Positions 1 through 64,000 of a stretch of 64,000 bases of DNA are shown in pieces. The notes beneath the pieces were generated by a model. That model saw nothing but the letters and a program-made list of their open reading frames with translations, did no database searches and had not been told where the DNA came from. The stretch lies in NCBI RefSeq assembly GCF_022458985.1, contig NC_061776.1:2455075-2519074 (forward strand), read 5' to 3'. The stretch's first letter is position 1. Every line of letters starts with the position of its first letter. Source of the DNA: Mugil cephalus. Its lineage: Eukaryota; Chordata; Actinopteri; Mugiliformes; Mugilidae. A program made the translations under genes and the position numbers.

Positions 1-720
1 CAGTGGTTAGTGATGCTGGTTAAATACTTCTGTTTTGAATTCAAATGCAGCTAATTAAGAGTAATAGGGAATAGTTCCCTCTCTGGTTGTTGTGCTTTAT
101 TATACTTTGATAATTAATTCTACTATCAGATTCAAACTGCATCATTTCATTTAGTATATTTGAGAAGTTGAAAAATGTTTCTTTAATTTGGGCCACAGCT
201 TGTCATCAAGGGGTGATTAAAGGGTCCTGAAGTCAGACCAGTTGAAAAGAACCACGGATGTTTACTAAAAAAGAAAGTATGGCGTACCTGTAATTGATGT
301 AACTGTGTGTATTGTTGTTGATGTTTCTTTTGCTAGTGTGTTAACGGCTGAATCGGCATTACACATTTGTTAGTCCGCCCACCAAATTTCACCACCAGGT
401 GCTACTGCGTACGACGCAAGACGACACCGGAAATCGTTAGTCTGGACGTTCTTTGCAGTTTTCAGTAGATCGTTGATTTAAAAAAAGACATTCAAGGTGA
501 AACGGCGAGATCGGAAAAAGAAAAAGAAACAGTGGCTCATAGCATGCCGTGGCATATGCTAATAATGCGGCGGACGAAGACTGCAGTGCTAAGTCGATCT
601 GTCGATCTATCTAGCTGTCTATACCTGCATGCAGTGAGCCACTGTTCTGTTTTGGCGCGTTTATCCTGAAGCTACTGTTTCTCTTCGAGCTGCCCTGACG
701 TCTCCTCGTCTCTCCATCAG
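1..720. other. Non-coding sequence upstream of the epdr1 last exon (probable intron)
   Basis: No coding exon is recognisable. The stretch ends in a pyrimidine-rich tract and CAG at 718-720, a good splice acceptor for the exon that follows, so most of it is probably the last intron of epdr1. One small structure stands out: about 19 bases at 531-549 (ACAGTGGCTCATAGCATGC) recur as a near-perfect inverted copy at 630-648, a possible short hairpin or the ends of a small unclassified insertion. Confidence 0.4.
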
Positions 721-914
721 ATGAGACCTGGGTGGGCGTTTACACCATGAAGGACTGCTACCCGGTGCAGGAGACTTACGTCAGGAACAGCAGCGTCACC
801 ACCTCCACCCGATTCTTCAACCTCGAGCTGGGCATCAGCGACCCCGACGTCTTCACCCCGCCGAGCACCTGCCAGTCCGCCCGCCCAAAGAGGATGGCCG
901 ATTTCGGCTGCTGA
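721..914 (+). CDS. epdr1: Ependymin-related protein 1, last coding exon (partial gene)
   Basis: The exon begins in phase 1 after a CAG acceptor at 718-720 and reads ETWVGVYTMKDCYPVQE, then STRFFNLELGI, then DVFTPPSTCQ, stopping at 912-914. This closely follows the C-terminus of vertebrate EPDR1 as I recall it (ETWIGIYTVKDCYPVQE, STRFFDIQLGI, SVFTPPSTCQ), so the assignment rests on family knowledge. EPDR1 is a secreted or lysosomal ependymin-family glycoprotein with a lipid-binding fold; the conserved cysteines in DCYPV and STCQ belong to that fold. The tail after STCQ is short and ends in Cys. Earlier exons, including the signal peptide, must lie to the left of the window. It is a single-copy host gene that marks the left edge of the zinc-finger cluster. 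Confidence 0.85.
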
Positions 915-1510
915 GGCTCCCGCCCAGACCTCGTCTTAGGCTTTAGATATCATCAAATGTTTGAGCTCAAATGGCTTTAATGGAGTAAACGAGCAGGTTT
1001 AATAATTACTAAATATGCTTAGTGTAAAAGTACAGAAATGTTAATCTGTAACAGTAAAATATGAGATGTGACTGATATACTGACATGTATTTACTACAGT
1101 CAGCCTGTGTGATCTAGTGGTTCCCAGCACATGGTTCATCGAGGACACGAAACCGACAAATGTTCAGCTTCTTCTTAGTCTAAGCTTCTGCTTATTTTTC
1201 GGACTTTTCTGTAACGCTTAAATTTGTTCTGCCAAAAAGGTTCTTAAAGTTTAGAGTGTAAAATTACTCATCTGTGGTCGCCAGCGTGTTTCAAAATGAA
1301 CGATTTTGAATGGGATTTATTAGCAGAAAGTACTACAACGGTTCAACCAGTGTGTGGAAATACTTCACTAAAGGTGAGGCTCATACTACCATGATATGTC
1401 AGTCCTTTGTCCATATGTGAAATAGAAGACTTTGGTGATATACTGTTTTGTTGTTGTTATTTTTTTGTTTGTTTGTATGTTTTTTTAAAACATTTTTACA
1501 TTTACATTAT
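915..1510. other. 3' flank of epdr1, nothing recognised
   Basis: AT-rich sequence after the epdr1 stop. It presumably contains the 3' UTR, but I saw no gene, RNA or clear repeat family here. Confidence 0.3.
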
Positions 1511-1514
1511 ATTA

Positions 1515-1850
1515 CAGGGCTCTCGTGTCATTGAGTATGAGACACACGCGTTTCAATTTCACATTTCAGTTTTCAAGTACAGATGCCACGCATGACATCC
1601 CTCCTGCTGAAACATCATATAACTCGCTGCACACAGATTTGAAAAGAGATTAGTGATCTATGAATAAATGAGGCAAAGGTTGGCCGCTGTTCTCAATCGA
1701 CGACCAATCTGAAAATATCAGCGGCCAATCAGAAAATAGTATTTGTTGTTGCAGGGTGAAATAGGAGCGCCCTAACCACGCCTTGCACAAATGCGAGAAA
1801 ATGTGCACTTGTCAAAGAAGAGCATGAAGTGGCACTCTGGTAAAGATCTG
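1515..1850 (+). repeat. Dispersed repeat, inverted second copy at 28.4-28.7 kb
   Basis: Reading this stretch forward and 28380-28710 in reverse complement gives the same succession of blocks: TTTCAGTTT, a GAGACA motif, AAAAGAGATTAGT.ATCTAT, GCCAATCAGAAAAT, and GGTGAAATAGGAGCGCCCTAACCA followed by AAATGTGCAC. The two copies are about 75-80 percent alike by eye. It is non-coding, so a MITE or SINE-like element is likely. The family was not recognised. Confidence 0.55.
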
Positions 1851-2455
1851 CTAATCACTTCATTTATTATTATAACTTTACAATAGTTGCTTATTACAGT
1901 CAGGATTTTTTGCTTATGAATCATGGTAGGTTACCTTAAAACATAGATTTCAATACTTTTTGCTGTGGTTTTATTAGTGACGTCATTGACTAGGCAACGT
2001 CAACGCATGTTAGCTGACTTTAATCAGTCGTTCAACCCCAGTGCATACAGAATTTAGACTCAAATAAAATTAGCTTAAAAGGCTTAATGCAGTGCACTAC
2101 CTGGAGGGAGTGAATATACTGTAGTTGCAAAAAATACCCCAAAAAACTGAGCACTGCTGGCAACTGGCAAAACATAGTTTTAGCTTAAATCTGATTAAAT
2201 TAGATATAAAATATAGTAATACTCGAATGGTGTGTTTGTTTGTACATTTACATAAAGAAAATATGGAAACTGGAAACACAATTTCTAAGCACAGAGATTC
2301 AAAGAGGAATTCCTGCTCTCAGACACAGCTGCTCCACTCTGTCCATGTACTTCCTGGTTCCCTCCCCTTTAGATCTGTATAACATGTGGTGGAATGTAAG
2401 AGCTGACTGGCCCCATTTACTGGACAAACACATGACTTTTAGATCAGAGCTCAGA
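1851..2455. other. Intergenic and TRIM 5' flank
   Basis: No gene recognised. The right end is the proximal promoter and 5' UTR of the TRIM gene that starts at 2512. Confidence 0.3.
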
Positions 2456-2457
2456 AT

Positions 2458-2483
2458 AGTTTCACTTCTAAGAAAACGAAACT
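2458..2483 (+). promoter_or_regulatory. Tandem ISRE-like sites before the TRIM start
   Basis: GAAAACGAAACT at 2472-2483 fits the interferon-stimulated response element consensus GAAANNGAAACT exactly. AGTTTCACTTCT at 2458-2469 is the same motif in the other orientation with one mismatch. The pair ends 28 bases before the TRIM ATG, where an IRF/STAT site of an interferon-induced single-exon TRIM would be expected. Interferon inducibility is inferred from the motif. Confidence 0.5.
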
Positions 2484-2511
2484 CACGGAGTCACTGGCGC
2501 TGACAGCAGAG

Positions 2512-4202
2512 ATGGCTCAGAAAGGAGTTGAACTGGATCAAGAAACCTTTTCTTGTTCCATTTGTCTGGATCTACTGAAGGATCCAGTGACTATTCCCTG
2601 TGGACACAGCTACTGCATGAACTGTATTGAAAACCACTTTGATGAGGAGGACAAGAGGATAATCCACAGCTGTCCTGAGTGCAGACAACTCTTCACATCG
2701 AGGCCTGTCCTGGCGAAAAACACCATGTTAGCAGTTTTAGTGGAGCAGCTGAAGAAGACTGGACTCCAAGCTGCTCCTGCTGATCACTGCTATGCTGGAC
2801 CTGAAGATGTGGCCTGTGATGTCTGCACTGGAAGAAAACTGAAAGCCTTCAAATCCTGTTTAATCTGTCTGGCATCTTACTGTGAGAAACACCTTCAGCC
2901 TCATTATGATGTAGCTCCTTTAAAGAAACACAAGCTGGTGGATCCCTCCAAGAAGCTCCAGGACAATATCTGCTCTCGTCATGATGAGGAGATGAAGATG
3001 TTCTGTCGTACTGATCAGCAGATTATCTGTTATCTCTGCTCTGTGGATGAACATAAAGGCCACGACACAGTCTCAGCTGCAGCAGAAAGGACTGAGAGGC
3101 AGAGAGAGGTGGAGGTGAGACGACAAAACATCCAGCAGATGATCCAGGACAAAGAGAAAGATGTGAAAGCTGCTTCAACAGGAGCTGAAGGCCATCCTCA
3201 CTCTGCTGATAAAACAGTGAAGGACAGTCAGGAGATCTTCACTGAGATGATCCGTCTCCTCCAGGAAAGAAGCTCTGATGTGGAGCAGCAGGTCAGATCC
3301 CAGCAGGAAACTGAAGAGAGTCGAGTCAAAGAGGTTCAGAGAAGCTGGAGCAGGAGATCACTGAGCTGAAGAGGGAAGACGCTGAGCTGAAGCAGCTCTC
3401 AGACACAGAGGATCACAACCAGTTTCTACACAACTACCCCTCACTGTCACCACTCAGTCAATCTACACAGTCATCCAGCATCAATATCAGTCCTCTGAGG
3501 TACTTTGGGGACGTGAAAGCAGCTGTGACAGAGCTCAGAAAGAAACTAGAGGACATTCTGAGAGAGACAAGGACAAACATCTCACTGACAGTGACTGAAG
3601 TGGATGTTTTACTGTCACAACCAGAGCCAAAGACCAGAGATGAATTCTTAAAATATTCATGTGAAATCACACTGGATCCAAACACAGTAAGCAGATATCT
3701 GGTCCTGTCTGAGGGAAACAAAAGAGTAACATTCACGTTTCAACTACAGCCTTATCCTGATCATCCAGACAGATTCACTAATTGGTCTCAGGTCCTGAGT
3801 AGAGAGAGTCTGACTCAACGTTGTTACTGGGAGGTGGAGTGGAGAGGAAGAGTTGGTGTAGCAGTCACATACAAGAATATCAGCAGAACAGGGAATGAAA
3901 GTAGATTTGGACGTAATGACAAATCTTGGGCATTAGATTGTTCAAATAACAGTTCTACATTTGTGTACAACAACATCCAAACTCCTGTCTCAGGGTCTTG
4001 TTCCTTCAGAGTAGGAGTGTACCTGGATCACAGAGCAGGTATTCTGTCCTTCTACAGCGTCTCTAAAACCATGACTCTCCTCCACAGAGTCCAGACCACA
4101 TTCACTCAGCCGCTCTATGCTGGAATCTGGATTAGTTTGCTGTCAAGTGCTGACTTGATTAAAGTGAAGCAGACAGAGATAACTTCAGGACCAGAGAGTT
4201 AA
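2512..4202 (+). pseudogene. Fish TRIM (TRIM25/finTRIM-like) E3 ligase gene with a frameshift
   Basis: Intronless TRIM gene. Frame one (2512-3369) holds a RING finger (CSICLDLLKDPVTIPCGHSYC ... CPECRQLF, residues about 15-62), two B-box-type zinc motifs (CDVCTGRKLKAFKSC and CSRHDEEMKMFC ... CYLC..H) and the start of a coiled coil. A missing base in the CAG-GAG-AAG stretch near 3338 moves the reading frame. Frame two is open from 3339 to 4202 and carries the rest of the coiled coil (EKLEQEITELKRED), then a whole PRY-SPRY/B30.2 domain (LDPNTVSRYLVLS, YWEVEW, FRVGVYLDHRAGILSFYSV, TFTQPLYAGIW). A second, self-compensating frame change around 3170-3200 garbles a short coiled-coil piece. Such proteins ubiquitinate targets in antiviral signalling. 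The damage is so slight that a recent pseudogene, a polymorphism or a sequencing error are all possible. Confidence 0.75.
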
Positions 4203-4790
4203 ATCCTGTGTTTCTCTTCATCAACTTGTTTTCTCTCCATGTTTGTTGCTGAGAGTTCATTGTTGTGGTGTTTCTGCTCAGAGATCAGCTGTCAGTCAAA
4301 CATTATGGCTGCTACCTTGACATGTTTAATAGTTGTTCTCTGGATGTTTCATCACTTTCCTTTAGGTGGAGCTCTTTCCTGTGTCTGTTTAGCTGTGGAG
4401 GATATCACTGCTCATGATGACTTTTATTTCCATGACAATCTAAACTTGTCTGAGCTCTAAATGTCTGATGAATATTTGTATTGATGTATTTGTGTTGTTG
4501 TTGTTGTTGTTTCTCTTCCACTAAAATATCCTCTATCACTGATATGTTGTTGATCCCTTTGTACAGAAAGAAATCTATGATTACATTTATATTCATATGT
4601 GTATGACTTGTCAGATCAAATCTACATATACATGAAGCTCTATGAAGTTTCATAAAAATGTAATTATTAGGTTTATTTGTTATATTTACTGAACCAAGAT
4701 TCTGGATTTGTAACTGAAATCATTTAACATGTGAACAAAGTCATTGTTTAAATACTGAATAAAGCTGTTTCTCCACAAATATAAATGCCT
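4203..4790 (+). other. TRIM 3' UTR with poly(A) signal
   Basis: Runs from the TRIM stop to AATAAA at 4758-4763, followed by a T-rich downstream element. A GTT trinucleotide run lies near 4493-4510. No other coding sequence is convincing. Confidence 0.45.
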
Positions 4791-4954
4791 TTCTTTTGAT
4801 TTTATTCCAGCAGTTCTTTTTCTGGCTAATAGAAAAAAAAATGTCATTTGACCAAGTTTAGAAATGAAGCAGTTAGGGTTAGCTTTGTTTAGACAACAGA
4901 TGTGTTCTTTGAAGTCATGGAGGAATTTTAGTCCAGGTATCTCTAAAAAGGTGT

Positions 4955-5145
4955 CAAGAGCTGAAACTTCGTTGGTCGCAGAGGCAACAACCCTGGTTTA
5001 GGAGAATCTGGAGAAGAACTTGTGGTGGTTGGCCAGAAGGGAAAGCAGTCTTTGACTCAGGCTTGTGGAGGTGGAGATCTGTTGACCCCAACTGAGGATG
5101 CTGTTGATTGGAGGAAATAGTATGTTTTGGAGCTCTGGAACCTGA
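4955..5145 (+). mobile_element. LINE fragment, probably Rex1-like
   Basis: Conceptual reading gives pieces such as RRIWRRTCGGWPEGKA and, in a shifted frame, EDAVDWRK.YVLEL. These resemble the region of fish Rex1-type LINE proteins that reads RRTVRRLRRGKQ ... TPTEDVV.RWKEYFEELL. The match is by memory of the family and is short, decayed and frameshifted. Confidence 0.35.
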
Positions 5146-5149
5146 TCAG

Positions 5150-5635
5150 CATATCATTCTTCAGACCATCACGCCATTCAGCCCATGTCTGTCGCCCAGC
5201 TACCATAAGATTTTAAATTATCTTGTTAAGTCTTGTTAAGTCGAAATGTTCGTATTGCTTCAACAGGGACATTAGTCCCTGGAGCTCGGGATCCTGTATC
5301 CAGAGACAAGGCCCTTACAGGAGTTTTTTGGCATGACCTAATTGAGGAACCTGTGGTCCTTTGGTCGTGCATATCATTTCTCAGTCGTCCTCTATGGATT
5401 TGTCCTTTTGTTCTTTTCCTGTGGCCTTGCAGATCATCACTTCCACATCTGTCTGAGCCTTTTGAAAGCAATCTCAACACAAGAGTGAAAGGCACCAGTC
5501 CCACAAGACCTCTGTGACTTTCCTAGAATGTATATTTGAGAGTAGTTACTTAATGGCAGAGACCTGTTACCAGAAAGTAACTGCAGCGAAATATAACACC
5601 ACTGTTCCTAGCTCAATAGTGTTCATTGTGTCTTT
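5150..5635. other. Unassigned intergenic sequence
   Basis: A 94-codon open frame (5233-5517, +) has no recognisable domain, no splice context and no second copy in the window. I see no gene that can be supported here. Confidence 0.25.
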
Positions 5636-5639
5636 TTGT

Positions 5640-6365
5640 TTAGTAATATGTCACCGCTTTTTCTTTTTTTAAATCTCACTTTGGATCATATCACAAATTT
5701 CCTGCGGGAATATTAAGAAAAAGGTAGAAAAAACAAGCTGTTATACACAAATGTTTTTTGTTTTGTTTTTTTCCAGAGTGGACTGCAACTTTCTGTCTTT
5801 CCAGCTGATGTGAAACTTATCTCCAACGAGCCATCTGGATGCCTTTGTACTTCTAGTGACTCACCACTATGCTAAACATGCTAAAACATCTATGCGAGGT
5901 CTGATAACCATCTCCCGACGAATGTCCGACGAACTGTGTCTAATGGACTTCTGGTATAGCCACTGATTTTTTTTAATGATTTTTTGACAGAGGGCAGAAC
6001 AAGGCTACGCCAAACTCGCCTGCTGACTGAATGAAAGAAAGAGGAAATCAAATGACGTGTGTGGCTGAAAGAGGGTGGAGACAGAGGGAAACTCAAGGTT
6101 CATTGAGTAAAACCTAGTCCTGACCAGGTTAGGTTTGTAGAGTCTGTTACTAGACTGACCGAGAGCTTAAGTTACCTCTCTCTGTGAATCGGGCAAGAGT
6201 TACCCCGCTTTCTCTGGTTTGAGTTACCTCCCCTTGTGAAACAGAGAACTCAGTGTGCCTCATTTCATCGTTAATAAACTTGGAGTGTTACCAAACCTGT
6301 TTTGTGAAACGGACCTCAGATCAGGTCTGTATTTATCAAACATGTCACAACAGGAAATCTCTTCT
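5640..6365 (-). repeat. Orphan zinc-finger-gene 5' flank, split by an insertion
   Basis: The sequence at 5660-5870 (AATCTCACTT..GATC.TATCACAAATTTCCTGCGGGAATATTAA, then the stretch around CCAGCTGATGTGA and CATCTGGATGCCTTTGTACTT) matches the far upstream flanks of ZF1 (9460-10210) and ZF2 (13440-13750), same strand. The match resumes at about 6318 with GATCAGGTCTGTATTTATCAAAC. Between lies about 440 bp of foreign sequence (5876-6317) with GTTACCTC-rich internal repeats, probably a non-coding transposon. No exon 1 lies on the downstream side, so the gene this flank once served is gone or was never copied. Confidence 0.5.
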
Positions 6366-6767
6366 AACTGACCAGAATCTGTCAAAGTCACCGAGGTTTG
6401 ATTCTACTTTTAGGAGTTGAAGTCAGAAACATTTGATTTTCTGTTTTAACTTTTCAGATTCCTCCTGTCGCCAGAAGTACAAAGGCACAGAGACACAAAT
6501 GACCCAGAAAGGGTCTGGATGCTATGTTGCCAGCAGTTTGTTCATTACTACTGTATTCGTTCACAACTGCAGCTTTATCATTCAAAGAAAAAAAAAGAGA
6601 GTTTGATCACTGAAAAGAGGAAAGAAATTAAAAATATCACTACTTACGTGATATTCAGCAGATTCAGCCACTGTTGTTGGACACTTTCTTTCCTTGTAAT
6701 GTTGGCACTTCTGGCTGCAGTCAACACTCATGCAAATCACACTTATATTCATATATTTTACTACAGA

Positions 6768-6965
6768 GACTTGAATGTACGATCAAGATTACAGGAACTG
6801 CATTAAACTGGTTTGAATCATATCTGTCAGACAGATTCCAGTGTGTCCATGTAAACAATTCGATATATACCAAAGTAAGCTGTGGCGTTCCTCAGGGTTC
6901 TGTGCTAGGACCAATAATATTCACATTATACATGCTTCCTTTGGGCAATATTATTAGAAAGCATG
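6768..6965 (+). mobile_element. L2/CR1-group LINE reverse-transcriptase fragment
   Basis: The reading [18 protein letters not shown] ... [16 protein letters not shown], then [13 protein letters not shown], is the central reverse-transcriptase block of fish L2-like LINEs ([20 protein letters not shown]). Only this 66-residue piece remains; neither the YADD catalytic motif nor the endonuclease is present. Confidence 0.75.
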
Positions 6966-7522
6966 TGTTACGATCTTACTCGTCTAGGGGAAAAGAGGAC
7001 GCAACACAATACAGCTAACTGGAACTAAAATGTTGTTTATTATCAGGCGTCTAGTGGGATTAATACAAACTCAAGATTTTTGCCTGAAAATGTACAAAAC
7101 GTAAGGAAAAAAAAGGACTCCGTCAGAGCACAATTGTTTGAGGTAACGGTGGAAGGAGAAAGGTTAACACCAACAAAGAACAAAGGGGCTCTGAGTCCCA
7201 TAAAACAAAAACAACAAACTAACACAAAACACTTGGCCCAGACATCTTTCTTTATGACAGAAGCAACACTATAGGAATAAGGCCAACACACAACAAAACG
7301 GTGATGAATGAGACTAATGCCAAAATGGCACAGCATGTGTAAACCTAGGTGGACAACCCTATATACTGGCAAGTGCCAGAAAGTCTGCACTTTAATAGCC
7401 ATGGTCCATCCAGGGCACGAGGATTGGCTAAAGTTTGACCGATAGTCGTAGATCAAGGAAGCTCCAATCAGTCTCAGGGGCGGAGTCGAAGTGTCAAGCA
7501 AAGTGGAGGCAGGCCAGATGAA
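6966..7522 (-). mobile_element. Unclassified repeat, LTR-like, at the 3' end of ZF1
   Basis: Non-coding block that starts where the LINE fragment stops and ends inside the ZF1 zinc-finger exon. Read on the minus strand it has a promoter-like first half, an AATAAA near its end and a terminus in ACA, which would suit a solo LTR of a Ty3/Gypsy-like or related element. I could not confirm paired ends or a target duplication, so it is treated as a decayed fossil of uncertain family. Its junction supplies the last codons of ZF1. Confidence 0.35.
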
Positions 7523-9268
7523 GCTGTGTGAGTTCTCATGTGCATCATTAAAGCACTTCTTTGAAAGAAGGTTTTACCACATGTGTCACAACTGTACGGT
7601 TTCTCACCTGTGTGAATCCTCATGTGTGTCCTTAAATTACTAGCGTTACTGAAATGTTTCCCACATGTCTCACAAGAGTACGGCTTCTCACCTGTGTGAG
7701 TTCTCATGTGCTTCGTTAAAGTACTTCTTTGAGTGAAGGTTTTACTACATGTGCCACAAATGTATGGCTTCTCACCTGTGTGAGTCCTCATGTGCCTCAT
7801 TAAATTACATCTTACAATAAAGGTTTTACCACATGTCTCACAACTGTACGGCTTCTCGCCTGTGTGAGTCCTCCTGTGGTATGTTAATGCTATACTTTGA
7901 TTGAAGGTTTTACCACATGTCTCACAACCATACGGCTTTTCACCTGTGTGAGTCCTCATGTGGTTTGTTAAAGTACTTCTCTGAGTGAAGGTTTTACCAC
8001 ATGTCTCACAACTATACGGCTTCTCACTTGTGTGAATCCTCATGTGTCTTTTTAAACCATTACTTTTACTGAAGGATTTCCCACATGTGTCACAACTGTA
8101 TGGCTTCTCACCTGTATGCGTCCTCATGTGCTTATTCAAATCAATAGTTTGACTGAAATGTTTCCCACATGATTTGCAAGAATGTGGTTTTTCACCGATG
8201 TGATTCCTGCTGTGCGGAATCAAATCACTCCTTTTCCTGAAACTTTTACCACATTTTTTGCAATGATAAGGTGTCTCATCTGTGTGAAATCTGTAATGTT
8301 TCTTCATTCCACACTTGTTCCTAAAAGCTTTTCCACCAATGTCACACGTTACAGACTTTGTACCTGTGTCAGCATCACAATGACTCTGTGACAAAGAGGA
8401 GTTGTCTACATTGTTACTGTGACTTGTGTCTCCATGACGTCTCTTCTTTGTATTCAGCTCTGCATTTCCAGTTGATCCTGAGTCCACATGGTTGATTCCT
8501 TCCAGATCTGGGCTCTCAGATACCTCCTGTTCGTCTTTAAATTGCGGAGGGTCTGGTTCCTCCCGTTTTTCTTTCATCTCTGAAACTTCTGGTTCCTCTT
8601 GCTCCTCTTTTATCTTTACAGGTTCTGATTCCTCCTGTTCCTCTTTAATGTGTGGAGATTCTGGTTCCTCCCATTCCCCCTTTATCTCTGGAGGTTCTGG
8701 TTCCTCTTGTTCCTCTTTTATCACTAGAGGTTCTGGTTCTCCCTGTTCCTCTTCAATCTGTGGAGGTTCTGATTCCTCTTGTTCCTCTTTAATCTGTGGA
8801 GGTTCTGGTTCCTCCTGGTCCAAACTAGGGTTCCTCTCCTGGTTACAGAGCTGCTCCTCAGTGAGAACCTCCTCCTCTGTGCAAACACGTTGCTGTGGGA
8901 GGTCTGGAGGAACAAACAGACACAACATAAAGGAAAACATATCTGAGCAAATATGTCCTACTTTCAATCTTTGTAGCGTTAGCTGTGCTTCTTAGCCTCT
9001 TAGCATGTTATCAACCTTGTAACTGAGCCTCTTTCCTATATGTCTTGTGTTTCCATTCATTAGTTAGTTCATTCAGACCATTCTAGTTCTACTCACCTAT
9101 TCTGTGTAACTTTATCTCAGGTTTCCAGGTGATATCCAGCAGTCTGCGATGACGATCGATCTCTTCCTCGTACTGGACGACAGTTCTTTCAAAGAGTCCG
9201 AATATTTCTTCAGCAGCAGCAGTTAGTCGCTCGATGACCAACTCTCTCAAACTCTCAGATGAAGACAT
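7474..9268 (-). CDS. ZF1, C2H2 zinc-finger protein, two exons
   Basis: Exon 1 is 9097-9268 (ATG at 9268); the intron is 8904-9096, only 193 bp; exon 2 is 7474-8903. The product is 533 residues. Residues 1-57 form the constant N-terminal module ([20 protein letters not shown] ... KLHRI). Residues about 58-190 hold six SUMO-consensus sites (IKEE, IKGE, FKDE) in acidic repeats. About 240-515 holds ten finger units: the first has lost its second Cys (CDIGG) and nine are intact, with contact residues (-1,2,3,6) KSDP, QIDK, KNGR, QSTN, QIAY, VCNR, QSTK, NSNT, QSAM. It is the ZF2 array plus four extra fingers (units 4-7). The normal ending HTGEKxSS is missing: after the last HMRTHT the reading runs into the neighbouring repeat ([16 protein letters not shown]). 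The role, nuclear sequence-specific DNA binding, is inferred from the family. Confidence 0.85.
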
Positions 9269-9396
9269 TGTTACTTCAACAGCTCAAATATTTATCCGGG
9301 ACACGACACAACTCAAACGTCTTGCATTTCGGTCCACAAACATAGAAACACGACAACACAACTAATGGCTTTAAAAATCAAAACAAAAAAACAAAC

Positions 9397-9425
9397 CACT
9401 TCCGCCTGGTGTCCCACTATAAAAT
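9397..9425 (-). promoter_or_regulatory. Conserved core-promoter block of ZF1 (ETS-like site)
   Basis: On the minus strand this reads ATAGTGGGACACCAGGCGGA followed by AGTGG. It lies about 130 bp before the ATG and has close relatives at the same place before ZF2, ZF3 and ZF6. GGCGGAAGTG resembles an ETS-family binding site. Conservation among paralogues suggests, but does not prove, that it marks the transcription start region. Confidence 0.4.
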
Positions 9426-9429
9426 TCCG

Positions 9430-10290
9430 GCAGAGGACATTTTCTTCCGCTACATTTCTAAGTTTTTAAATCTCACTTCGGGTCGTATCACCAATTTCCT
9501 GCGGGAATATTAACTCTTCTCCAAAGACAAAACAAAAATCAACAAAAAATCAAATATGTTGTGTAAATCCAAATTTAAGTTTCAACCATTTTGTCATCTG
9601 CTTATTCAGTCCTTAACTGCTGTCCTGAAACACCTCCGCGTGGAATATCATTTGCCGAGCACGGACAAGAAGAAATGCTCTAAATAATTTAATCCTCTAG
9701 TTAAAGTTACATGTCACAGTTGTTTTAGGATGAATTTGTAAATTAACGACTGATTAGTACTCGTGAGATATTTCATTTACTAGCGACCAGCCGCTGACTT
9801 TAGAGTCACAGGACGTTTTAATAGCACAGTAATAAATGTCCACGAGTATTATCATCTCCATGGTGTTTCAGTAGGTGGATCCACTTTCAACTTCTTTAAA
9901 TACAGTTCGATTGTTTAGTCCAGTTATTCCCAGCTGAGAGATAAATGAGAGTGGAAAGAAGAAACAAAACAAGCTGTTATACACAAATGTTGTTTTTTTT
10001 TGGGTTTTTTCCCCAGAGTTGACTGGAACTTTTTGTCTCTTCCACTTGCAGTTTCCTGCTCTCCTTCACTTTCCAGCTGATGTGAGATTCATCTCCAATG
10101 AGCCATCTGGATGCCTTTGTACTTCCAGTGACTCACCACAGGATGACGCTGTTTGTCTCGGCTTCTTCATTTCAGCTTGAGCCAGCTACAAAATGATGAA
10201 TGAAATGAGATGATCAGGTCTGTATTTATCAAACTGCTTGGCAGTATGAGTGCAACGTGTGATGCCAAACCCTGGGGGCTACTCTTACAG
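9430..10290 (-). repeat. Far 5' flank of ZF1, shared with ZF2 and the 5.6-kb orphan
   Basis: Contains the paralogous blocks AATCTCACTT..GGTCGTATCACCAATTTCCTGCGGG (about 9465-9510) and CCAGCTGATGTGA ... CATCTGGATGCC..TGTACTTCCAGTGACTCACCACA (about 10070-10140), which recur upstream of ZF2. Roughly 440 bp between these blocks (about 9510-9960) is absent from the ZF2 copy. No coding sequence. Confidence 0.5.
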
Positions 10291-11094
10291 TAAAGTACTA
10301 TTGTTGTTGGTTTTATTTTTTTTTTTTTTTTTCAGTTTTATACACAATTACTACTAGAAAACTAATATACTAAGCAACGTCAATGGAGGACTGGGCTAAG
10401 ACTGAGGAATATTTCAATGTTCCTTTGCCATAGTAACAAAACATCTAAACATTTTGACTTGACCAAAGGGACGATGTGTTTTGGGGCCACTGACTATTTC
10501 TACAAAAAACTTTGAATGTAATTTCTGTTTCAGTAAATGAGCCAAACCAATGGACAAAAACTGTAACACAGAGATCAAACACTTCATTAAAGCTTTATAA
10601 AGTGAATTAGAACTAATTCTAGTAGGGGTGTAAACCCTTACAACATGTTCTGATATATTGAAAAACAACAACAACAAAAACAAATGAGCAAATGAGCAGG
10701 GGGATTAAAATCAATTTTCAACAAAAATCTTTTTGTTTTTTTTTTCCATTAGTATTGTTTTATGACTTGACTAATAACTTCCACTACATGATCTAACATT
10801 TTATTCTTTGCCATTAAAACACAGTCTGGTTGTCTCATCTTCTCCTTGTCCTGTGGCTCCTACACAACCTTTAGGTTAACAAACTAAGGTGGTGTTAAAG
10901 TGTTCCTCTCAAAAGCCTATTGTAAACTCAATGTCAGTCCCAGGGAGATGGAGATGTCTCCCTCCATCTGTTTAATGTCCAGGTTTGATATTTTTATGCT
11001 TAAGGTGAGTGGGTCATTTTTCCAGGATGTGGTGTCAGAAATAAAAACTTAATTTCAACTATTTTAAGAGAATAATTTGAACAGTTTTCAGGAC
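10291..11094 (-). other. Intergenic and 3' flank of ZF2
   Basis: AT-rich with T and A runs near 10312-10332 and 10730-10745. Roughly 10800-11000, read on the minus strand, matches the 3' flank seen after ZF10 and ZF14 (GAAGGAGACATCTCC.., CTTTAAGACCACCTTAGTTTGTTAACCTAAAGGTT.TG.AGG, CCACAGGACAAGGAG). It is therefore 3' UTR and flank of ZF2. The 89-codon open frame at 10414-10683 has no support. Confidence 0.4.
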
Positions 11095-13266
11095 AACAAC
11101 TTCTCACCTGTGTCCTCATGTGCTCTGTTAAATTACTTCTTTGAATGAAGGTTTTAACATCTGTCAGAATTCTACGGCTTCTTACCTGTGTGCATCCTCA
11201 TGTGCATCGTCAAAGCACTTCTTTGAATAAAGGTTTTACCACATGTGTCACAACTATACGGCCTCTCACCTGTATGAATCCTCATGTGTATCCTTAAATT
11301 ACTAGTGCTTCCAAAATGTTTCCCACATGTCTTGCAACAGTAGGGCTTCTCACCTGTGTGAGTTATCATGTGCTTCGTTAAAGTACCTCTTTGACTGAAG
11401 GATTTCCCACATGTGTCACAACAGTATGGCTTCTCACCAGTGTGAGTCCTCACGTGCCGAGTCAAATCAATAGTTCGATTGAAACATTTCCCACATGCTT
11501 TGCAACGATATGGTTTTTCACCGGCGTGAGTCTTGGTGTGTGAAATCAAATCACTCCTCTTCCTGAAACTTTTACCACATTTTTTGCAATGACAACACTT
11601 GTTCTTAGAGGCTTTTCCACCAACGTCACATGTTACAAACTTTTTACCTGTATCAGCATTACACTGACTTTCTGACAAGGAAGAGTTGTCGTCATTTTTA
11701 CTCTGACTTGTGTCTCTGTGATGTCTCTTCTTTAGATTCAGCTCTGCATTTCTAGTTGATCCTGAGTTGCTTCCTCCCTGATCTGTGCTCTCAGATACAG
11801 CAGAGTTCTTACAAAGGAGATGATCATCTTTTGGTTCTGGTTCACTATGCTCACTTTCCTCATCAGTAGGAGTCTCAGCAAAGGTATCAGTCTCACAGTT
11901 CAATACAACATGCTCTTCCTGCTGACTGCAGCAGAGTTCATCCTGTTCCTCTTTTGTCTGTGGAGGTTCTGATTCCTCCTGTCCCTCTTTCATCTGTGGA
12001 GGTTCTGGTTCCTCCTGTTCCTCTTTCATCTGTGGAGGTTCTGGTTCCTCCTGTTCCTCTTTTATCTGTGGAGGTTCTGGTTCCTCCTGTTCCTCTTTTA
12101 TGTGTGGAGGTTCAGGTTCCTCCAAACTGGAGTTCCTCTCCTGGTTACAGAGCTGCTGCTCGGTGAGAACCTCCTCCTCTGTGCAGACATGTTGCTGTTG
12201 GAGGTCTGGAGGAACAAACAGACACAACATGAAGTTAACTAAAGTGATGACAGGAAAACACATAGACATACATAAGTAGATGCCGCATTGAGCGCTGAAT
12301 CGTACGTCAACATCGCCGCCATCTTGGTTGTGGCAAAGTGGAGCGATCAGAGAAGATTCCTCATTCATTTTCATGTGGAAGTCTACTAACTGTTTACAGT
12401 ACAAACCAGATCTCACAGCATTACTTTTCACAGGTAAGAATGAAAAGGGAGTTTAATGGGTGGAGTTTAAATGTTCATCAATGCCACCGGTGTAGATACG
12501 TATGCATATGGGTCATTCCTACTATTCAGTGCCATTTGAGTCCCCATGACATACTATGGCGTAGGGTATTTTGGGTAAAAATGGGCTAATACTTATTTCT
12601 AAAAGCTTGGCTTATGTGGGTTAACTGCTCTCTACCATCAAATACAATGATTTGTATGCAGGACTAGTTGAAGTTAAAATAATTGATTTTGATAATAATT
12701 AAAAAAAAAAAAAAATAAAATCTAAATAATTTCATTACTATTTGTTTTCCAAATATATTAGTGTGCGTGTGAATGGGTGATTCTGAGGCATTAACTTAAA
12801 GCACTTTGTAGAAATGCGCTTCATGCAGTTTCATGCAGATTTTCCACATCCAATATGGCGGCGCGCTGACGCATGGCAGCAACTGACCCCCCGCTCAATG
12901 CCGCGTCTATGTCTATGGGAAAACACACCTAAGCAAATGTGTTCTAGTTTCAATCCGTGTAGCGTTAGCTATTTTTAATTAGCCTCTCAGCATGGTAGCA
13001 ACCTTTTAGCTGAGTCTCTTTCCTTTGTGTTTTCTCCAAACTGTGTGTTTCCACACATTAGTTACTTCATTCAGATCATCCTAGTTCTACTCACCTATTC
13101 TGTGTAACTTTATCTCTGGTTTCCAGGTGATATCCAGCAGTCTGCGCTGACGATCGATCTCTTCCTCGTACTGGACGACAGTTCTTTCAAAGAGTCCGAA
13201 TATTTCTTCAGCAGCAGCAGTTAGTCGCTCGATGATCAACTCTCTCAAACTCTCAGATCCAGACAT
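11095..13266 (-). CDS. ZF2, C2H2 zinc-finger protein, two exons, stop before its last finger
   Basis: Exon 1 is 13095-13266; exon 2 runs 11172-12205; the product is 401 residues. The intron (889 bp) holds a MITE. N-terminal module [20 protein letters not shown]. The acidic part has five units with three SUMO-consensus sites; other units have decayed to MKEG and TKEE. The first finger is fused into the second by a deletion after [12 protein letters not shown], leaving five intact fingers (contacts KSDS, RIDR, QGTK, SSNI, QSAM). Reading ends at TGKKP where the usual TAC (Tyr) has become TAG. A degraded sixth finger ending in LLS and TGA remains at 11095-11171. The linker ([10 protein letters not shown], lacking the usual HVD) is shared with ZF8. 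It is probably still a protein, one finger shorter; weak pseudogenisation is possible. Confidence 0.8.
12261..12917. mobile_element. MITE, hAT-like, in the ZF2 intron
   Basis: The ends are inverted: CATAGACATA ... ATGCCGCATTGAGCG at the left and CGCTCAATGCCGCGTCTATG TCTATG at the right, with an outer CGCCGCCAT/ATGGCGGCG pair further in. The 8-bp sequence GGAAAACA stands on both sides (12253-12260 and 12918-12925). The ZF1 intron, without the insert, reads GGAAAACATATCTGAGCAAATATG, a matching empty site. 657 bp, no transposase. An 8-bp duplication and CA...TG ends suit the hAT superfamily. Confidence 0.65.
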
Positions 13267-13383
13267 TGTTACTTTAAGAGCTCAAATATTTATCTGGGAC
13301 ACGACGACACGACAAAACCGTCTTCCAGCTCAGTCCACAAACATCGAAACACGACAACTCTACTATCGGGGTTTAAAAACAAA

Positions 13384-13412
13384 CCACTTCCGCTTGGTGT
13401 CCCACTATAGAG
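13384..13412 (-). promoter_or_regulatory. Conserved core-promoter block of ZF2
   Basis: Minus-strand GGGACACCAAGCGGAAGTGG, the same block as upstream of ZF1, about 120 bp before the ATG at 13266. Confidence 0.4.
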
Positions 13413-13419
13413 CTCCGAC

Positions 13420-13756
13420 AGAGACATGTATTTTTCAGCTACATTTCTACATTTTTAAATCTCACATTCGATCTTGTCACAAATCTTCTGCGGGAATAAT
13501 AAGAACAAAATATAAAAAACAAGCCGTTATACAGAAATTATCTTTTTCAGAGTGGTCTGCAACTTTTTGTCTCTTCCACACGCAGCTTCCTACTCTCCTC
13601 CACTTTCCAGCTGATGTGAAATTCATCTCCAACGAGCCATCTGGATGCTTTTGTACTTCCAGTGACTCACCACATAATGACGCTACTTCTCTTTGCTTCT
13701 TCATTTCAGCCTCAGGCAGCAACAAAATGATCAGAGCTGATCAGGTCTGTATGTCT
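13420..13756 (-). repeat. Far 5' flank of ZF2
   Basis: Third copy of the flank described at 5.6 and 9.4 kb: AATCTCACATTCGATC.TGTCACAAATC, then TTCCAGCTGATGTGAAATTC and CATCTGGATGC..TTGTACTTCC, ending in GATCAGGTCTGTATGT. The match stops where the Penelope-like piece begins. A 191-codon open frame crossing exon 1 and this flank on the plus strand is not a gene. Confidence 0.5.
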
Positions 13757-14010
13757 GTGAAGGTTCTCAGTCATCCAGGTCATGGTAATCCAAAGTGCGT
13801 TGTATAAGGTCAACTGGACTTGTAGAATTTCTTGAAGTCGTTTCGCCACCCATCCGAGTAGCTTCTTCAGTTCTGATAGACTAGTGGGAAATTGAGGTTT
13901 AAATAGGAAAACTCCGTGAGTACACCGACCAGAAACTTGATTGACCAGAAACTGGGGTCACTATTTCCATTATGGCTGATGCCACCTTTCAACCACAGGT
14001 AAGTACCAGC
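13757..14010 (-). mobile_element. Penelope-like element, 3' end fragment
   Basis: GTCAACTGGACTTGTAGAAT, CTTGAAG.CGTTTCGCCACCCATCCGAGTAGC and TTCTTCAGTTCTGA form the typical 3' end of fish Penelope/Poseidon elements, here inverted relative to the longer copy at 22.05-22.83 kb. It is a decayed fossil with no coding part left. Confidence 0.55.
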
Positions 14011-14012
14011 CA

Positions 14013-14054
14013 TTAACATTATGTTCCGATATATATATCGGAACATAATGTTAA
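14013..14054. repeat. Perfect 42-bp palindrome between divergent ZF2 and ZF3
   Basis: The left arm starts TTAACATTATGTTCCGATAT and the right arm is its exact reverse complement, with no spacer (axis between 14033 and 14034, inside an AT run). It sits exactly between the Penelope-like remnant and the ZF3 promoter. It could be the snapped-together ends of an excised or tiny palindromic transposon, or a cruciform-forming site. Confidence 0.7.
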
Positions 14055-14071
14055 GTTTCCTCCTCTGACGG

Positions 14072-14116
14072 ACCTTTAGAGCGGCACACCGGGCGGAAGT
14101 GTTTTGTTTTTAAAAC
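14072..14116 (+). promoter_or_regulatory. Conserved core-promoter block of ZF3
   Basis: GGCACACCGGGCGGAAGTG followed by TTTTAAAACCCGTTAG matches the block before ZF1, ZF2 and ZF6 and, in its right half (GGAAGT.TGTTTTTAAAACC), the sequence before ZF11-ZF13. It lies about 110 bp before the ATG. Confidence 0.4.
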
Positions 14117-14217
14117 CCGTTAGCAGGGTCGTTCTGTTTCTGAGTGTAGACAGAGCTGGAAGACGGTTGTGTCTTGTCGTCGTGTTCCAGATAAATGTTT
14201 GAGCTGCTGAAGTAACA

Positions 14218-15930
14218 ATGTCTTCAAGTGGGAGTTTGAGAGATCTGATGATTGAGCGACAAACTGTTTCTCCAGAAGAAATATTCAAACTCTTTGAAAG
14301 AACTGTCGTCCAGTACGAGGAAGACATCGACCATCAGCGCAGACTGCTGGATATCACCTGGAAACCTGAGATAAAGTTGTACAGAATAGGTGAGTAGAAC
14401 TAGAATGGTGTGAATGAAGTAACTAATGATTGGAAACACACAGTATGGAGAAGACACAGACACACCTGAAGGTTGATGAGATGCCAAGAGGCTAACTAGC
14501 ACAGCTAACCCTACATGGATTTAAACTAGAAGATTTTTGCAAAGCCACGTTTTCCTGTCATCACATTAGTAACCTTTACGTTGTCTCTCTTTGGTCCTCC
14601 AGACCTCCCACATAAACATGTCTGCACAGAGGAGGTTCTTACTGAGCAGCAGCTCTGTAACCAGGAGAGGAACTCCAGTCTGGACCAGGAGGAACCAGAA
14701 CCTCCACAGATAAAAGAGGAACAGGAGGATCCAGAACCTCTTAATTTTAAAGAGGAACAAGCGGAACAAGAACATCCCCAGATGAAAGAGGAACAAGAGG
14801 AACCAGAACCTCTACAGATGAAAGAGGAACAGTGGGCACCAGCATCTCCACAGATTAAAGAGGAACAGGAGGAACTCTTCAGCATTCAGTGGGAAAAACA
14901 TCTTGTACTGAAGCAGGAGATTGATTCCTCGATGGAGACTCCAACTGATGAAGAAAGTGAGCACAGTGACCATTTCCTCTCTTGCAACTCTCCTGTGTCT
15001 GAGAGCTCAGATCAGGGAATAATCAACCATGTAGACTCAGGATCAATGAGAAATTCAGAGCTGAATTTAAGAAAGAGACGTCGCAGAGACACAAGCCACA
15101 GTGATAATGTAAACAACTCTCTCATGTCAGAGAGTCTGTGTGATACTGACACAGGTAGAAAGTTTGTAACATGTGACGTCTGTGGAAAAGCCTTTAAGAA
15201 AAAGTCCGCAATGAAAATGCATTATAGACTCCACACAGGTGAGACACTTTGTCATTGCAACACATTTGGTAAAAGTTTCACAAAGAGAAGTGATTTTATT
15301 TTAAGCACCAGGGTTCACACAGTTGAGACGCCGTTCTCTTGCGAGGCATGCGGGAAACACTTCAGTAAAAGTAACAATTTGACTCGGCACATGAGGACTC
15401 ATACAGGTGAGAAGCCTTACAGCTGTGACACATGTGGTAAAACCTTCAGTCAAAGAAGTACTTTAATGAAACACATGAGGACTCACACAGGTGAAAAGCC
15501 GTACAGTTGTGACACATGTGGTAAAACCTTCAATCAAAGAAGTACTTTAATGAGGCACATGAGGACTCACACAGGTGAGAAACCATACAGTTGTGATATA
15601 TGTGGTAGAACCTTCAATCAAAGTAATCATTTATCAAAACACATGAGGACTCACACAGGTGAGAAGCCATCCTCTTGCAAGACATGTGGGAAATGTTTCA
15701 GTCAAAATAGTGCTTTGACTCAGCACATGAGGACTCACACAGGTGAGAAACCGTACCGTTGTGACACATGTGGTAAAACCTTCACTCAGAGCAATCATTT
15801 ATTGCACCACATAAGGACTCACACAGGTGAGAAACCATTCATTTGCAAGATATGTGGAAAATGTTTTCGTCAACATAATGTTTTGACTAAGCACATGAGG
15901 ACTCACACAGGTGAGAAGTTGTCATCCTGA
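14218..15930 (+). CDS. ZF3, C2H2 zinc-finger protein, two exons
   Basis: Exon 1 14218-14389, intron 213 bp, exon 2 14603-15930; 499 residues. The N-terminal module is the most divergent of the plus-strand set ([20 protein letters not shown] ... KLYRI). The linker has five SUMO-type sites in acidic units (IKEE, FKEE, MKEE, MKEE, IKEE) plus LKQE before the Ser-rich part. Fingers fill about residues 245-495: nine units, of which the second (CNTFGK) has lost a Cys and its His spacing, leaving eight usable (KSAM, KNNR, QSTK, QSTR, QNHK, QSAQ, QNHH, QNVK). Units 4 and 5 are nearly identical at the DNA level, so a recent one-finger duplication is likely. It ends in the family's usual GEKLSS and stop. 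Head-to-head with ZF2, start codons about 950 bp apart; a shared bidirectional control region is possible. Confidence 0.88.
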
Positions 15931-17085
15931 CAACTGATCTCATTATCCTCTGTGATAAGTTGAAATTAAGTTTTTTATTTCAGACACAACATCCTGCACA
16001 ACCAAAACGTTCAGCAGCTGCCGGACAAGGAAAAGATAAAAACAACCAGACTTTTTTAATGGTGAGAACTGAAAGAACATTGCTAACAAAACAATTCTTC
16101 CAGAGACTGTAGTACCATGTATAGAAAATGGCAGTGTATCACTTGTTTCCTTTCCACTCCCCATAGAAACGCTCAAACCCCAAATATCGCAATAAAAATC
16201 TGGTAATGAATACACCTGCACCTGCATGTACTTTTGCCAGTTTTGAAGTAAATTGCTGGCTGATGATATTGACCCTCTACTGGTGAAAGGGGGAGACAGC
16301 AACACATAACAATCATCAAGTTAGTCTTTCCCATGGACTATATAAAGTAGATATAGTGTCAATAGTTAGAGGTTGGTTAGAAAAGTGACTGCGCAGAAAA
16401 GTATATCATCAGTACAATATAATAAGGACATTTCAGCTGCCACGCCAAGATAAACAATGGGTCAGTGAAAGTGAGTTACCATTTTCACTGAACGGTAACG
16501 TGAAAACCGATCCATTTTTCTTTTTCAGGCATGGCATGTTCTGTGTATATTTACGATGAGGACAAAGTAGTTTTGTTCAGTTCTGAATAAAATAATGAAA
16601 TACTTCAGTTCTATTAATATCAATTCCAACAATTTCCCTGTTCATGGTAGTTAAAGAATTAAAATGTATCCATTGCCAAGTGTGTTCATCTTAATTATTT
16701 TCTCCCCACAATTTTCCCATTAACCTTTATGTTGTGTGTTATCTCTGAAAAAGTGAAGTTAATTTTTTCAGCTTGACCTAAAACTCCACGAGTTTGTCCA
16801 CACACAAAATAAATTGTATAGATTTACATACAGTTTTGTGTTTTTTTTGTTTGTTTGTGTGTTTGTTTTCCAACTTTTGTACTCTCTCAATGTTCCAGGT
16901 CATTAGAAGTGAATGTGGGAGAAAACGATTAGGGTAGAAACCGACCTCACCAACATTATCATTTGGCAGTTGGACACAGACAAACACACACTTATACACC
17001 AACACCCTGGGTTGCCTGGCAACCACTTGCCCAGTAGAGTTTCTCTATCACGAGAACATTACCTGTGTTGACAGTTCTCACAGAA
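15931..17085 (+). other. 3' UTR and flank of ZF3, then intergenic
   Basis: 15990-16690 is co-linear with the flanks after ZF4, ZF5 and ZF14 (GACAAGGA.AAGATAAAA, TTTTAATGGTG.GAACTGAAAGAACAT, and near the end AAA.GTATCCATTGCCA). AATAAA at 16586-16591 is the best poly(A) signal. From 16700 to 17085 nothing is recognised beyond TTTG/TTTTG runs. Confidence 0.4.
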
Positions 17086-17089
17086 AATT

Positions 17090-17308
17090 GCAACATTGCC
17101 TCAATAACACTGAACTTTTCCCGTATCTTAGGTATACAACACTTCTTGAGGCTTTGCTCACAGTTTATTGTGTGGCACCACCATGGCAGGTTGATATACC
17201 GTACCGTATTTAAGTGAGGTTCTTGATTACATATTTGATGGTCACCTCACTGATGTGTTGAAGGCACTGGTGAAATCATAAAACATGATTTTCACAGTGC
17301 TTCCACAT
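17090..17308 (-). mobile_element. LINE reverse-transcriptase fragment replacing the 5' half of ZF4 exon 1
   Basis: Read on the minus strand it gives KIMFYDFTSAFNTS, the RT palm segment (..[13 protein letters not shown]..) of CR1/L2/Rex-group LINEs, also seen intact at 30.1-30.3 kb. It joins directly to the middle of a ZF exon 1 at about 17309. Confidence 0.5.
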
Positions 17309-18598
<1,290 letters not shown>

Positions 18599-18649
18599 GA
18601 ACTGATCTTATTATCTTTTGAGACAAGCTGAAATAAAGTTTTAATTTTG

Positions 18650-19225
18650 AGAACAAAGTTAAGAGTAGATCCTAAGGAGAACCAATATTCCCAAATATTT
18701 TTACTTCTTAGCTAAACCTCGAGCTTGTGAGGTGAGATCTTTTAAGAGAAGAGGCAGGAAAGATATTCTCCAAACAAGCTGTATAAATGACACATATTAT
18801 TGTTTTTGTTAAATAAATAAACAAATAGAGATATTAGCATGTGAATACTGGACCTGAGTTTTCACACGTTACTATGTGTTTAACAGATTTTCTTTTTATG
18901 TAAAATAGTTTTTAATAATGACACACTCTTCGTAGAGATTACATTCTATGATACACTATATTGATTAGACTGTCCATTCCATGCCCATCATCACCAAAAG
19001 TGTATCACCTTTAGGATCAACCAATGACACCTTATGAAATGATGCCTTCTACCTAGCATCGAGGTCAATCACACCTCACTAAGATCAGAGTTTCTGGCCA
19101 ATGAGTTCTGCTCTGAGAATGTCGAGGAATCACTCCTAAGCTAAGACCCCTTGCTAGTTATTTTTAGGAGCTCTCTGTAAAGGTTCTCACAGTCTTTAGA
19201 AATACGGTCTACCACTTTCTGGGAT
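18650..19225. mobile_element. Possible DNA transposon in the ZF4 3' flank
   Basis: This segment interrupts a 3' flank that is otherwise co-linear with those of ZF3 and ZF14 (resuming at TTACAACAGGATTTAGAGG). Its left end AGAACAAAGTTAAGAGTAGA and the reverse complement of its right end (AGAACCTTTACAGAGAGCTC, from 19175-19194) are alike, as inverted terminal repeats would be. No transposase seen; family unknown. Confidence 0.35.
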
Positions 19226-19239
19226 AACCTTCTAACTTA

Positions 19240-19845
19240 CAACAGGATTTAGAGGGGCCACTTTAACACCAACTTGATCAGTTAAAGGTTTTGACAGGAG
19301 CCACAGGACAAGGAGAAGATAAGATAACAACACTGTGTTTTAATGGTGCGAACTGAAAGAACATGACTAAGTAAACAACTCTTTCAGAGACTGTAGACTT
19401 AAGAAACTGACAATGTATCAGTGACTTTATCGCATGTCAAACTGTGTGAGGTTGATTTATGAAGTCTGGTTTTGACCACTGTCAGACTGCACATTCAGTT
19501 TGAGGCTGGTAAACCATGCAGTGGATATGTGGTGAATCTTCCAGAAACAAAGCCTAAACTATTACTGGTAAGGCAATTTTCACAGGGTGAATTGAAAATG
19601 AAGTAAAAAATTTCCAACATTCCAATGCGTCATACCCAAAACTACAGATGGATTGTGATTGGTTGCTTGCCCCATTGATGAATCATCTGGTCCGACCGCC
19701 CCTTCTTCTTTATTCTCCGATCACGGGACACGGGTCTGTAGATAATGAGTAATCAAATACCGCTTTCACATTCGATAATCTCAGTCAACCCAGCATTTTC
19801 AGACCCGGGTCGAATAACTTGTTGCCAGCTGAATGATAATCACGT
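19240..19845 (+). other. ZF4 3' flank and unassigned sequence
   Basis: 19300-19600 is again the shared ZF 3' flank (CCACAGGACAAGGAGAAGAT, then TTTTGACC..TGTCAGACTGCACATTCA). From 19600 to 19845 nothing is recognised. Confidence 0.35.
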
Positions 19846-20350
19846 ATGCAGTAATTAAATAATAGGAGGCTTGTACCTGCTAAGTTAGATCAAGGTGACA
19901 ACTTTTTTTTGCCAGGTAGTGTATTCACTCAGAACAGAAGGAACCAGAACCTCCACAGATTAAAGAGGAACAGGTGGAATTCTGCAGCAGTCAGCAGGAA
20001 GAACATCTTATGTTCAAACAGGACGCTGACTCCTGACTCCTACTGATGAGGAAAGAGAGCACAGTGATCAACTAGAAATACAGACCTAAATCCAAAGAAG
20101 AGACTTTGCACAGGCACAAGTCACAGTAACAATGCAGACAAGTGTCAGAGTCAGATCAGTGTGATACTTACACAAGTATAAAGTCTAGAACATGTGACTT
20201 CTGTGGAAAAGCCATTAAAAAACGAGCCTGTAATGTGTTTTCATCACAGATTTTTCCATACACGTGAGACACCTTATCATTGCAACACATGTGGGAAAAT
20301 TTTCACTCATAGGAGGGGTTTGATTTCACACACCATGATTTAGCCAGGCG
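19846..20350 (+). pseudogene. ZF5, decayed zinc-finger gene remnant
   Basis: No exon 1. It starts with intron sequence found also in ZF6 (GCAGTAATTAA..AATAGGAGGCTTG, TTAGATCAAGGTGA.AACTTTTTT), then jumps into the acidic part of exon 2 ([22 protein letters not shown]). The frame is broken by stops such as GACTCCTGACTCC, and the linker and two finger remnants ([27 protein letters not shown]) follow. HRRGLISH is otherwise found only in ZF6, so ZF5 and ZF6 are sister copies. It ends abruptly in 3' flank at about 20350 without the finger array. Confidence 0.75.
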
Positions 20351-20835
20351 AAAAGCAAGAAAACAACTGGACTATGTTTTAATGGTGGGAACAGAAAGAA
20401 TATGGCTAACAAAACTACTCTTCCAGATACTATAGTACCATGTATAGAAACAATGTATTTTATTGCATGTCAGTGAATATGAAAAATGGATATGACATCA
20501 GGTTTTGACCAGTGAGGCTGCACATTCAATTTGAGGCTGTAAAACCTGTAAAAGATCAACTTTTACAGGAAGGACAATTTTTCCCAAGGTGAAGTGAAAA
20601 TGAAGTACTGTGAATGATCTGTGGAGTTCTTTTTGGTGTATCGTCATTACTATTGAAAACACTACTTCCTGTCAGCTAGTGTCTTCTCTTTTTTTTCTTC
20701 CCTTTGATGTTTGCACATATTTTTGATTTCATTTAATGTTTTTACTTTCCAACTTTAGAGGTGACACAGACCAAGAGGAATTATTTCAAGAGTTGATTTT
20801 GTTGTTCTCTCGGTCTCCAAAGTTTTGAATATAAA
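20351..20835 (+). other. ZF5 3' flank (shared with ZF14)
   Basis: Co-linear with 63040-63320 after ZF14: TTGACCAGTG..GGCTGCACATTCAA, GAAAACACT.CTTCCTGTCA, TTCCAACTTT.GAGGTGACA, GACCAAGAGGAATTATT. No coding sequence. Confidence 0.45.
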
Positions 20836-20839
20836 TGTT

Positions 20840-21085
20840 TAGGCGGAGTGTCCCTGTGTCTGTGTGGGTTTTCTCTGGGTACTCCCACCTCCAAAGACAT
20901 GCTCGTTAGGCTGATTGGTGACTCTGAATTGACCCTAGGTGTGAGTGCGAATGGTTGTTTATCGCTGTGTTAACCCTGCAATAGCTGGTGACCTGTTCAG
21001 AGTGTATCTCGCCCTTCACCCGATGACAGCTGGGATAGGCTCCTGCAACCCCTGCAAACCTAGTGAGGATTAAGTGGTAGAAGAT
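20840..21085 (+). repeat. Abundant teleost interspersed repeat
   Basis: GTTTTCTCTGGGTACTCCCA, CCAAAGACATGC, TTGGTGACTCTGAATTGACC, GGTGACCTGTTCAGAGTGTA, CAGCTGGGATAGGCTCCTGC and a final AGTGGTAGAAGATGAGATG are the successive landmarks of a very common percomorph repeat of this length. I recognise the sequence but do not trust my memory of its database name. Confidence 0.65.
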
Positions 21086-22045
21086 GAGATGAAAATGCCC
21101 TTTATTGTCATTATGCAATGTACAAGGTATTATTTTAAGGGTATTATTTTAAGATTTACAGGCTAAAGTTGAAACACTAAAACATATTGAAAATATACAA
21201 AATTATAATATATATATTGTCTTTTTTCCAATCTGGACTCCCACGAATCTGAAGGATAGAAAAAGCACTAATAAAATGAGTGACATGGCTGAGCACAGCG
21301 CCATCGAGCAAGCGCCATCCACCCAGCATAGCCACAACTTCTTTATGCATTGCAACTAAGTGGATGTTTTACTTTGATTTAATTAAAATAATGGATCAAG
21401 AGAAACTGTTACTGCATACTTGTTTTATGACGTATTTGTATGAATGCAGTGACTGAGACACAAATTTGGTCCATGGCGACGTGAGGCAGAAGCACTATGA
21501 ATGACACATGACACAGTGTGATATTTTAGATAATAATTCCTAATATGAATCCTTAAAGATAACAGACACAGATATAATTAACATTCAAAAGTTATTTACT
21601 CAGATTTTTGATCAAGGTGTAATCCCATTAGCCATGTTTTGTTTTTGTTTTTTTGCAAATATTGCTTTTCGTTCAATACAGACAGATGAGCCACACTTCT
21701 TTAGCACCTACTTGGTGTAGGAGCAATGTTTTCAAGAGAACAGTCACACTACCAGAAGTGACAAACTTAGACAGTGACAACCAGCTTAAGCCAATGATGG
21801 ACCTTGAAAATGAAAAGAAGGATGATAAAGATATAACGCCAGCACAACAGAGATTGAGCACCATGGCGACTGTGATGTCTTAAATAAGTTCAAGACTTAA
21901 AGATGTTATAAATATGTGATTTTTGAAGTTTTTTTTTTTCAGTAAAAAAAAAAAAAAAGTTTTTACATTAATGGCAATGATTGTTGTAAACATAGAAGTC
22001 ATGTTATGACTGACGGACTGTACCTGCAAGACAGAATGGAAATGA
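21086..22045. other. Unassigned sequence
   Basis: A 76-codon open frame at 21653-21883 (+), preceded by a T-rich tract and CAG, has no recognisable domain and no relative in the window. T and A runs near 21930-21960. Nothing else is supported. Confidence 0.25.
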
Positions 22046-22049
22046 GAAG

Positions 22050-22830
22050 GAGGGTAAACACCATCGAACAAACCCTCAAGACGTCTAGATACCCCAACTA
22101 GGCCTTTGTTAAGGGTTCAAGAATGTATCTCAAAAAGTGCAGAGAAGAGGAGCACAGCAAGAGGAAGGACATCGCCATCCCCTATGTGGCTGGTGTATTG
22201 GAGAAACTGAGGAGAGTTTTCAGAAAACACTGCATACCAGTTTATTTCACACACGACAATACACCTAGACAGAAACTGGTAAACCCCGAAAGACAAAATA
22301 ACCAGGAAAAAACAGAGTAATGTAGTGTATGCTGTTCAGTGCAGTGACGAATGTACAGTCTTATACATTGGGGAAACCAAACAACCCACCCAAAATCGCA
22401 TGGTCTTAGCCAGAGAACACAGATGGTTGAGGGAAGTGAAGTCAAAGTGGAAAAACCTTCTCTAGACAGAGGAGGTGGATTCTGCCATCAACAATACAGT
22501 CTTGACTTCTCTCCCCAAGAAGTTTCAATACCATTCACACCTTGAGACTGGAGGCTCCCACAGACAGCCGCTTCGTTAGAGCATCATTTATAGGACAAGT
22601 AGCCTAGGCACAGAGTCCCACCTCTTAACGACAGGTAAGACCCAGCCATTATGGAAATAGCGGCACCAGTTTCTGGTCCAGTGAGTTTCTGGTAGGTTTC
22701 CCCGCAAAGTTTTCCTATTTAAACCTCAACTTCCGGTTTCTCAGAACTGAAGAAGCTATTTGGATGAGCGTCTTCGAGAAATTCTACAAGTCCAGTTGCC
22801 TTTTTCAGCTCATTTTGGATTAAGCCAAAA
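22050..22830 (+). mobile_element. Penelope-like element, C-terminal (GIY-YIG) part
   Basis: Recognisable landmarks are YVAGVLEKLRRVFRKH.IPV, a segment with TLYIGETKQPTQ-like spacing of the GIY-YIG endonuclease, and LTSLPKKFQYHSH, followed by the characteristic 3' end with TTTCTCAGAACTGAAGAAGC and TCGAGAAATTCTACAAGTCC. The family is Penelope/Poseidon. It is an old, broken, 5'-truncated copy; its 3' end is also present inverted at 13757-14010. Confidence 0.75.
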
Positions 22831-23033
22831 ATGTGAGTCTTGAGACTCTTTTTAAATATATCAACAAACTAAAAATGTGTAAATTCCGTTATATCAATTT
22901 GTTAATATTTGTTTTGTCTTAATTGAATTAATGGAGTTTACAGATAATATTACTGCAGGAAATTGATGATATGATCCAAGTGATATTTAAAATTGTAGCG
23001 GATCAAATTGTTAACTGAACTCCACTGACGGAA

Positions 23034-23062
23034 CTTTATAGTGGGACACCAGGCGGAAATGG
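23034..23062 (+). promoter_or_regulatory. Conserved core-promoter block of ZF6
   Basis: TTTATAGTGGGACACCAGGC then GGAAATGG, about 105 bp before the ATG; relative of the ZF1-ZF3 block, with the ETS-like core changed from GGAAGT to GGAAAT. Confidence 0.4.
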
Positions 23063-23165
23063 ATTGTTTTTTAAAAACTCGTTGGTGTCATTTTTGTGTT
23101 TGTGGGCTAAGCTGGAAGACGTCGGTATCGTGTCCCAGGTAAATATCTGAGCTGTTGAAGTAAAA

Positions 23166-25598
23166 ATGTCTGGAGCTGAGGGTTTGAGAGAGTTGATCAT
23201 CGAGCGACTAACTGCTGCTGCCGAAGAAATATTCGGACTCTTTGAAAGAACTGTCGTCCAGTACGAGAAAGAGATCGATCGTCAGCGCAGACTGCTGGAT
23301 ATCACCTGGAAACCTGAGATAAAGTTACACAGAATAGGTGAGTAGAACCAGAATGATGTGAATTAACTTAATTTGTCGGGAGTAATGTATCACGAAAGTA
23401 ACTTAATTACTTTTTGCTGTAACGCGGTAATGTATGCATTAAAAAAGAAAGAAATTACCCGTTACAAATGTCAGTAACGCGCGTTACAATGGATTTTAAA
23501 GCCGGAAATTAATTAATTAAGTTGTGTGTTTTTATACAAATTCGTGAATGCAGGGCACAGTCAGACTGTACATTCGGATATGAAGAACATTATAGTTAAG
23601 TTCACTTAAAAAGGAGGAAGTTCGATCTCAGCAGATCTCTGAATTCTGATTATAGTGACTAGAAATACTGATTATCACACAAAGTATAAAAAGTCAAAAT
23701 AATTCTCACAACGCGCCTAAAGTACTGTATCACTACCACAGTATGTATTGCGCTAGCTTAGTAATTATGCCATTCCAAACTGGAAATTAAAAATACACCA
23801 TGCTGTCTATTGTTTACCTGCAGTGTACTGAGAAAAAAACAAACAACAAACAAAAAAAAAACTTCACGTCGGTCTCACGGCGGGAGGTCCGACCCGGGAC
23901 TTCTGGCGATGTGAAAACGCACCAAAGGCAAGTCGACCCGGTTCTGAAAATCAAATCTCGGGCCAACTCGAGATTTTGTATTGCTGCAGCTTTTTTATGT
24001 ACTGCAAACTGCAGTACTGCAACTGCATTTTCGATTTTAAAGTGGTATAAATGAGCTACACTGAATGCAATGAGATCTATTGAGAACGCAATCCATATTC
24101 AATATATATTCAAAATACAACATTGAATTTATATCATATTCTATATTAAATCAATTTCCAGTTATTGTGGTGAAAGTAATGCAAAAGTAATGTAATAATG
24201 CGCTGGACAGTTCTTAACCAAGCTTTAGTCTCATTTTAGTTTCCTTCTCTTCTTGATGCATGTCAATGATCTGTCAGTGATGCAGTAATTAACCAATAGG
24301 AGGCTTGGACCTGTTAAATTAGATCAAGGTGAAAACTTTTTTGGTGGTGTTTTCCTGTCATCACATTAGTAACTTTTATGTTTTGTCTCTTTGTACTTCC
24401 AGACCTCCCACAGCAACATATATGCATAGAAGAGGAGGTTCTTACTCAGCAGCAGCTCTGTAAGTGGGAGAGGAATTTAAATCTGGAACAGGAGGAACCA
24501 GAACCTCCACAGATGGAAGACAAACAGGAAGGAGCAGAACCTTCAAAGATGAAAGAGGAACAGGAGGAACCAGAACATCCTCAGATTAAAGGGGAACAGA
24601 AGGAACCAGAACCTCCACAGATGGAAGACAAACAGGAGGGAGCAGAACCTTCACAGATGAAAGAGGAACAGGAGGAACCAGAACATCCTCAGATTAAAGG
24701 GGAACAGAAGGCACCAGAACCTCCACAGATTAAAGAGGAACAGGAGGAACTCTGCAGCAGTCAGCAGGAAGAACATCTTATATTGAACTGGGACACTGAT
24801 TCCTTGATGGAGACTCCTTATGATGAAGAAAGAAAGTGCAGTGACCAGCTCCTCTCTCTTAACTCTTTTGTATCTGAGAGCATAGATCAGGAAGGAATCA
24901 ACCATGTAGACTTGGGATCAATTAGAAATGCAGAGCTAAATCCAAAGAAGAGACGTCGCACCGACACAAGTTACAGTAACAATGTAGACAACTCTCCGTC
25001 AGAGAGCTGGTGTGATACTGACACGGGTAAAAAGTCTAGAACATGTGACATCTGTGGAAAAGCCTTTAAGAACAAGTCTGTAATGTCTCTTCATCACAGA
25101 CTTTTCCACATGTGTGAGACACCTTATCATTGCAAGAAATGTGGGAAAAGTTTCATGCATAGGAGGGGTTTGATTTCACATGCATGTAGGAAACATTTGA
25201 GTCAAACTAGTGATGTGAATAAGCACACAAGGACTCAAACACGTGATAGGCCATATGGTTGTGACACATGTGGTAAAAAGTTCAAGCAAAGAAGTGCTCT
25301 AACAGAGCACATGAGGACTCACACAGGTGAGAAGCCCTATGGTTGTGACACATGTGGTAAATCCTTCAGCCGAAATAGTATCTTAACTCAGCACATGAGG
25401 ATTCACACAGGTGAGAAGCCATATCCTTGCAAAACTTGTGGGAAATGTTTCCGGCATTGTAGTGGTTTGAATAAGCACATAAGGACTCACACAGGTGAGA
25501 AGCCATACAGTTGTGACGCATGTGGTAAAACCTTCATTCAAAGTGATAAGTTAAAAAGGCATATGAGGACTCACACAAGTAAGAAGCTGTCGTCCTAA
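23166..25598 (+). CDS. ZF6, C2H2 zinc-finger protein, two exons
   Basis: Exon 1 23166-23337, exon 2 24403-25598, 455 residues. N-terminal module [20 protein letters not shown]. The acidic part has its own 43-residue internal duplication (two copies of [20 protein letters not shown]... HPQIKGEQK), giving five SUMO-consensus sites (MKEE, IKGE twice each, IKEE once). Finger region about 280-452: a first finger with an enlarged His spacing (HHRLFH), a second unit in which a deletion has joined the helix of one finger to the tail of another ([16 protein letters not shown]), then four clean fingers (QSAE, RSIQ, HSGK, QDKR). The RSIQ finger also occurs twice in ZF7, suggesting exchange. The intron (1,065 bp) is enlarged by a repeat. 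Confidence 0.86.
23365..24230. repeat. Repeat inserted in the ZF6 intron
   Basis: Absent from the short introns of ZF1 and ZF3. It is rich in GTAACGCG/TTACTTTTTGCTGTAACGC motifs near 23400-23490 and has GTAATGCAAAAGTAATGTAA near its right end (24176-24196), so the two edges share TAATG/TTACTTTT motifs in opposite senses, as in hAT-type MITEs. No transposase is visible. Confidence 0.35.
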
Positions 25599-26005
25599 AG
25601 CATCATCCGTATCAAGTTCATCCTGGCAAACGTCATCTTGAGTAGCAAGTGGAGGATGTGATGCATCATGACATTGCTGAACTCTATTGCCGAGCTTGAA
25701 GATCTGTGTTTGCTTGCTGATAAAAGTAACAGTGGTGTGACCAACCCTGATAACAACCCACATCCACAGAAAATTGCATCGATTGTAATGGAGCGGACAT
25801 ATTTGGTACAAAGTTGGACTTATCAAATGGGGTACTGGCATTTCCCTCTTTTAATGTAAACTCTTTTCTGTTCTGTACATTAAAATCTAAATTCGGAAAA
25901 CCAGTGCTAGTGGGGTCGTTCTTTTTTTGTTCTTTTTTTAGTGTTTAGCTTAATATCTTAAACCCAAAATTCTAATTATGCAGTTTCTTACTGTCTCCAG
26001 TTCCT
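25599..26005 (+). other. ZF6 3' flank, nothing recognised
   Basis: Not co-linear with the other ZF 3' flanks. No gene or repeat family identified. Confidence 0.25.
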
Positions 26006-26007
26006 GG

Positions 26008-26395
26008 AGCCTGGCAGTAGAGTGCATCAGAATCAAAAAAGACCTTATTACAAGTTTGTTTGTACGTACAGTAATTTGCCATAATTTGTGTTCTTTGAAT
26101 AAAATAAATTTGTAAACATATACACACTCAAATATACTAAAATATACTAAAAAGATATTTACTGTATATACAACAAAAAGAACATTTACAGTGGGATGGT
26201 GGTGGGTTTTATGTGTGGGGGGACCATGGCACTGTTCAGCAGACACACTGCGGTTTGGGGGAAAAAAGACTTGGAGAGAGTGAAAGGGTTGATGCTGAAG
26301 AAGCAGGAGACCATCAGTTGTTTGTTGTAGATGCTGAGCCAGTAATGTTCCTGGAGGAGGTACTGTAATACTGCACTGTCAGACAATACTGCATG
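26008..26395 (-). mobile_element. LINE 3' fragment
   Basis: On the minus strand the reading SCFFSINPFTLSKSFFPQ then TAVCLLNSAMVPPH resembles the C-terminus of CR1/L2-group LINE proteins (SFFPQTVRLLNS). It is followed by an AT-rich 3' UTR with AATAAA-like stretches. 5'-truncated. Confidence 0.5.
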
Positions 26396-26514
26396 TTGAC
26401 ATCATAGGGAGTGTTGTGGATTCACGTTTCACTTCATTAGAAAAGCAAAGTTGATTAATAGATTGTAGTGTGTGTGTATTATGTATTTATTTGTTTTGAG
26501 AGGGAATAGTAGAC

Positions 26515-26690
26515 ATTTTGATCCACACTGGGTTCCAGTTGGCGGCGGTAAAACACCAATTCGTTGTTTGCCAACCGCCAATGAAACACCAAAAGAAGGA
26601 AGAAGAAGGAAAAGAAGATGTAGTTTAGCAACGCCCATTGGCAACGTCCCATGCTGTACACAGTCTGCCGGAAATCAAAGGATGAAAAGA
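26515..26690 (+). mobile_element. I-type LINE 3' tail upstream of ZF7
   Basis: TTTTGATCCACACTGGGTTC, GGCGGCGGTAAAACACCAAT, TTTGCCAACCGCCAATGAAA and then an AAG-rich tail form the 3' end of the LINE whose body pieces occur at 36, 44.3, 49.3, 54.4 and 58 kb. The tail runs into GAAGAAGTGGTTTC, the start of the ZF core-promoter block. Confidence 0.65.
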
Positions 26691-26812
26691 AGAAGTGGTT
26701 TCTTTTCTGAAACCCGTTAGTAGTTTTGCTGTTTTTCTGTGTCGATCGAACTGGAAGACGGTTGTTTTGTGTCGTCGTGTCCCAGATAAAATTTTGAGCT
26801 GTTGAAGTAACA

Positions 26813-29800
26813 ATGTCTGGAGCTGAGGGTTTGAGAGAGTTGATCATCGAGCGACTAACTGCTGCTGCTGAAGAAATATTCGCACTCTTTGAAAGAACTG
26901 TCGTCCAGTACGAGGAAGAGATCGATCGCCAGCGCAGACTGCTGGATATCACCTGGAAACCTGAGATAAAGTTACACAGAATAGGTGAGTACAGGTAGAA
27001 TGGCCTTTATTAACTAACTAATGAATGGAAAGACAGTGTGGAGAAGACACAGAGGAAAGATACTCAGCTAGAAGGTTGATTAACGCCAACGCTATTATAT
27101 AATAGGATATTAAACTATACACTGTATTGCGTAACACGGAAAAGTGTCTCCGGACGTCACTGAAAAGGCCACGCACACTTCAGGTGTAAAAAGGAGAAGT
27201 TGCTGTGTTATCTATTGTTCTTCAAACCATTTAAAAGATAAAACTTCTCTGCTCCCCCCAAGAGAGAGTGACAAACCCCGAATAAATGTATCACAAAACG
27301 CCAGGACATAGATCGAAAGCCGTGACCCTGATATCCGATTTGTGTACGTTTGCAGCAAACACCTTTAATCATGATGCTAAAGTTAGATTCAAGATTCCAA
27401 GATTCAAGATCACTTTATTGATCCCCACAGGGTAATTGTTTCGTCTAAGAGTCTCAGGATAACAATGAAAATACGTGAACCAGACATAGACAAAGGAATA
27501 TGAGTCAAAATGAAAATAAAATAAGGTAAAATAAAATAAAAAAAAGCTAATGTCAGTCGTCTGAGTTGTTAGTTATAATATTGAAATTCCAAATTCATGC
27601 TGTAAAGTCAAAGAAGTGAACTGAAATGACAGTAGGTAAAGACAGAGCACAGAGTTATGTTACTGTAAAGCGTTTTTTGATGATTATGATTATAAACTGA
27701 TGACAGATGTCAAGTCATTAATGCTTTTTTTTTTTTTAAACTGGGCCTTTCCACTCAGTCTTTTTTTGTTGTTGCCTGCTCTGTGTGCCATTGATTGCCT
27801 CCCCTGGGGACAAATAAAGTTTTCTGAATCTGAATTAGTGGGAAAAAACAAAAAAACATTGATGGTCATTCAGTATATTTGGATAGCTGACCTCATTATT
27901 GTACTGACATTATTGCATTGATTTCATAATGATGCTGAACCTGGACGTGACCAACTGTGTGCACGTGTTATATTGAAGAGACTTGACAGCCAACTACTTT
28001 TACTTCATTTCTTTTACGTACAACCATAACACAGAATTCTGTTTCCTCTCTCAGTACAGAAAAGAAAATAATTTTGTTCATTGCCACAGTTATGCCATTG
28101 CGAGTGAACTCACTGCATGGTTTAAGGTAAAGAGTTGCACAGTTTTTATAGTACAGAGACCAAAAAAAAACAAAAAGGTGTGCGTTATTGGGCCAGTCTG
28201 GTCCAAAATGCCAGGGCCAATATTTTTGCCATAGTCCAGTGAGATTTTTTTACTTGGGGAATAGGCTATTTAAATATAATCCACAATTTAAAATATACTA
28301 CTACTACTACTACTACTGCTACTACTACTATTAATAATAATAATAACTTAAGTGGAGTGATAACCAGATCGTGGACTTTCGCTTCCAGTTCTCCTTTGAC
28401 GAGTGCACATTTTCACACATTTGCCGAACGCATGGTTAGGGCGCTCCTATTTCACCTGGCAATTACACATACCATTTTCTGATTGGCTGACTGGTGGGCG
28501 ATCAAGCAGAGCAGTCTGCCTTCGCCTCATCTATTTATAGATTACTAATCTCTTTTAAAGTCTATGTGCTGCGAGTTTTATTATTTTTCGGCGTGAGAAA
28601 TGTCCTGTGTGGCATGAAAGGTTGTCTCACGTGAGACTTGAGAGCTCTGCTTAAACATATTTAAACTGAAATGTCAATAGCAGCACGACTGGCTACCACA
28701 GTAACTGTTGTTATAGTCTGTGCACAACTGTTTCTTTCTCATTTAGAAACAGCTAAAATTGGGGGCATTTTCGGGGACAGTTTTAGACGGGTGACAGATC
28801 ATCCAAAATGGGGACTGTCCGCAGAAATCAGGGATGTCTGGTCACCCTAAAAACACACAGAACTGGCACGGCACCTTTTTTGGAACAAGTTCTTCCGTGT
28901 TGTCATAGTCTTCTGGTTCTGCTGCAAACTTTCCATCTTCACCACGCCTCACAATGCAGTGCGTTCAGCAGCACTACATTGAAAATGGTCCAGTCTGAAA
29001 CAGTGTCTCGCGGCGCAACATTCCAAACACTGTGTAATAAAATACACCGGTATATTCAAAATTCATATCATAATGGAAAAAAAAATAAAATACCAGTATT
29101 TAGTAAGAACTGGTATACCAGCCCTACATAGCATCATGCACTTGCTGCAGATTTGTCAGCTGCACATCTATGATGCAAATCTCCCATTCCATCATATCAC
29201 CTGAATCCGTTTGGATTCTCCCTGGGTACTCCAGGGGGAATCCAGACCAAACTCTGAAAGCCAAAATAGTACTGCTAGGGAGTTGGCTCAGTCCGCATGC
29301 AGCACAGTTTGTGTCCGAGGTGAAATTCCCTCAAAATACTTCTGCATTTCATCTTTTATACTCTTAAATCGAGACACATCCTATTTTCCACACATCACCA
29401 TGACTAACCATCACCCCACTACTTTTATCCAAAAGGGGTGTTACATTCATGACTTATTAATTAATACTTAGACATTAGTTCATTCTCTGTATTTTTCCAC
29501 TAACTGTGTGTTCGGACATGTCCTGACCTGCTCTTAGGCAATAAGGTTTCAGTTCCCCTTTTTGCCCCCACTGCCTGACATCTGTATCCTGTTTTTCTTA
29601 TTCTGCTCCTGATTTCACAAACATTGGTTACTTTGCTTCAACTATTATTCATCTTACATTCTGTGTATAATAATCACTCACTGAAAATCAACATGTTTAA
29701 TCAGACTCATTCTTCAATCATAGTATTATATTCCTATATTCTGTTAATTTAAGTTCCGATCATACACTTAGTACCGTGCCTTTACGCTGTTGGTCAGCTG

Positions 29801-32800
29801 AGATCTCCCTGAAGGGAAGTGTTGTTGCACGACCGTTAATGGAAACACATAGGTGAATTAGTCTTATGTCACGTTTGGGAAATTGCAGCAATCGGGGCCC
29901 CCCACCCCACACCCCGCCTCCCACAACACACCCCACAATGGCTGTGTCATCAGAGAATTTCTGCAGATGACATGACTGAATGACATGCAGTGTATGTGGT
30001 CAAGAGGAAGGGGGGAAGTACAGTTCCCTGGGGGGCCCCGATGTTACTAATGAGATGAGCAGACACACAGACTATCCGTCAGATAGTCATCGACCCAAGT
30101 GACGAGGAGAGCACCAACCTGCGTGTCCTCCAGTTTGGCCTTCAGCAGACTGGGCTGGATGGTGTTTAAGGCGCTGGAGAAGTCGAAGAACATGGTCTGG
30201 ACTGAGGTGTTGGGTCTGTCCAGGGAGTAGTAGGCCTGTTGCGTCAGGTAGATGATTTCATCATCAACCCCAACATGGGGCTGATATGCAAACTGCAGGG
30301 GGTCTTGTGATCTGCACACCAGCGGTCTGAGGTGTGCCAAAACCAGTCTTTCCATGACCTTCATGATGTGAGAGGTCAGTACTACCGGCCTGTAGTCCTC
30401 CTTTTTTGGGCACTGGGACCAGGCAGGATGTTTTTCCAGAGCACTGGCACTCTCTGAAGGTGTAGGCTCAGGTTGAAGAGGTGCTGGAGAACTTCAAAGA
30501 GCTGGCTGGAACATGCCTTCAACACACGAGGACTAATGTGGTCCGGTCCAGCAACTTTCCTCAGTTTGAGCTTCTCCAGTTCTCTCCTCACCTGGCTGGC
30601 TGTGATGTGGAGTTCAGACTGGGGGGTGGGGGATATCAGCAGTGGGTTGGAGGGTGGAGGTGATGAGGGTGGTGCAGAGAGGTGTCTGCTGCAGGAGGTG
30701 GTGGGAGGCTGTGGGAGATGTGAGAATGTCCTGGGGGTGGGAGGTGTGAAAAAGTCTGTTTGGCCAGATTGGCTTGCAGATGCAAACTCGTTGGTGGTTG
30801 AACCTCCACTGTTACTCTTCTTCCAGATTTATCTTCCTGTAATCACATTAGTATCCTTAATGTTGTGTGTCTTTGTCCCTCCAGACCTCCCACAGCAACA
30901 TGTATGTATGGAGGAGGAGTTTCTTACTGAGCAGCAGCTCTGTAACCAGGAGAGAAAATCCAGTCAGGATCAGGAGGGGCTAGAACCTTCACAGGTAAAA
31001 AAGGGACAGGAGGAACCAGAACCCCAACAGGTGAAAGAGGAACAGGAGGAACCAGAACACCCAGAGGTGAAAGAGGAACAGAAGGAACAAGAACCCCCAC
31101 AGGTGAAAGACGAACAGGAGGAACCAGAACCACCACAGATTAAAGAGGAACAGGAGGAACTGTGCAGCAGTCAGCAAGAAGAACATTTTGTTTTGAACTA
31201 TGAGACTGATTCCCTTATGGAGACTCCTACTGATGAGGAAAGTGAGCACAGTGAACCAGAACCAAACAGCTATCATCTCCTCTGTCAGAGCTCTGCTGTG
31301 TCTGAGAGCCCAGATCAGGAAGGAAGCAACCATGTAGACTCAGGATCAACTGGAAATGCAGAGCTGAATCGAAAGAAGAGACATCACAGAGACAAAAGCC
31401 ACTGTAACAATGTAGACAACTCTTCCATATCAGAGAGTCAGTGTCATACTGATACAGGTAAAAAGGTAACATGTGTCACATGCATTTCCTGTGCAACACA
31501 TTTTAAGAACAAGTTAGGAATGAAAAGACGTTACAGACTCTACACAGGTGAGACGCCTTGTCATTGCAACACATTATCTGAAAGTTTCATGAAGAGAAAT
31601 TATTTAATTTCACACACAAGAAGTCAGACGGGTGTAAAACCATATCCTTGCAAACCATGTGGGAAACGTTTCAATCAAATCGTTGACTTGAAAAAGCACA
31701 TGAGGAATCATACAGGTGAGAAGACGCACACTTGTGAGACATGTGGTAAAATCTTCAATCGGAGTACTTATTTAAAAAAGCACATGAGGGTTCACACAGG
31801 TGACAAGCCGTACGGTTGTGAGACATGTGATAAAACCTTTACTGAACAAGGTAATTTAAGAAAGCACATGAAGATTCACACAGGTGAGAAGCCCTACAGT
31901 TGTGACACATGTAGTAAAACCTTCAGTCGACGTTCTCATTTAACTCGTCACATGAGGACTCATACAGGTGAGAAGCCATACAGTTGTGAGACATGTGGTA
32001 AAAGCTTTAGTCAAAGTACTACTTTAACAGAACACATGAAGACTCACACAGGTGAGAAGCCGTACTGTTGTGACACATGTGGTGAAATCTTCGCTGAAAG
32101 AACTACTTTAAAAAGGCACATGAGGACTCACATAGGCGAGAAGCAGTACGGTTGTGACACATGTGGTAAAACCTTCAGTCGCAATAGTATCTTAACTCAA
32201 CACATGAGGATTCACACAGGTGAGAAACCTTATGGATGTGACACATGTGGTAAAGCCTTCAATCGACGTTCTCATTTAACTGCTCACGTGAGGACTAATG
32301 CATGTGAGAGGAAGTACGGTTGTGAAACATGTGGCAAAACGTTCAATAAAAGAAATACTTTTACCGGTCACATGAGGACTCACACAGATGAGAAGATGTT
32401 CAGTTGTGACACATGTGGTAAAAGCTTCAGTCGACGTTCTCATTTAACTATTCATGTGTGGACTCACACAGGTGAGACAAAGTACAGTTGTGAAACATGT
32501 GGCAAAACATTCAGCCAAAGAAGTACTTTAACTAATCACATGAGGACTCACACAGGTGAGAAACCATACTGTTGTGAAACATGTGGCAAAACCTTCAGTC
32601 AAAGAAGTAATTTAACTGATCACATTAGGACTCACACAGGTGAGAAGCCATACGGTTGTGACACATGTGGCAAAACCTTCAGCCGCAATAGTATCTTAAC
32701 TCAACACATGAGAATTCACACAGGTGAGAAGCCAAACAGTTGTGACACATGTGGCAAAACCTTCAATCGGAGTGCTCATTTAACTTTTCACATGAGGATT

Positions 32801-32827
32801 CACACACGTAAGAATCTGTTGTCCTGA
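26813..32827 (+). CDS. ZF7, C2H2 zinc-finger protein, two exons, longest finger array
   Basis: Exon 1 26813-26984, intron of 3.9 kb, exon 2 30885-32827; 704 residues. The pairing rests on there being no other exon 2 in between and on the family's conserved intron end before the CCCTCCAG acceptor. The acidic part is richer in VKEE than IKEE (VKEE, VKEE, VKDE, IKEE). Two N-terminal finger units are degenerate (CATHFKNK..; CNTLSESF). Fourteen regular units follow: QVDK, RTYK, EGNK, RSHR, QTTE, ETTR, RSIQ, RSHA, KNTG, RSHI, QSTN, QSND, RSIQ, RAHF. The eighth ends HVRTN, so its last zinc ligand is Asn. RSHx units recur four times and RSIQ twice, showing growth by internal duplication. The intron is packed with LINE and repeat pieces. 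The open frame continues 137 codons upstream of exon 2 only because antisense LINE sequence happens to be open there. Confidence 0.85.
27385..27470 (-). mobile_element. LINE 3' terminus (L2-like) in the ZF7 intron
   Basis: AGATTCAAGATTCCAAGATT then CACTTTATTGATCCCCACAG is the inverted 3' terminus and tail of a fish L2-like LINE. Confidence 0.6.
27750..27838 (+). mobile_element. LINE 3' terminus in the ZF7 intron
   Basis: TTGATTGCCTCCCCTGGGGA followed by CAAATAAAGTTTTCTGAATC TGAATT is another L2-like 3' end, forward orientation, body missing. Confidence 0.55.
28296..28348. repeat. Trinucleotide microsatellite
   Basis: An ACT trinucleotide run with one interruption, followed by an AAT run. 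Confidence 0.9.
28380..28850 (-). repeat. Dispersed repeat (inverted relative of 1515-1850) plus MITE-like end
   Basis: 28380-28710 is the reverse-complement partner of the 1.5-1.85 kb repeat. To its right, about 28750-28850, is a GGGTGACAGATCATCC ... GGGATGTCTGGTCACCCTAA stretch whose edges (GGGTGAC/GTCACCC) look like the inverted ends of a small transposon. Confidence 0.5.
28851..29880. other. ZF7 intron, unassigned
   Basis: Two open frames (29170-29367 and 29211-29471) overlap each other and have no domain. Nothing else is recognised. Confidence 0.25.
29890..30800 (-). mobile_element. CR1/L2/Rex-group LINE reverse-transcriptase fragment
   Basis: On the minus strand, from the right: [20 protein letters not shown] (the GPD.I-P-LK motif), a short gap, then [56 protein letters not shown] and [13 protein letters not shown] decayed GAPQGTV segment and a FSDDSAIV-like catalytic region follow at about 29940-30050. 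Endonuclease and C-terminus are absent or unreadable; several frame breaks. It fills the end of the ZF7 intron, close to the splice acceptor. Confidence 0.8.
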
Positions 32828-33300
32828 AGCATCTGTGTCCAAAAATAGCTGAGTTTAAAAAGATCATGTCAGATTTTTTTCAGGTTTATCTTTGTTGCAG
32901 AAATCTGCTTAAAGAATGGAAAAGTGGTGTTCATTTGTGTACCGATACTTTTTACTGTAATGCTGACTCTAACGGTAGTAACCGGACCATCAGTTTTTCA
33001 CCTGCATGGATGGAAGTGAACCTTCAAAATGCTGGAGTAGCTGTACTTCACCTCAAAAGATGCAGACTCGGCAACCTGCAACCAATCCTGAAAAGCATTA
33101 TTGTGCAAGGGAGAAAAACATGGAATTTGATTAAAAATGTGACGAAGCATGGCATTGTTATTTATTTTTCTTTAAAAAAGCAGGGAAATGTAATGTCTTT
33201 GATAGCCTGCTTGACCCTGCGCCACTGTTTAATTATGATAATTATATAGCAGCACCTTGATAATACTTTGTTGTGAATTTTATTTTATGTTGGTTCATTT
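32828..33300 (+). other. ZF7 3' flank
   Basis: Starts with the motif shared by ZF9, ZF11 and ZF12 ends (CATCTGTGT..AAAAATA.CTGAG, TTTTTTTCAGGTTTATCTTTGTTG). The 127-codon open frame at 32866-33249 has no recognised domain. Confidence 0.35.
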
Positions 33301-33307
33301 CTTTCAA

Positions 33308-33571
33308 ACCACTGAAACCAAAACCGTTATTTGAACCAGGCTGTAAACACGTTTAATAATGCTGTAAAGTTGGGCTTTTCACCATGGGGGTCTATGATGA
33401 TTTGCTCCCTTTTGCAAACAGCCTCAAGCGGCCACTCGATGAACTGCAACTTTTTGCACTTCCGCATGGGCTTCATCGCTCATAAGGTTGTCGCCTGTTG
33501 TTGTAAGAGTTGGAAGGCTGTTGTGTCGTGTTGTCGCTTCGCGGATAAATGTTTGAGTTGTTGAAGTAACA
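33308..33571 (+). repeat. 5' flank of ZF8, duplicated before ZF10
   Basis: From AAACCACTGAAACCAAAACC to the ATG this is nearly identical to 37943-38214, apart from four extra bases (GACC) in the ZF10 copy near 38121. It includes CACCATGGGGGTCTATGATG, GGCCACTCGATGAACTGCAA and TTTGCACTTCCGCATGGGCT, which look like a common teleost repeat. Thus the ZF8 and ZF10 promoters are recent copies of each other and differ from the ZF1-3/6 and ZF11-14 types. Confidence 0.6.
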
Positions 33572-35220
33572 ATGTCTTCAGCTGAGAGTTTGAGAGACTT
33601 GATCATCGAGCGACTAACTGCTGCTGCTGAAGAAATATTCGGACTCTTGGAAAGAACTGTCGCCCAGTACGAGAAAGAGATCGATCGTCAGCGCAGACTG
33701 CTGGATATCACCTGGAAACCAGAGATAAAGTTACACAGAGTAGGTGAGGACAACGAGAATGGTCTGAATGAACTAACTAATGAGTGGAAAGACAGAATAT
33801 GGAGAAGACACAAAGGAAAGAGACAGCTAGAAGGTTGATAACATGCTAAGAGGCTAACTAGCATAGCTAACTGTACGTGGGTTTAAACTAGAACATATTT
33901 GCTCAGATGTGTTTTTCTGTCCTCACGTTAGTAACCTTCATGTTGTGTCTCTTTGTTCCTCCAGACCTCCCACAGCAGCATGTCTGCACAGAGGATTCTG
34001 TTCTCACTGAGCAGCAGCTCTGTAACCAGGAGACGAACTCCAGTCTGGACCAGGAAGAACCAGGACCTCCACAGATTAAAAAGGAACAGCGGGAAACAGA
34101 GCATCTACAGATTAAAGAGGAACATGAGAAACCAGAACCTCCACAGATGAAAGAGGAACAGGAGGAACCAGAACCTCCACAGATGAAAGAGGGACAAGAG
34201 GAATCAGAACCTCCACAGACGAAAGAGGAACAGGATGAACTCTGCTGCAGTCAGCAGGAAGAGCATGTTGTATTGAACTGTGAGACTGATACCTTTGTTG
34301 AGACGCCTACTGATGAGCAAAGTGAGCATAGTGAACCAGAACCAAAAGATGATCATCTCCTTTGTAAGAACTCTGCTGTATCTGAGAGCCCAGATCAGGG
34401 AGGAAGCAACTCAGGATCAACTAGAAATGCAGAGCTGAATCTAAAGAAGAGACATCACAGAGACACAAATCAGAGTAACAATGCCGACAGCTCTTCCATG
34501 TCAGAAAGTCAGTGTGATGCTGATGTAGGTAACACTTTTGAAGCACGTGGTAAAATTTTCAATAGGACTACTAATTTGAAAAAGCGCACGAGGACTCGTA
34601 CAGGTGAAAAGCCGTACGGTTGTGAAACATGTGGTAAAACCTTCAATCACAGAGGTGATATAAGTCGTCACATGAGGACTCACACCGGTGAGCGGCCTTA
34701 CAGTTGTGAAACATGTGGCAAAAGGTTCAATAGAGGATGTACTTTAACTGTTCACATGAGGACACACACAGGCGAGAAGCCATACAGTTGTGAGACATGT
34801 GGTAAAACCTTTACTGAATCAAGTAATTTTAATAAGCATATCAGGACTCACACAGGTGAGAAGCCGTATGGTTGTGAAACATGTGGTAAAACCTTCAATC
34901 ACAGAGGTGCTATAAGTCGTCACATGAGGACTCACACCGGTGAGCGGCCTTACAGTTGTGAAACATGTGGCAAAAGGTTCAATAGAGGATGTACTTTAAC
35001 TGTTCACATGAGGACACACACAGGCGAGAAGCCATACAGTTGTGAGACATGTGGTAAAACCTTTACTGAATCAAGTAATTTTAATAAGCATATCAGGACT
35101 CACACAGGTGAGAAGCCGTATGGTTGTGAAACATGTGGTAAAACCTTCAGTCGAAGAAGTGCTTTAAATGATCACATGAGGACTCACACAGGAGAGAAGC
35201 CGTACAGTTGTGACACGTGA
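33572..35220 (+). CDS. ZF8, C2H2 zinc-finger protein, two exons, frameshifted C-terminus
   Basis: Exon 1 33572-33743 (ends KLHRV instead of KLHRI), exon 2 33965-35220; 475 residues. Three SUMO-consensus sites (IKKE, IKEE, MKEE). The linker from [20 protein letters not shown] to [13 protein letters not shown] is almost the same as in ZF2 and shares its HVD deletion. One degenerate unit ([15 protein letters not shown]) precedes seven intact fingers: HGDR, RCTV, ESNK, HGAR, RCTV, ESNK, RSAD. The two triplets are a 252-bp tandem duplication with only about two base differences. Reading stops at CDT-stop because ACA-TGT-GAT has become ACG-TGA-T. One finger and a half-decayed last one ([12 protein letters not shown]) lie beyond in other frames (35221-35357). 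The truncated protein may still be functional. Confidence 0.82.
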
Positions 35221-35357
35221 TAAAACCTTCAATCGAAGAACTCACTTAACTACTCACATGAGGACTCATGCAGGTGAAAAGCCGTACATTGTGAAACATG
35301 GTAAAACCTTCAGTGAAAGAGGTACTTTAACTGGTCACATGAGAATTCACAGGTGAA
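35221..35357 (+). pseudogene. Out-of-frame finger remnant of ZF8
   Basis: [20 protein letters not shown] followed by [15 protein letters not shown] and a stop: the two C-terminal fingers also carried by ZF11-ZF13, cut off by a 2-base loss at about 35217 and a further base loss in the last finger. Confidence 0.7.
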
Positions 35358-35389
35358 ACGTGTCGTCTTGAAACATCTGTGTTTTACAG

Positions 35390-35905
35390 ATGTTTGCATG
35401 TGAACCATCTTACCTTTACATGGTTCATTTACTTTTATAACCCGTTTTTATTTGTAAAGAGTATTTCAACTTCAACTTCTTATTTACTATTTTATTACTA
35501 TTACTATTTATTTATTTTTTATCTATTTGTTTCAATGTTTTACCACATCTTATCATCTTATTGTTTTAGTCTTTTGGTTCTCCAGTGTTTCCTCATGGGG
35601 GGGCCTGCCACGCTCGGGGTTACTCCTGTCTGCCCATGGGGGCGCTGTCCCTTGGGTTCCTTCGGCCTGGGTGGTTAGGCATTCTGCATCTTGGTGTGGG
35701 AACGTCTCTACCCAGGTCAGGGTGATCTTTACAGCAATGCCCCAATGGTTTAGGACTGGACCCCTGTGTCGGTATGTGTACATATGTGGTAGTGGTTTCT
35801 TGATGTTGTGGCCTGTTGTAATGTTTTATGTTTTTATTCATGTAAAGCACTTTGGGTTGCTTTTTAGTATGAAAAGTGCTATATAAATAAAGTTTGAAGT
35901 TAAAG
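35390..35905 (+). repeat. ZF8 3' flank and short repeat ending in AATAAAG
   Basis: 35395-35590 matches the 3' flanks of ZF11, ZF12 and ZF13 (TTACATGGTTCATTTACTTT, GTAAAGAGTATTTCAACTTC). 35590-35905 is a GC-richer block (TGCCCATGGGGGCGCTGTCC) ending TGTAAAGCACTTTGGGTTGC ... AAGTGCTATATAAATAAAG, a 3' end common to several fish retroposons. Confidence 0.5.
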
Positions 35906-35949
35906 TTTTTGTGAAGTGATTATGACCACTGTGAGTGAAAGTATTCCAT

Positions 35950-36378
35950 TAAATAAAATTGCAAAAATGAAAATTAGTGTACCGTAGTGTAAGTGAGAAA
36001 TAGAAATTGTGCATATCGAGCATTCAGGAAATATTTGACAGAACATAGAGCTGCTGAATATGAAAGGTAGAGGGCAAAAGCAAGGAGGGTGATTAAATCT
36101 GCTAAAAAAAAGAAATTGTTGGAGAAAATATTGTGAAAGACTAAGAGTCGAAACATCAGTTACTGAAATTTGGCCGTGGTACATCCTATGTCTGGAGACA
36201 TCTGGGATACCAGTTTTAGAGAATGGGGGAATGTTTGCTACCAGTGATGTTGAAAATCAAAAGTATCTGAGAATAAATTTAAAGCAGTTCATGGTGGTGA
36301 AAACATAGGTGAAGAGGACATAAACAAAGGGAATGAAACATTAGAGAATTACAAATATGTGATGGAGTTGAATGAAGA
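35950..36378 (+). mobile_element. I-type LINE body fragment
   Basis: Broken readings resemble RKYLTEHRAAEYERxxAKARRVIKSAKKRNWRKYCERLR followed by VTEIW, DIWDTSFREWGNVCYQ and a [11 protein letters not shown]-like stretch: the linker before the reverse transcriptase of a fish I-group LINE. Copies of the same segment are at 49.27-49.43 and 54.12-54.41 kb. Confidence 0.6.
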
Positions 36379-36379
36379 A

Positions 36380-36908
36380 GACACAGATCCTTGCAAATCC
36401 TCGCAAAGCATGTGGGAAACGTTTCACTCGAACTGTTGATTTGAATAAGCACATGACGACTCACATAGGTGAGAAGACGCACACTTGTGACGCATGTGGG
36501 AAAATATTCAGGCGAAGAAAGAACCTAAAGGTCCATATGAGGATTCACACAGATGAGAAACCGTACGGTTGTGACACATGTGATAAAAGGTTCAAGTGAA
36601 GGACTGCTTTCATGGACCACATGAAGACTCACACAGGTGAAAAGCCGTACGTTTGTGACACCTGTGGCAAAGCCTTTACTCAACACGGTCATTTAACAAT
36701 ACACATAAGGACTCATACAGGTGAGAAGCCGTACAGTTGTGAAACATGTGGCCAAACTTTCAGTCAAAGTAATACTTTAACTGTTCATGTGAGAACTCAC
36801 ACAGGTGAGAAGCTGTACAGTTGTGACACATTTGGTAAAACCTTTAATCGACGCAGTCATTTACACAAACACATGAGGACTCACACAAGTGAGAATATGT
36901 CATCCTGA
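36380..36908 (+). pseudogene. ZF9, 3' part of a zinc-finger gene
   Basis: Six finger units with no exon 1 and no acidic part, joined to LINE sequence on the left. Units include [40 protein letters not shown]-stop, then [43 protein letters not shown] and a last unit with Cys changed to Phe ([17 protein letters not shown]). TGA at about 36597 stands where ZF10 has TAC (RFRYRTAFMDH). Order and residues follow ZF10, so it is a truncated sister of it. Confidence 0.8.
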
Positions 36909-37560
36909 AACATCTGTGTGGAAAAAATAACTGAGCTTGAAAAAAATCATGCCAAGAGTTTTTTCAGGTTCATCTTTGTTGTGTACATCTGACCAAAGTG
37001 TTCTCTGATATGAGTTGAAATGAAGTTTTTTTTTCCAGACAATGTTTTGAAAAAACAAGCCACTCACCTTAAGCACACAAATATAAAAACATCTCCCTCT
37101 GCCTGGGCAACCATCTAACTGACACTTGAGTTTACAACAGGGACCACTTTAAGACCACCTTAGTTTGTTAACCTAAAGGTTATGCATGATCCACAGGAAG
37201 TAAATTGTTGACAGAAGTTATTTGAAATACATGTCCATAGTCTTGACCTGCATTAGTGCATTTTAAATGGCTTGAAATGAACAGTGTTTATGTGATTATA
37301 AAAACAGTTTAAACAAACATTGATATGATTGTCATTATGGAAAATAAATGAAATTCCCAATTTTTTATACATATAATGCAGTGTTTATTGAATTTTGAAA
37401 ACATGGAAAAATGCACAACACCATGTAATACAACAACCTGTAATGGGAAACTTTGTGTCATGGCTCAAATCATATATGCTCTTATGCACCCATGGACGTG
37501 GAAATAAAATATATTTTTGATAAAACCGCAACGCACAGTGCAATTTTAATGACAGTTTAC
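36909..37560 (+). other. ZF9 3' flank
   Basis: Co-linear with the flank after ZF10: TTAGTTTGTTAACCTAAAGG, TTATGCATGA.CCACAGGAAG, GTGTTTAT.TGATTATAAAAAC, TTTTAATGACAGT.TACTTGAT. No coding sequence. Confidence 0.45.
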
Positions 37561-37574
37561 TTGATCTTGAGTTG

Positions 37575-37942
37575 ACATTTAACCACTGACCGTATATATC
37601 TATGGCCAAGCCCATCGTGACGTCAACCATTAGATTCTGAACCTCGAATTAAACCCGAAGTGGGCGGAGCCCGCCGTCGCTATGATGGTTGAGCTTTACT
37701 CCACCCACACGCGGACACTCCAAATATGGATGTAGGGGGGTCGTGTCTGATGTTGAAACCCGCTCATCCAACTCTCTGCTACCACTTAGCTCAGGCTACC
37801 ACCAGTCACTCACAGCACGAACGCCTTTAATTATACAGAATTTTAAACCTTAATTAATAATAAAAAAATAAATAAATAAATAAAAAAAACACAACGAGTT
37901 AGAAAGAAAATCACCCCCGTACAGTTGTCACGAATATTGAAA
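37575..37942. repeat. MITE-like sequence and A-rich tract
   Basis: Starts within a ZF 3' flank at ACCGTATATATCTATGGCCA and includes GTGACGTCAACCATTAGATT and AAGTGGGCGGAGCCC, landmarks of a common teleost MITE. It ends in an AAAT-rich tract near 37860-37890. Boundaries are approximate. Confidence 0.4.
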
Positions 37943-38214
37943 TAAACCACTGAAACCAAAACCGTTATTTGAACCAGGCTGTAAACACGTTTAATAATGC
38001 TGTAAAGTTGGGCTTTTCACCATGGGGGTCTATGATGATTTGCTCCCTTTTGCAAACAGCCTCAAGCGGCCACTCGATGAACTGCAACTTTTTGCACTTC
38101 CGCATGGGCTTCATCGCTCAGACCATAAGGTTGTCGCCTGTTGTTGTAAGAGTTGGAAGGCTGTTGTGTCGTGTTGTCGCTTCGCGGATAAATGTTTGAG
38201 TTGTTGAAGCAACA
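37943..38214 (+). repeat. 5' flank of ZF10, copy of the ZF8 flank
   Basis: Partner of 33308-33571. The conserved part runs without a break into exon 1. Confidence 0.6.
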
Positions 38215-41200
38215 ATGTCTTCATCTGAGAGTTTGAGAGAGTTGATCATCGAGCGACTAACTGCTGCTGCTGAAGAAATATTCGGACTCTTTGAAAGAAC
38301 TGTCGCCCAGTACGAGGAAGAGATCGATCGTCAGCGCAGACTGCTGGATATCACCTGGAAACCTGAGATAAAGTTACACAGAATAGGTGAGTAGAACCAG
38401 AATGGTCTAAATGAACTAACTAATGAGTGGAAACACACAGTGTGGAGAAGACACAGAGGAAAGAGACTCAGCTAGAAGGTTGATAACATGCTAATTGGCT
38501 AACTACCACAGCTAACGCTACACTGCAGTCACGCCATCTGCGCTTCGGCGAGGCACGGTCGCGCTATCTACACTTGAAAATCGAGTGCCCGTCTACATCG
38601 CATCGGACGGTAAAGCGTTTGAGCGGCTTTATGGTGCATTCAAGTGCATCCCGTAAACTCGGAAGTCTATATTTTTCTTCTTATTTTCATTTGTTGAAAT
38701 ACATACATCAGTCATTACTTTGTTGTTATTTTACTACATTCTATTTAATGATTAAAACTAAGTGACAGAACATAATTATTGAAGCATATTCAGAATCCAA
38801 CTCATTTCTGCATAGTCAGATTTGAAAACTTAATTAAGAAAAGAATCAAATTGTTTTCCGCATACTCTACAGCTACCACTGTGGTGATTTTCAATTTATT
38901 TCACTGCATCACTTTCTGAAAATGTGATGTTGAATTCTTATCCAATGAATGATGTATATGGGCAGATTAAAAAAATAATTAAAAAAACAAAACTAATTGT
39001 TTTCTGCAAACTCCACCAGATTCTGGTTCTACACATCCCCAGCTACCACTGTGGTGATTTTCAACTTAATTCACTGCATCATTTTCAAATAAACTCGTGT
39101 TGAAATCATACCCAATGAATGATGTATATGGGCAGATTAAAAAAATTATTAAAAAAACAAAACAAATTGTTTTCTGCAAACTCCACCAGATTCTTCTTCT
39201 ACACGTCCCAGCTACCACTGTAGAGATTTTCAACATATTTCACTGCATCATTTTCAGATAAACTCGTGTTGAATTTGGCTCCATGAATGATGTATATGGG
39301 CAGATTAAAAAAATTATTAAAAAAACAAAACTAATTGTTTTCTGCAAACTCCACCAGATTCTTGTTCTACACGCCCCCAGCTACCACTGTAGTGATTTTC
39401 AACTTAATTCACTGCATCACTTTTCAATAAATCGTGTTGAAATTCATATCCAATGATGATGTATATGGGCAGAAAAAAAAAATTATAAAAAAACAACAAA
39501 TTGTTTTCTGCAAACTCCACCAGATTCTGTTCTACACGCCCCCAGCTACCACTGTAGTGATTTTCAACTTATTTCACTGCATCATTTTCAAATAAACTTG
39601 TGTTGAAATCAGGTCCATGAATGATGTATATGGGCAGATTAAAAAAAATAAAATAAAAAATAAACTAAATTGTTTTCTGCAAACTCCACCAGATTCTGTT
39701 CTACATGCCCACAGCTACCACTGGATTTTCAACTAATTCACTGCATTCATTTTCAAATAAACTTGTTTGAAATAGGCTCCATGAATGATTATATGGCAGA
39801 TTTAAAAAATTATTAAAAAAAAAATAAACTAAAGTTATTCTGCAAAACTCCACCAGATTCTTGTCTACATGTCTACAGCTACCAACAACTTTTCAAAACA
39901 ATTTGATTTATTTATTTTTTATTATATTTTTTTTAAATCTGCCCATATACATCATTCATTGGATATGATTTCAACATCACATTTTCAGAAAATGATGCAG
40001 TGAATTATGTTGAAAATCACCACAGTGGTAGCTGGGGATGTGTAGAACAAGAATCTGGTGGAGTCTGCAGAAAACAATTTGATTAGTTTTTTTAATAATT
40101 TTTTTTCTCTGCCCATATACATCATTCATTGGATATGAATTCAACATCACATTATCAGAAAGTGATGCAGTGAATTAAGTTGAAAATCACTACAGTGGTA
40201 GCTGGGGGCATGTAGAACACGAATCTGGTGGAGTTTCGAGAAAACAATTTGTTTTGTTTTTTTAATAATTTTTTTAATCTGCCCATATACATCATTCATT
40301 GGGTATGATTTCAACACGAGTTTATTTGAAAATGATGCAGTGAAATTAAGTTGAAAATCACCACAGTGGTAGCTGGGATGTGTAGAACAAGAATCTGGTG
40401 GAGTTTGCAGAAAACAATTTGTTTTGTTTTTTAAATAATTTTTTTTAAATCTGCCCATGTGCATCATTCATTGAGCCAAATTCAACACGAGTTTATCTGA
40501 AAATGATGCAGTGAAATATGTTGAAAATCTCTACAGTGGTAGCTGGGACGTGTAGAAGAAGAATCTGGTGGAGTTTGCAGAAAACAATTTGATTAGTTTT
40601 TTTAATTATTTTTTTAATCTGCTCATATACATCATTCATGGAGCATACTTTCAACACAAGTTTACTTGAAAATTATGCAGTGAATTAAGTTGAAAATCTC
40701 TACAGTGGTAGCTGGGGGCGTGCAGAACAAGAATCTGGTGGAGTTTGCAGAAAACAATTTGATTTTGTTTTTTTAATTATTTTTTTTAATCTGCCCATAT
40801 GCATCATTCATTGAGCCAAATTCAACACAAGTTTATCTGAAAATGATGCAGTGAATTAAGTTGAAAATCTCTACAGTGGTAGCTGGGACGTGTAGAAGAA
40901 GAATCTGGTGGAGTTTGCAGAAAACAATTTGATTAGTTTTTTTAATTATTTTTTTAATCTGCTCATATACATCATTCATGGAGCATACTTTCAACACAAG
41001 TTTACTTGAAAATTATGCAGTGAATTAAGTTGAAAATCACCACAGTGGTAGCTGGGGATGTGTAGAACCAGAATCTGGTGGAGTTTGCAGAAAACAATTA
41101 GTTTTGTTTTTTTAATAATTTTTTTAATCTGCCCATATACATCATTCATTGGATAAGAATTCAACATCACATTTTCAGAAAGTGATGCAGTGAAATAAAT

Positions 41201-43122
41201 TGAAAATCACCACAGTGGTAGCTGTAGAGTATGCGGAAAACAATTTGATTCTTTTCTTAATTAAGTTTTCAAATCTGACTATGCAGAAATGAGTTGGATT
41301 CTGAATATGCTTCAATAATTATGTTCTGTCACTTAGTTTTAATCATTAAATAGAATGTAGTAAAATAACAACAAAGTAATGACTGATGTATGTATTTCAA
41401 CAAATGAAAATAAGAAGAAAAATATAGACTCCCGAGTTTACGGGATGCACTTGAATGCACCATAAAGCCGCTCAAACGCTTTACCGTCCGATGCGATGTA
41501 GACGGGCACTCGATTTTCAAGTGTAGATAGCGCGACCGTGCCTCGCCGAAGCGCAGATGGCGTGACTGCAGTAACGCTACGTGGGTTTAAACTAGAACAT
41601 ATTCGCTCAGATGTGTTGTCCTTTCATCACATTAGTAACCTTTATGTTATGTCTCTTTGTCCCTCCAGACCTCCAACATCAACATGTCTGCACAGAGGAG
41701 GAAGTTCTCACTGAGCAGCAGCTCTGTAACCAGGAGATGAACTCCAGTCTGGACCAGGAGGGACCAGAACCTCAACAGATTAACGAGGAACAGGGGGAAC
41801 TAAAACCCACACTGGTGAAAGAGGAGCAGGAGGAACCAGAACCTCCACAGATGAAAGAAGAACGGGAGGAACTAGAAACAACACTGGTGAAAAAGGAAGA
41901 GGAGGAACCAGAACCTCCACAGATGAAAGAGGAACAGGAGGAACCAGAACCTCCACAGTTTAAAGAGGAACAGGATGAAGTCTGCAGCAGTCAGCAAGAA
42001 GAACATCTTGTATTGAACTGTGAGACTGATATCTTTGTTGAGGCGCCTACTGATGAGCAAAGTGAGCACAGTGAACCAGAACCAAAAAATGATCATCTCT
42101 GTCAGAACTCTGCTGTATCTGAGAGCCCAGATCAGGAGGGAAGCAACCATGTAGACTGTGAATCAGGTAAAAAGTCAAAAAATGTAAAAAATGTATCACT
42201 TCATGCCCGTGCAACAGACTTTAAGAACAAGTTTGTAATGAAAAGACATTACAGACACCACATGGGTGAGACACCTTACCTTGACACATGTGGGAAAATC
42301 TTCAGTCAAAGAGAGAACTTAAAGGTCCACATGAGGACTCACACAGGTGAGAAGCCGTACGCTTGTGATGCATGTGGTAAAGCCTTTACTCAACAAGGTA
42401 GTTTAAAAATACACATGAGGACTCACACAGGTGAGAAACCATACGGTTGTGATGCATGTGGTAAAATCTTCAGTTATAGACATGGCTTAAAGGTCCACAT
42501 GAGGACTCACACAGGTGAGAAGCCGTACGGTTGTGATGCATGTGGTAAAATCTTCAGTCGTAGACATAGCTTAAAGATCCACATGAGGACTCACACAGGT
42601 GAGAAACCGTACGCTTGTGACAAATGTGATGAAAGGTTTAGGTACAGGACTGCTTTCATGGACCACATGAAGACTCACACAGGTGAAAAGCGGTGTGTTT
42701 GTGACATATGTGGTAAAGCCTTTCCTCAACAAGGTCTTTTAAAAATACACATGAGGACTCACACAGGTGAGAAGCCGTACAGTTGTGACACATGTGGTAA
42801 AACCTTCATTCGAAATTCTTATTTAACTACTCACGTGAGGATTCACACAGGTCAGAAGCCATACATTTGCAAGACATGTGGTAAAACCTTCACTCAAAAT
42901 TCTCATTTAATTTCTCATGTGAGGACTCACACAGGTCAGAAGCCATATATTTGTGAAACATGTGGCAAAACCTTCAGTCATAGTCATTCTTTAACTGTTC
43001 ACATTGGGATTCACACAGGTGAGAAGCTGAACAGTTGTGACGTATGTGGTAAAACCTTTATTCACCGCAGTAGTTTACACAAACACATGAGGACTCACAT
43101 AGGTGAGAATGTATCGTCCTGA
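38215..43122 (+). CDS. ZF10, C2H2 zinc-finger protein, two exons split by a fold-back transposon
   Basis: Exon 1 38215-38386, exon 2 41669-43122, 541 residues; the intron (3,282 bp) is 93 percent one transposon. N-terminal module [20 protein letters not shown] ... RTVAQYEEE. The acidic part mixes VKEE, MKEE, VKKE, MKEE and FKEE. The first finger unit has lost one Cys codon (YLDTCGKIF). Nine intact fingers follow: QGSI, YHGV, RHSI, YTAD, QGLI, RSYT, QSHS, HHSV, HSSK. Units 1-3 and 5 share an unusual KIH/KVH ending and CDACGK zinc knuckles, a signature otherwise seen only in pseudogene ZF9. It ends GENVSS like ZF13. With the insert removed at its target duplication the intron would be about 220 bp, like those of ZF1, ZF3 and ZF8. 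Confidence 0.86.
38865..39895 (+). repeat. Left internal tandem array of the fold-back element
   Basis: Units recur every 164-171 bp, marked by GATGTATATGGGCAGATT at about 38951, 39121, 39289, 39458, 39623 and, decayed, 39787. Each also has TTGTTTTCTGCAAACTCCAC, CAGCTACCACTGT and TTCACTGCATCA. The later units are more worn. Confidence 0.85.
39900..41225 (-). repeat. Right internal tandem array, opposite orientation
   Basis: The same unit inverted, marked by GCCCATATACATCATTCAT-type motifs at about 39941, 40111, 40279, 40450, 40620, 40792, 40960 and 41129, about eight units at 168-172 bp. Neighbouring units at 40550-40720 and 40870-41040 are almost the same, so the array has recently shuffled or expanded. 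Confidence 0.85.
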
Positions 43123-44265
43123 AACATGTGGAAAAAAATCTGAGCTTAAGCACACAAATGTCAAACCTGGACACTATACAGATGGAAGGAGACATCTCTC
43201 TCTGCCTGGGACGACCGTCTAACTGACACTTGTGATGATTTGGAGAGGACCACTTTAAGACCAACTTAGTTTGTTAACCTAAAGGTTATGCATGAGCCAC
43301 AGGAAGTAAATTGTTGACAGAAGGCATTTGTCCATAGATTAGACCTGCATCTGCGCATTTGAAATGGTTTGAAAGGAACAGTGTTTATATGATTATAAAA
43401 ACTGTTTATGGATAAATTGGTGTGATTGTCATTATGGAAATGAATGATATTCTTGATAAAAGTGGAACACAGCGCAGTTTTAATGACAGTCTACTTGATG
43501 CTGACTTGACATTTAACAGGAGATTTAAACATTCACTACGCTCTACTCGTAAAAGAGAGGAACCACAACACATAACAATCTGTCTGTTTTGAAGAAATTG
43601 ATGAAATAAATCTGTTTCACTATACATTACACAAACTGCAAAAATGATGTGACTCTAAATGCATTTTGACATGGTTTCGGCATATAAATATATTTCATGA
43701 TTTGAGTTTATTATAAGAAATGTAAGTCATCTGGTTGTACATGTATATTGCCCGTTTTGGAGCTTATGTTTATAATGAGCTTTTATTTTGAAGACGGCTA
43801 ACGTATTTCCTATTACCTACTTCCTATTTGCTTGCTGTATTGTGTTTGCCGGTAAAGCTAAGCACTTAAAAACGGAATGAACGAGTTAGGCTAAAACGGT
43901 AAAAGTTCAAGGTAAACAACCCGAGGAGGCACAAAGTGCTTACGGTCATACTTGTTTTGACGTTTTTTTTAATTTTTTTATAAAGCTATGCTAACTCTTT
44001 TGCGCACCTGTTTGGTGAAGCTACTGTGTATTGCTTAGCATATTGTACTGAGTGAAAACAAATGTAACTGTTTTATTTTTTGTGTTTCATCAGTTGTCAC
44101 GTTGGTTTTAAGGAATGGTTTATTAAATTAAATTTTGAAAGCAATCAGTGGAATCCACCATCTTTCGGAGGGTAAGCTACAGTAGGACTATGCTTTGGTT
44201 TATTTTAGAGTTCCTGCCCATTTAGGCATTGAGGGAAATGACGATGTCGACATACTGACCAAGCA
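43123..44265 (+). other. ZF10 3' flank and intergenic
   Basis: 43140-43650 is shared with ZF9 (TTTGTTAACCTAAAGGTTAT, GAGCCACAGGAAGTAAATTG). ATGAAATAAATCTGTTTCAC around 43600 recurs at 54715 and 63565, and its AATAAA is a possible poly(A) signal. Nothing is recognised at 43700-44265. Confidence 0.4.
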
Positions 44266-44267
44266 AG

Positions 44268-44810
44268 TACTCAATCCTCAAACAATAAGCATGGATATAT
44301 CATTAATTATGGAGGAGGGGACAGCAATAAATAAGAAAAAAGTAAAATAAATTTGGCAAGAGTAGTGGGACATAAATGATACCTTGATAAAATTCAAAAA
44401 GATTGGTGTAGAAAGAAGGCTGGGTAGGAACTGTAAAGAAGAGGCAGTCATCACCCATCTCAGGTCAGGACTCACTGGACCAAACAGCACACTTCACAAA
44501 ATAGGAAATCATAATAACTTCACTTTGGTACAAGGATAATTAATTTGGATTGAGGACATTAAGAACATCTACTAGGCTTCCCTGCTGGGGTGACCTGGGC
44601 TACTGTGCCTCCAGGAGGTAAAAACACTGACAAATCCCAATAAAGAGACAGACCTACCAACGGGAGCAAGAGTGAAGATTTTCAAGCTGTAAGAAAAGGG
44701 TCAATAATGAATTCAAACAGGGATACTGGGATCTAGATTATCCAGATCCATACTCCATTTCAGTAGGTGGCGGTAATGTGCCCGAGATGAAGAGGAAGTA
44801 TGTTTTTAAA
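44268..44810 (+). mobile_element. I-type LINE 3' part (RNase H region and tail) upstream of ZF11
   Basis: Nearly identical to 58010-58435 over ACTCAATCCTCAAACAATAA, AAGAAGGCTGGG.AGGAAC, GACTCACTGGACCAAACAGC and ACTAGGCTTCCCTGCTGGGG, the decayed C-terminal part of a LINE. It continues into the 3' tail (TCCATACTCCATTTCAGTAG, GTGGCGGTAATGTGCC, GATGAAGAGGAAG) that abuts the ZF11 promoter. Confidence 0.6.
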
Positions 44811-44896
44811 ACCTTGTTGTGTTTCTGTGTTTGTGGGCTGAGCTGTGAGATTGTTGTGGTCTTTCCCACAGACGTATCTGAGCTGTTGAAGTAACA

Positions 44897-47800
44897 ATGT
44901 CTTCAATTGAGAGTTCGACAGAGCTGTTCATCGAGCCACTAACTGCTGCTGCTGACGAAATATTCAAACTCTTTGAAAGAACCATCCAGTCGGACAAAGA
45001 GATCGATCGTAAGCGCAGACTGCAGGATATCACCTGGAATCCCGAGATAAAGTTACACAGAATAGGTGAGTAGAACCAGAATGGCGAGCACAGGACGGGA
45101 GGCGCGGACTCACTGGTTATTAGTACGAAGGAGATGTAGCAGAGTTCCGAGCTTCTGGACTATAAAACCAATTTACAGCCTCCAACAGTTTAATAATCCA
45201 CCAATATTATTTCCGTTTACATCCCGTTCCTCGCGGTCAGCGCATTTCATCAATTTGCATTTTGTGGGAAAAAAGAAAGAAAAGCAAAAAGCTTTAGCTG
45301 GCTTTACAACTCACCGTGTCGGAACCGTGAAGCGGTCCATGTCCCGGTGGAAGAAGACCAGGAGTAAACGACTTAGACTGCCGGCCAGAAACAGCGCTAA
45401 GAACAAGCAGTGGGATCACTGCTTTCATACGACTATCGTGAAGTGGTGAGGTTACTCAAAGCACTAAATGAGATGTTCACTGTATTCGTGTTTTCGTCAC
45501 GTTCCCATACAATTGCTTGGGGTTTCGTTTATGTTTCGTTGCAGTGTCTCATTTTAGATGAGTTTGGTGTATTACATGTTCAGAATGATGCATGCTGTCA
45601 TGCGTTTAGACCGTCTGTAGCACACGGACCTCGCCTTAGAGCCCCGTACAGGGGTCGCTCGGGTCACAGTGGTTAAGCTAGAAGAGATTGCTCAGATGTG
45701 TTTTCTTGTCATAGGGATGTAAATGTTATGATTTTATCGATGCCGATATGATACTCCTTATTGATACCGATATTTATCGATGCTCTTATTGATACTACGT
45801 TGCAATGCAGAGTAAACAATAAAGACATTACAAGATGTTAAAAGATTCAGACAAGAAGCCGGGCGCCGCTGACACGGCCCTGCAGTCAGTAATGTTTGGC
45901 GGACGAACTTTTGCTGCATATTTGCAGCGCACTCCTTCAGTTTTATATTGTGGGTGCCCCTACAAGTGCTTCATGCAGTGTGTTTACATGCACGTGAAAA
46001 AAAAAAATGAATTATTGCCTTAATCGGACTGTAACAGGAGAACTTTACTTTACTCCACGTTACTCCGATTAAAATCGGAGTTCTCATTATCCGATTGAGA
46101 CACCCAGATAATGCGATTGGAATCAGAGTTTTCAATCGGATAATGCGTTTGCGCATACTCCACAACCACTGCACTGGCGTGTGACCTCGGAACAAAAACC
46201 TCCAAAAAAGCCAGTTTTAGAAGAAGAGGGGAAACACGGAGCCACTAGAAGAACCGTCTGAGGGATAACGCGGATCTTACCTGCACCAGAAGTAGCGCGA
46301 ACATTACGTACGAGATTAAAAATGTACTATTATCCGCCTGGTTGTTGTTTGAAATGCTGTTCTGCCACATGAACGACTCTTGTTTATTATATCACGCAAT
46401 AGGTCAACCGGAAATCGGCCCGTATTAACGTGGTATTATCCCTCTGAAAATACATGTATCGCCACCTAGTGTGGAGGAGGAGAACAGTTATTCGATTTTC
46501 TTGCTGCATATAAACTGGGACAAGGACTGTAGTCAGGAAGTCGAATTTTGAGCATAGCTCGATTGAGCTCTGCATGTAAACACACTGATGATGTTACTGG
46601 TGTTGCCTTCCTTGGACAAAAATTGTCTCAGACAAATGCATCGAAATGAATCTTAGTCAACTTTGATAAAGTCGGGCCACACTTTGGATCGCTTACACCA
46701 GGTGTATTCAATTGCAATTCAAAGAGGTCCAGTTACTAAAATTTCCTCCCAGCAAAGGTCCAAATCTAATGTCACTCGAAATAGTGTACCCTGATGTAAA
46801 TAAAATCAACAACGTATGTAAATTTCTATATCATTTATTGTCAAATTTCAAGTGTTTTCAAAGTAATAGCCTATACTTTTAACATACCAATAAGTCTGAA
46901 CTTATAGAACTACAATCATTTTGATTGGCTTGGCCATTGATGATGAGCCAGCAGCAGCGGTGCGTCATCATTACCCTGGTGGCAACTTTTTTTTTTGAAA
47001 GCGCAACTTCCCAGTGTTCACATTTTGTACTTCATCGGTGAGTTACGGTAATTCAAATACCGCAAGCTTCTTTTTGTGCGCACACGGATGTTCAAGTCTT
47101 GAAGGGTTAATATTATCATTGGGTCCGTGTCTGGACCGGTCCCGCCATTTGGTGATGCCTGGTTTAGACCTTTCCGCGGACATGATCAGTCAACTAGGTG
47201 CTGCATCATCACCTACAGACAGTGGTGATGTTATGATTACGTGACAGTTAGGTAGACAGACGTTCAAAAAGTACAGATAACAGTGTTAACAATACCGGTA
47301 CTCGGTATACATCCCTAGTCATCATATTAGTAACCTTCATGCTGTGTGTCTTTGTCCCTGCAGACCTCCCACAGCAACATGTCTACATAGAGGAGGTTCT
47401 CACTGAACAGCAGCTCTTTAACCAGGTTAGGAAGTCCAGTCTGAACCAGGAGGAACCAGAACCTCTACAGATTAAAGAGGAACAGGAGGAACCAGAGCAT
47501 CCACAGATTAAGGAGGAACAAGAGGAACCAGAACCTCCACATATTAAAGAGGAACAAGAGGAACTAGAACCCCCACATATTAAAGATGAAAAAGAGGAAC
47601 CAGAACCTCCACAGATTAAAGAGGAACAGGATGAACCAGAACCTCCACAGATTAAAGAGGAACAGGAGGAACTTGACAGCATTCAGCAGGAAGAACATCT
47701 TGAACTGAACTATGAGATTGATTTCTTGATGAAGACTCCTACTGATGAGCAAAGTGAGCATAGTGAACCAGGACCAAACAATGATCATCTCCTCTCTCAG

Positions 47801-48934
47801 AACGCTGCTGATTTGATGTCATCCACCAAGACTCAGACATATGAAAAACCATGTCTTCGCAAAGCATGCCGGAAACATTTCAATCAAACTGTTGATTTGA
47901 ATAAACACATGGGGACTCATACAGGTGAGAAGAAGTACAGTTGTGACACATGTGGTGAAAACTTCACTGAAAGACGTACTTTAACAAAGCATATGAGGAC
48001 TCACAGAGGTGAGAAACGGTATGGTTGTGACACATGTGGTAAAACCTTTAATCGACGCAGTAATTTACACAAACACATAAAGATTCACACAGGTGAGAAG
48101 CCGTACGTTTGTGACACATGTGGTAAAACCTTTAATCGACGCAGTAATTTACACAAACACACGAAGATTCACACAGGTGAGAAGCCATACGTTTGTGACA
48201 CATGTGGTAAAACCTTCACTGATAGAACTACTTTAACTGTTCACATAAGGACTCACACAGGCGAGAAGCCATACGGTTGTGATACATGTGGCAAAACGTT
48301 CATTAAAAAATTTACTTTAACTGTTCACATAAGGACTCACACAGGCGAGAAGCCATACGGTTGTGACACATGTGGTAAAATGTTCCATCGGGATGGCACT
48401 CTAAAAATTCACATGAGGACTCACACAGGTGAGAGGCCCTACGGTTGTGAGACATGTGGTAAAACCTTCACTGAACAAACTAATTTAAAACAGCACATGA
48501 GGACTCACACAGGTGCGAGGCCCTACAGTTGTGACACATGTGGTAAAACATTCAATAAAAGATGTACTTTAACTGACCACATGAGAATTCACACAGGTGA
48601 GAAGCCGTACAGTTGTGAGACATGTGGTAAAACCTTTTCTGAACGAAGTAATTTAAAACAGCACATGAGGACTCACACAGGTGAGAAGCCGTACGGTTGT
48701 GAAACATGTGGTAAAACCTTCAGTCAGAGTTCTCATTTAACTACTCACATGAGGACTCATACAGGTGAGAAGCCCTACGGATGTGACACATGTGGTAAAA
48801 CCTTCAATCGAAGTACTCATTTAACTACTCACATGAGGACTCATACAGGTGAAAAACCGTACGTTTGTGAAACATGTGGTAAAACCTTCACTGAAAGAGG
48901 TACTTTAACTGGTCACATGAGAATTCACAGGTGA
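44897..48934 (+). CDS. ZF11, C2H2 zinc-finger protein, two exons, left copy of a tandem block
   Basis: Exon 1 44897-45065 (169 nt, one codon shorter than usual: [12 protein letters not shown]), exon 2 47364-48934; 579 residues. Exon 1 also has PLTAAADE and [10 protein letters not shown] where most copies have RLTAAAEE and [10 protein letters not shown], shared only with ZF12 and partly ZF13. Six clean SUMO-consensus acidic units. A unit with disrupted Cys spacing ([10 protein letters not shown]) precedes twelve intact fingers: ERTK, RSNK, RSNK, DTTV, KFTV, RGTI, ETNQ, KCTD, ESNQ, QSHT, RTHT, EGTG. Units 2 and 3 are a near-perfect 84-bp tandem repeat. Compared with ZF12 it has an extra RSNK and KFTV finger and different units 9-11. 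The linker before the fingers is shorter than in ZF12: the FKNKSVMKKHYRLH and YHCSTYFKSF units are absent. Confidence 0.88.
45713..47317. mobile_element. Composite transposon insertion in the ZF11 intron
   Basis: AGGGATGTA at the left and TACATCCCTA at the right are inverted ends; GTCAT stands next to both (45708-45712, 47318-47322). The uninterrupted intron of other copies reads TTTCCTGTCATCACATTAGT. Inside lie a hAT-like stretch (TATCGATGCC, GATACCGATATTTATCGATG), a nested MITE and another hAT-like piece (CAGGTGTATTCAATTGCAAT, AAATTTCCTCCCAGCAAAGG). The same composite is in ZF12 at 50470-52045, so it predates the block duplication. Confidence 0.55.
45976..46587. mobile_element. Nested MITE with 17-bp inverted ends
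   Basis: Starts CAGTGTGTTTACATGCA and ends with its exact reverse complement. Internal TCCGATT/AATCGGA palindromic motifs. Non-coding. The ZF12 copy (50733-51249) is shorter by roughly 95 bp through internal deletions. Confidence 0.6.
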
Positions 48935-49470
48935 AAATGTGTCGTCTTGAAACATCTGTGTGGGGAAAAAAGCAGAGTTTAAAAAAAACTCGTCAGGAAT
49001 TTTTTCAAGTGTATCTTTCTTGTGAAAATCTGATCATATTATTTTCTGAGATTAAATATTTTTTAAAAAATATATAAAAAAAATTGTTTGTGTTTTTGTT
49101 TCATGTGACTTCCTTTTACATGCTTCATTTACCTACTTTCATAACCAGTTTTTATTGGTAAAGAGTTTTTCATCTTCAACTTATTTACTGTTTTATTACT
49201 TTATTTATTAATTTTTCATCTATTTGTTTCAGTGTCTGGGCTGGGACCCCTCGGCATGGAGGGGTCTGCTAAATCTGCTATAAAAAAATTAATGTTGCAG
49301 AAAATATTGTGAGAGAGTGAGAGTCAAACCTCAGTGAAATTTGGCGGGTGGTAGGTCCTGTGTCTGGTGGTATCTGGGATGCCAGTTTTAGAGAATGGAG
49401 GAATGTTTGCTACCAGATTAAATTGAAAATGTCTGACGTGTTGCAAAGAAACTCTGGAATTTATTTATTT
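48935..49470 (+). repeat. ZF11 3' flank and I-type LINE fragment
   Basis: The shared flank (GTGTCGTCTTGAAACATCTG, GTAAAGAGTTTTTCATCTTC) leads at about 49265 into the LINE segment (GGTCTGCTAAATCTGCTATA, GTGAAATTTGGCGGGTGGTA, GGATGCCAGTTTTAGAGAAT). The ZF12 equivalent is 53798-54400. ATTT tetranucleotide run near 49460-49482. Confidence 0.55.
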
Positions 49471-49484
49471 ATTTATTTATTTTT

Positions 49485-49600
49485 ACTGGGATCTAAATTA
49501 TCCAGATCCATACTCCATTTCAGTAGGTGGCGGTAATGCGCCCGAGATGAAGAGGAAGTATGTTTTTAAAACCTTGTGTTTCTGTGTTTGTGGGCTGAGC
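49485..49600 (+). mobile_element. I-type LINE 3' tail upstream of ZF12
   Basis: TACTGGGATCTAAATTATCC, CATTTCAGTAGGTGGCGGTA and ATGAAGAGGAAGTATG: same tail and same junction with the promoter as before ZF11 and ZF13. Confidence 0.6.
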
Positions 49601-49653
49601 TGTGAGATTGTTGTGGTCTTTCCCACAGACGTATCTGAGCTGTTGAAGTAACA

Positions 49654-52600
49654 ATGTCTTCAATTGAGAGTTCGACAGAGCTGTTCATCGAGCCACTAAC
49701 TGCTGCTGCTGACGAAATATTCAAACTCTTTGAAAGAACCATCCAGTCAGACGAAAAGATCGATCGTAAGCGCAGACTGCAGGATATCACCTGGAATCCC
49801 GAGATAAAGTTACACAGAATAGGTGAGTAGAACCAGAATGGCGAGCACAGGACGGGAGGCGCGGACTCACTGGTTATTAGTACGAAGGAGATGTAGCAGA
49901 GTTCCGAGCGTCTGGACTATAGAACCAAGTTACAGCCTCCAACAGTTTAATAATCCACCAATATTATTTCCGTTTACATCCCGTTCCTCGCGGTCAGCGC
50001 GTTTCATCAATTTGCATTTTGTGGGAAAAAAGAAAGAAAAGCAAAAAGTTTTAGCTGGCTTTACAACTCACCGTGTCGGAACCGTGAAGCGGTCCATGTC
50101 CCGGTGGAAGAAGACCAGGAGTAAACGACTTAGACTGCCGGCCAGAAACAGCGCTAAGAACAAGCAGTGGGATCACTGCTTTCATACGACTATCGTGAAG
50201 TCGTGAGGTTACTCAAAGCACTAAATGAGATGTTCACTGTATTCGTGTTTTCGTCACGTTCCCATACAATTGCTTGGGGTTTCGTTTATGTTTCGTTGCA
50301 GTGTCTCATTTTAGATGAGTTTGGTGTATTACATGTTCAGAATGATGCATGCTGTCATGCGTTTAGACCGTCTGTAGCACACGGACCTCGCCTTAGAGCC
50401 CCGTACAGGGGTCGCTCGGGTCACAGTGGTTAAGCTAGAAGAGATTGCTCAGATGTGTTTTCTTGTCATAGGGATGTAAATGTTATGATTTTATCGATGC
50501 CGATATGATACTCCTTATTGATACCGATATTTATCGATGCTCTTATTGATACTACGCTGCAATGCAGAGTAAACAATTAAGACATTACAAGATGTTAAAA
50601 GATTCAGACAAGAAGCCGGGCGCCGCTGGCACGGCCCTGCAGTCAGTAATGTTTGGCGGACGAACTTTTGCTGCATATTTGCAGCGCACTCCTTCAGTTT
50701 TATATTGTGGGTGCCCCTACAAGTGCTTCATGCAGTGTGTTTACATGCACGTGAAAAAATCGTTATTAGGTAGACGTTACTCCGATTCTCATTATCCGAT
50801 TGAGACACCCAGATATTGCGATTGGAATCAGAGTTTTCAATCGCATAATGCATTTGCGCATACTCCACAACCACTGCACTGGCGTGTGACCTCGGAATAA
50901 AAACTTCGAAGAAAGCCAGTTTTAGAAGAAGAGGGGAAACACGGAGCCAATCGAAGAACCGTCTGAGGGATAACGCGGATCTTACCTGCACCAGAAGTAG
51001 CGCGAACATTACGTACGAGATTAAAAATGTATTATTATCAGTCTGGTTGTTGTTTGAAATGCTGTTCTGCCACATGAACGACTCTTGTTTATTATATCAC
51101 GCAATAGGTCAACCGGAAATCGGCCCGTATTAACGTGGTATTATCCCTCTGAAAAGGCATGTATCGCCACCTAGTGTGGAGGAGGAGAACAGTTATTCTT
51201 CTAGTTATTTTGAGCATAGCTCGATTGAGCTCTGCATGTAAACGCACTGATGATGTTACTGGTGTTGCCTCCCTTGGACGAAAATTGTGTCAGATAAATG
51301 TTGCATCGAAATGAATCTTAGTCAACTTTGATAAAGTGGGGCCACACTTTGGATCGCTTAGACCAGGTGTATTCAATTTCAATTTAAAGAGGTCCAGTTA
51401 CTAAAATTTCCTCCCAGCAAAGGTCCGAATCTAATGTCACTCGAAATAGTGTACCCTGATGTAAATAAAATCAACAACGTATGTAAATTTCTATATCATT
51501 TATTGTCAAATTTCAAGTGTTTTCAAAGTAATAGCCTATACTTTTAACATACCAATAAGTCTGAACTTATAGAACTACAATCAATTTGATTGGCTTGGCC
51601 ATTGATGATGCTCCGACACTCTCTTCCTGGGGCTCCGCGATTGTGCATCACTCCTCAACCTCGAGCCAGCAGCAGCGGTGCATCATCTTTACCCTGATGG
51701 CAACTTTTTTTTTCGAAAGCGCAACTTCCCATTGTTCAGCCACACTTTGTATTCCATCGGTGAGTTGCCGTAATTCAAATACCGCAAGCTTCTTTTTGTG
51801 CGCACACGGATGTTCAAGTCTTAAACAGTTAATATTATCATTGGGTCCGTGCCTGGACCGGTCCCGCCATTTGGTGATGCCTGGTTTAGACCTTTTCGCG
51901 GACATGATCAGTCAACTAGGTGCTGCATCATCACCTATCGACAGTGGTAGTGTTATGATTACGTGACAGTTAGGTAGACAGACGTTCAAAAAGTACAGAT
52001 AACAGTGTTATTAATAACAATACTGGTACTCGGTATACATCCCTAGTCATCATATTAGTAACTTTCATGCTGTGTCTCTTTGTCCCTGCAGACCTCCCAC
52101 AGCAACATGTCTACACAGAGGAGGTTCTCACTGAACAGCAGCTCTGTAACCAGGTTAGGAAGTCCAGTCTGAACCAGGAGGAACCAGAACCTCTACAGAT
52201 TAAAGAGGAACAAGAGGAACCAGAACCTCCACATATTAAAGAGGAACAAGAGGAACTAGAACCTCCTCATATTAAAGAGGAACTAGAACCTCCTCATATT
52301 AAAGAGGAACCAGAACCTCCACATATTAAAGAGGAACAAGAGGAGCCAGAACCTTTGGATATTAAAGAGGAACAAGAGGAGCCAGAACCTCCACATATTA
52401 AAGAGGAAAAAGAGGAACCAGAAACTCCACAGATTAAAGAGGAACAAGAGGAACCAGAACCTCCACATATTAAAGAGGAAAAGGAGGAACCAGAACCTCC
52501 AGAGATTAAAGAGGAACAGGATGAACCAGAACCTCCACAGATGAAAGAGGAACAGGATGAACAAGAACCTCCACAAATTAAAGAGGAACAAGAGGAACTT

Positions 52601-53797
52601 GACAGCATTCAGCAGGAAGAACATCTTGAACTGAACTATGAGATTGATTTCTTGATGAAGACTCCTACTGATGAGCATAGTGAACCAGGACCAAACAATG
52701 ATCATCTCCTCTCTCAGAACGCTGCTGTACCTGAGATAGACTTTAAGAACAAGTCTGTAATGAAAAAACATTACAGACTCCACACAGTTGAGACACCTTA
52801 TCATTGCAGTACATATTTTAAAAGTTTCATGAAGAGAAATGATTTGATGTCATCCACCAAGACTCAGACATATGAAAAACCATGTCCTTGCAAAGCATGT
52901 GGGAAACATTTGAGTCAAACTGTTGATTTGAATAAACACATGGGGACTCATACAGGTGAGAAGAAGTACAGTTGTGACACATGTGGTGAAAACTTCACTG
53001 AAAGACGTACTTTAACAAAGCACATGAGGACTCACACAGGTGAGAAACGGTATGGTTGTGACACATGTGGTAAAACCTTTAATCGACGCGGTAATTTACA
53101 CAAACACATGAAGATTCACACAGGTGAGAAGCCGTACGTTTGTGACACATGTGGTAAAACCTTCACTGACAGAACTACTTTAACTGTTCACATAAGGACT
53201 CACACAGGCGAGAAGCCATACGGTTGTGACACATGTGGTAAAATGTTCCATCGGGATGGTACTTTAAAAAATCACATGAGGACTCACACAGGTGAGAGGC
53301 CCTATGGTTGTGAGACATGTGGTAAAACCTTTACTGAACGAACTAATTTAAAACAGCACATGAGGACTCACACAGGTGAGAAGCCCTACAGTTGTGACAC
53401 ATGTGGTAAAACATTCAATAAAAGATGTACGTTAACTGACCACATGAGAATTCACACAGGTGAGAAGCCGTATGGTTGTGAAACATGTAGTAAAACCTTC
53501 AGTCAAAGAAGTGCTTTAACTGATCACATGAGGACTCACACAGGTGAGAAACCCTACGGTTGTGACACATGTGGGAAAACCTTCAGTCAAAGATTTACTT
53601 TAACTGATCACATGAGGACTCACACAGGTGAGAAGCCCTACGGTTGTGACACATGTGGGAAAACCTTCAAACGAAGTTCTCATTTAACTACTCACATGAG
53701 GACTCACACAGGTGAAAAACCATACGGTTGTGAAACATGTGGTAAAACCTTCACTGAAAGAGGTACTTTAACTGGTCACATGAGAACTCACACGTGA
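49654..53797 (+). CDS. ZF12, C2H2 zinc-finger protein, two exons, largest SUMO-motif array
   Basis: Exon 1 49654-49822, exon 2 52092-53797; 624 residues. The acidic region is the longest in the cluster: 12 SUMO-consensus sites (11 IKEE and one MKEE), with some shortened units ([18 protein letters not shown]) showing that the minisatellite both gains and loses whole and partial repeats. It keeps the FKNKSVMKKHYRLH and YHCSTYFKSF degenerate units lost from ZF11. Eleven intact fingers: QVDK, ERTK, RGNK, DTTV, RGTN, ETNQ, KCTD, QSAD, QFTD, RSHT, EGTG. Second unit of the tandem block; introns and 5' flank are nearly identical to ZF11 apart from short indels (for example a 53-bp segment at about 51610-51662 missing from ZF11). 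Confidence 0.88.
50470..52045. mobile_element. Composite transposon insertion in the ZF12 intron
   Basis: Duplicate of the ZF11 intron insert, same inverted ends and same adjacent GTCAT. It includes the MITE at 50733-51249. Confidence 0.55.
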
Positions 53798-54705
53798 AAA
53801 TGTGTCGTCTTGAAACATCTGTGTGGGGAAAAAAGCAGAGTTTAAAAAAAAACTCGTCAGGAATTTTTTCAGGTTAATCTTTCTTGTGGAAATCTGATCA
53901 TATTATTTTTTGAGATGAAATATTTTTTAAAAATAAATAAATTTTTAGTTTGTTTTTGTTTTATGTGGCTTCCTTTTAGATGCTTCATTTACCTACTTTC
54001 ATAACCAGTTTTTATTGGTAAAGAGTTTTTCAACTTCAACTTATTTACTGTTTTATTACTTTTTATTAATTTTTCATCTATTTGTTTCAGTGTCTGGGCT
54101 GGGACCCCTCGGCATGGGGGGGTCTGCTAAATCTGCTATAAAAAAAAGAATGTTGGAGAAAATATTGTGAGAGAGTGAGAGTTCGGAACATCAGTGAAAT
54201 TTGGCGGGTGGTAGGTCCTGTCTCTGTTGGTATCTGGGATACCAGTTTTAGAGAATGGGGGAATGTTTGCTACCAGATGTTGAAAACGCAAAAGTGTCTG
54301 AGAATAAAAGCGGTTCATGGTGGTGAAAACATAGGTGAAGAGGACATAAACAACGGGAATGAAACATTAGTGAATTACAAATATGTGATGGAGTTGAATT
54401 AAGAAGATACAGATGTCTATAACGTATATTTTCCTAAAGGTGAACTGCAGAGAGCAATAGAAAGAGGAAAATTGTTAGCTCCTGCAAAGGATGGTATAAG
54501 CTATGAGATTGTTCAGAACCTAAATGACTCGTTACTGGATGAACCGTTATCTTTAGTTAATAGTGTATGGATAGAGGAGACTCTCCCTAGTTCTTGGAAG
54601 CAAGCAGTGATAGTTCCAATTGTAAAACCTGGGAAAGATGCCTCCGGAGCAGATTCATATAGACCTATTGCACCTATTGTTGACCTATTGTTTTAGTCTG
54701 TTTTG
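53798..54705 (+). mobile_element. ZF12 3' flank followed by I-type LINE reverse-transcriptase fragment
   Basis: From about 54120 the reading goes through DTSFREWGNVCYQ, a VMELN segment, LQRAIERGKLLAPAKDGISY, LPSSWKQAVIVPIVKPGKDA and SGADSYRPIA, the N-terminal reverse-transcriptase motifs of I-group LINEs. It then breaks off into sequence like that after ZF10 (GAAATAAATCTATTTCACTA). Central and catalytic parts are missing. Confidence 0.75.
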
Positions 54706-54905
54706 AAGAAAGTAATGAAATAAATCTATTTCACTATACATTAGACAAACTGCAAAAGCGACTGTGACTATGTGTAGCAAATCCCTTTTTGGTTTTATGA
54801 TTGCTGTTTCTCATTTTGTCCACCACAGGGCAGCTTGGACAAATGTTTTGGCCAAATTCTTGTTAATTCTGTAAATGTGTTTATTTTGCTAGATAATTTC
54901 ATCTA
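54706..54905. other. Unassigned spacer
   Basis: Contains the ZF10-type flank motif to about 54770, then nothing recognised. Confidence 0.25.
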
Positions 54906-55260
54906 ATCTTATCTAAACATGCAATTGGAACATGTACACATCGTAATAATATGGAATCTGTCCAACATGTACTGGTTGATTGTAAGGCCTACAAGGAAGA
55001 GAGGAACACATTGAAAATAACAGAGCAGAAAGCAAAGTAGGTTTCAGTGTAGAGAACCTCCTGGGTGAAAAAGGAAAGATAACACACAACCTCCTGAATG
55101 GAACATGGTTAATGGATACATTTTATTTATTTATTTGTGTGTTTTTGTTTGTTTGTTTCACTGATGAACGGATCCATACTCCAGTCCGGTAGATGGCGGG
55201 AATATGCCTACAAGTTGGTTTTCTGTCGCAAATCAATCCAAAAGAAGAATAAAAACGGCT
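54906..55260 (+). mobile_element. I-type LINE C-terminus and 3' tail (no gene behind it)
   Basis: QHVLVDCKAYKEERN corresponds to the C-terminal cysteine-histidine region; GTAGAGAACCTCCTGGGTGA, CACAACCTCCTGAATGGAAC and the tail TCCATACTCCAGTCCGGTAG, ATGGCGGGAATATGCCTACA, CAATCCAAAAGAAGAATAAA follow. A second copy of the same 3' end lies at 60155-60390, just before ZF14. Confidence 0.65.
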
Positions 55261-55905
55261 GCACTTGTGTGGAAGACGGTTGTGTCTTATCAACGTCCAT
55301 GAATCATTTCATTCCTCCTTCTTTTCATGGTATTCAGCAAATATGTTCAGAATCAGTTACTGTAGTTGCATAATTTATTTGTTTGTAATGTTTGCATATC
55401 ATAAGATAAGACTTTGCTGATCCCCATTGAGGATGACTATAAAAATGGACATATTTCAGGAGCGATTTAAAACTGGTTTCTTGATTAAATTTGGATTTAG
55501 AAATTGTAAAAAAGTTTAGAAAGTGTAAACTTTATATATTAACCAAACCGTCTGAAGAAATGTATTCGTCAATTAACATTATAAAAATAATATATAGGTT
55601 AAGATGAATCAATTTCTTGATTTTTGTTTTATATTTGGGGAATTCAGAATTAGTATTACTTCTGGAATTTATTAGTTGGACATCATGAGGAAGTGTTTGT
55701 TTTTATAGACCATGTTATGGAAAATGACCATATGTTTGCTACATCAACAGCAAAAAACTGTCTTATCGCCAATGACAGAGATAAATTAATGCATTGAAAA
55801 TATCTGACCTAATGCAAGAAACTCTGGAGAATTTTTATTTATCGATTTTTTATTTTATTTAATTTTATTTTATTATTATTATTTTATTTAATTTTTTGAT
55901 AGGAT
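55261..55905. other. Spacer with a LINE 3' scrap and AT-rich tract
   Basis: TAAGACTTTGCTGATCCCCA (about 55406-55425) is an inverted L2-like 3' end. The rest is AT-rich with TTTTATTTAA runs at 55845-55895. No gene. Confidence 0.4.
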
Positions 55906-56005
55906 CTAGATTATCCAGATCCATACTCCATTTCAGTAGGTGGCGGTAATGTGCTCGAGATGAAGAGGAAGTATATTTTTAAAACCTTGTGTTTCTGTGT
56001 TTGTG
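55905..56005 (+). mobile_element. I-type LINE 3' tail upstream of ZF13
   Basis: GATCTAGATTATCCAGATCC, GTAGGTGGCGGTAATGTGCT and GATGAAGAGGAAGTATATTT, the third near-identical tail fused to a ZF core promoter. Confidence 0.6.
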
Positions 56006-56066
56006 GGCTGAGCTGTGAGATTGTTGTGGTCTCTCCCACATACATATCTGAGCTGTTGAAGTAACA

Positions 56067-57641
56067 ATGTCTTCAACTGAGAGTTTAACAGAGCTGTTCA
56101 TCGAGCCACTAACTGCTGCTGCTGAAGAAATATTCAAACTCTTTGAAAGAACTGCCATCCAGTGCGACGAAGAGATCGATCGTCAGCGCAGACTGCTGGA
56201 TATCACCTGGAATCCCGAGATAAAGTTACACAGAATAGGTGAGTAGAACTAGATTGATCTGAATGAACTAGAAATGAATGAAATGGAAACACATAGTATG
56301 GAGAAATCACAGAGGAAAGCTACAAGGCTGCTAACATGCTAACGATCACAGCTAACGTTGCATGGTTTCGACTCGACGTCTAAGGTATTTTCTGCCTCCT
56401 GTGCGAAAATGACATATATACATGTGTTTTCTGTATTTTCTGCCTCCTGTGCGAAAATGACATATATAAATGTGTTATTTAAAGCAACCTTTATGCTGTA
56501 TCTCTTTGTCCCTGCAGACCTCCCACAGCAACATGTCTACACAGAGGAGGAGGTTCTCACTGAACAGCAGTTCTGTAACCAGGTCAGGAAGTCCATTGTG
56601 GATCAGGATGAACCAGAACCTCTACAGATTAAAGAGGAACAGGAGGAACCAGAGCATCTGCAGATTAAAGAGGAACAAGAGGAACCAGAACCTCCACACA
56701 TTAAAAGGGAACAGGAGGATCAAGAACTTCCACAGATGAAAGAGGAACAGGAGGAACCAGAACCTCCAGAGATTAAAGAGGAACAGAAGGAACTCTGCAG
56801 CAGTCAGCAGGAAGAACATCTTGAACTGAACTATGAGACGGATTCCTTTGAGGAAAGTGACCACAGTGAACTAGAACCAGATAATGACCACCTTCTCTCT
56901 CAGAATTTCAATCAAACTGTTGATTTGAATAAGCACATGAGGACTTACACGGGTGTGAAGAAGTACGTTTGTGACACATGTGGTGAAAACTTCACTGAAA
57001 GACGTACTTTAACAAAGCACATGAGGACTCACACAGGTGAGAAACGGTATGGTTGTGACACATGTGGTAAAACCTTTAATCGACGCAGTAATTTACACAA
57101 ACACATGAAGATTCACACAGGTGAGAAGCCGTACGGTTGTGACACATGTGGCAAAACCTTCACTGACAGAACTACTTTAACACACCACATGAGGACTCAC
57201 ACAGGTGAGAAGCCATATGGTTGTGAAACATGTGGCAAAATGTTCAATAAAAGATGTATTTTAACTATTCATGTAAGGACTCACACAGGAGAGAAGCCAT
57301 ACAGTTGTGACACATGTGGTAAAACCTTTACTGAACCAAGTAATTTTAAAAAGCACATCAGGACTCACACAGGTGAGAAGCCGTATGGTTGTGATACATG
57401 TGGTAAAACCTTCAGTCAAAGAAGTACTTTAACTGATCACATGAGGACTCACACAGGAGAGAAGCCGTACAGTTGTGACACATGTGATAAAACCTTCAAT
57501 CGAAGAACTCACTTAACAACTCACATGAGGACTCATACAGGTGAAAAGCCATATGCTATGAAACGTGGTAAAACCTTCACTGAAAGAGGTACGTTAACTG
57601 GTTACATGAGAACTCACACAGGTGAGAATGTGTCGTCTTGA
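56067..57641 (+). CDS. ZF13, C2H2 zinc-finger protein, two exons
   Basis: Exon 1 56067-56238 (57 codons, FERTAIQCDEEID; keeps the PLTAAAEE and TWNPE changes of ZF11/12 but not their codon loss), exon 2 56518-57641; 431 residues. Five SUMO-consensus sites (IKEE, IKEE, IKRE, MKEE, IKEE). The linker is cut short: LLSQN joins directly to [10 protein letters not shown], deleting the usual Ser/Lys-rich stretch and the front of a finger. Seven intact fingers: ERTK, RSNK, DTTH, KCII, ESNK, QSTD, RTHT. The last unit is ruined (YAMKRGKTF loses both Cys; GYMRTH loses a His). It is close to the form from which ZF11/12 arose. The 279-bp intron contains a 48-bp tandem duplication at 56382-56476. Confidence 0.86.
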
Positions 57642-57985
57642 AACATCTGTGTGGGGGAAAAAAGCAGAGCTTAAACAAAAACACGTCAAGAATTTTTTCA
57701 GGTTCATCTTTCTTTTGGAAATCTGATCAAATCATTCTCTGAGATGAAGTATTTTTTAAAAATAATAAATTTTTAGTTTGTGTTTCTTATTTGTGTTTAT
57801 GTGGCTTACTTTTACATGGTTCATTTACTTTCATAACCAGTTTTTATTGGTAAAGAGTATTTCAACTTCAACTTCTTATTTACTATTTTATTACTTTATT
57901 TATTATTATTTTTATCTATTTGTTTCAATGTCTTACCTCATCTTATTGTTTTAGTCTTTTAGTTCTCCAGTGTTTTTTCATGGGG
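57642..57985 (+). other. ZF13 3' flank
   Basis: Same flank as after ZF8, ZF11 and ZF12 (TGAAACATCTGTGTGGG, TTTTTTCAGGTTCATCTTTC, GGTAAAGAGTATTTCAACTT), ending at a G run near 57982. Confidence 0.45.
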
Positions 57986-57989
57986 GGGG

Positions 57990-58440
57990 CTCAATCTCAG
58001 TACTCAATCCTCAAACAATAAGCATGGATATATCATTAATTATGGAGGAGGGGACAGCAATAAATAAGAAAAAAAGTACAAAAAACTTGGCAAGAGTAGT
58101 GGGACATAAATGATACCTTGATAAAATTCAAAAACAGATTGGTGTAGAAAGAAGGCTGGGCAGGAACCGTAAAGAAGAGGCATCTCAGGACAGGACTCAC
58201 TGGACCAAACAGCACACTTCACAAAATAGGAAATCATAATAACTTCACTTTGGTACAAGGATAATGAGTTTGGATTGAGGACATTAAGAACATCTGCTAG
58301 GCTTCCCTGCTGGGGTGACCTGGGCTACTGTGCCTCCAGGAGGTAAAAACACTGACAAATCCCAATAAAGAGACAGACCTACCAACGGGAGCAAGAGTGA
58401 AGATTTTCAAGCAGTAAGAAAAGGGTCAATAATGAATGAT
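57990..58440 (+). mobile_element. I-type LINE C-terminal fragment
   Basis: Near-identical to 44268-44715 (CAATAAGCATGGATATATCA, GAGGAGGGGACAGCAATAAA, CTGGACCAAACAGCACACTT). Decayed RNase H-side part of the LINE. Confidence 0.6.
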
Positions 58441-58635
58441 AATACTGAATTTAAGTTGATAAATTACATTCAAAGATAGAAGTGACACGAACCTTCTCAG
58501 GGTTTTGGATGAAAACAAAATGGGGAAAGGTTTATGTGAAAAATGCTGTTGAATGGAAATTTTGTGTTTTGTAAAACTGATGCCCAGAGACAAAATGCCA
58601 TGAAGGTTCGCCATCTGCTAGATAGGGCCAGTTGA
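58441..58635. other. Unassigned spacer, probably decayed LINE
   Basis: No confident reading; it lies between two LINE pieces. Confidence 0.25.
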
Positions 58636-58639
58636 GTGT

Positions 58640-59075
58640 TTTATACCTGGCCAGGCCCAAAAAGCTAAAGGAGTGATTTATGTAACCCCCGAGGTGTCAG
58701 ATGGTGTTTTACTAAAAGAGCTCAAAGGAGCTGAGGTTGAAGAAGTTCGTAGGTTCAAGGAGACTGGCACAGCAGTACTGGGTAATTTTAGAGGAGATAT
58801 GCCAGCCAGACTGTCTCGGTTACATGAGTTATCCAGTAAGACGGTATGTGCGACCCCCTCTGCAGTGTTTCAAATGCCAGCACTTTGGGCATGTGGCAGC
58901 AGCACTGCAATATAAAAGTTTGGTGAAACACAGATTGGAGACTAACTGGGGAGGCTTTCTCCAGATCTATACAGTCAGGACTAAAGATCCTAAGAGGGGC
59001 AGATGTGATTTGCTTTTTATATTCCAGAATATGACTGACTTGCTGGTGTGTATGGGAGTGAGTGAGTGATGGGTG
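58640..59075 (+). mobile_element. I-type LINE ORF1 (zinc-knuckle) fragment
   Basis: Readings across frames give VTPEVSDGVLLKELKGAEVE and VRRFKETGTAVLGNF, then YVRPPLQCFKCQHFGHVAAA. The last is the first CCHC zinc knuckle of an ORF1 protein from an I-group LINE (RCFKCQ.FGHVAAVC). The second and third knuckles are absent. Confidence 0.65.
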
Positions 59076-59244
59076 ATCTGGCATCAAAGACAAGTGTCCA
59101 TCACTGTGGCAGAAACAGTGCGAGAGTGAGAAGACTTTTTCTCCATACAAAACAGTGCGATGTCTAAAAAGTGGAAAAGGAAGGAGCCAAACTTTAATGA
59201 TGACAAGACTCAGGTTAGGACAATGTGGTATGGCTGGGATCCCA

Positions 59245-59740
59245 ATTTTTTTTTTTTTTTTGAAAAATGCGCCTGAAAGAGTGGCTGCATGTCGCCAGTA
59301 GCTCCACAAACATTTTTTTTGTTTGACTTTGTCTGTTTTTCTGCGCCTCGAACCTGAGCTGCCCGGAGTGAGGCCTGACATTCACGCTAAACTTCAGAAG
59401 AAGTGCTTTGGATGCCAGGCTGGAGTTGGGGGTGGAGGAGTGGAGAAGGAGGTTCAGATCAGCGGTGCCATCTGTACTCACTGGGAACGTGAGGTCTTTG
59501 GCTGCAGGATCAATGGACTGTGTGCTCTTGATGGGACTCAGAGAGAGTGGGTCGTGAGAAGTGCTTTGGAGACCTGGTTTATAGGACCACAGTAGTCTGT
59601 GCCCGGCTTCTCTATAGGCAGACGCACTCCGTTTGAATTTACATCCCTCCCTCGGCCATAAGGAAACACCATTGACGAGAAACACCATGAGATACGATCC
59701 ACACCACTGTTGCTATGTAACTGGCTAAACATCCACCTCT
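59245..59740 (+). repeat. Dispersed repeat R-X, copy 1
   Basis: TGCGCCTGAAAGAGTGGCTG, AACTTCAGAAGAAGTGCTTT, GATGCCAGGCTGGAGTTGGG, AGGTCTTTGGCTGCAGGATC, TTTGGAGACCTGGTTTATAG, CTGTGCCCGGCTTCTCTATA and ACTCCGTTTGAATTTACATC are matched in order by the reverse complement of 60965-61485. Function and family unknown; it might be the 5' region of a retroelement. Confidence 0.55.
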
Positions 59741-59879
59741 CGGCCGCTATTTTGACAACTACTTTTGTATATTTTAATGTTGCTAATTCTGTAATTTATT
59801 TTGATTACACTGCTTATTTTTTCATTTTAATTTTATTGCTTTTCATTTATATTTCTTGTGTTGTTCTTTTTTTGTTGTT

Positions 59880-60145
59880 GTTGTTTTTAAATGCACCTGA
59901 AAGTGTGGCTGCATGTCGCCAGTAGCTCTGTGATGTAACGTCTTTGGCGATTGTCTTAGTGTGTTATTGGTTGTTTTTGTCTGACATGTTGTCGTTTTTT
60001 TGTCTTTTTTGTGCAGTTTTTATCATTTCTTTATTTTTATTTATTTATTTAAATACTGGTCTTTTTGTTTTTGGCTGTGGATTTCAGCGGAGTGGTCTGC
60101 AGTCCCCACTGAACTTCAGAAGAAGTGCTGTTTCATACTGGTTCG
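59880..60145 (+). repeat. Dispersed repeat R-X, partial copy 2
   Basis: ATGCACCTGAAAGTGTGGCT, GCATGTCGCCAGTAGCTC and, at its right end, GAACTTCAGAAGAAGTGCTG repeat the left part of copy 1, with a different T-rich middle. Confidence 0.5.
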
Positions 60146-60149
60146 TCCC

Positions 60150-60400
60150 GAGCAGAAAGCAATGTAGGTTTCACTGTAGAGAACCTACCTGGGTGAAAAA
60201 GGAAAGATAACACACAACCTCCTGAATGGAACATGGTTAATGGATACGTTTTATTTATTTATTTATTTATTTATTGTGAGTTTTTGTTTGTTTCACTGAT
60301 GAACGGATCCATACTCCAGTCCGGTAGGTGGCGGTAATATGCCTACAAGTTGGATTTCACGCGCAAATCAATCCAAAAGAAGAAGAATAAAAACCGGCCG
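60150..60400 (+). mobile_element. I-type LINE 3' tail upstream of ZF14
   Basis: TAGAGAACCTACCTGGGTGA, CACAACCTCCTGAATGGAAC, TCCATACTCCAGTCCGGTAG, GTGGCGGTAATATGCCTACA and CAATCCAAAAGAAGAAGAAT. Best preserved copy of the tail; it ends about 70 bp before the ZF14 ATG. Confidence 0.7.
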
Positions 60401-60461
60401 CACTTGACGGTTGTGTCGTGTCGTCGTGTCCCATATCAATGTCTGAACTGTTGAAGTAACA

Positions 60462-62863
60462 ATGTCTTCATCTGAGAGTTTGAGAGAGTTGATCCTCGAG
60501 CGACTAACTGCTGCTGCTGAAGAAATATTCGGACTCTTTGAAAGAACTGTCGTCCAGTACGAGGAAGAGATCGATCGTCAGCGCAGACTGCTGGATATCA
60601 CCTGGAAACCTGAGATAAAGTTACACAGAATAGGTGAGTACAGGTAGAACGGTTTAAATGAACTAATTAATTAATGGAAACACGCAGTATGGAGAAGAAG
60701 AGGAAAGACACTCAGCTAGAAGATTGATAATATATGCCAAGAGCCCAACTATCACAGCTAACGCTGCATGGATTTAGACTTGGACAGATTTTAATGATCC
60801 CCGAACGAAGTTACTTTGTCACCGTAGTTTCCTGCACATAAAAGGAAACACTCATAAAAACCACAAGAAAGATACAATAAGATTACCGTAAAATATTAAT
60901 AAATAGTGTCATGATCATGAGCAAATATACAAAAAGTAGTTATATAGTGTCCAAGGTAATGTGGTCATTTGGCCAGTTGCATAGCAACAGCGGCACGGAT
61001 CGTGTCATGTTGTGTCCTTATCCGCTGAGGGAGGGATGTAAACTCAAACGGAGTGTGTCCGCCCGTAGAGTCTGAAGCCGGGCACAGACTTATTGTGGTC
61101 CAATGAATCAGGTCTCCAAAGCTATTTCATAACACACAAGTCCATCCATTCTGCTGCCAAAGACCTCCCGTTCCCCAAGAATCCGGACAGTACCGCGACC
61201 CGAACCTCCTTCTCCGCTCCGCCACCTCCAACTCCAGACTGGCATCCCCAGGACTTTTCTTAAAGTTCAGCGGGCAGCTCGGTGGACACGGACAGCGCTA
61301 GCGGCCGATCTCTGCAACACACCACCGGACACAGCGGCCGCTCCGCTGAACTCCACAGCCAAAAGAAAAAAGGAAAATACAAAACGAGGTTGATTGGCTC
61401 AAGGCAAAGAAAAACAGCAACACGTCAAACCGACATGAAGCTAGTGGCGAAATGCAGCCACTTTTTGAGGCGCATTTTTCAATAAATAAGTAAAATAAAA
61501 TAAAATAAAAAAAATATCTGGTCATATGTGTTTTCCCATCATCACATTAGTAACCTTTATGCATTATCTCTTTGCCCCCCCAGAAGTCCCACAGGAATAT
61601 ATCTGCACAAAGGAGGAAGTTCTTACTGAGCAGCAGCTCTGTAACCAGGAGAGGAACTCCAGTCTGGACCAGGAGGAACCAGAACCTCCACAGATTAAAG
61701 AGGAACAAGAGGAACTAGAACCTCCACAGATTAAAGAGGAACAGGATGACCTCTCCAGCATTCAGCAGGAAGAGCATCTGGTTTTGAATCAGAAAACTGA
61801 TTCCTTGATGGAGACTCCTACTGACATGGAAAGTGAGCACAGTGACCCAGAACCAAACAGTGACCAGCTTCTCCCTCACAACTCTCCAGAAGCTCAGAGA
61901 ACAAATAAGGAAGGAAGCAACCATGTAGACTCAGGATCAACTAGAAATGCAGAGCTGAATCCAAAGAAGAGACATCGCAGAGACACAAGCCACAGTAACA
62001 ATGTAGACATCTCTCCTGTGTCAGAAAGTCTGTGTGATACTGACACTGCAAAAAAGCATATAACATGTGACGTCTGTGGAAAAGCCTTTAAGAACATGTC
62101 TGTAATGAAGAGACATAATAGACTTCACACAGTTGAGACACCTCATCATTGCCACACATATGGTGAACGTTTCACGCAGAGTAGTAGTTTGCTTTTACAT
62201 ACCACAACTCACACAGGCGAAAAGCTGTACAGTTGTACAGTTACCACATGTGGTAAAAACTTCACTTCAAGTACTACTTTAACAAAGCACATGAAGACTC
62301 ACACAGGCGGGAAGCCACATGGTTGTGACAAGTGTGCTAAAACCTTCAATCAAAGAAGTAATTTAACAAAACACATGAGGACTCACACAGGAGAGAAGCC
62401 GTACGTTTGTGACACATGTAGTAAAGCCTTCACTCACAATTTTAATTTAAGGATGCACATGAGGACTCACACAGGAGAGAAGCCATACGGTTGCGACACA
62501 TGTGGTAAAACCTTTGCTCATAGTTTTAATTTAAGGATGCACATGAGGACTCACACAGGTGAGAAGCCGTACACTTGTAACACATGTGGTAAAACCTTCA
62601 CCCAAAGTGTTAATTTAATGAAGCACATGAGGACTCACACAGGTGAGAAGCCATACGGTTGTGACACATGTGGTAAAACCTTCACTCAAAGTTTTAATTT
62701 AACAATGCACATGAGGACTCACACAGGTGAGAAGCCGTATTCTTGCAAGACATGTGGGAAACATTTCAGTCAAACTAGTCATTTAAAGACACATGTGAAG
62801 ACTCACACAGGTGAAAATTTGTCATCCTGTCATTTGATGGAATTATTTTCTAAGAAAAATTGA
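60462..62863 (+). CDS. ZF14, C2H2 zinc-finger protein, two exons
   Basis: Exon 1 60462-60633, exon 2 61584-62863; 483 residues. The N-terminal module is at consensus ([20 protein letters not shown] ... KLHRI). The splice joint gives Glu-Val-Pro instead of Asp-Leu-Pro because exon 2 starts AA-GTC. The acidic region is the shortest, two units with IKEE. Finger region about 225-470: NSVR, a degenerate unit (CHTYGERF), one with four residues between its cysteines (CTVTTC; STTK), then QSNK, HFNM, HFNM, QVNK, QFNM, QSHT. The HFNM pair and QFNM are a recent internal expansion. AATAAA follows one base after the stop (62864-62869). The intron holds an LINE 3' scrap (near 60790) and R-X copy 3. Confidence 0.88.
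60965..61485 (-). repeat. Dispersed repeat R-X, inverted copy 3 in the ZF14 intron
   Basis: Reverse-complement partner of 59245-59740. Together the two copies bracket exon 1 of ZF14 as an inverted pair about 1.2 kb apart. A 67-codon open frame here is not supported as a gene. Confidence 0.55.
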
Positions 62864-63780
62864 AATAAAATATACCTGGACATTAAACAAAAGAAGACAT
62901 CTCCCTTTACCTGGGATGATCTTCAAACTGACACTTGAATTTACGACAGGATTTGAAGAGGAACACTTAAGACTACCTTATTTGTTGACCTAAAGGGTGA
63001 GCAGGAGCCACAGAATAAGGAGAAAATGAGACAACCACAATTATTTTACTGCATGTCAATGAATATGAATATGAAATCTGGTTTTGACCAGTGTCAGACT
63101 GCACATTCAACATGAGGCTGGTAAACTGTGCAGTTGATTTGTGTGAATTTCTCACAAGCAAAGACCAACTTTTACAGTAAGGACATGATTAGTAGTGAAA
63201 ACACTGCTTCCTGTCAAACGGAGTCTACCATTTGATGTTTCTACATGTTTCTGATGTCATCAGATGTTTCTACTTTCCAACTTTCGAGGTGACAAAGACC
63301 AAGAGGAATTATTCCAAAAGTTGATTTTATAGTTCTGTGTGAACCCACAGACAAGTATATCAGAAATAGAATATAACAGGGACTTTTCAGCACATTGCTG
63401 CCACGCTAAGGGACAAAAAAAGAAATCCATGTCAGTGAAAGTGAGTTATCACATAACATGAAAACTGGCCCATTTTTCTTTTTCTGTTGTGGCAGCGATG
63501 GTCTTCTGTGTACGTCTTTGACAATGAGCTCGAAATATTTTTATTCAGTTGTGAAAAACAATGAAATACGTCTGTTTCACTATTATCAGTTCCAGCAATT
63601 TCATTGTTGATGGTATTTAAAGCATTAAAACGTATCCATTGCCAGGTGGATTGAGTTCATCTTAAATCTTAAAGCACTAAGCTTTAATGTGTGTCACTGA
63701 TTCACACTTCATAGTCTGCAAATGAGCTTGCCGGGAAGTTTCCAGCAGTTCTAGCACCTTGTTTTGTTACTCATCCATGA
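62864..63780 (+). other. ZF14 3' flank
   Basis: Co-linear with the 3' flanks of ZF3, ZF4 and ZF5 over several hundred bases (TTGACCAGTGTCAGACTGCA, CAACTTTCGAGGTGACAAAG, GTGAAAGTGAGTTA, CATTAAAACGTATCCATTGC). No coding sequence. Confidence 0.45.
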
Positions 63781-64000
63781 GTAAACTGGACCAGGAGGAA
63801 ATTGATGTGAGTGATAGTTTTATGTTCTGATTCTAGTCTTGGTCACTGGTGTTCTTCAGGAGTTGCAGAGGATGTTGTAAGTTTAAAGACAATTTGAGCA
63901 GCTGTCTTTGTTTCGTTAACAGTTGACTGCTGAGCAAAAAGGTTATATTCAAAGTAATAATTTAACGAAGCACATGAGGACTCACACAGTTGAGAGGTTG
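63781..64000 (+). pseudogene. ZF15, zinc-finger gene remnant at the window edge
   Basis: CTGGACCAGGAGGAAATTGA (63786-63805) copies the LDQEE codons that open the acidic region and runs straight into a gtgagt-like sequence. Then 63952-64000 reads [19 protein letters not shown], the helix half of a finger without its cysteines. It is probably a decayed gene; more fingers may follow to the right. Confidence 0.5.

Follow-up and report, generated by a model that had tools for sequence, protein, structure and literature searches.

In a large family of fish C2H2 zinc-finger proteins, the linker encoded by exon 2 is, in our view with moderate probability, a tandem array of putative SUMO-acceptor sites of the extended, NDSM type. 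Read across its junction with the following one, each 12-residue unit gives psi-K-x-E-x-x-E-P-E, which as a motif is a putative fixed-charge form of the phosphorylation-dependent psi-K-x-E-x-x-S-P. Given this fixed charge, the unit is predicted to serve Ubc9 well as a substrate, with no kinase needed. Arrays grow and shrink by whole in-frame 36-nt units, so that the number of putative acceptor lysines varies between close paralogues.

The window, a stretch of 64,000 nt from Mugil cephalus, contains 12 linkers, all belonging to C2H2 zinc-finger genes with a two-exon plan. Tandem Repeats Finder places period-36 arrays at 12 places, and in-frame parsing yields 70 units of 12 residues, 58 with intact psi-K-x-E (the NDSM core psi-K-x-E/D), which confirms the tandem psi-K-x-E units that a first-pass annotation had described in exon 2. 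In order, the arrays and one representative exon 1 are:

8521..8808, minus strand: array of 8 units, 6 with intact psiKxE; ORF end 7474; exon 1 9098-9268
11937..12116, minus strand: array of 5 units, 3 intact; ORF end 11172; exon 1 13096-13266
14695..14874, plus strand: array of 5 units, 5 intact; ORF end 15930; exon 1 14218-14388
17714..17857, plus strand: array of 4 in-frame units, 2 intact, in a frame-broken gene (17645) with stop at 17896 and without fingers in frame; partial exon-1 match 17312-17404
24498..24749, plus strand: array of 7 units, 5 intact, and a higher-order repeat of 108 nt; ORF end 25598; exon 1 23166-23336
30980..31159, plus strand: array of 5 units, 4 intact; ORF end 32827; exon 1 26813-26983
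34060..34239, plus strand: array of 5 units, 3 intact; ORF end 35220; exon 1 33572-33742
41764..41979, plus strand: array of 6 units, 5 intact; ORF end 43122; exon 1 38215-38385
47456..47671, plus strand: array of 6 units, 6 intact; ORF end 48934; exon 1 44897-45064
52184..52597, plus strand: array of 12 units, all 12 intact, including two 27-nt units; ORF end 53797; exon 1 49654-49821
56613..56792, plus strand: array of 5 units, 5 intact; ORF end 57641; exon 1 56067-56237
61679..61750, plus strand: array of 2 units, 2 intact; ORF end 62863; exon 1 60462-60632
60462..60632, plus strand: representative exon 1, encoding a conserved 57-residue N-terminal domain; donor ATAG/GTGAGT, with a probable phase-1 join to exon 2 (acceptor CAG)

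The by-eye counts of the first-pass annotation (6, 3, 5-6, 5, 4, 3, 5, 6, 12, 5, 2) agree with the intact-motif counts in 11 of the 12 linkers; it gave no count for the frame-broken linker (17714..17857). Its stepwise variation is also found: apart from the two 27-nt units in 52184..52597, lengths differ by whole steps of 36 nt, and in-frame head-to-tail units whose number changes in whole steps are those of a coding minisatellite. That every protein of the cluster carries an array holds for all 12 linkers, but not for a finger block at about 36450-36895, in whose frames no linker is read and beside which no exon-1 match lies, and the frame-broken gene is a further exception. The 12 linkers are paired by position with 12 exon-1 matches, the one at 17312-17404 covering only 31 residues.

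Beyond the window, the same genome contains 113 exon-1 matches. A genome search with four units, in which 150 of 167 candidates were scored, returned at least 100 matches; they lie within or next to the family clusters on C7 and C1, apart from one on C22. Array length ranges from 1 to about 20 units, the C10 paralogues having a single unit each, and in our sample strict motifs number 0 to about 14 per protein and vary between close paralogues. Two near-identical copies, possibly two haplotypes, have 6 and 5 units and are identical over 1500 of 1500 nt downstream; this difference of one whole in-frame unit bears out the earlier suggestion that array length is adjustable. Counting against the SUMO reading, two of 41 finger-bearing genes lack a strict motif, gene 26 (INEEQKK) and gene 35 (IKEDEEE). 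Motif-bearing units make up 176/203 in finger-bearing genes vs 27/39 in the others (p = 0.015), a weak difference given few independent genes and one misregistered unit (gene 37). A second psiKxE 3' of the array (VLKQE) showed no clear compensation.

In the sampled arrays psiKxE occurs 208 times vs 11.8 +/- 3.3 in composition-preserving shuffles; since the sequence is a repeat, this excess is trivial, and a codon test is the informative one. The sample consisted of 251 units from 50 linkers (the window and fetched loci of the same genome); linkers missed by the exon-2 start pattern, such as L030 on C1, which was read separately, lie outside it. Four units shorter than 36 nt were left out of the codon tests. 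Change events were counted along a minimum spanning tree linking the 185 distinct units, and the five edges of more than 5 changes were counted only in the max-edge-8 rows of a restored-gene count. The minimum-spanning-tree counts omit genes 26, 31 (single unit, K lost) and 48 and the non-first units of genes 50 and 51; the window-only, outside-window, gene-bootstrap and short-edge counts, and a second method combining a FastTree tree with Fitch counts, omit all units of these five genes. In the restored-gene count, genes 26 and 31 return, as do the first units from genes 50 and 51, and one misregistered unit is out, which raises changes at K from 11 to 12 and at E(+5) from 13 to 14. The neutral expectation was taken from the local non-coding mutation spectrum (35,577 aligned bases, including possible haplotype duplicates and with a crude mask of coding stretches). 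It replaced a spectrum from other codons of the unit, which gave the same direction, because that one rested on a single T site. Applied to 354 fingers, the method gave, at residues left free by the finger finder, 0.1 for F, 0.2 for L and 0.3 for G, and 1.7 and 2.3 for helix positions +3 and +6, as known for the fold; Cys and His, set by the search pattern itself, necessarily come out at zero and carry no evidential value. Three other measures were set aside: simple conservation percentages, uninformative in a homogenised repeat; a stop-codon deficit, an artefact of drawing units from open frames; and a matched-codon comparison (E(+2) vs E(+5), x(+1) vs E(+4)), which seemed to speak against the motif since E(+2) and E(+5) are kept equally.

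The codon comparison proposed in the first-pass annotation, run here in one genome, favours the motif. Observed over expected amino-acid (N) changes on the minimum spanning tree are 0.40 at K, 0.44 at E(+2), 0.41 at E(+5) and 0.41 at E2 (position +7 of the preceding K), as compared to 0.78 at x(+1), 0.78 at E(+4) and 0.97 at P and Q together. K and E codons no more constrained than their neighbours, the outcome named there as fatal to the idea, were looked for within this genome and not found. The restored-gene count gives 12 vs 27.6 expected changes at K and 14 vs 31.8 at both E(+2) and E(+5), so that K changes at 0.40-0.44 of neutral across the main and restored-gene counts. FastTree with Fitch agrees; restricted to finger-bearing genes, it gives 0.33 for K, 0.43 for E(+2), 0.39 for E(+5), 0.88 for x and 0.95 for E(+4), with 1 event breaking psi and 12 keeping it. 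In all genes psi was broken 4 times vs 12.5 expected and kept 20 times vs 15.1 (p = 0.006). The rate at K is below that at P/Q (p = 0.002), and the three kept glutamates change less than the other two, which are free (p = 0.004). No change of K to R was seen (0 vs 5.2 expected). Against the motif, K to E is as frequent as under neutrality (5 vs 5.2), and K to T shows no reduction. The units thus fit the NDSM form, with psi remaining hydrophobic and K and E(+2), but not P and Q, below neutral; 193 of 201 psiKxE units are acidic at +5.

The psiKxE core alone does not explain this pattern, because constraint at E2 and at E12 equals that at E(+2). In raw retention, too, the earlier claim that K and E are kept more often than their neighbours stands for K (222/247) and E(+2) (227/247), but E12 (219/247) and E2 (217/247) are nearly as well kept. 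Among 12 registers, the one with the PDSM-like positions (-1, 0, +2, +5) shows the strongest constraint in three tables, while the bare psiKxE register ranks second of 12 in all genes; the match of +5 and +7 to the literature was made after the numbers were known. The contrasts vary with the subset. Constraint at E(+5) is 0.39-0.48 in the main sets and 0.77 in the window alone, where K reaches only 0.63; outside the window x(+1) is at 0.57. On short edges x(+1) (5 vs 14.7, 0.34) is no freer than E(+2) (0.41), so that the freedom of x(+1) comes from the longer edges, and E(+2) vs x(+1) gives a binomial p of 0.11 and a gene-bootstrap ratio of 0.55 (0.32-0.89). Codon usage is a confound, the constrained glutamates being mostly GAA and the free ones GAG; it is only partly broken by E to K changes, of which E2 shows 0 and x8 shows 9, both standing in an AGA context in the consensus. 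First units have no preceding K, yet they keep E2 no less often than the others (29/35 vs 140/161, p = 0.59). After loss of K, E(+5) is lost in 7/16 vs 10/168 raw units, an effect that is weak once related units are collapsed (3/10 vs 10/135, p = 0.047) and gives p = 0.15 for E(+2) and E(+5) together.

If the linker were simply an acidic, disordered spacer, the minisatellite would only set how far apart the N-terminal domain and the fingers lie and how much negative charge separates them, and the lysine would have no role. This reading would suit the strongly acidic units, an overall N rate of 0.74 of neutral that leaves many positions drifting, the unreduced K to E, and an array length that correlates loosely with the number of fingers (Spearman 0.41, p = 0.008, n = 41). 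We nevertheless regard it as rather unlikely: K, the only basic residue of the consensus and dispensable for acidity, is among the constrained positions, the missing K to R and the hydrophobic psi are not those of a mere spacer, and two of the five glutamates are freer in most versions of the count. Alternatively, E-x3-psi-K-x-E-x2-E might be a docking peptide for a co-factor and no SUMO site, as the constrained set takes in E2 and E12 beyond the SUMO core. We know of no such co-factor. If K formed a salt bridge within a helix, E(+4) should be required, yet it changes at 0.78-0.95 of neutral, and the constrained positions are those of the NDSM/PDSM layout as given in the available parts of the published accounts; we judge a docking peptide distinctly unlikely.

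The first-pass annotation had the linker take the place of a KRAB box as the family's SUMO-bearing substitute. Ray-finned fish are reported, in the part of the source available, to lack KRAB-ZNFs and TRIM28 (PMC11603059), and KAP1/TRIM28 is described, in a likewise partial source, as requiring auto-SUMOylation to bind SETDB1 and NuRD (PMC6701479), so that a SUMO-bearing linker could bypass it. The substitution is not borne out, however, and we consider it very unlikely, since the conserved 57-residue exon-1 domain occupies the KRAB/FiNZ position and, judged by sequence, is the better candidate for it; the linker is therefore more likely a second module beside this domain. Moreover, the single unit of the C10 paralogues means that a long array is not needed family-wide. 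The copy of exon 1 at 60462-60632, the one scanned, matched no Pfam family at E <= 1, a PDB sequence search with the exon-1 profile gave nothing convincing (best E 0.28), and in two exon-2 ORFs KRAB was absent from the best 25 of 29 and the best 25 of 28 Pfam families. A DNA- or RNA-level element, with the purine-rich repeat serving as an exonic splicing enhancer or as a minisatellite prone to recombination, so that the repeated protein units are a by-product, would suit the GAA/GAG-rich stretch just inside the exon-2 acceptor and the one-unit difference between near-identical copies, but is highly improbable, since synonymous changes are near expectation (K 5 vs 5.2; E2 9, E(+2) 3 and E(+5) 5 vs 5.2 each) where amino-acid changes are cut by more than half.

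If the linker is an array of SUMO-acceptor sites, each unit would be a candidate kinase-independent Ubc9 substrate, and gain or loss of whole in-frame 36-nt units would set the number of acceptor lysines per protein. These lysines would be conjugated to SUMO in cells, the fingers would tether the protein to DNA, and multi-site SUMO may gather SUMO-binding co-repressors, e.g. SETDB1 or NuRD, and so work alongside the exon-1 domain rather than in its place. A bolder version, which we find doubtful, is a platform tuned by copy number: slippage would set the number of constitutive SUMO sites, the scaffold would replace the SUMOylated TRIM28 of tetrapods in recruiting SETDB1/NuRD to transposons, in a lineage from which TRIM28 is reported to be missing, and array length would be a heritable, fast-evolving repression dial, polymorphic within the species. 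A finger family of this size, with a linker of apparently selected SUMO-motif units, bears on transposon silencing in ray-finned fish without KRAB and TRIM28. If correct, it would offer a natural series of SUMO-site valencies, from 1 to about 20 units, on otherwise similar proteins.

Acidic tandem repeats N-terminal to C2H2 fingers, some with an IKEE core, are found in the Xenopus finger-associated repeats (FAR), whose spacers are longer than and unrelated to the fish linker units; our literature search turned up no paper about these repeats. An N-terminal domain is also present in the FiNZ-ZNFs of cyprinids and in the KRAB-like ZNFs of actinopterygians (PMC10547256, PMC11603059, PMC9101882). 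As far as the available parts of these papers go, FiNZ genes carry it in its own exon upstream of the finger exon, like the two-exon linker family with its conserved exon-1 domain, and both groups have fast-changing base-contacting finger residues. FiNZ has 28 residues vs 57 for exon 1 here, and it is by such published description that the linker family is set apart from FiNZ and KRAB-like genes; the word SUMO is absent from the available text of PMC10547256 and PMC11603059. The synergy-control (SC) motif is, in the accessible portion of its description, a SUMO site with proline or glycine flanks (PMC3554661). Prolines stand on both sides in 137 of 208 linker motif occurrences, yet they drift near the neutral rate (0.84-1.00), and therefore the flanks do not look selected; a strict SC count of 196 was discarded, as some sites were counted more than once. 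The closest likeness is to the NDSM and PDSM motifs (psiKxE with downstream acidic residues, and psiKxExxSP). Their examples MEF2C, NR5A1 and ZSCAN21 are, in the partial sources at hand, individual sites, whereas the putative linker site is the unit of an in-frame minisatellite. In NR5A1, the available excerpt reports that loss of the natural Glu at +5 cuts SUMOylation by 37-53% (PMC3856066). The same psi, K, E(+2) and acidic +5 are constrained in the linker units, of which 193 of 237 match psiKxExx[ED].

The window spans C7:2455075-2519074 of a genome with 24 contigs and 634.8 Mb, which its gene families suggest is that of a fish. Two-exon C2H2 zinc-finger genes form a tandem cluster in the window, and their exon-2 linkers carry an array of 12-residue (36-nt) units with the SUMO-site core psi-K-x-E. 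The 12 window linkers contain 70 units, 58 of them with an intact core, and the unit counts of the first-pass annotation equal these intact-motif counts in 11 linkers. The same annotation gave every protein of the cluster an array; this holds for the 12 linkers, whereas a finger block at about 36450-36895 lacks both linker and exon 1, and the frame of the gene at 17645 is broken.

Exon 1 encodes a 57-residue domain with 89% mean column identity and 28 invariant columns in an alignment of the 11 window copies that are complete or nearly so; a twelfth match covers part of the domain. G|GTGAG directly follows the exon-1 match in 12 of 12 cases, and a CAG acceptor, then AC or AA, is found at 12 exon-2 starts; from these signals it is predicted that exon 1 should be joined to exon 2 in phase 1. 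Exon 2 begins with a stretch like [32 protein letters not shown], followed by the array and then the fingers, 5 to 13 per finger-bearing gene by a simple pattern; between array and fingers, 10 of the 11 finger-bearing genes in the window have a block like [18 protein letters not shown]. In some genes, e.g. the one at 14626, VLKQE forms a second psi-K-x-E 3' of the array; the lysine of this block is kept in one of the ten finger-bearing window genes with the block and is Asn in the other nine. Further features of the window are:

2443-4202, TRIM-like gene (RING, B-box, coiled coil, PRY, SPRY), spread across two overlapping frames and therefore apparently frame-broken
38215-38385, exon 1 of the gene with its array at 41764
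38700-41394, long inverted repeat between this exon 1 and its exon 2 (arms 38700-39330 and 40764-41394, 631 nt, 96% complementary; the searched region started at 38700), with a ~170-nt satellite in opposite orientations inside

A query search of the whole genome gave at least 160 exon-2 and at least 113 exon-1 matches, lower bounds that include pseudogenes and possible haplotype duplicates; most cluster on contigs C7, C1, C10, C22 and C8, with a few elsewhere. For a query of four units, 150 of 167 candidates were scored and gave at least 100 matches, which lie within or next to the family clusters of C7 and C1 apart from one on C22. The family sample covers a part of the family, 50 parsed linkers of this one genome. 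The C7 gene at 2543614 has nineteen units plus one more beyond them; the C1 linker L030, read separately, has nine. Three C10 linkers (L015, L026, L029) have one each, as read from the linker sequences, where the unit parser adds spurious units. Since these divergent C10 genes carry a single unit, the sequences suggest that a single site is ancestral and that the array arose later.

Selection on the units was assessed by collapsing them to 185 distinct 36-mers, joined in a minimum spanning tree on which changes were counted per codon. Expectations came from a neutral spectrum drawn from 68 pairs of local matches, with 35,577 aligned non-coding bases in all, and were scaled to the synonymous changes. 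Prolines and glutamines behaved neutrally (148 changes observed, 152.1 expected). Changes were low at K (11 versus 27.6) and, with offsets counted from K, at E(+2), E(+5) and E2, the last being +7 from the K of the preceding unit (14, 13 and 13, each versus 31.8). At x(+1) and E(+4), 25 changes each were observed versus 32.2. At psi, four changes broke hydrophobicity (12.5 expected) and 20 kept it (15.1 expected). The low values at K, E(+2), E(+5) and E2 held up when the count was limited to finger-bearing genes, to units from outside the window, to middle units or to short edges. The window-only subset, with its small numbers, gave 5 versus 7.9 for K and 7 versus 9.1 for E(+5), and the x(+1) ratio was less stable (0.84 for finger-bearing genes, 0.57 for units from outside the window and 0.34 when short edges were counted). 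Both a FastTree and Fitch count and a recount restoring excluded genes were consistent with the main result. Bootstrapping over genes, the units within one gene family being non-independent, gave ratios to P/Q of 0.38 (0.23-0.53) for K, 0.40 (0.24-0.51) for E(+2), 0.42 (0.25-0.60) for E(+5) and 0.74 (0.49-0.96) for x, with E(+2)/x at 0.55 (0.32-0.89).

The unit finder scores P above K, E and I and leaves the last three residues unscored; unit choice alone should therefore not produce conserved K and E(+5) beside neutral P. The GAA/GAG codon split parallels that between constrained and free glutamates and is a confound; in identical AGA context, E to K occurs 0 times at E2 and 9 times at x8, which argues against mutation as the sole explanation. 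Among the unit codon changes no reduction of K to E or K to T was found, nor greater freedom of E2 in first than in later units. As E2 and E(+5) are constrained as much as E(+2), the case for a selected SUMO site depends on the extended motif, whose +5 and +7 positions were matched to the literature post hoc, once the numbers were known. Applied to 354 fingers, the same procedure gave 0.1 for F, 0.2 for L and 0.3 for G, while zeros at Cys and His are imposed by the finger-finding pattern. Finger helix positions +3 and +6 contact DNA. In the sampled finger arrays they change at 1.7 and 2.3 times neutral, with structural F and L nearly static, a pattern like that of an arms race.

Array length differs between close relatives. 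The C7 gene at 2589942 has 6 units and the one at 2606636 has 5, with 1500 nt 3' of the array identical and introns matching at 892/895. They lie in the blocks C7:2584203-2600431 and 2600932-2616981 (L038-L041), which are 99.1-99.9% identical and carry the same genes in intact and in frame-broken form. The two blocks abut a 500-N gap and are thus probably a haplotypic duplication, with two haplotypes side by side. If so, 6 versus 5 units may be an allelic length polymorphism or a repeat assembly error. Of two neighbours in the window, the one at 47387 has 6 units and the one at 52115 has 12, with introns 96% and post-array sequence 84% identical; other close pairs have equal numbers, e.g. 8/8 and 3/3. 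Longer arrays go with more fingers (Spearman 0.41, p = 0.008, 41 finger-bearing sample genes, kinship uncorrected).

The array had been proposed as a substitute for the KRAB box. Reportedly, KRAB-ZNFs and TRIM28 are absent from ray-finned fish, and TRIM33 and KRAB-like/FiNZ domains have been proposed instead (PMC11603059, PMC9101882, PMC10547256). A Pfam scan of one exon 1 gave no family at E <= 1. Given the conserved domain in exon 1, we take the predicted SUMO array to be a second module. SETDB1 and NuRD binding by TRIM28 reportedly requires its auto-SUMOylation (PMC6701479); in a bold reading, a finger protein with its own predicted SUMO sites could bypass part of this path.

Among the matches listed, titles and abstract openings on fish, zinc-finger, SUMO and repeats describe no such array, a scope outside which most subscription journals lie. 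In the unit sequence [10 protein letters not shown], prolines flank the site as they do in the synergy-control motif (PMC3554661), but they show no constraint. The negatively charged amino-acid-dependent SUMO motif (NDSM) consists of psi-K-x-E/D and a variable acidic stretch, psi-K-x-E/D-x-x-S-P (PDSM) being its convertible, phosphorylation-dependent form. In the array units the glutamates under constraint lie at +2, +5 and +7, with +1 and +4 freer in the main counts. A phospho-mimicking Glu at +5 of MEF2C increased SUMOylation in vitro, whereas in vivo SUMOylation of the mutant was below wild type according to the discussion (PMC1386686); loss of the natural +5 Glu of NR5A1 reduced SUMOylation (PMC3856066), and in ZSCAN21, a mammalian C2H2 protein, the SUMOylated lysine is reportedly that of an NDSM predicted in the N-terminal part (PMC12084422).
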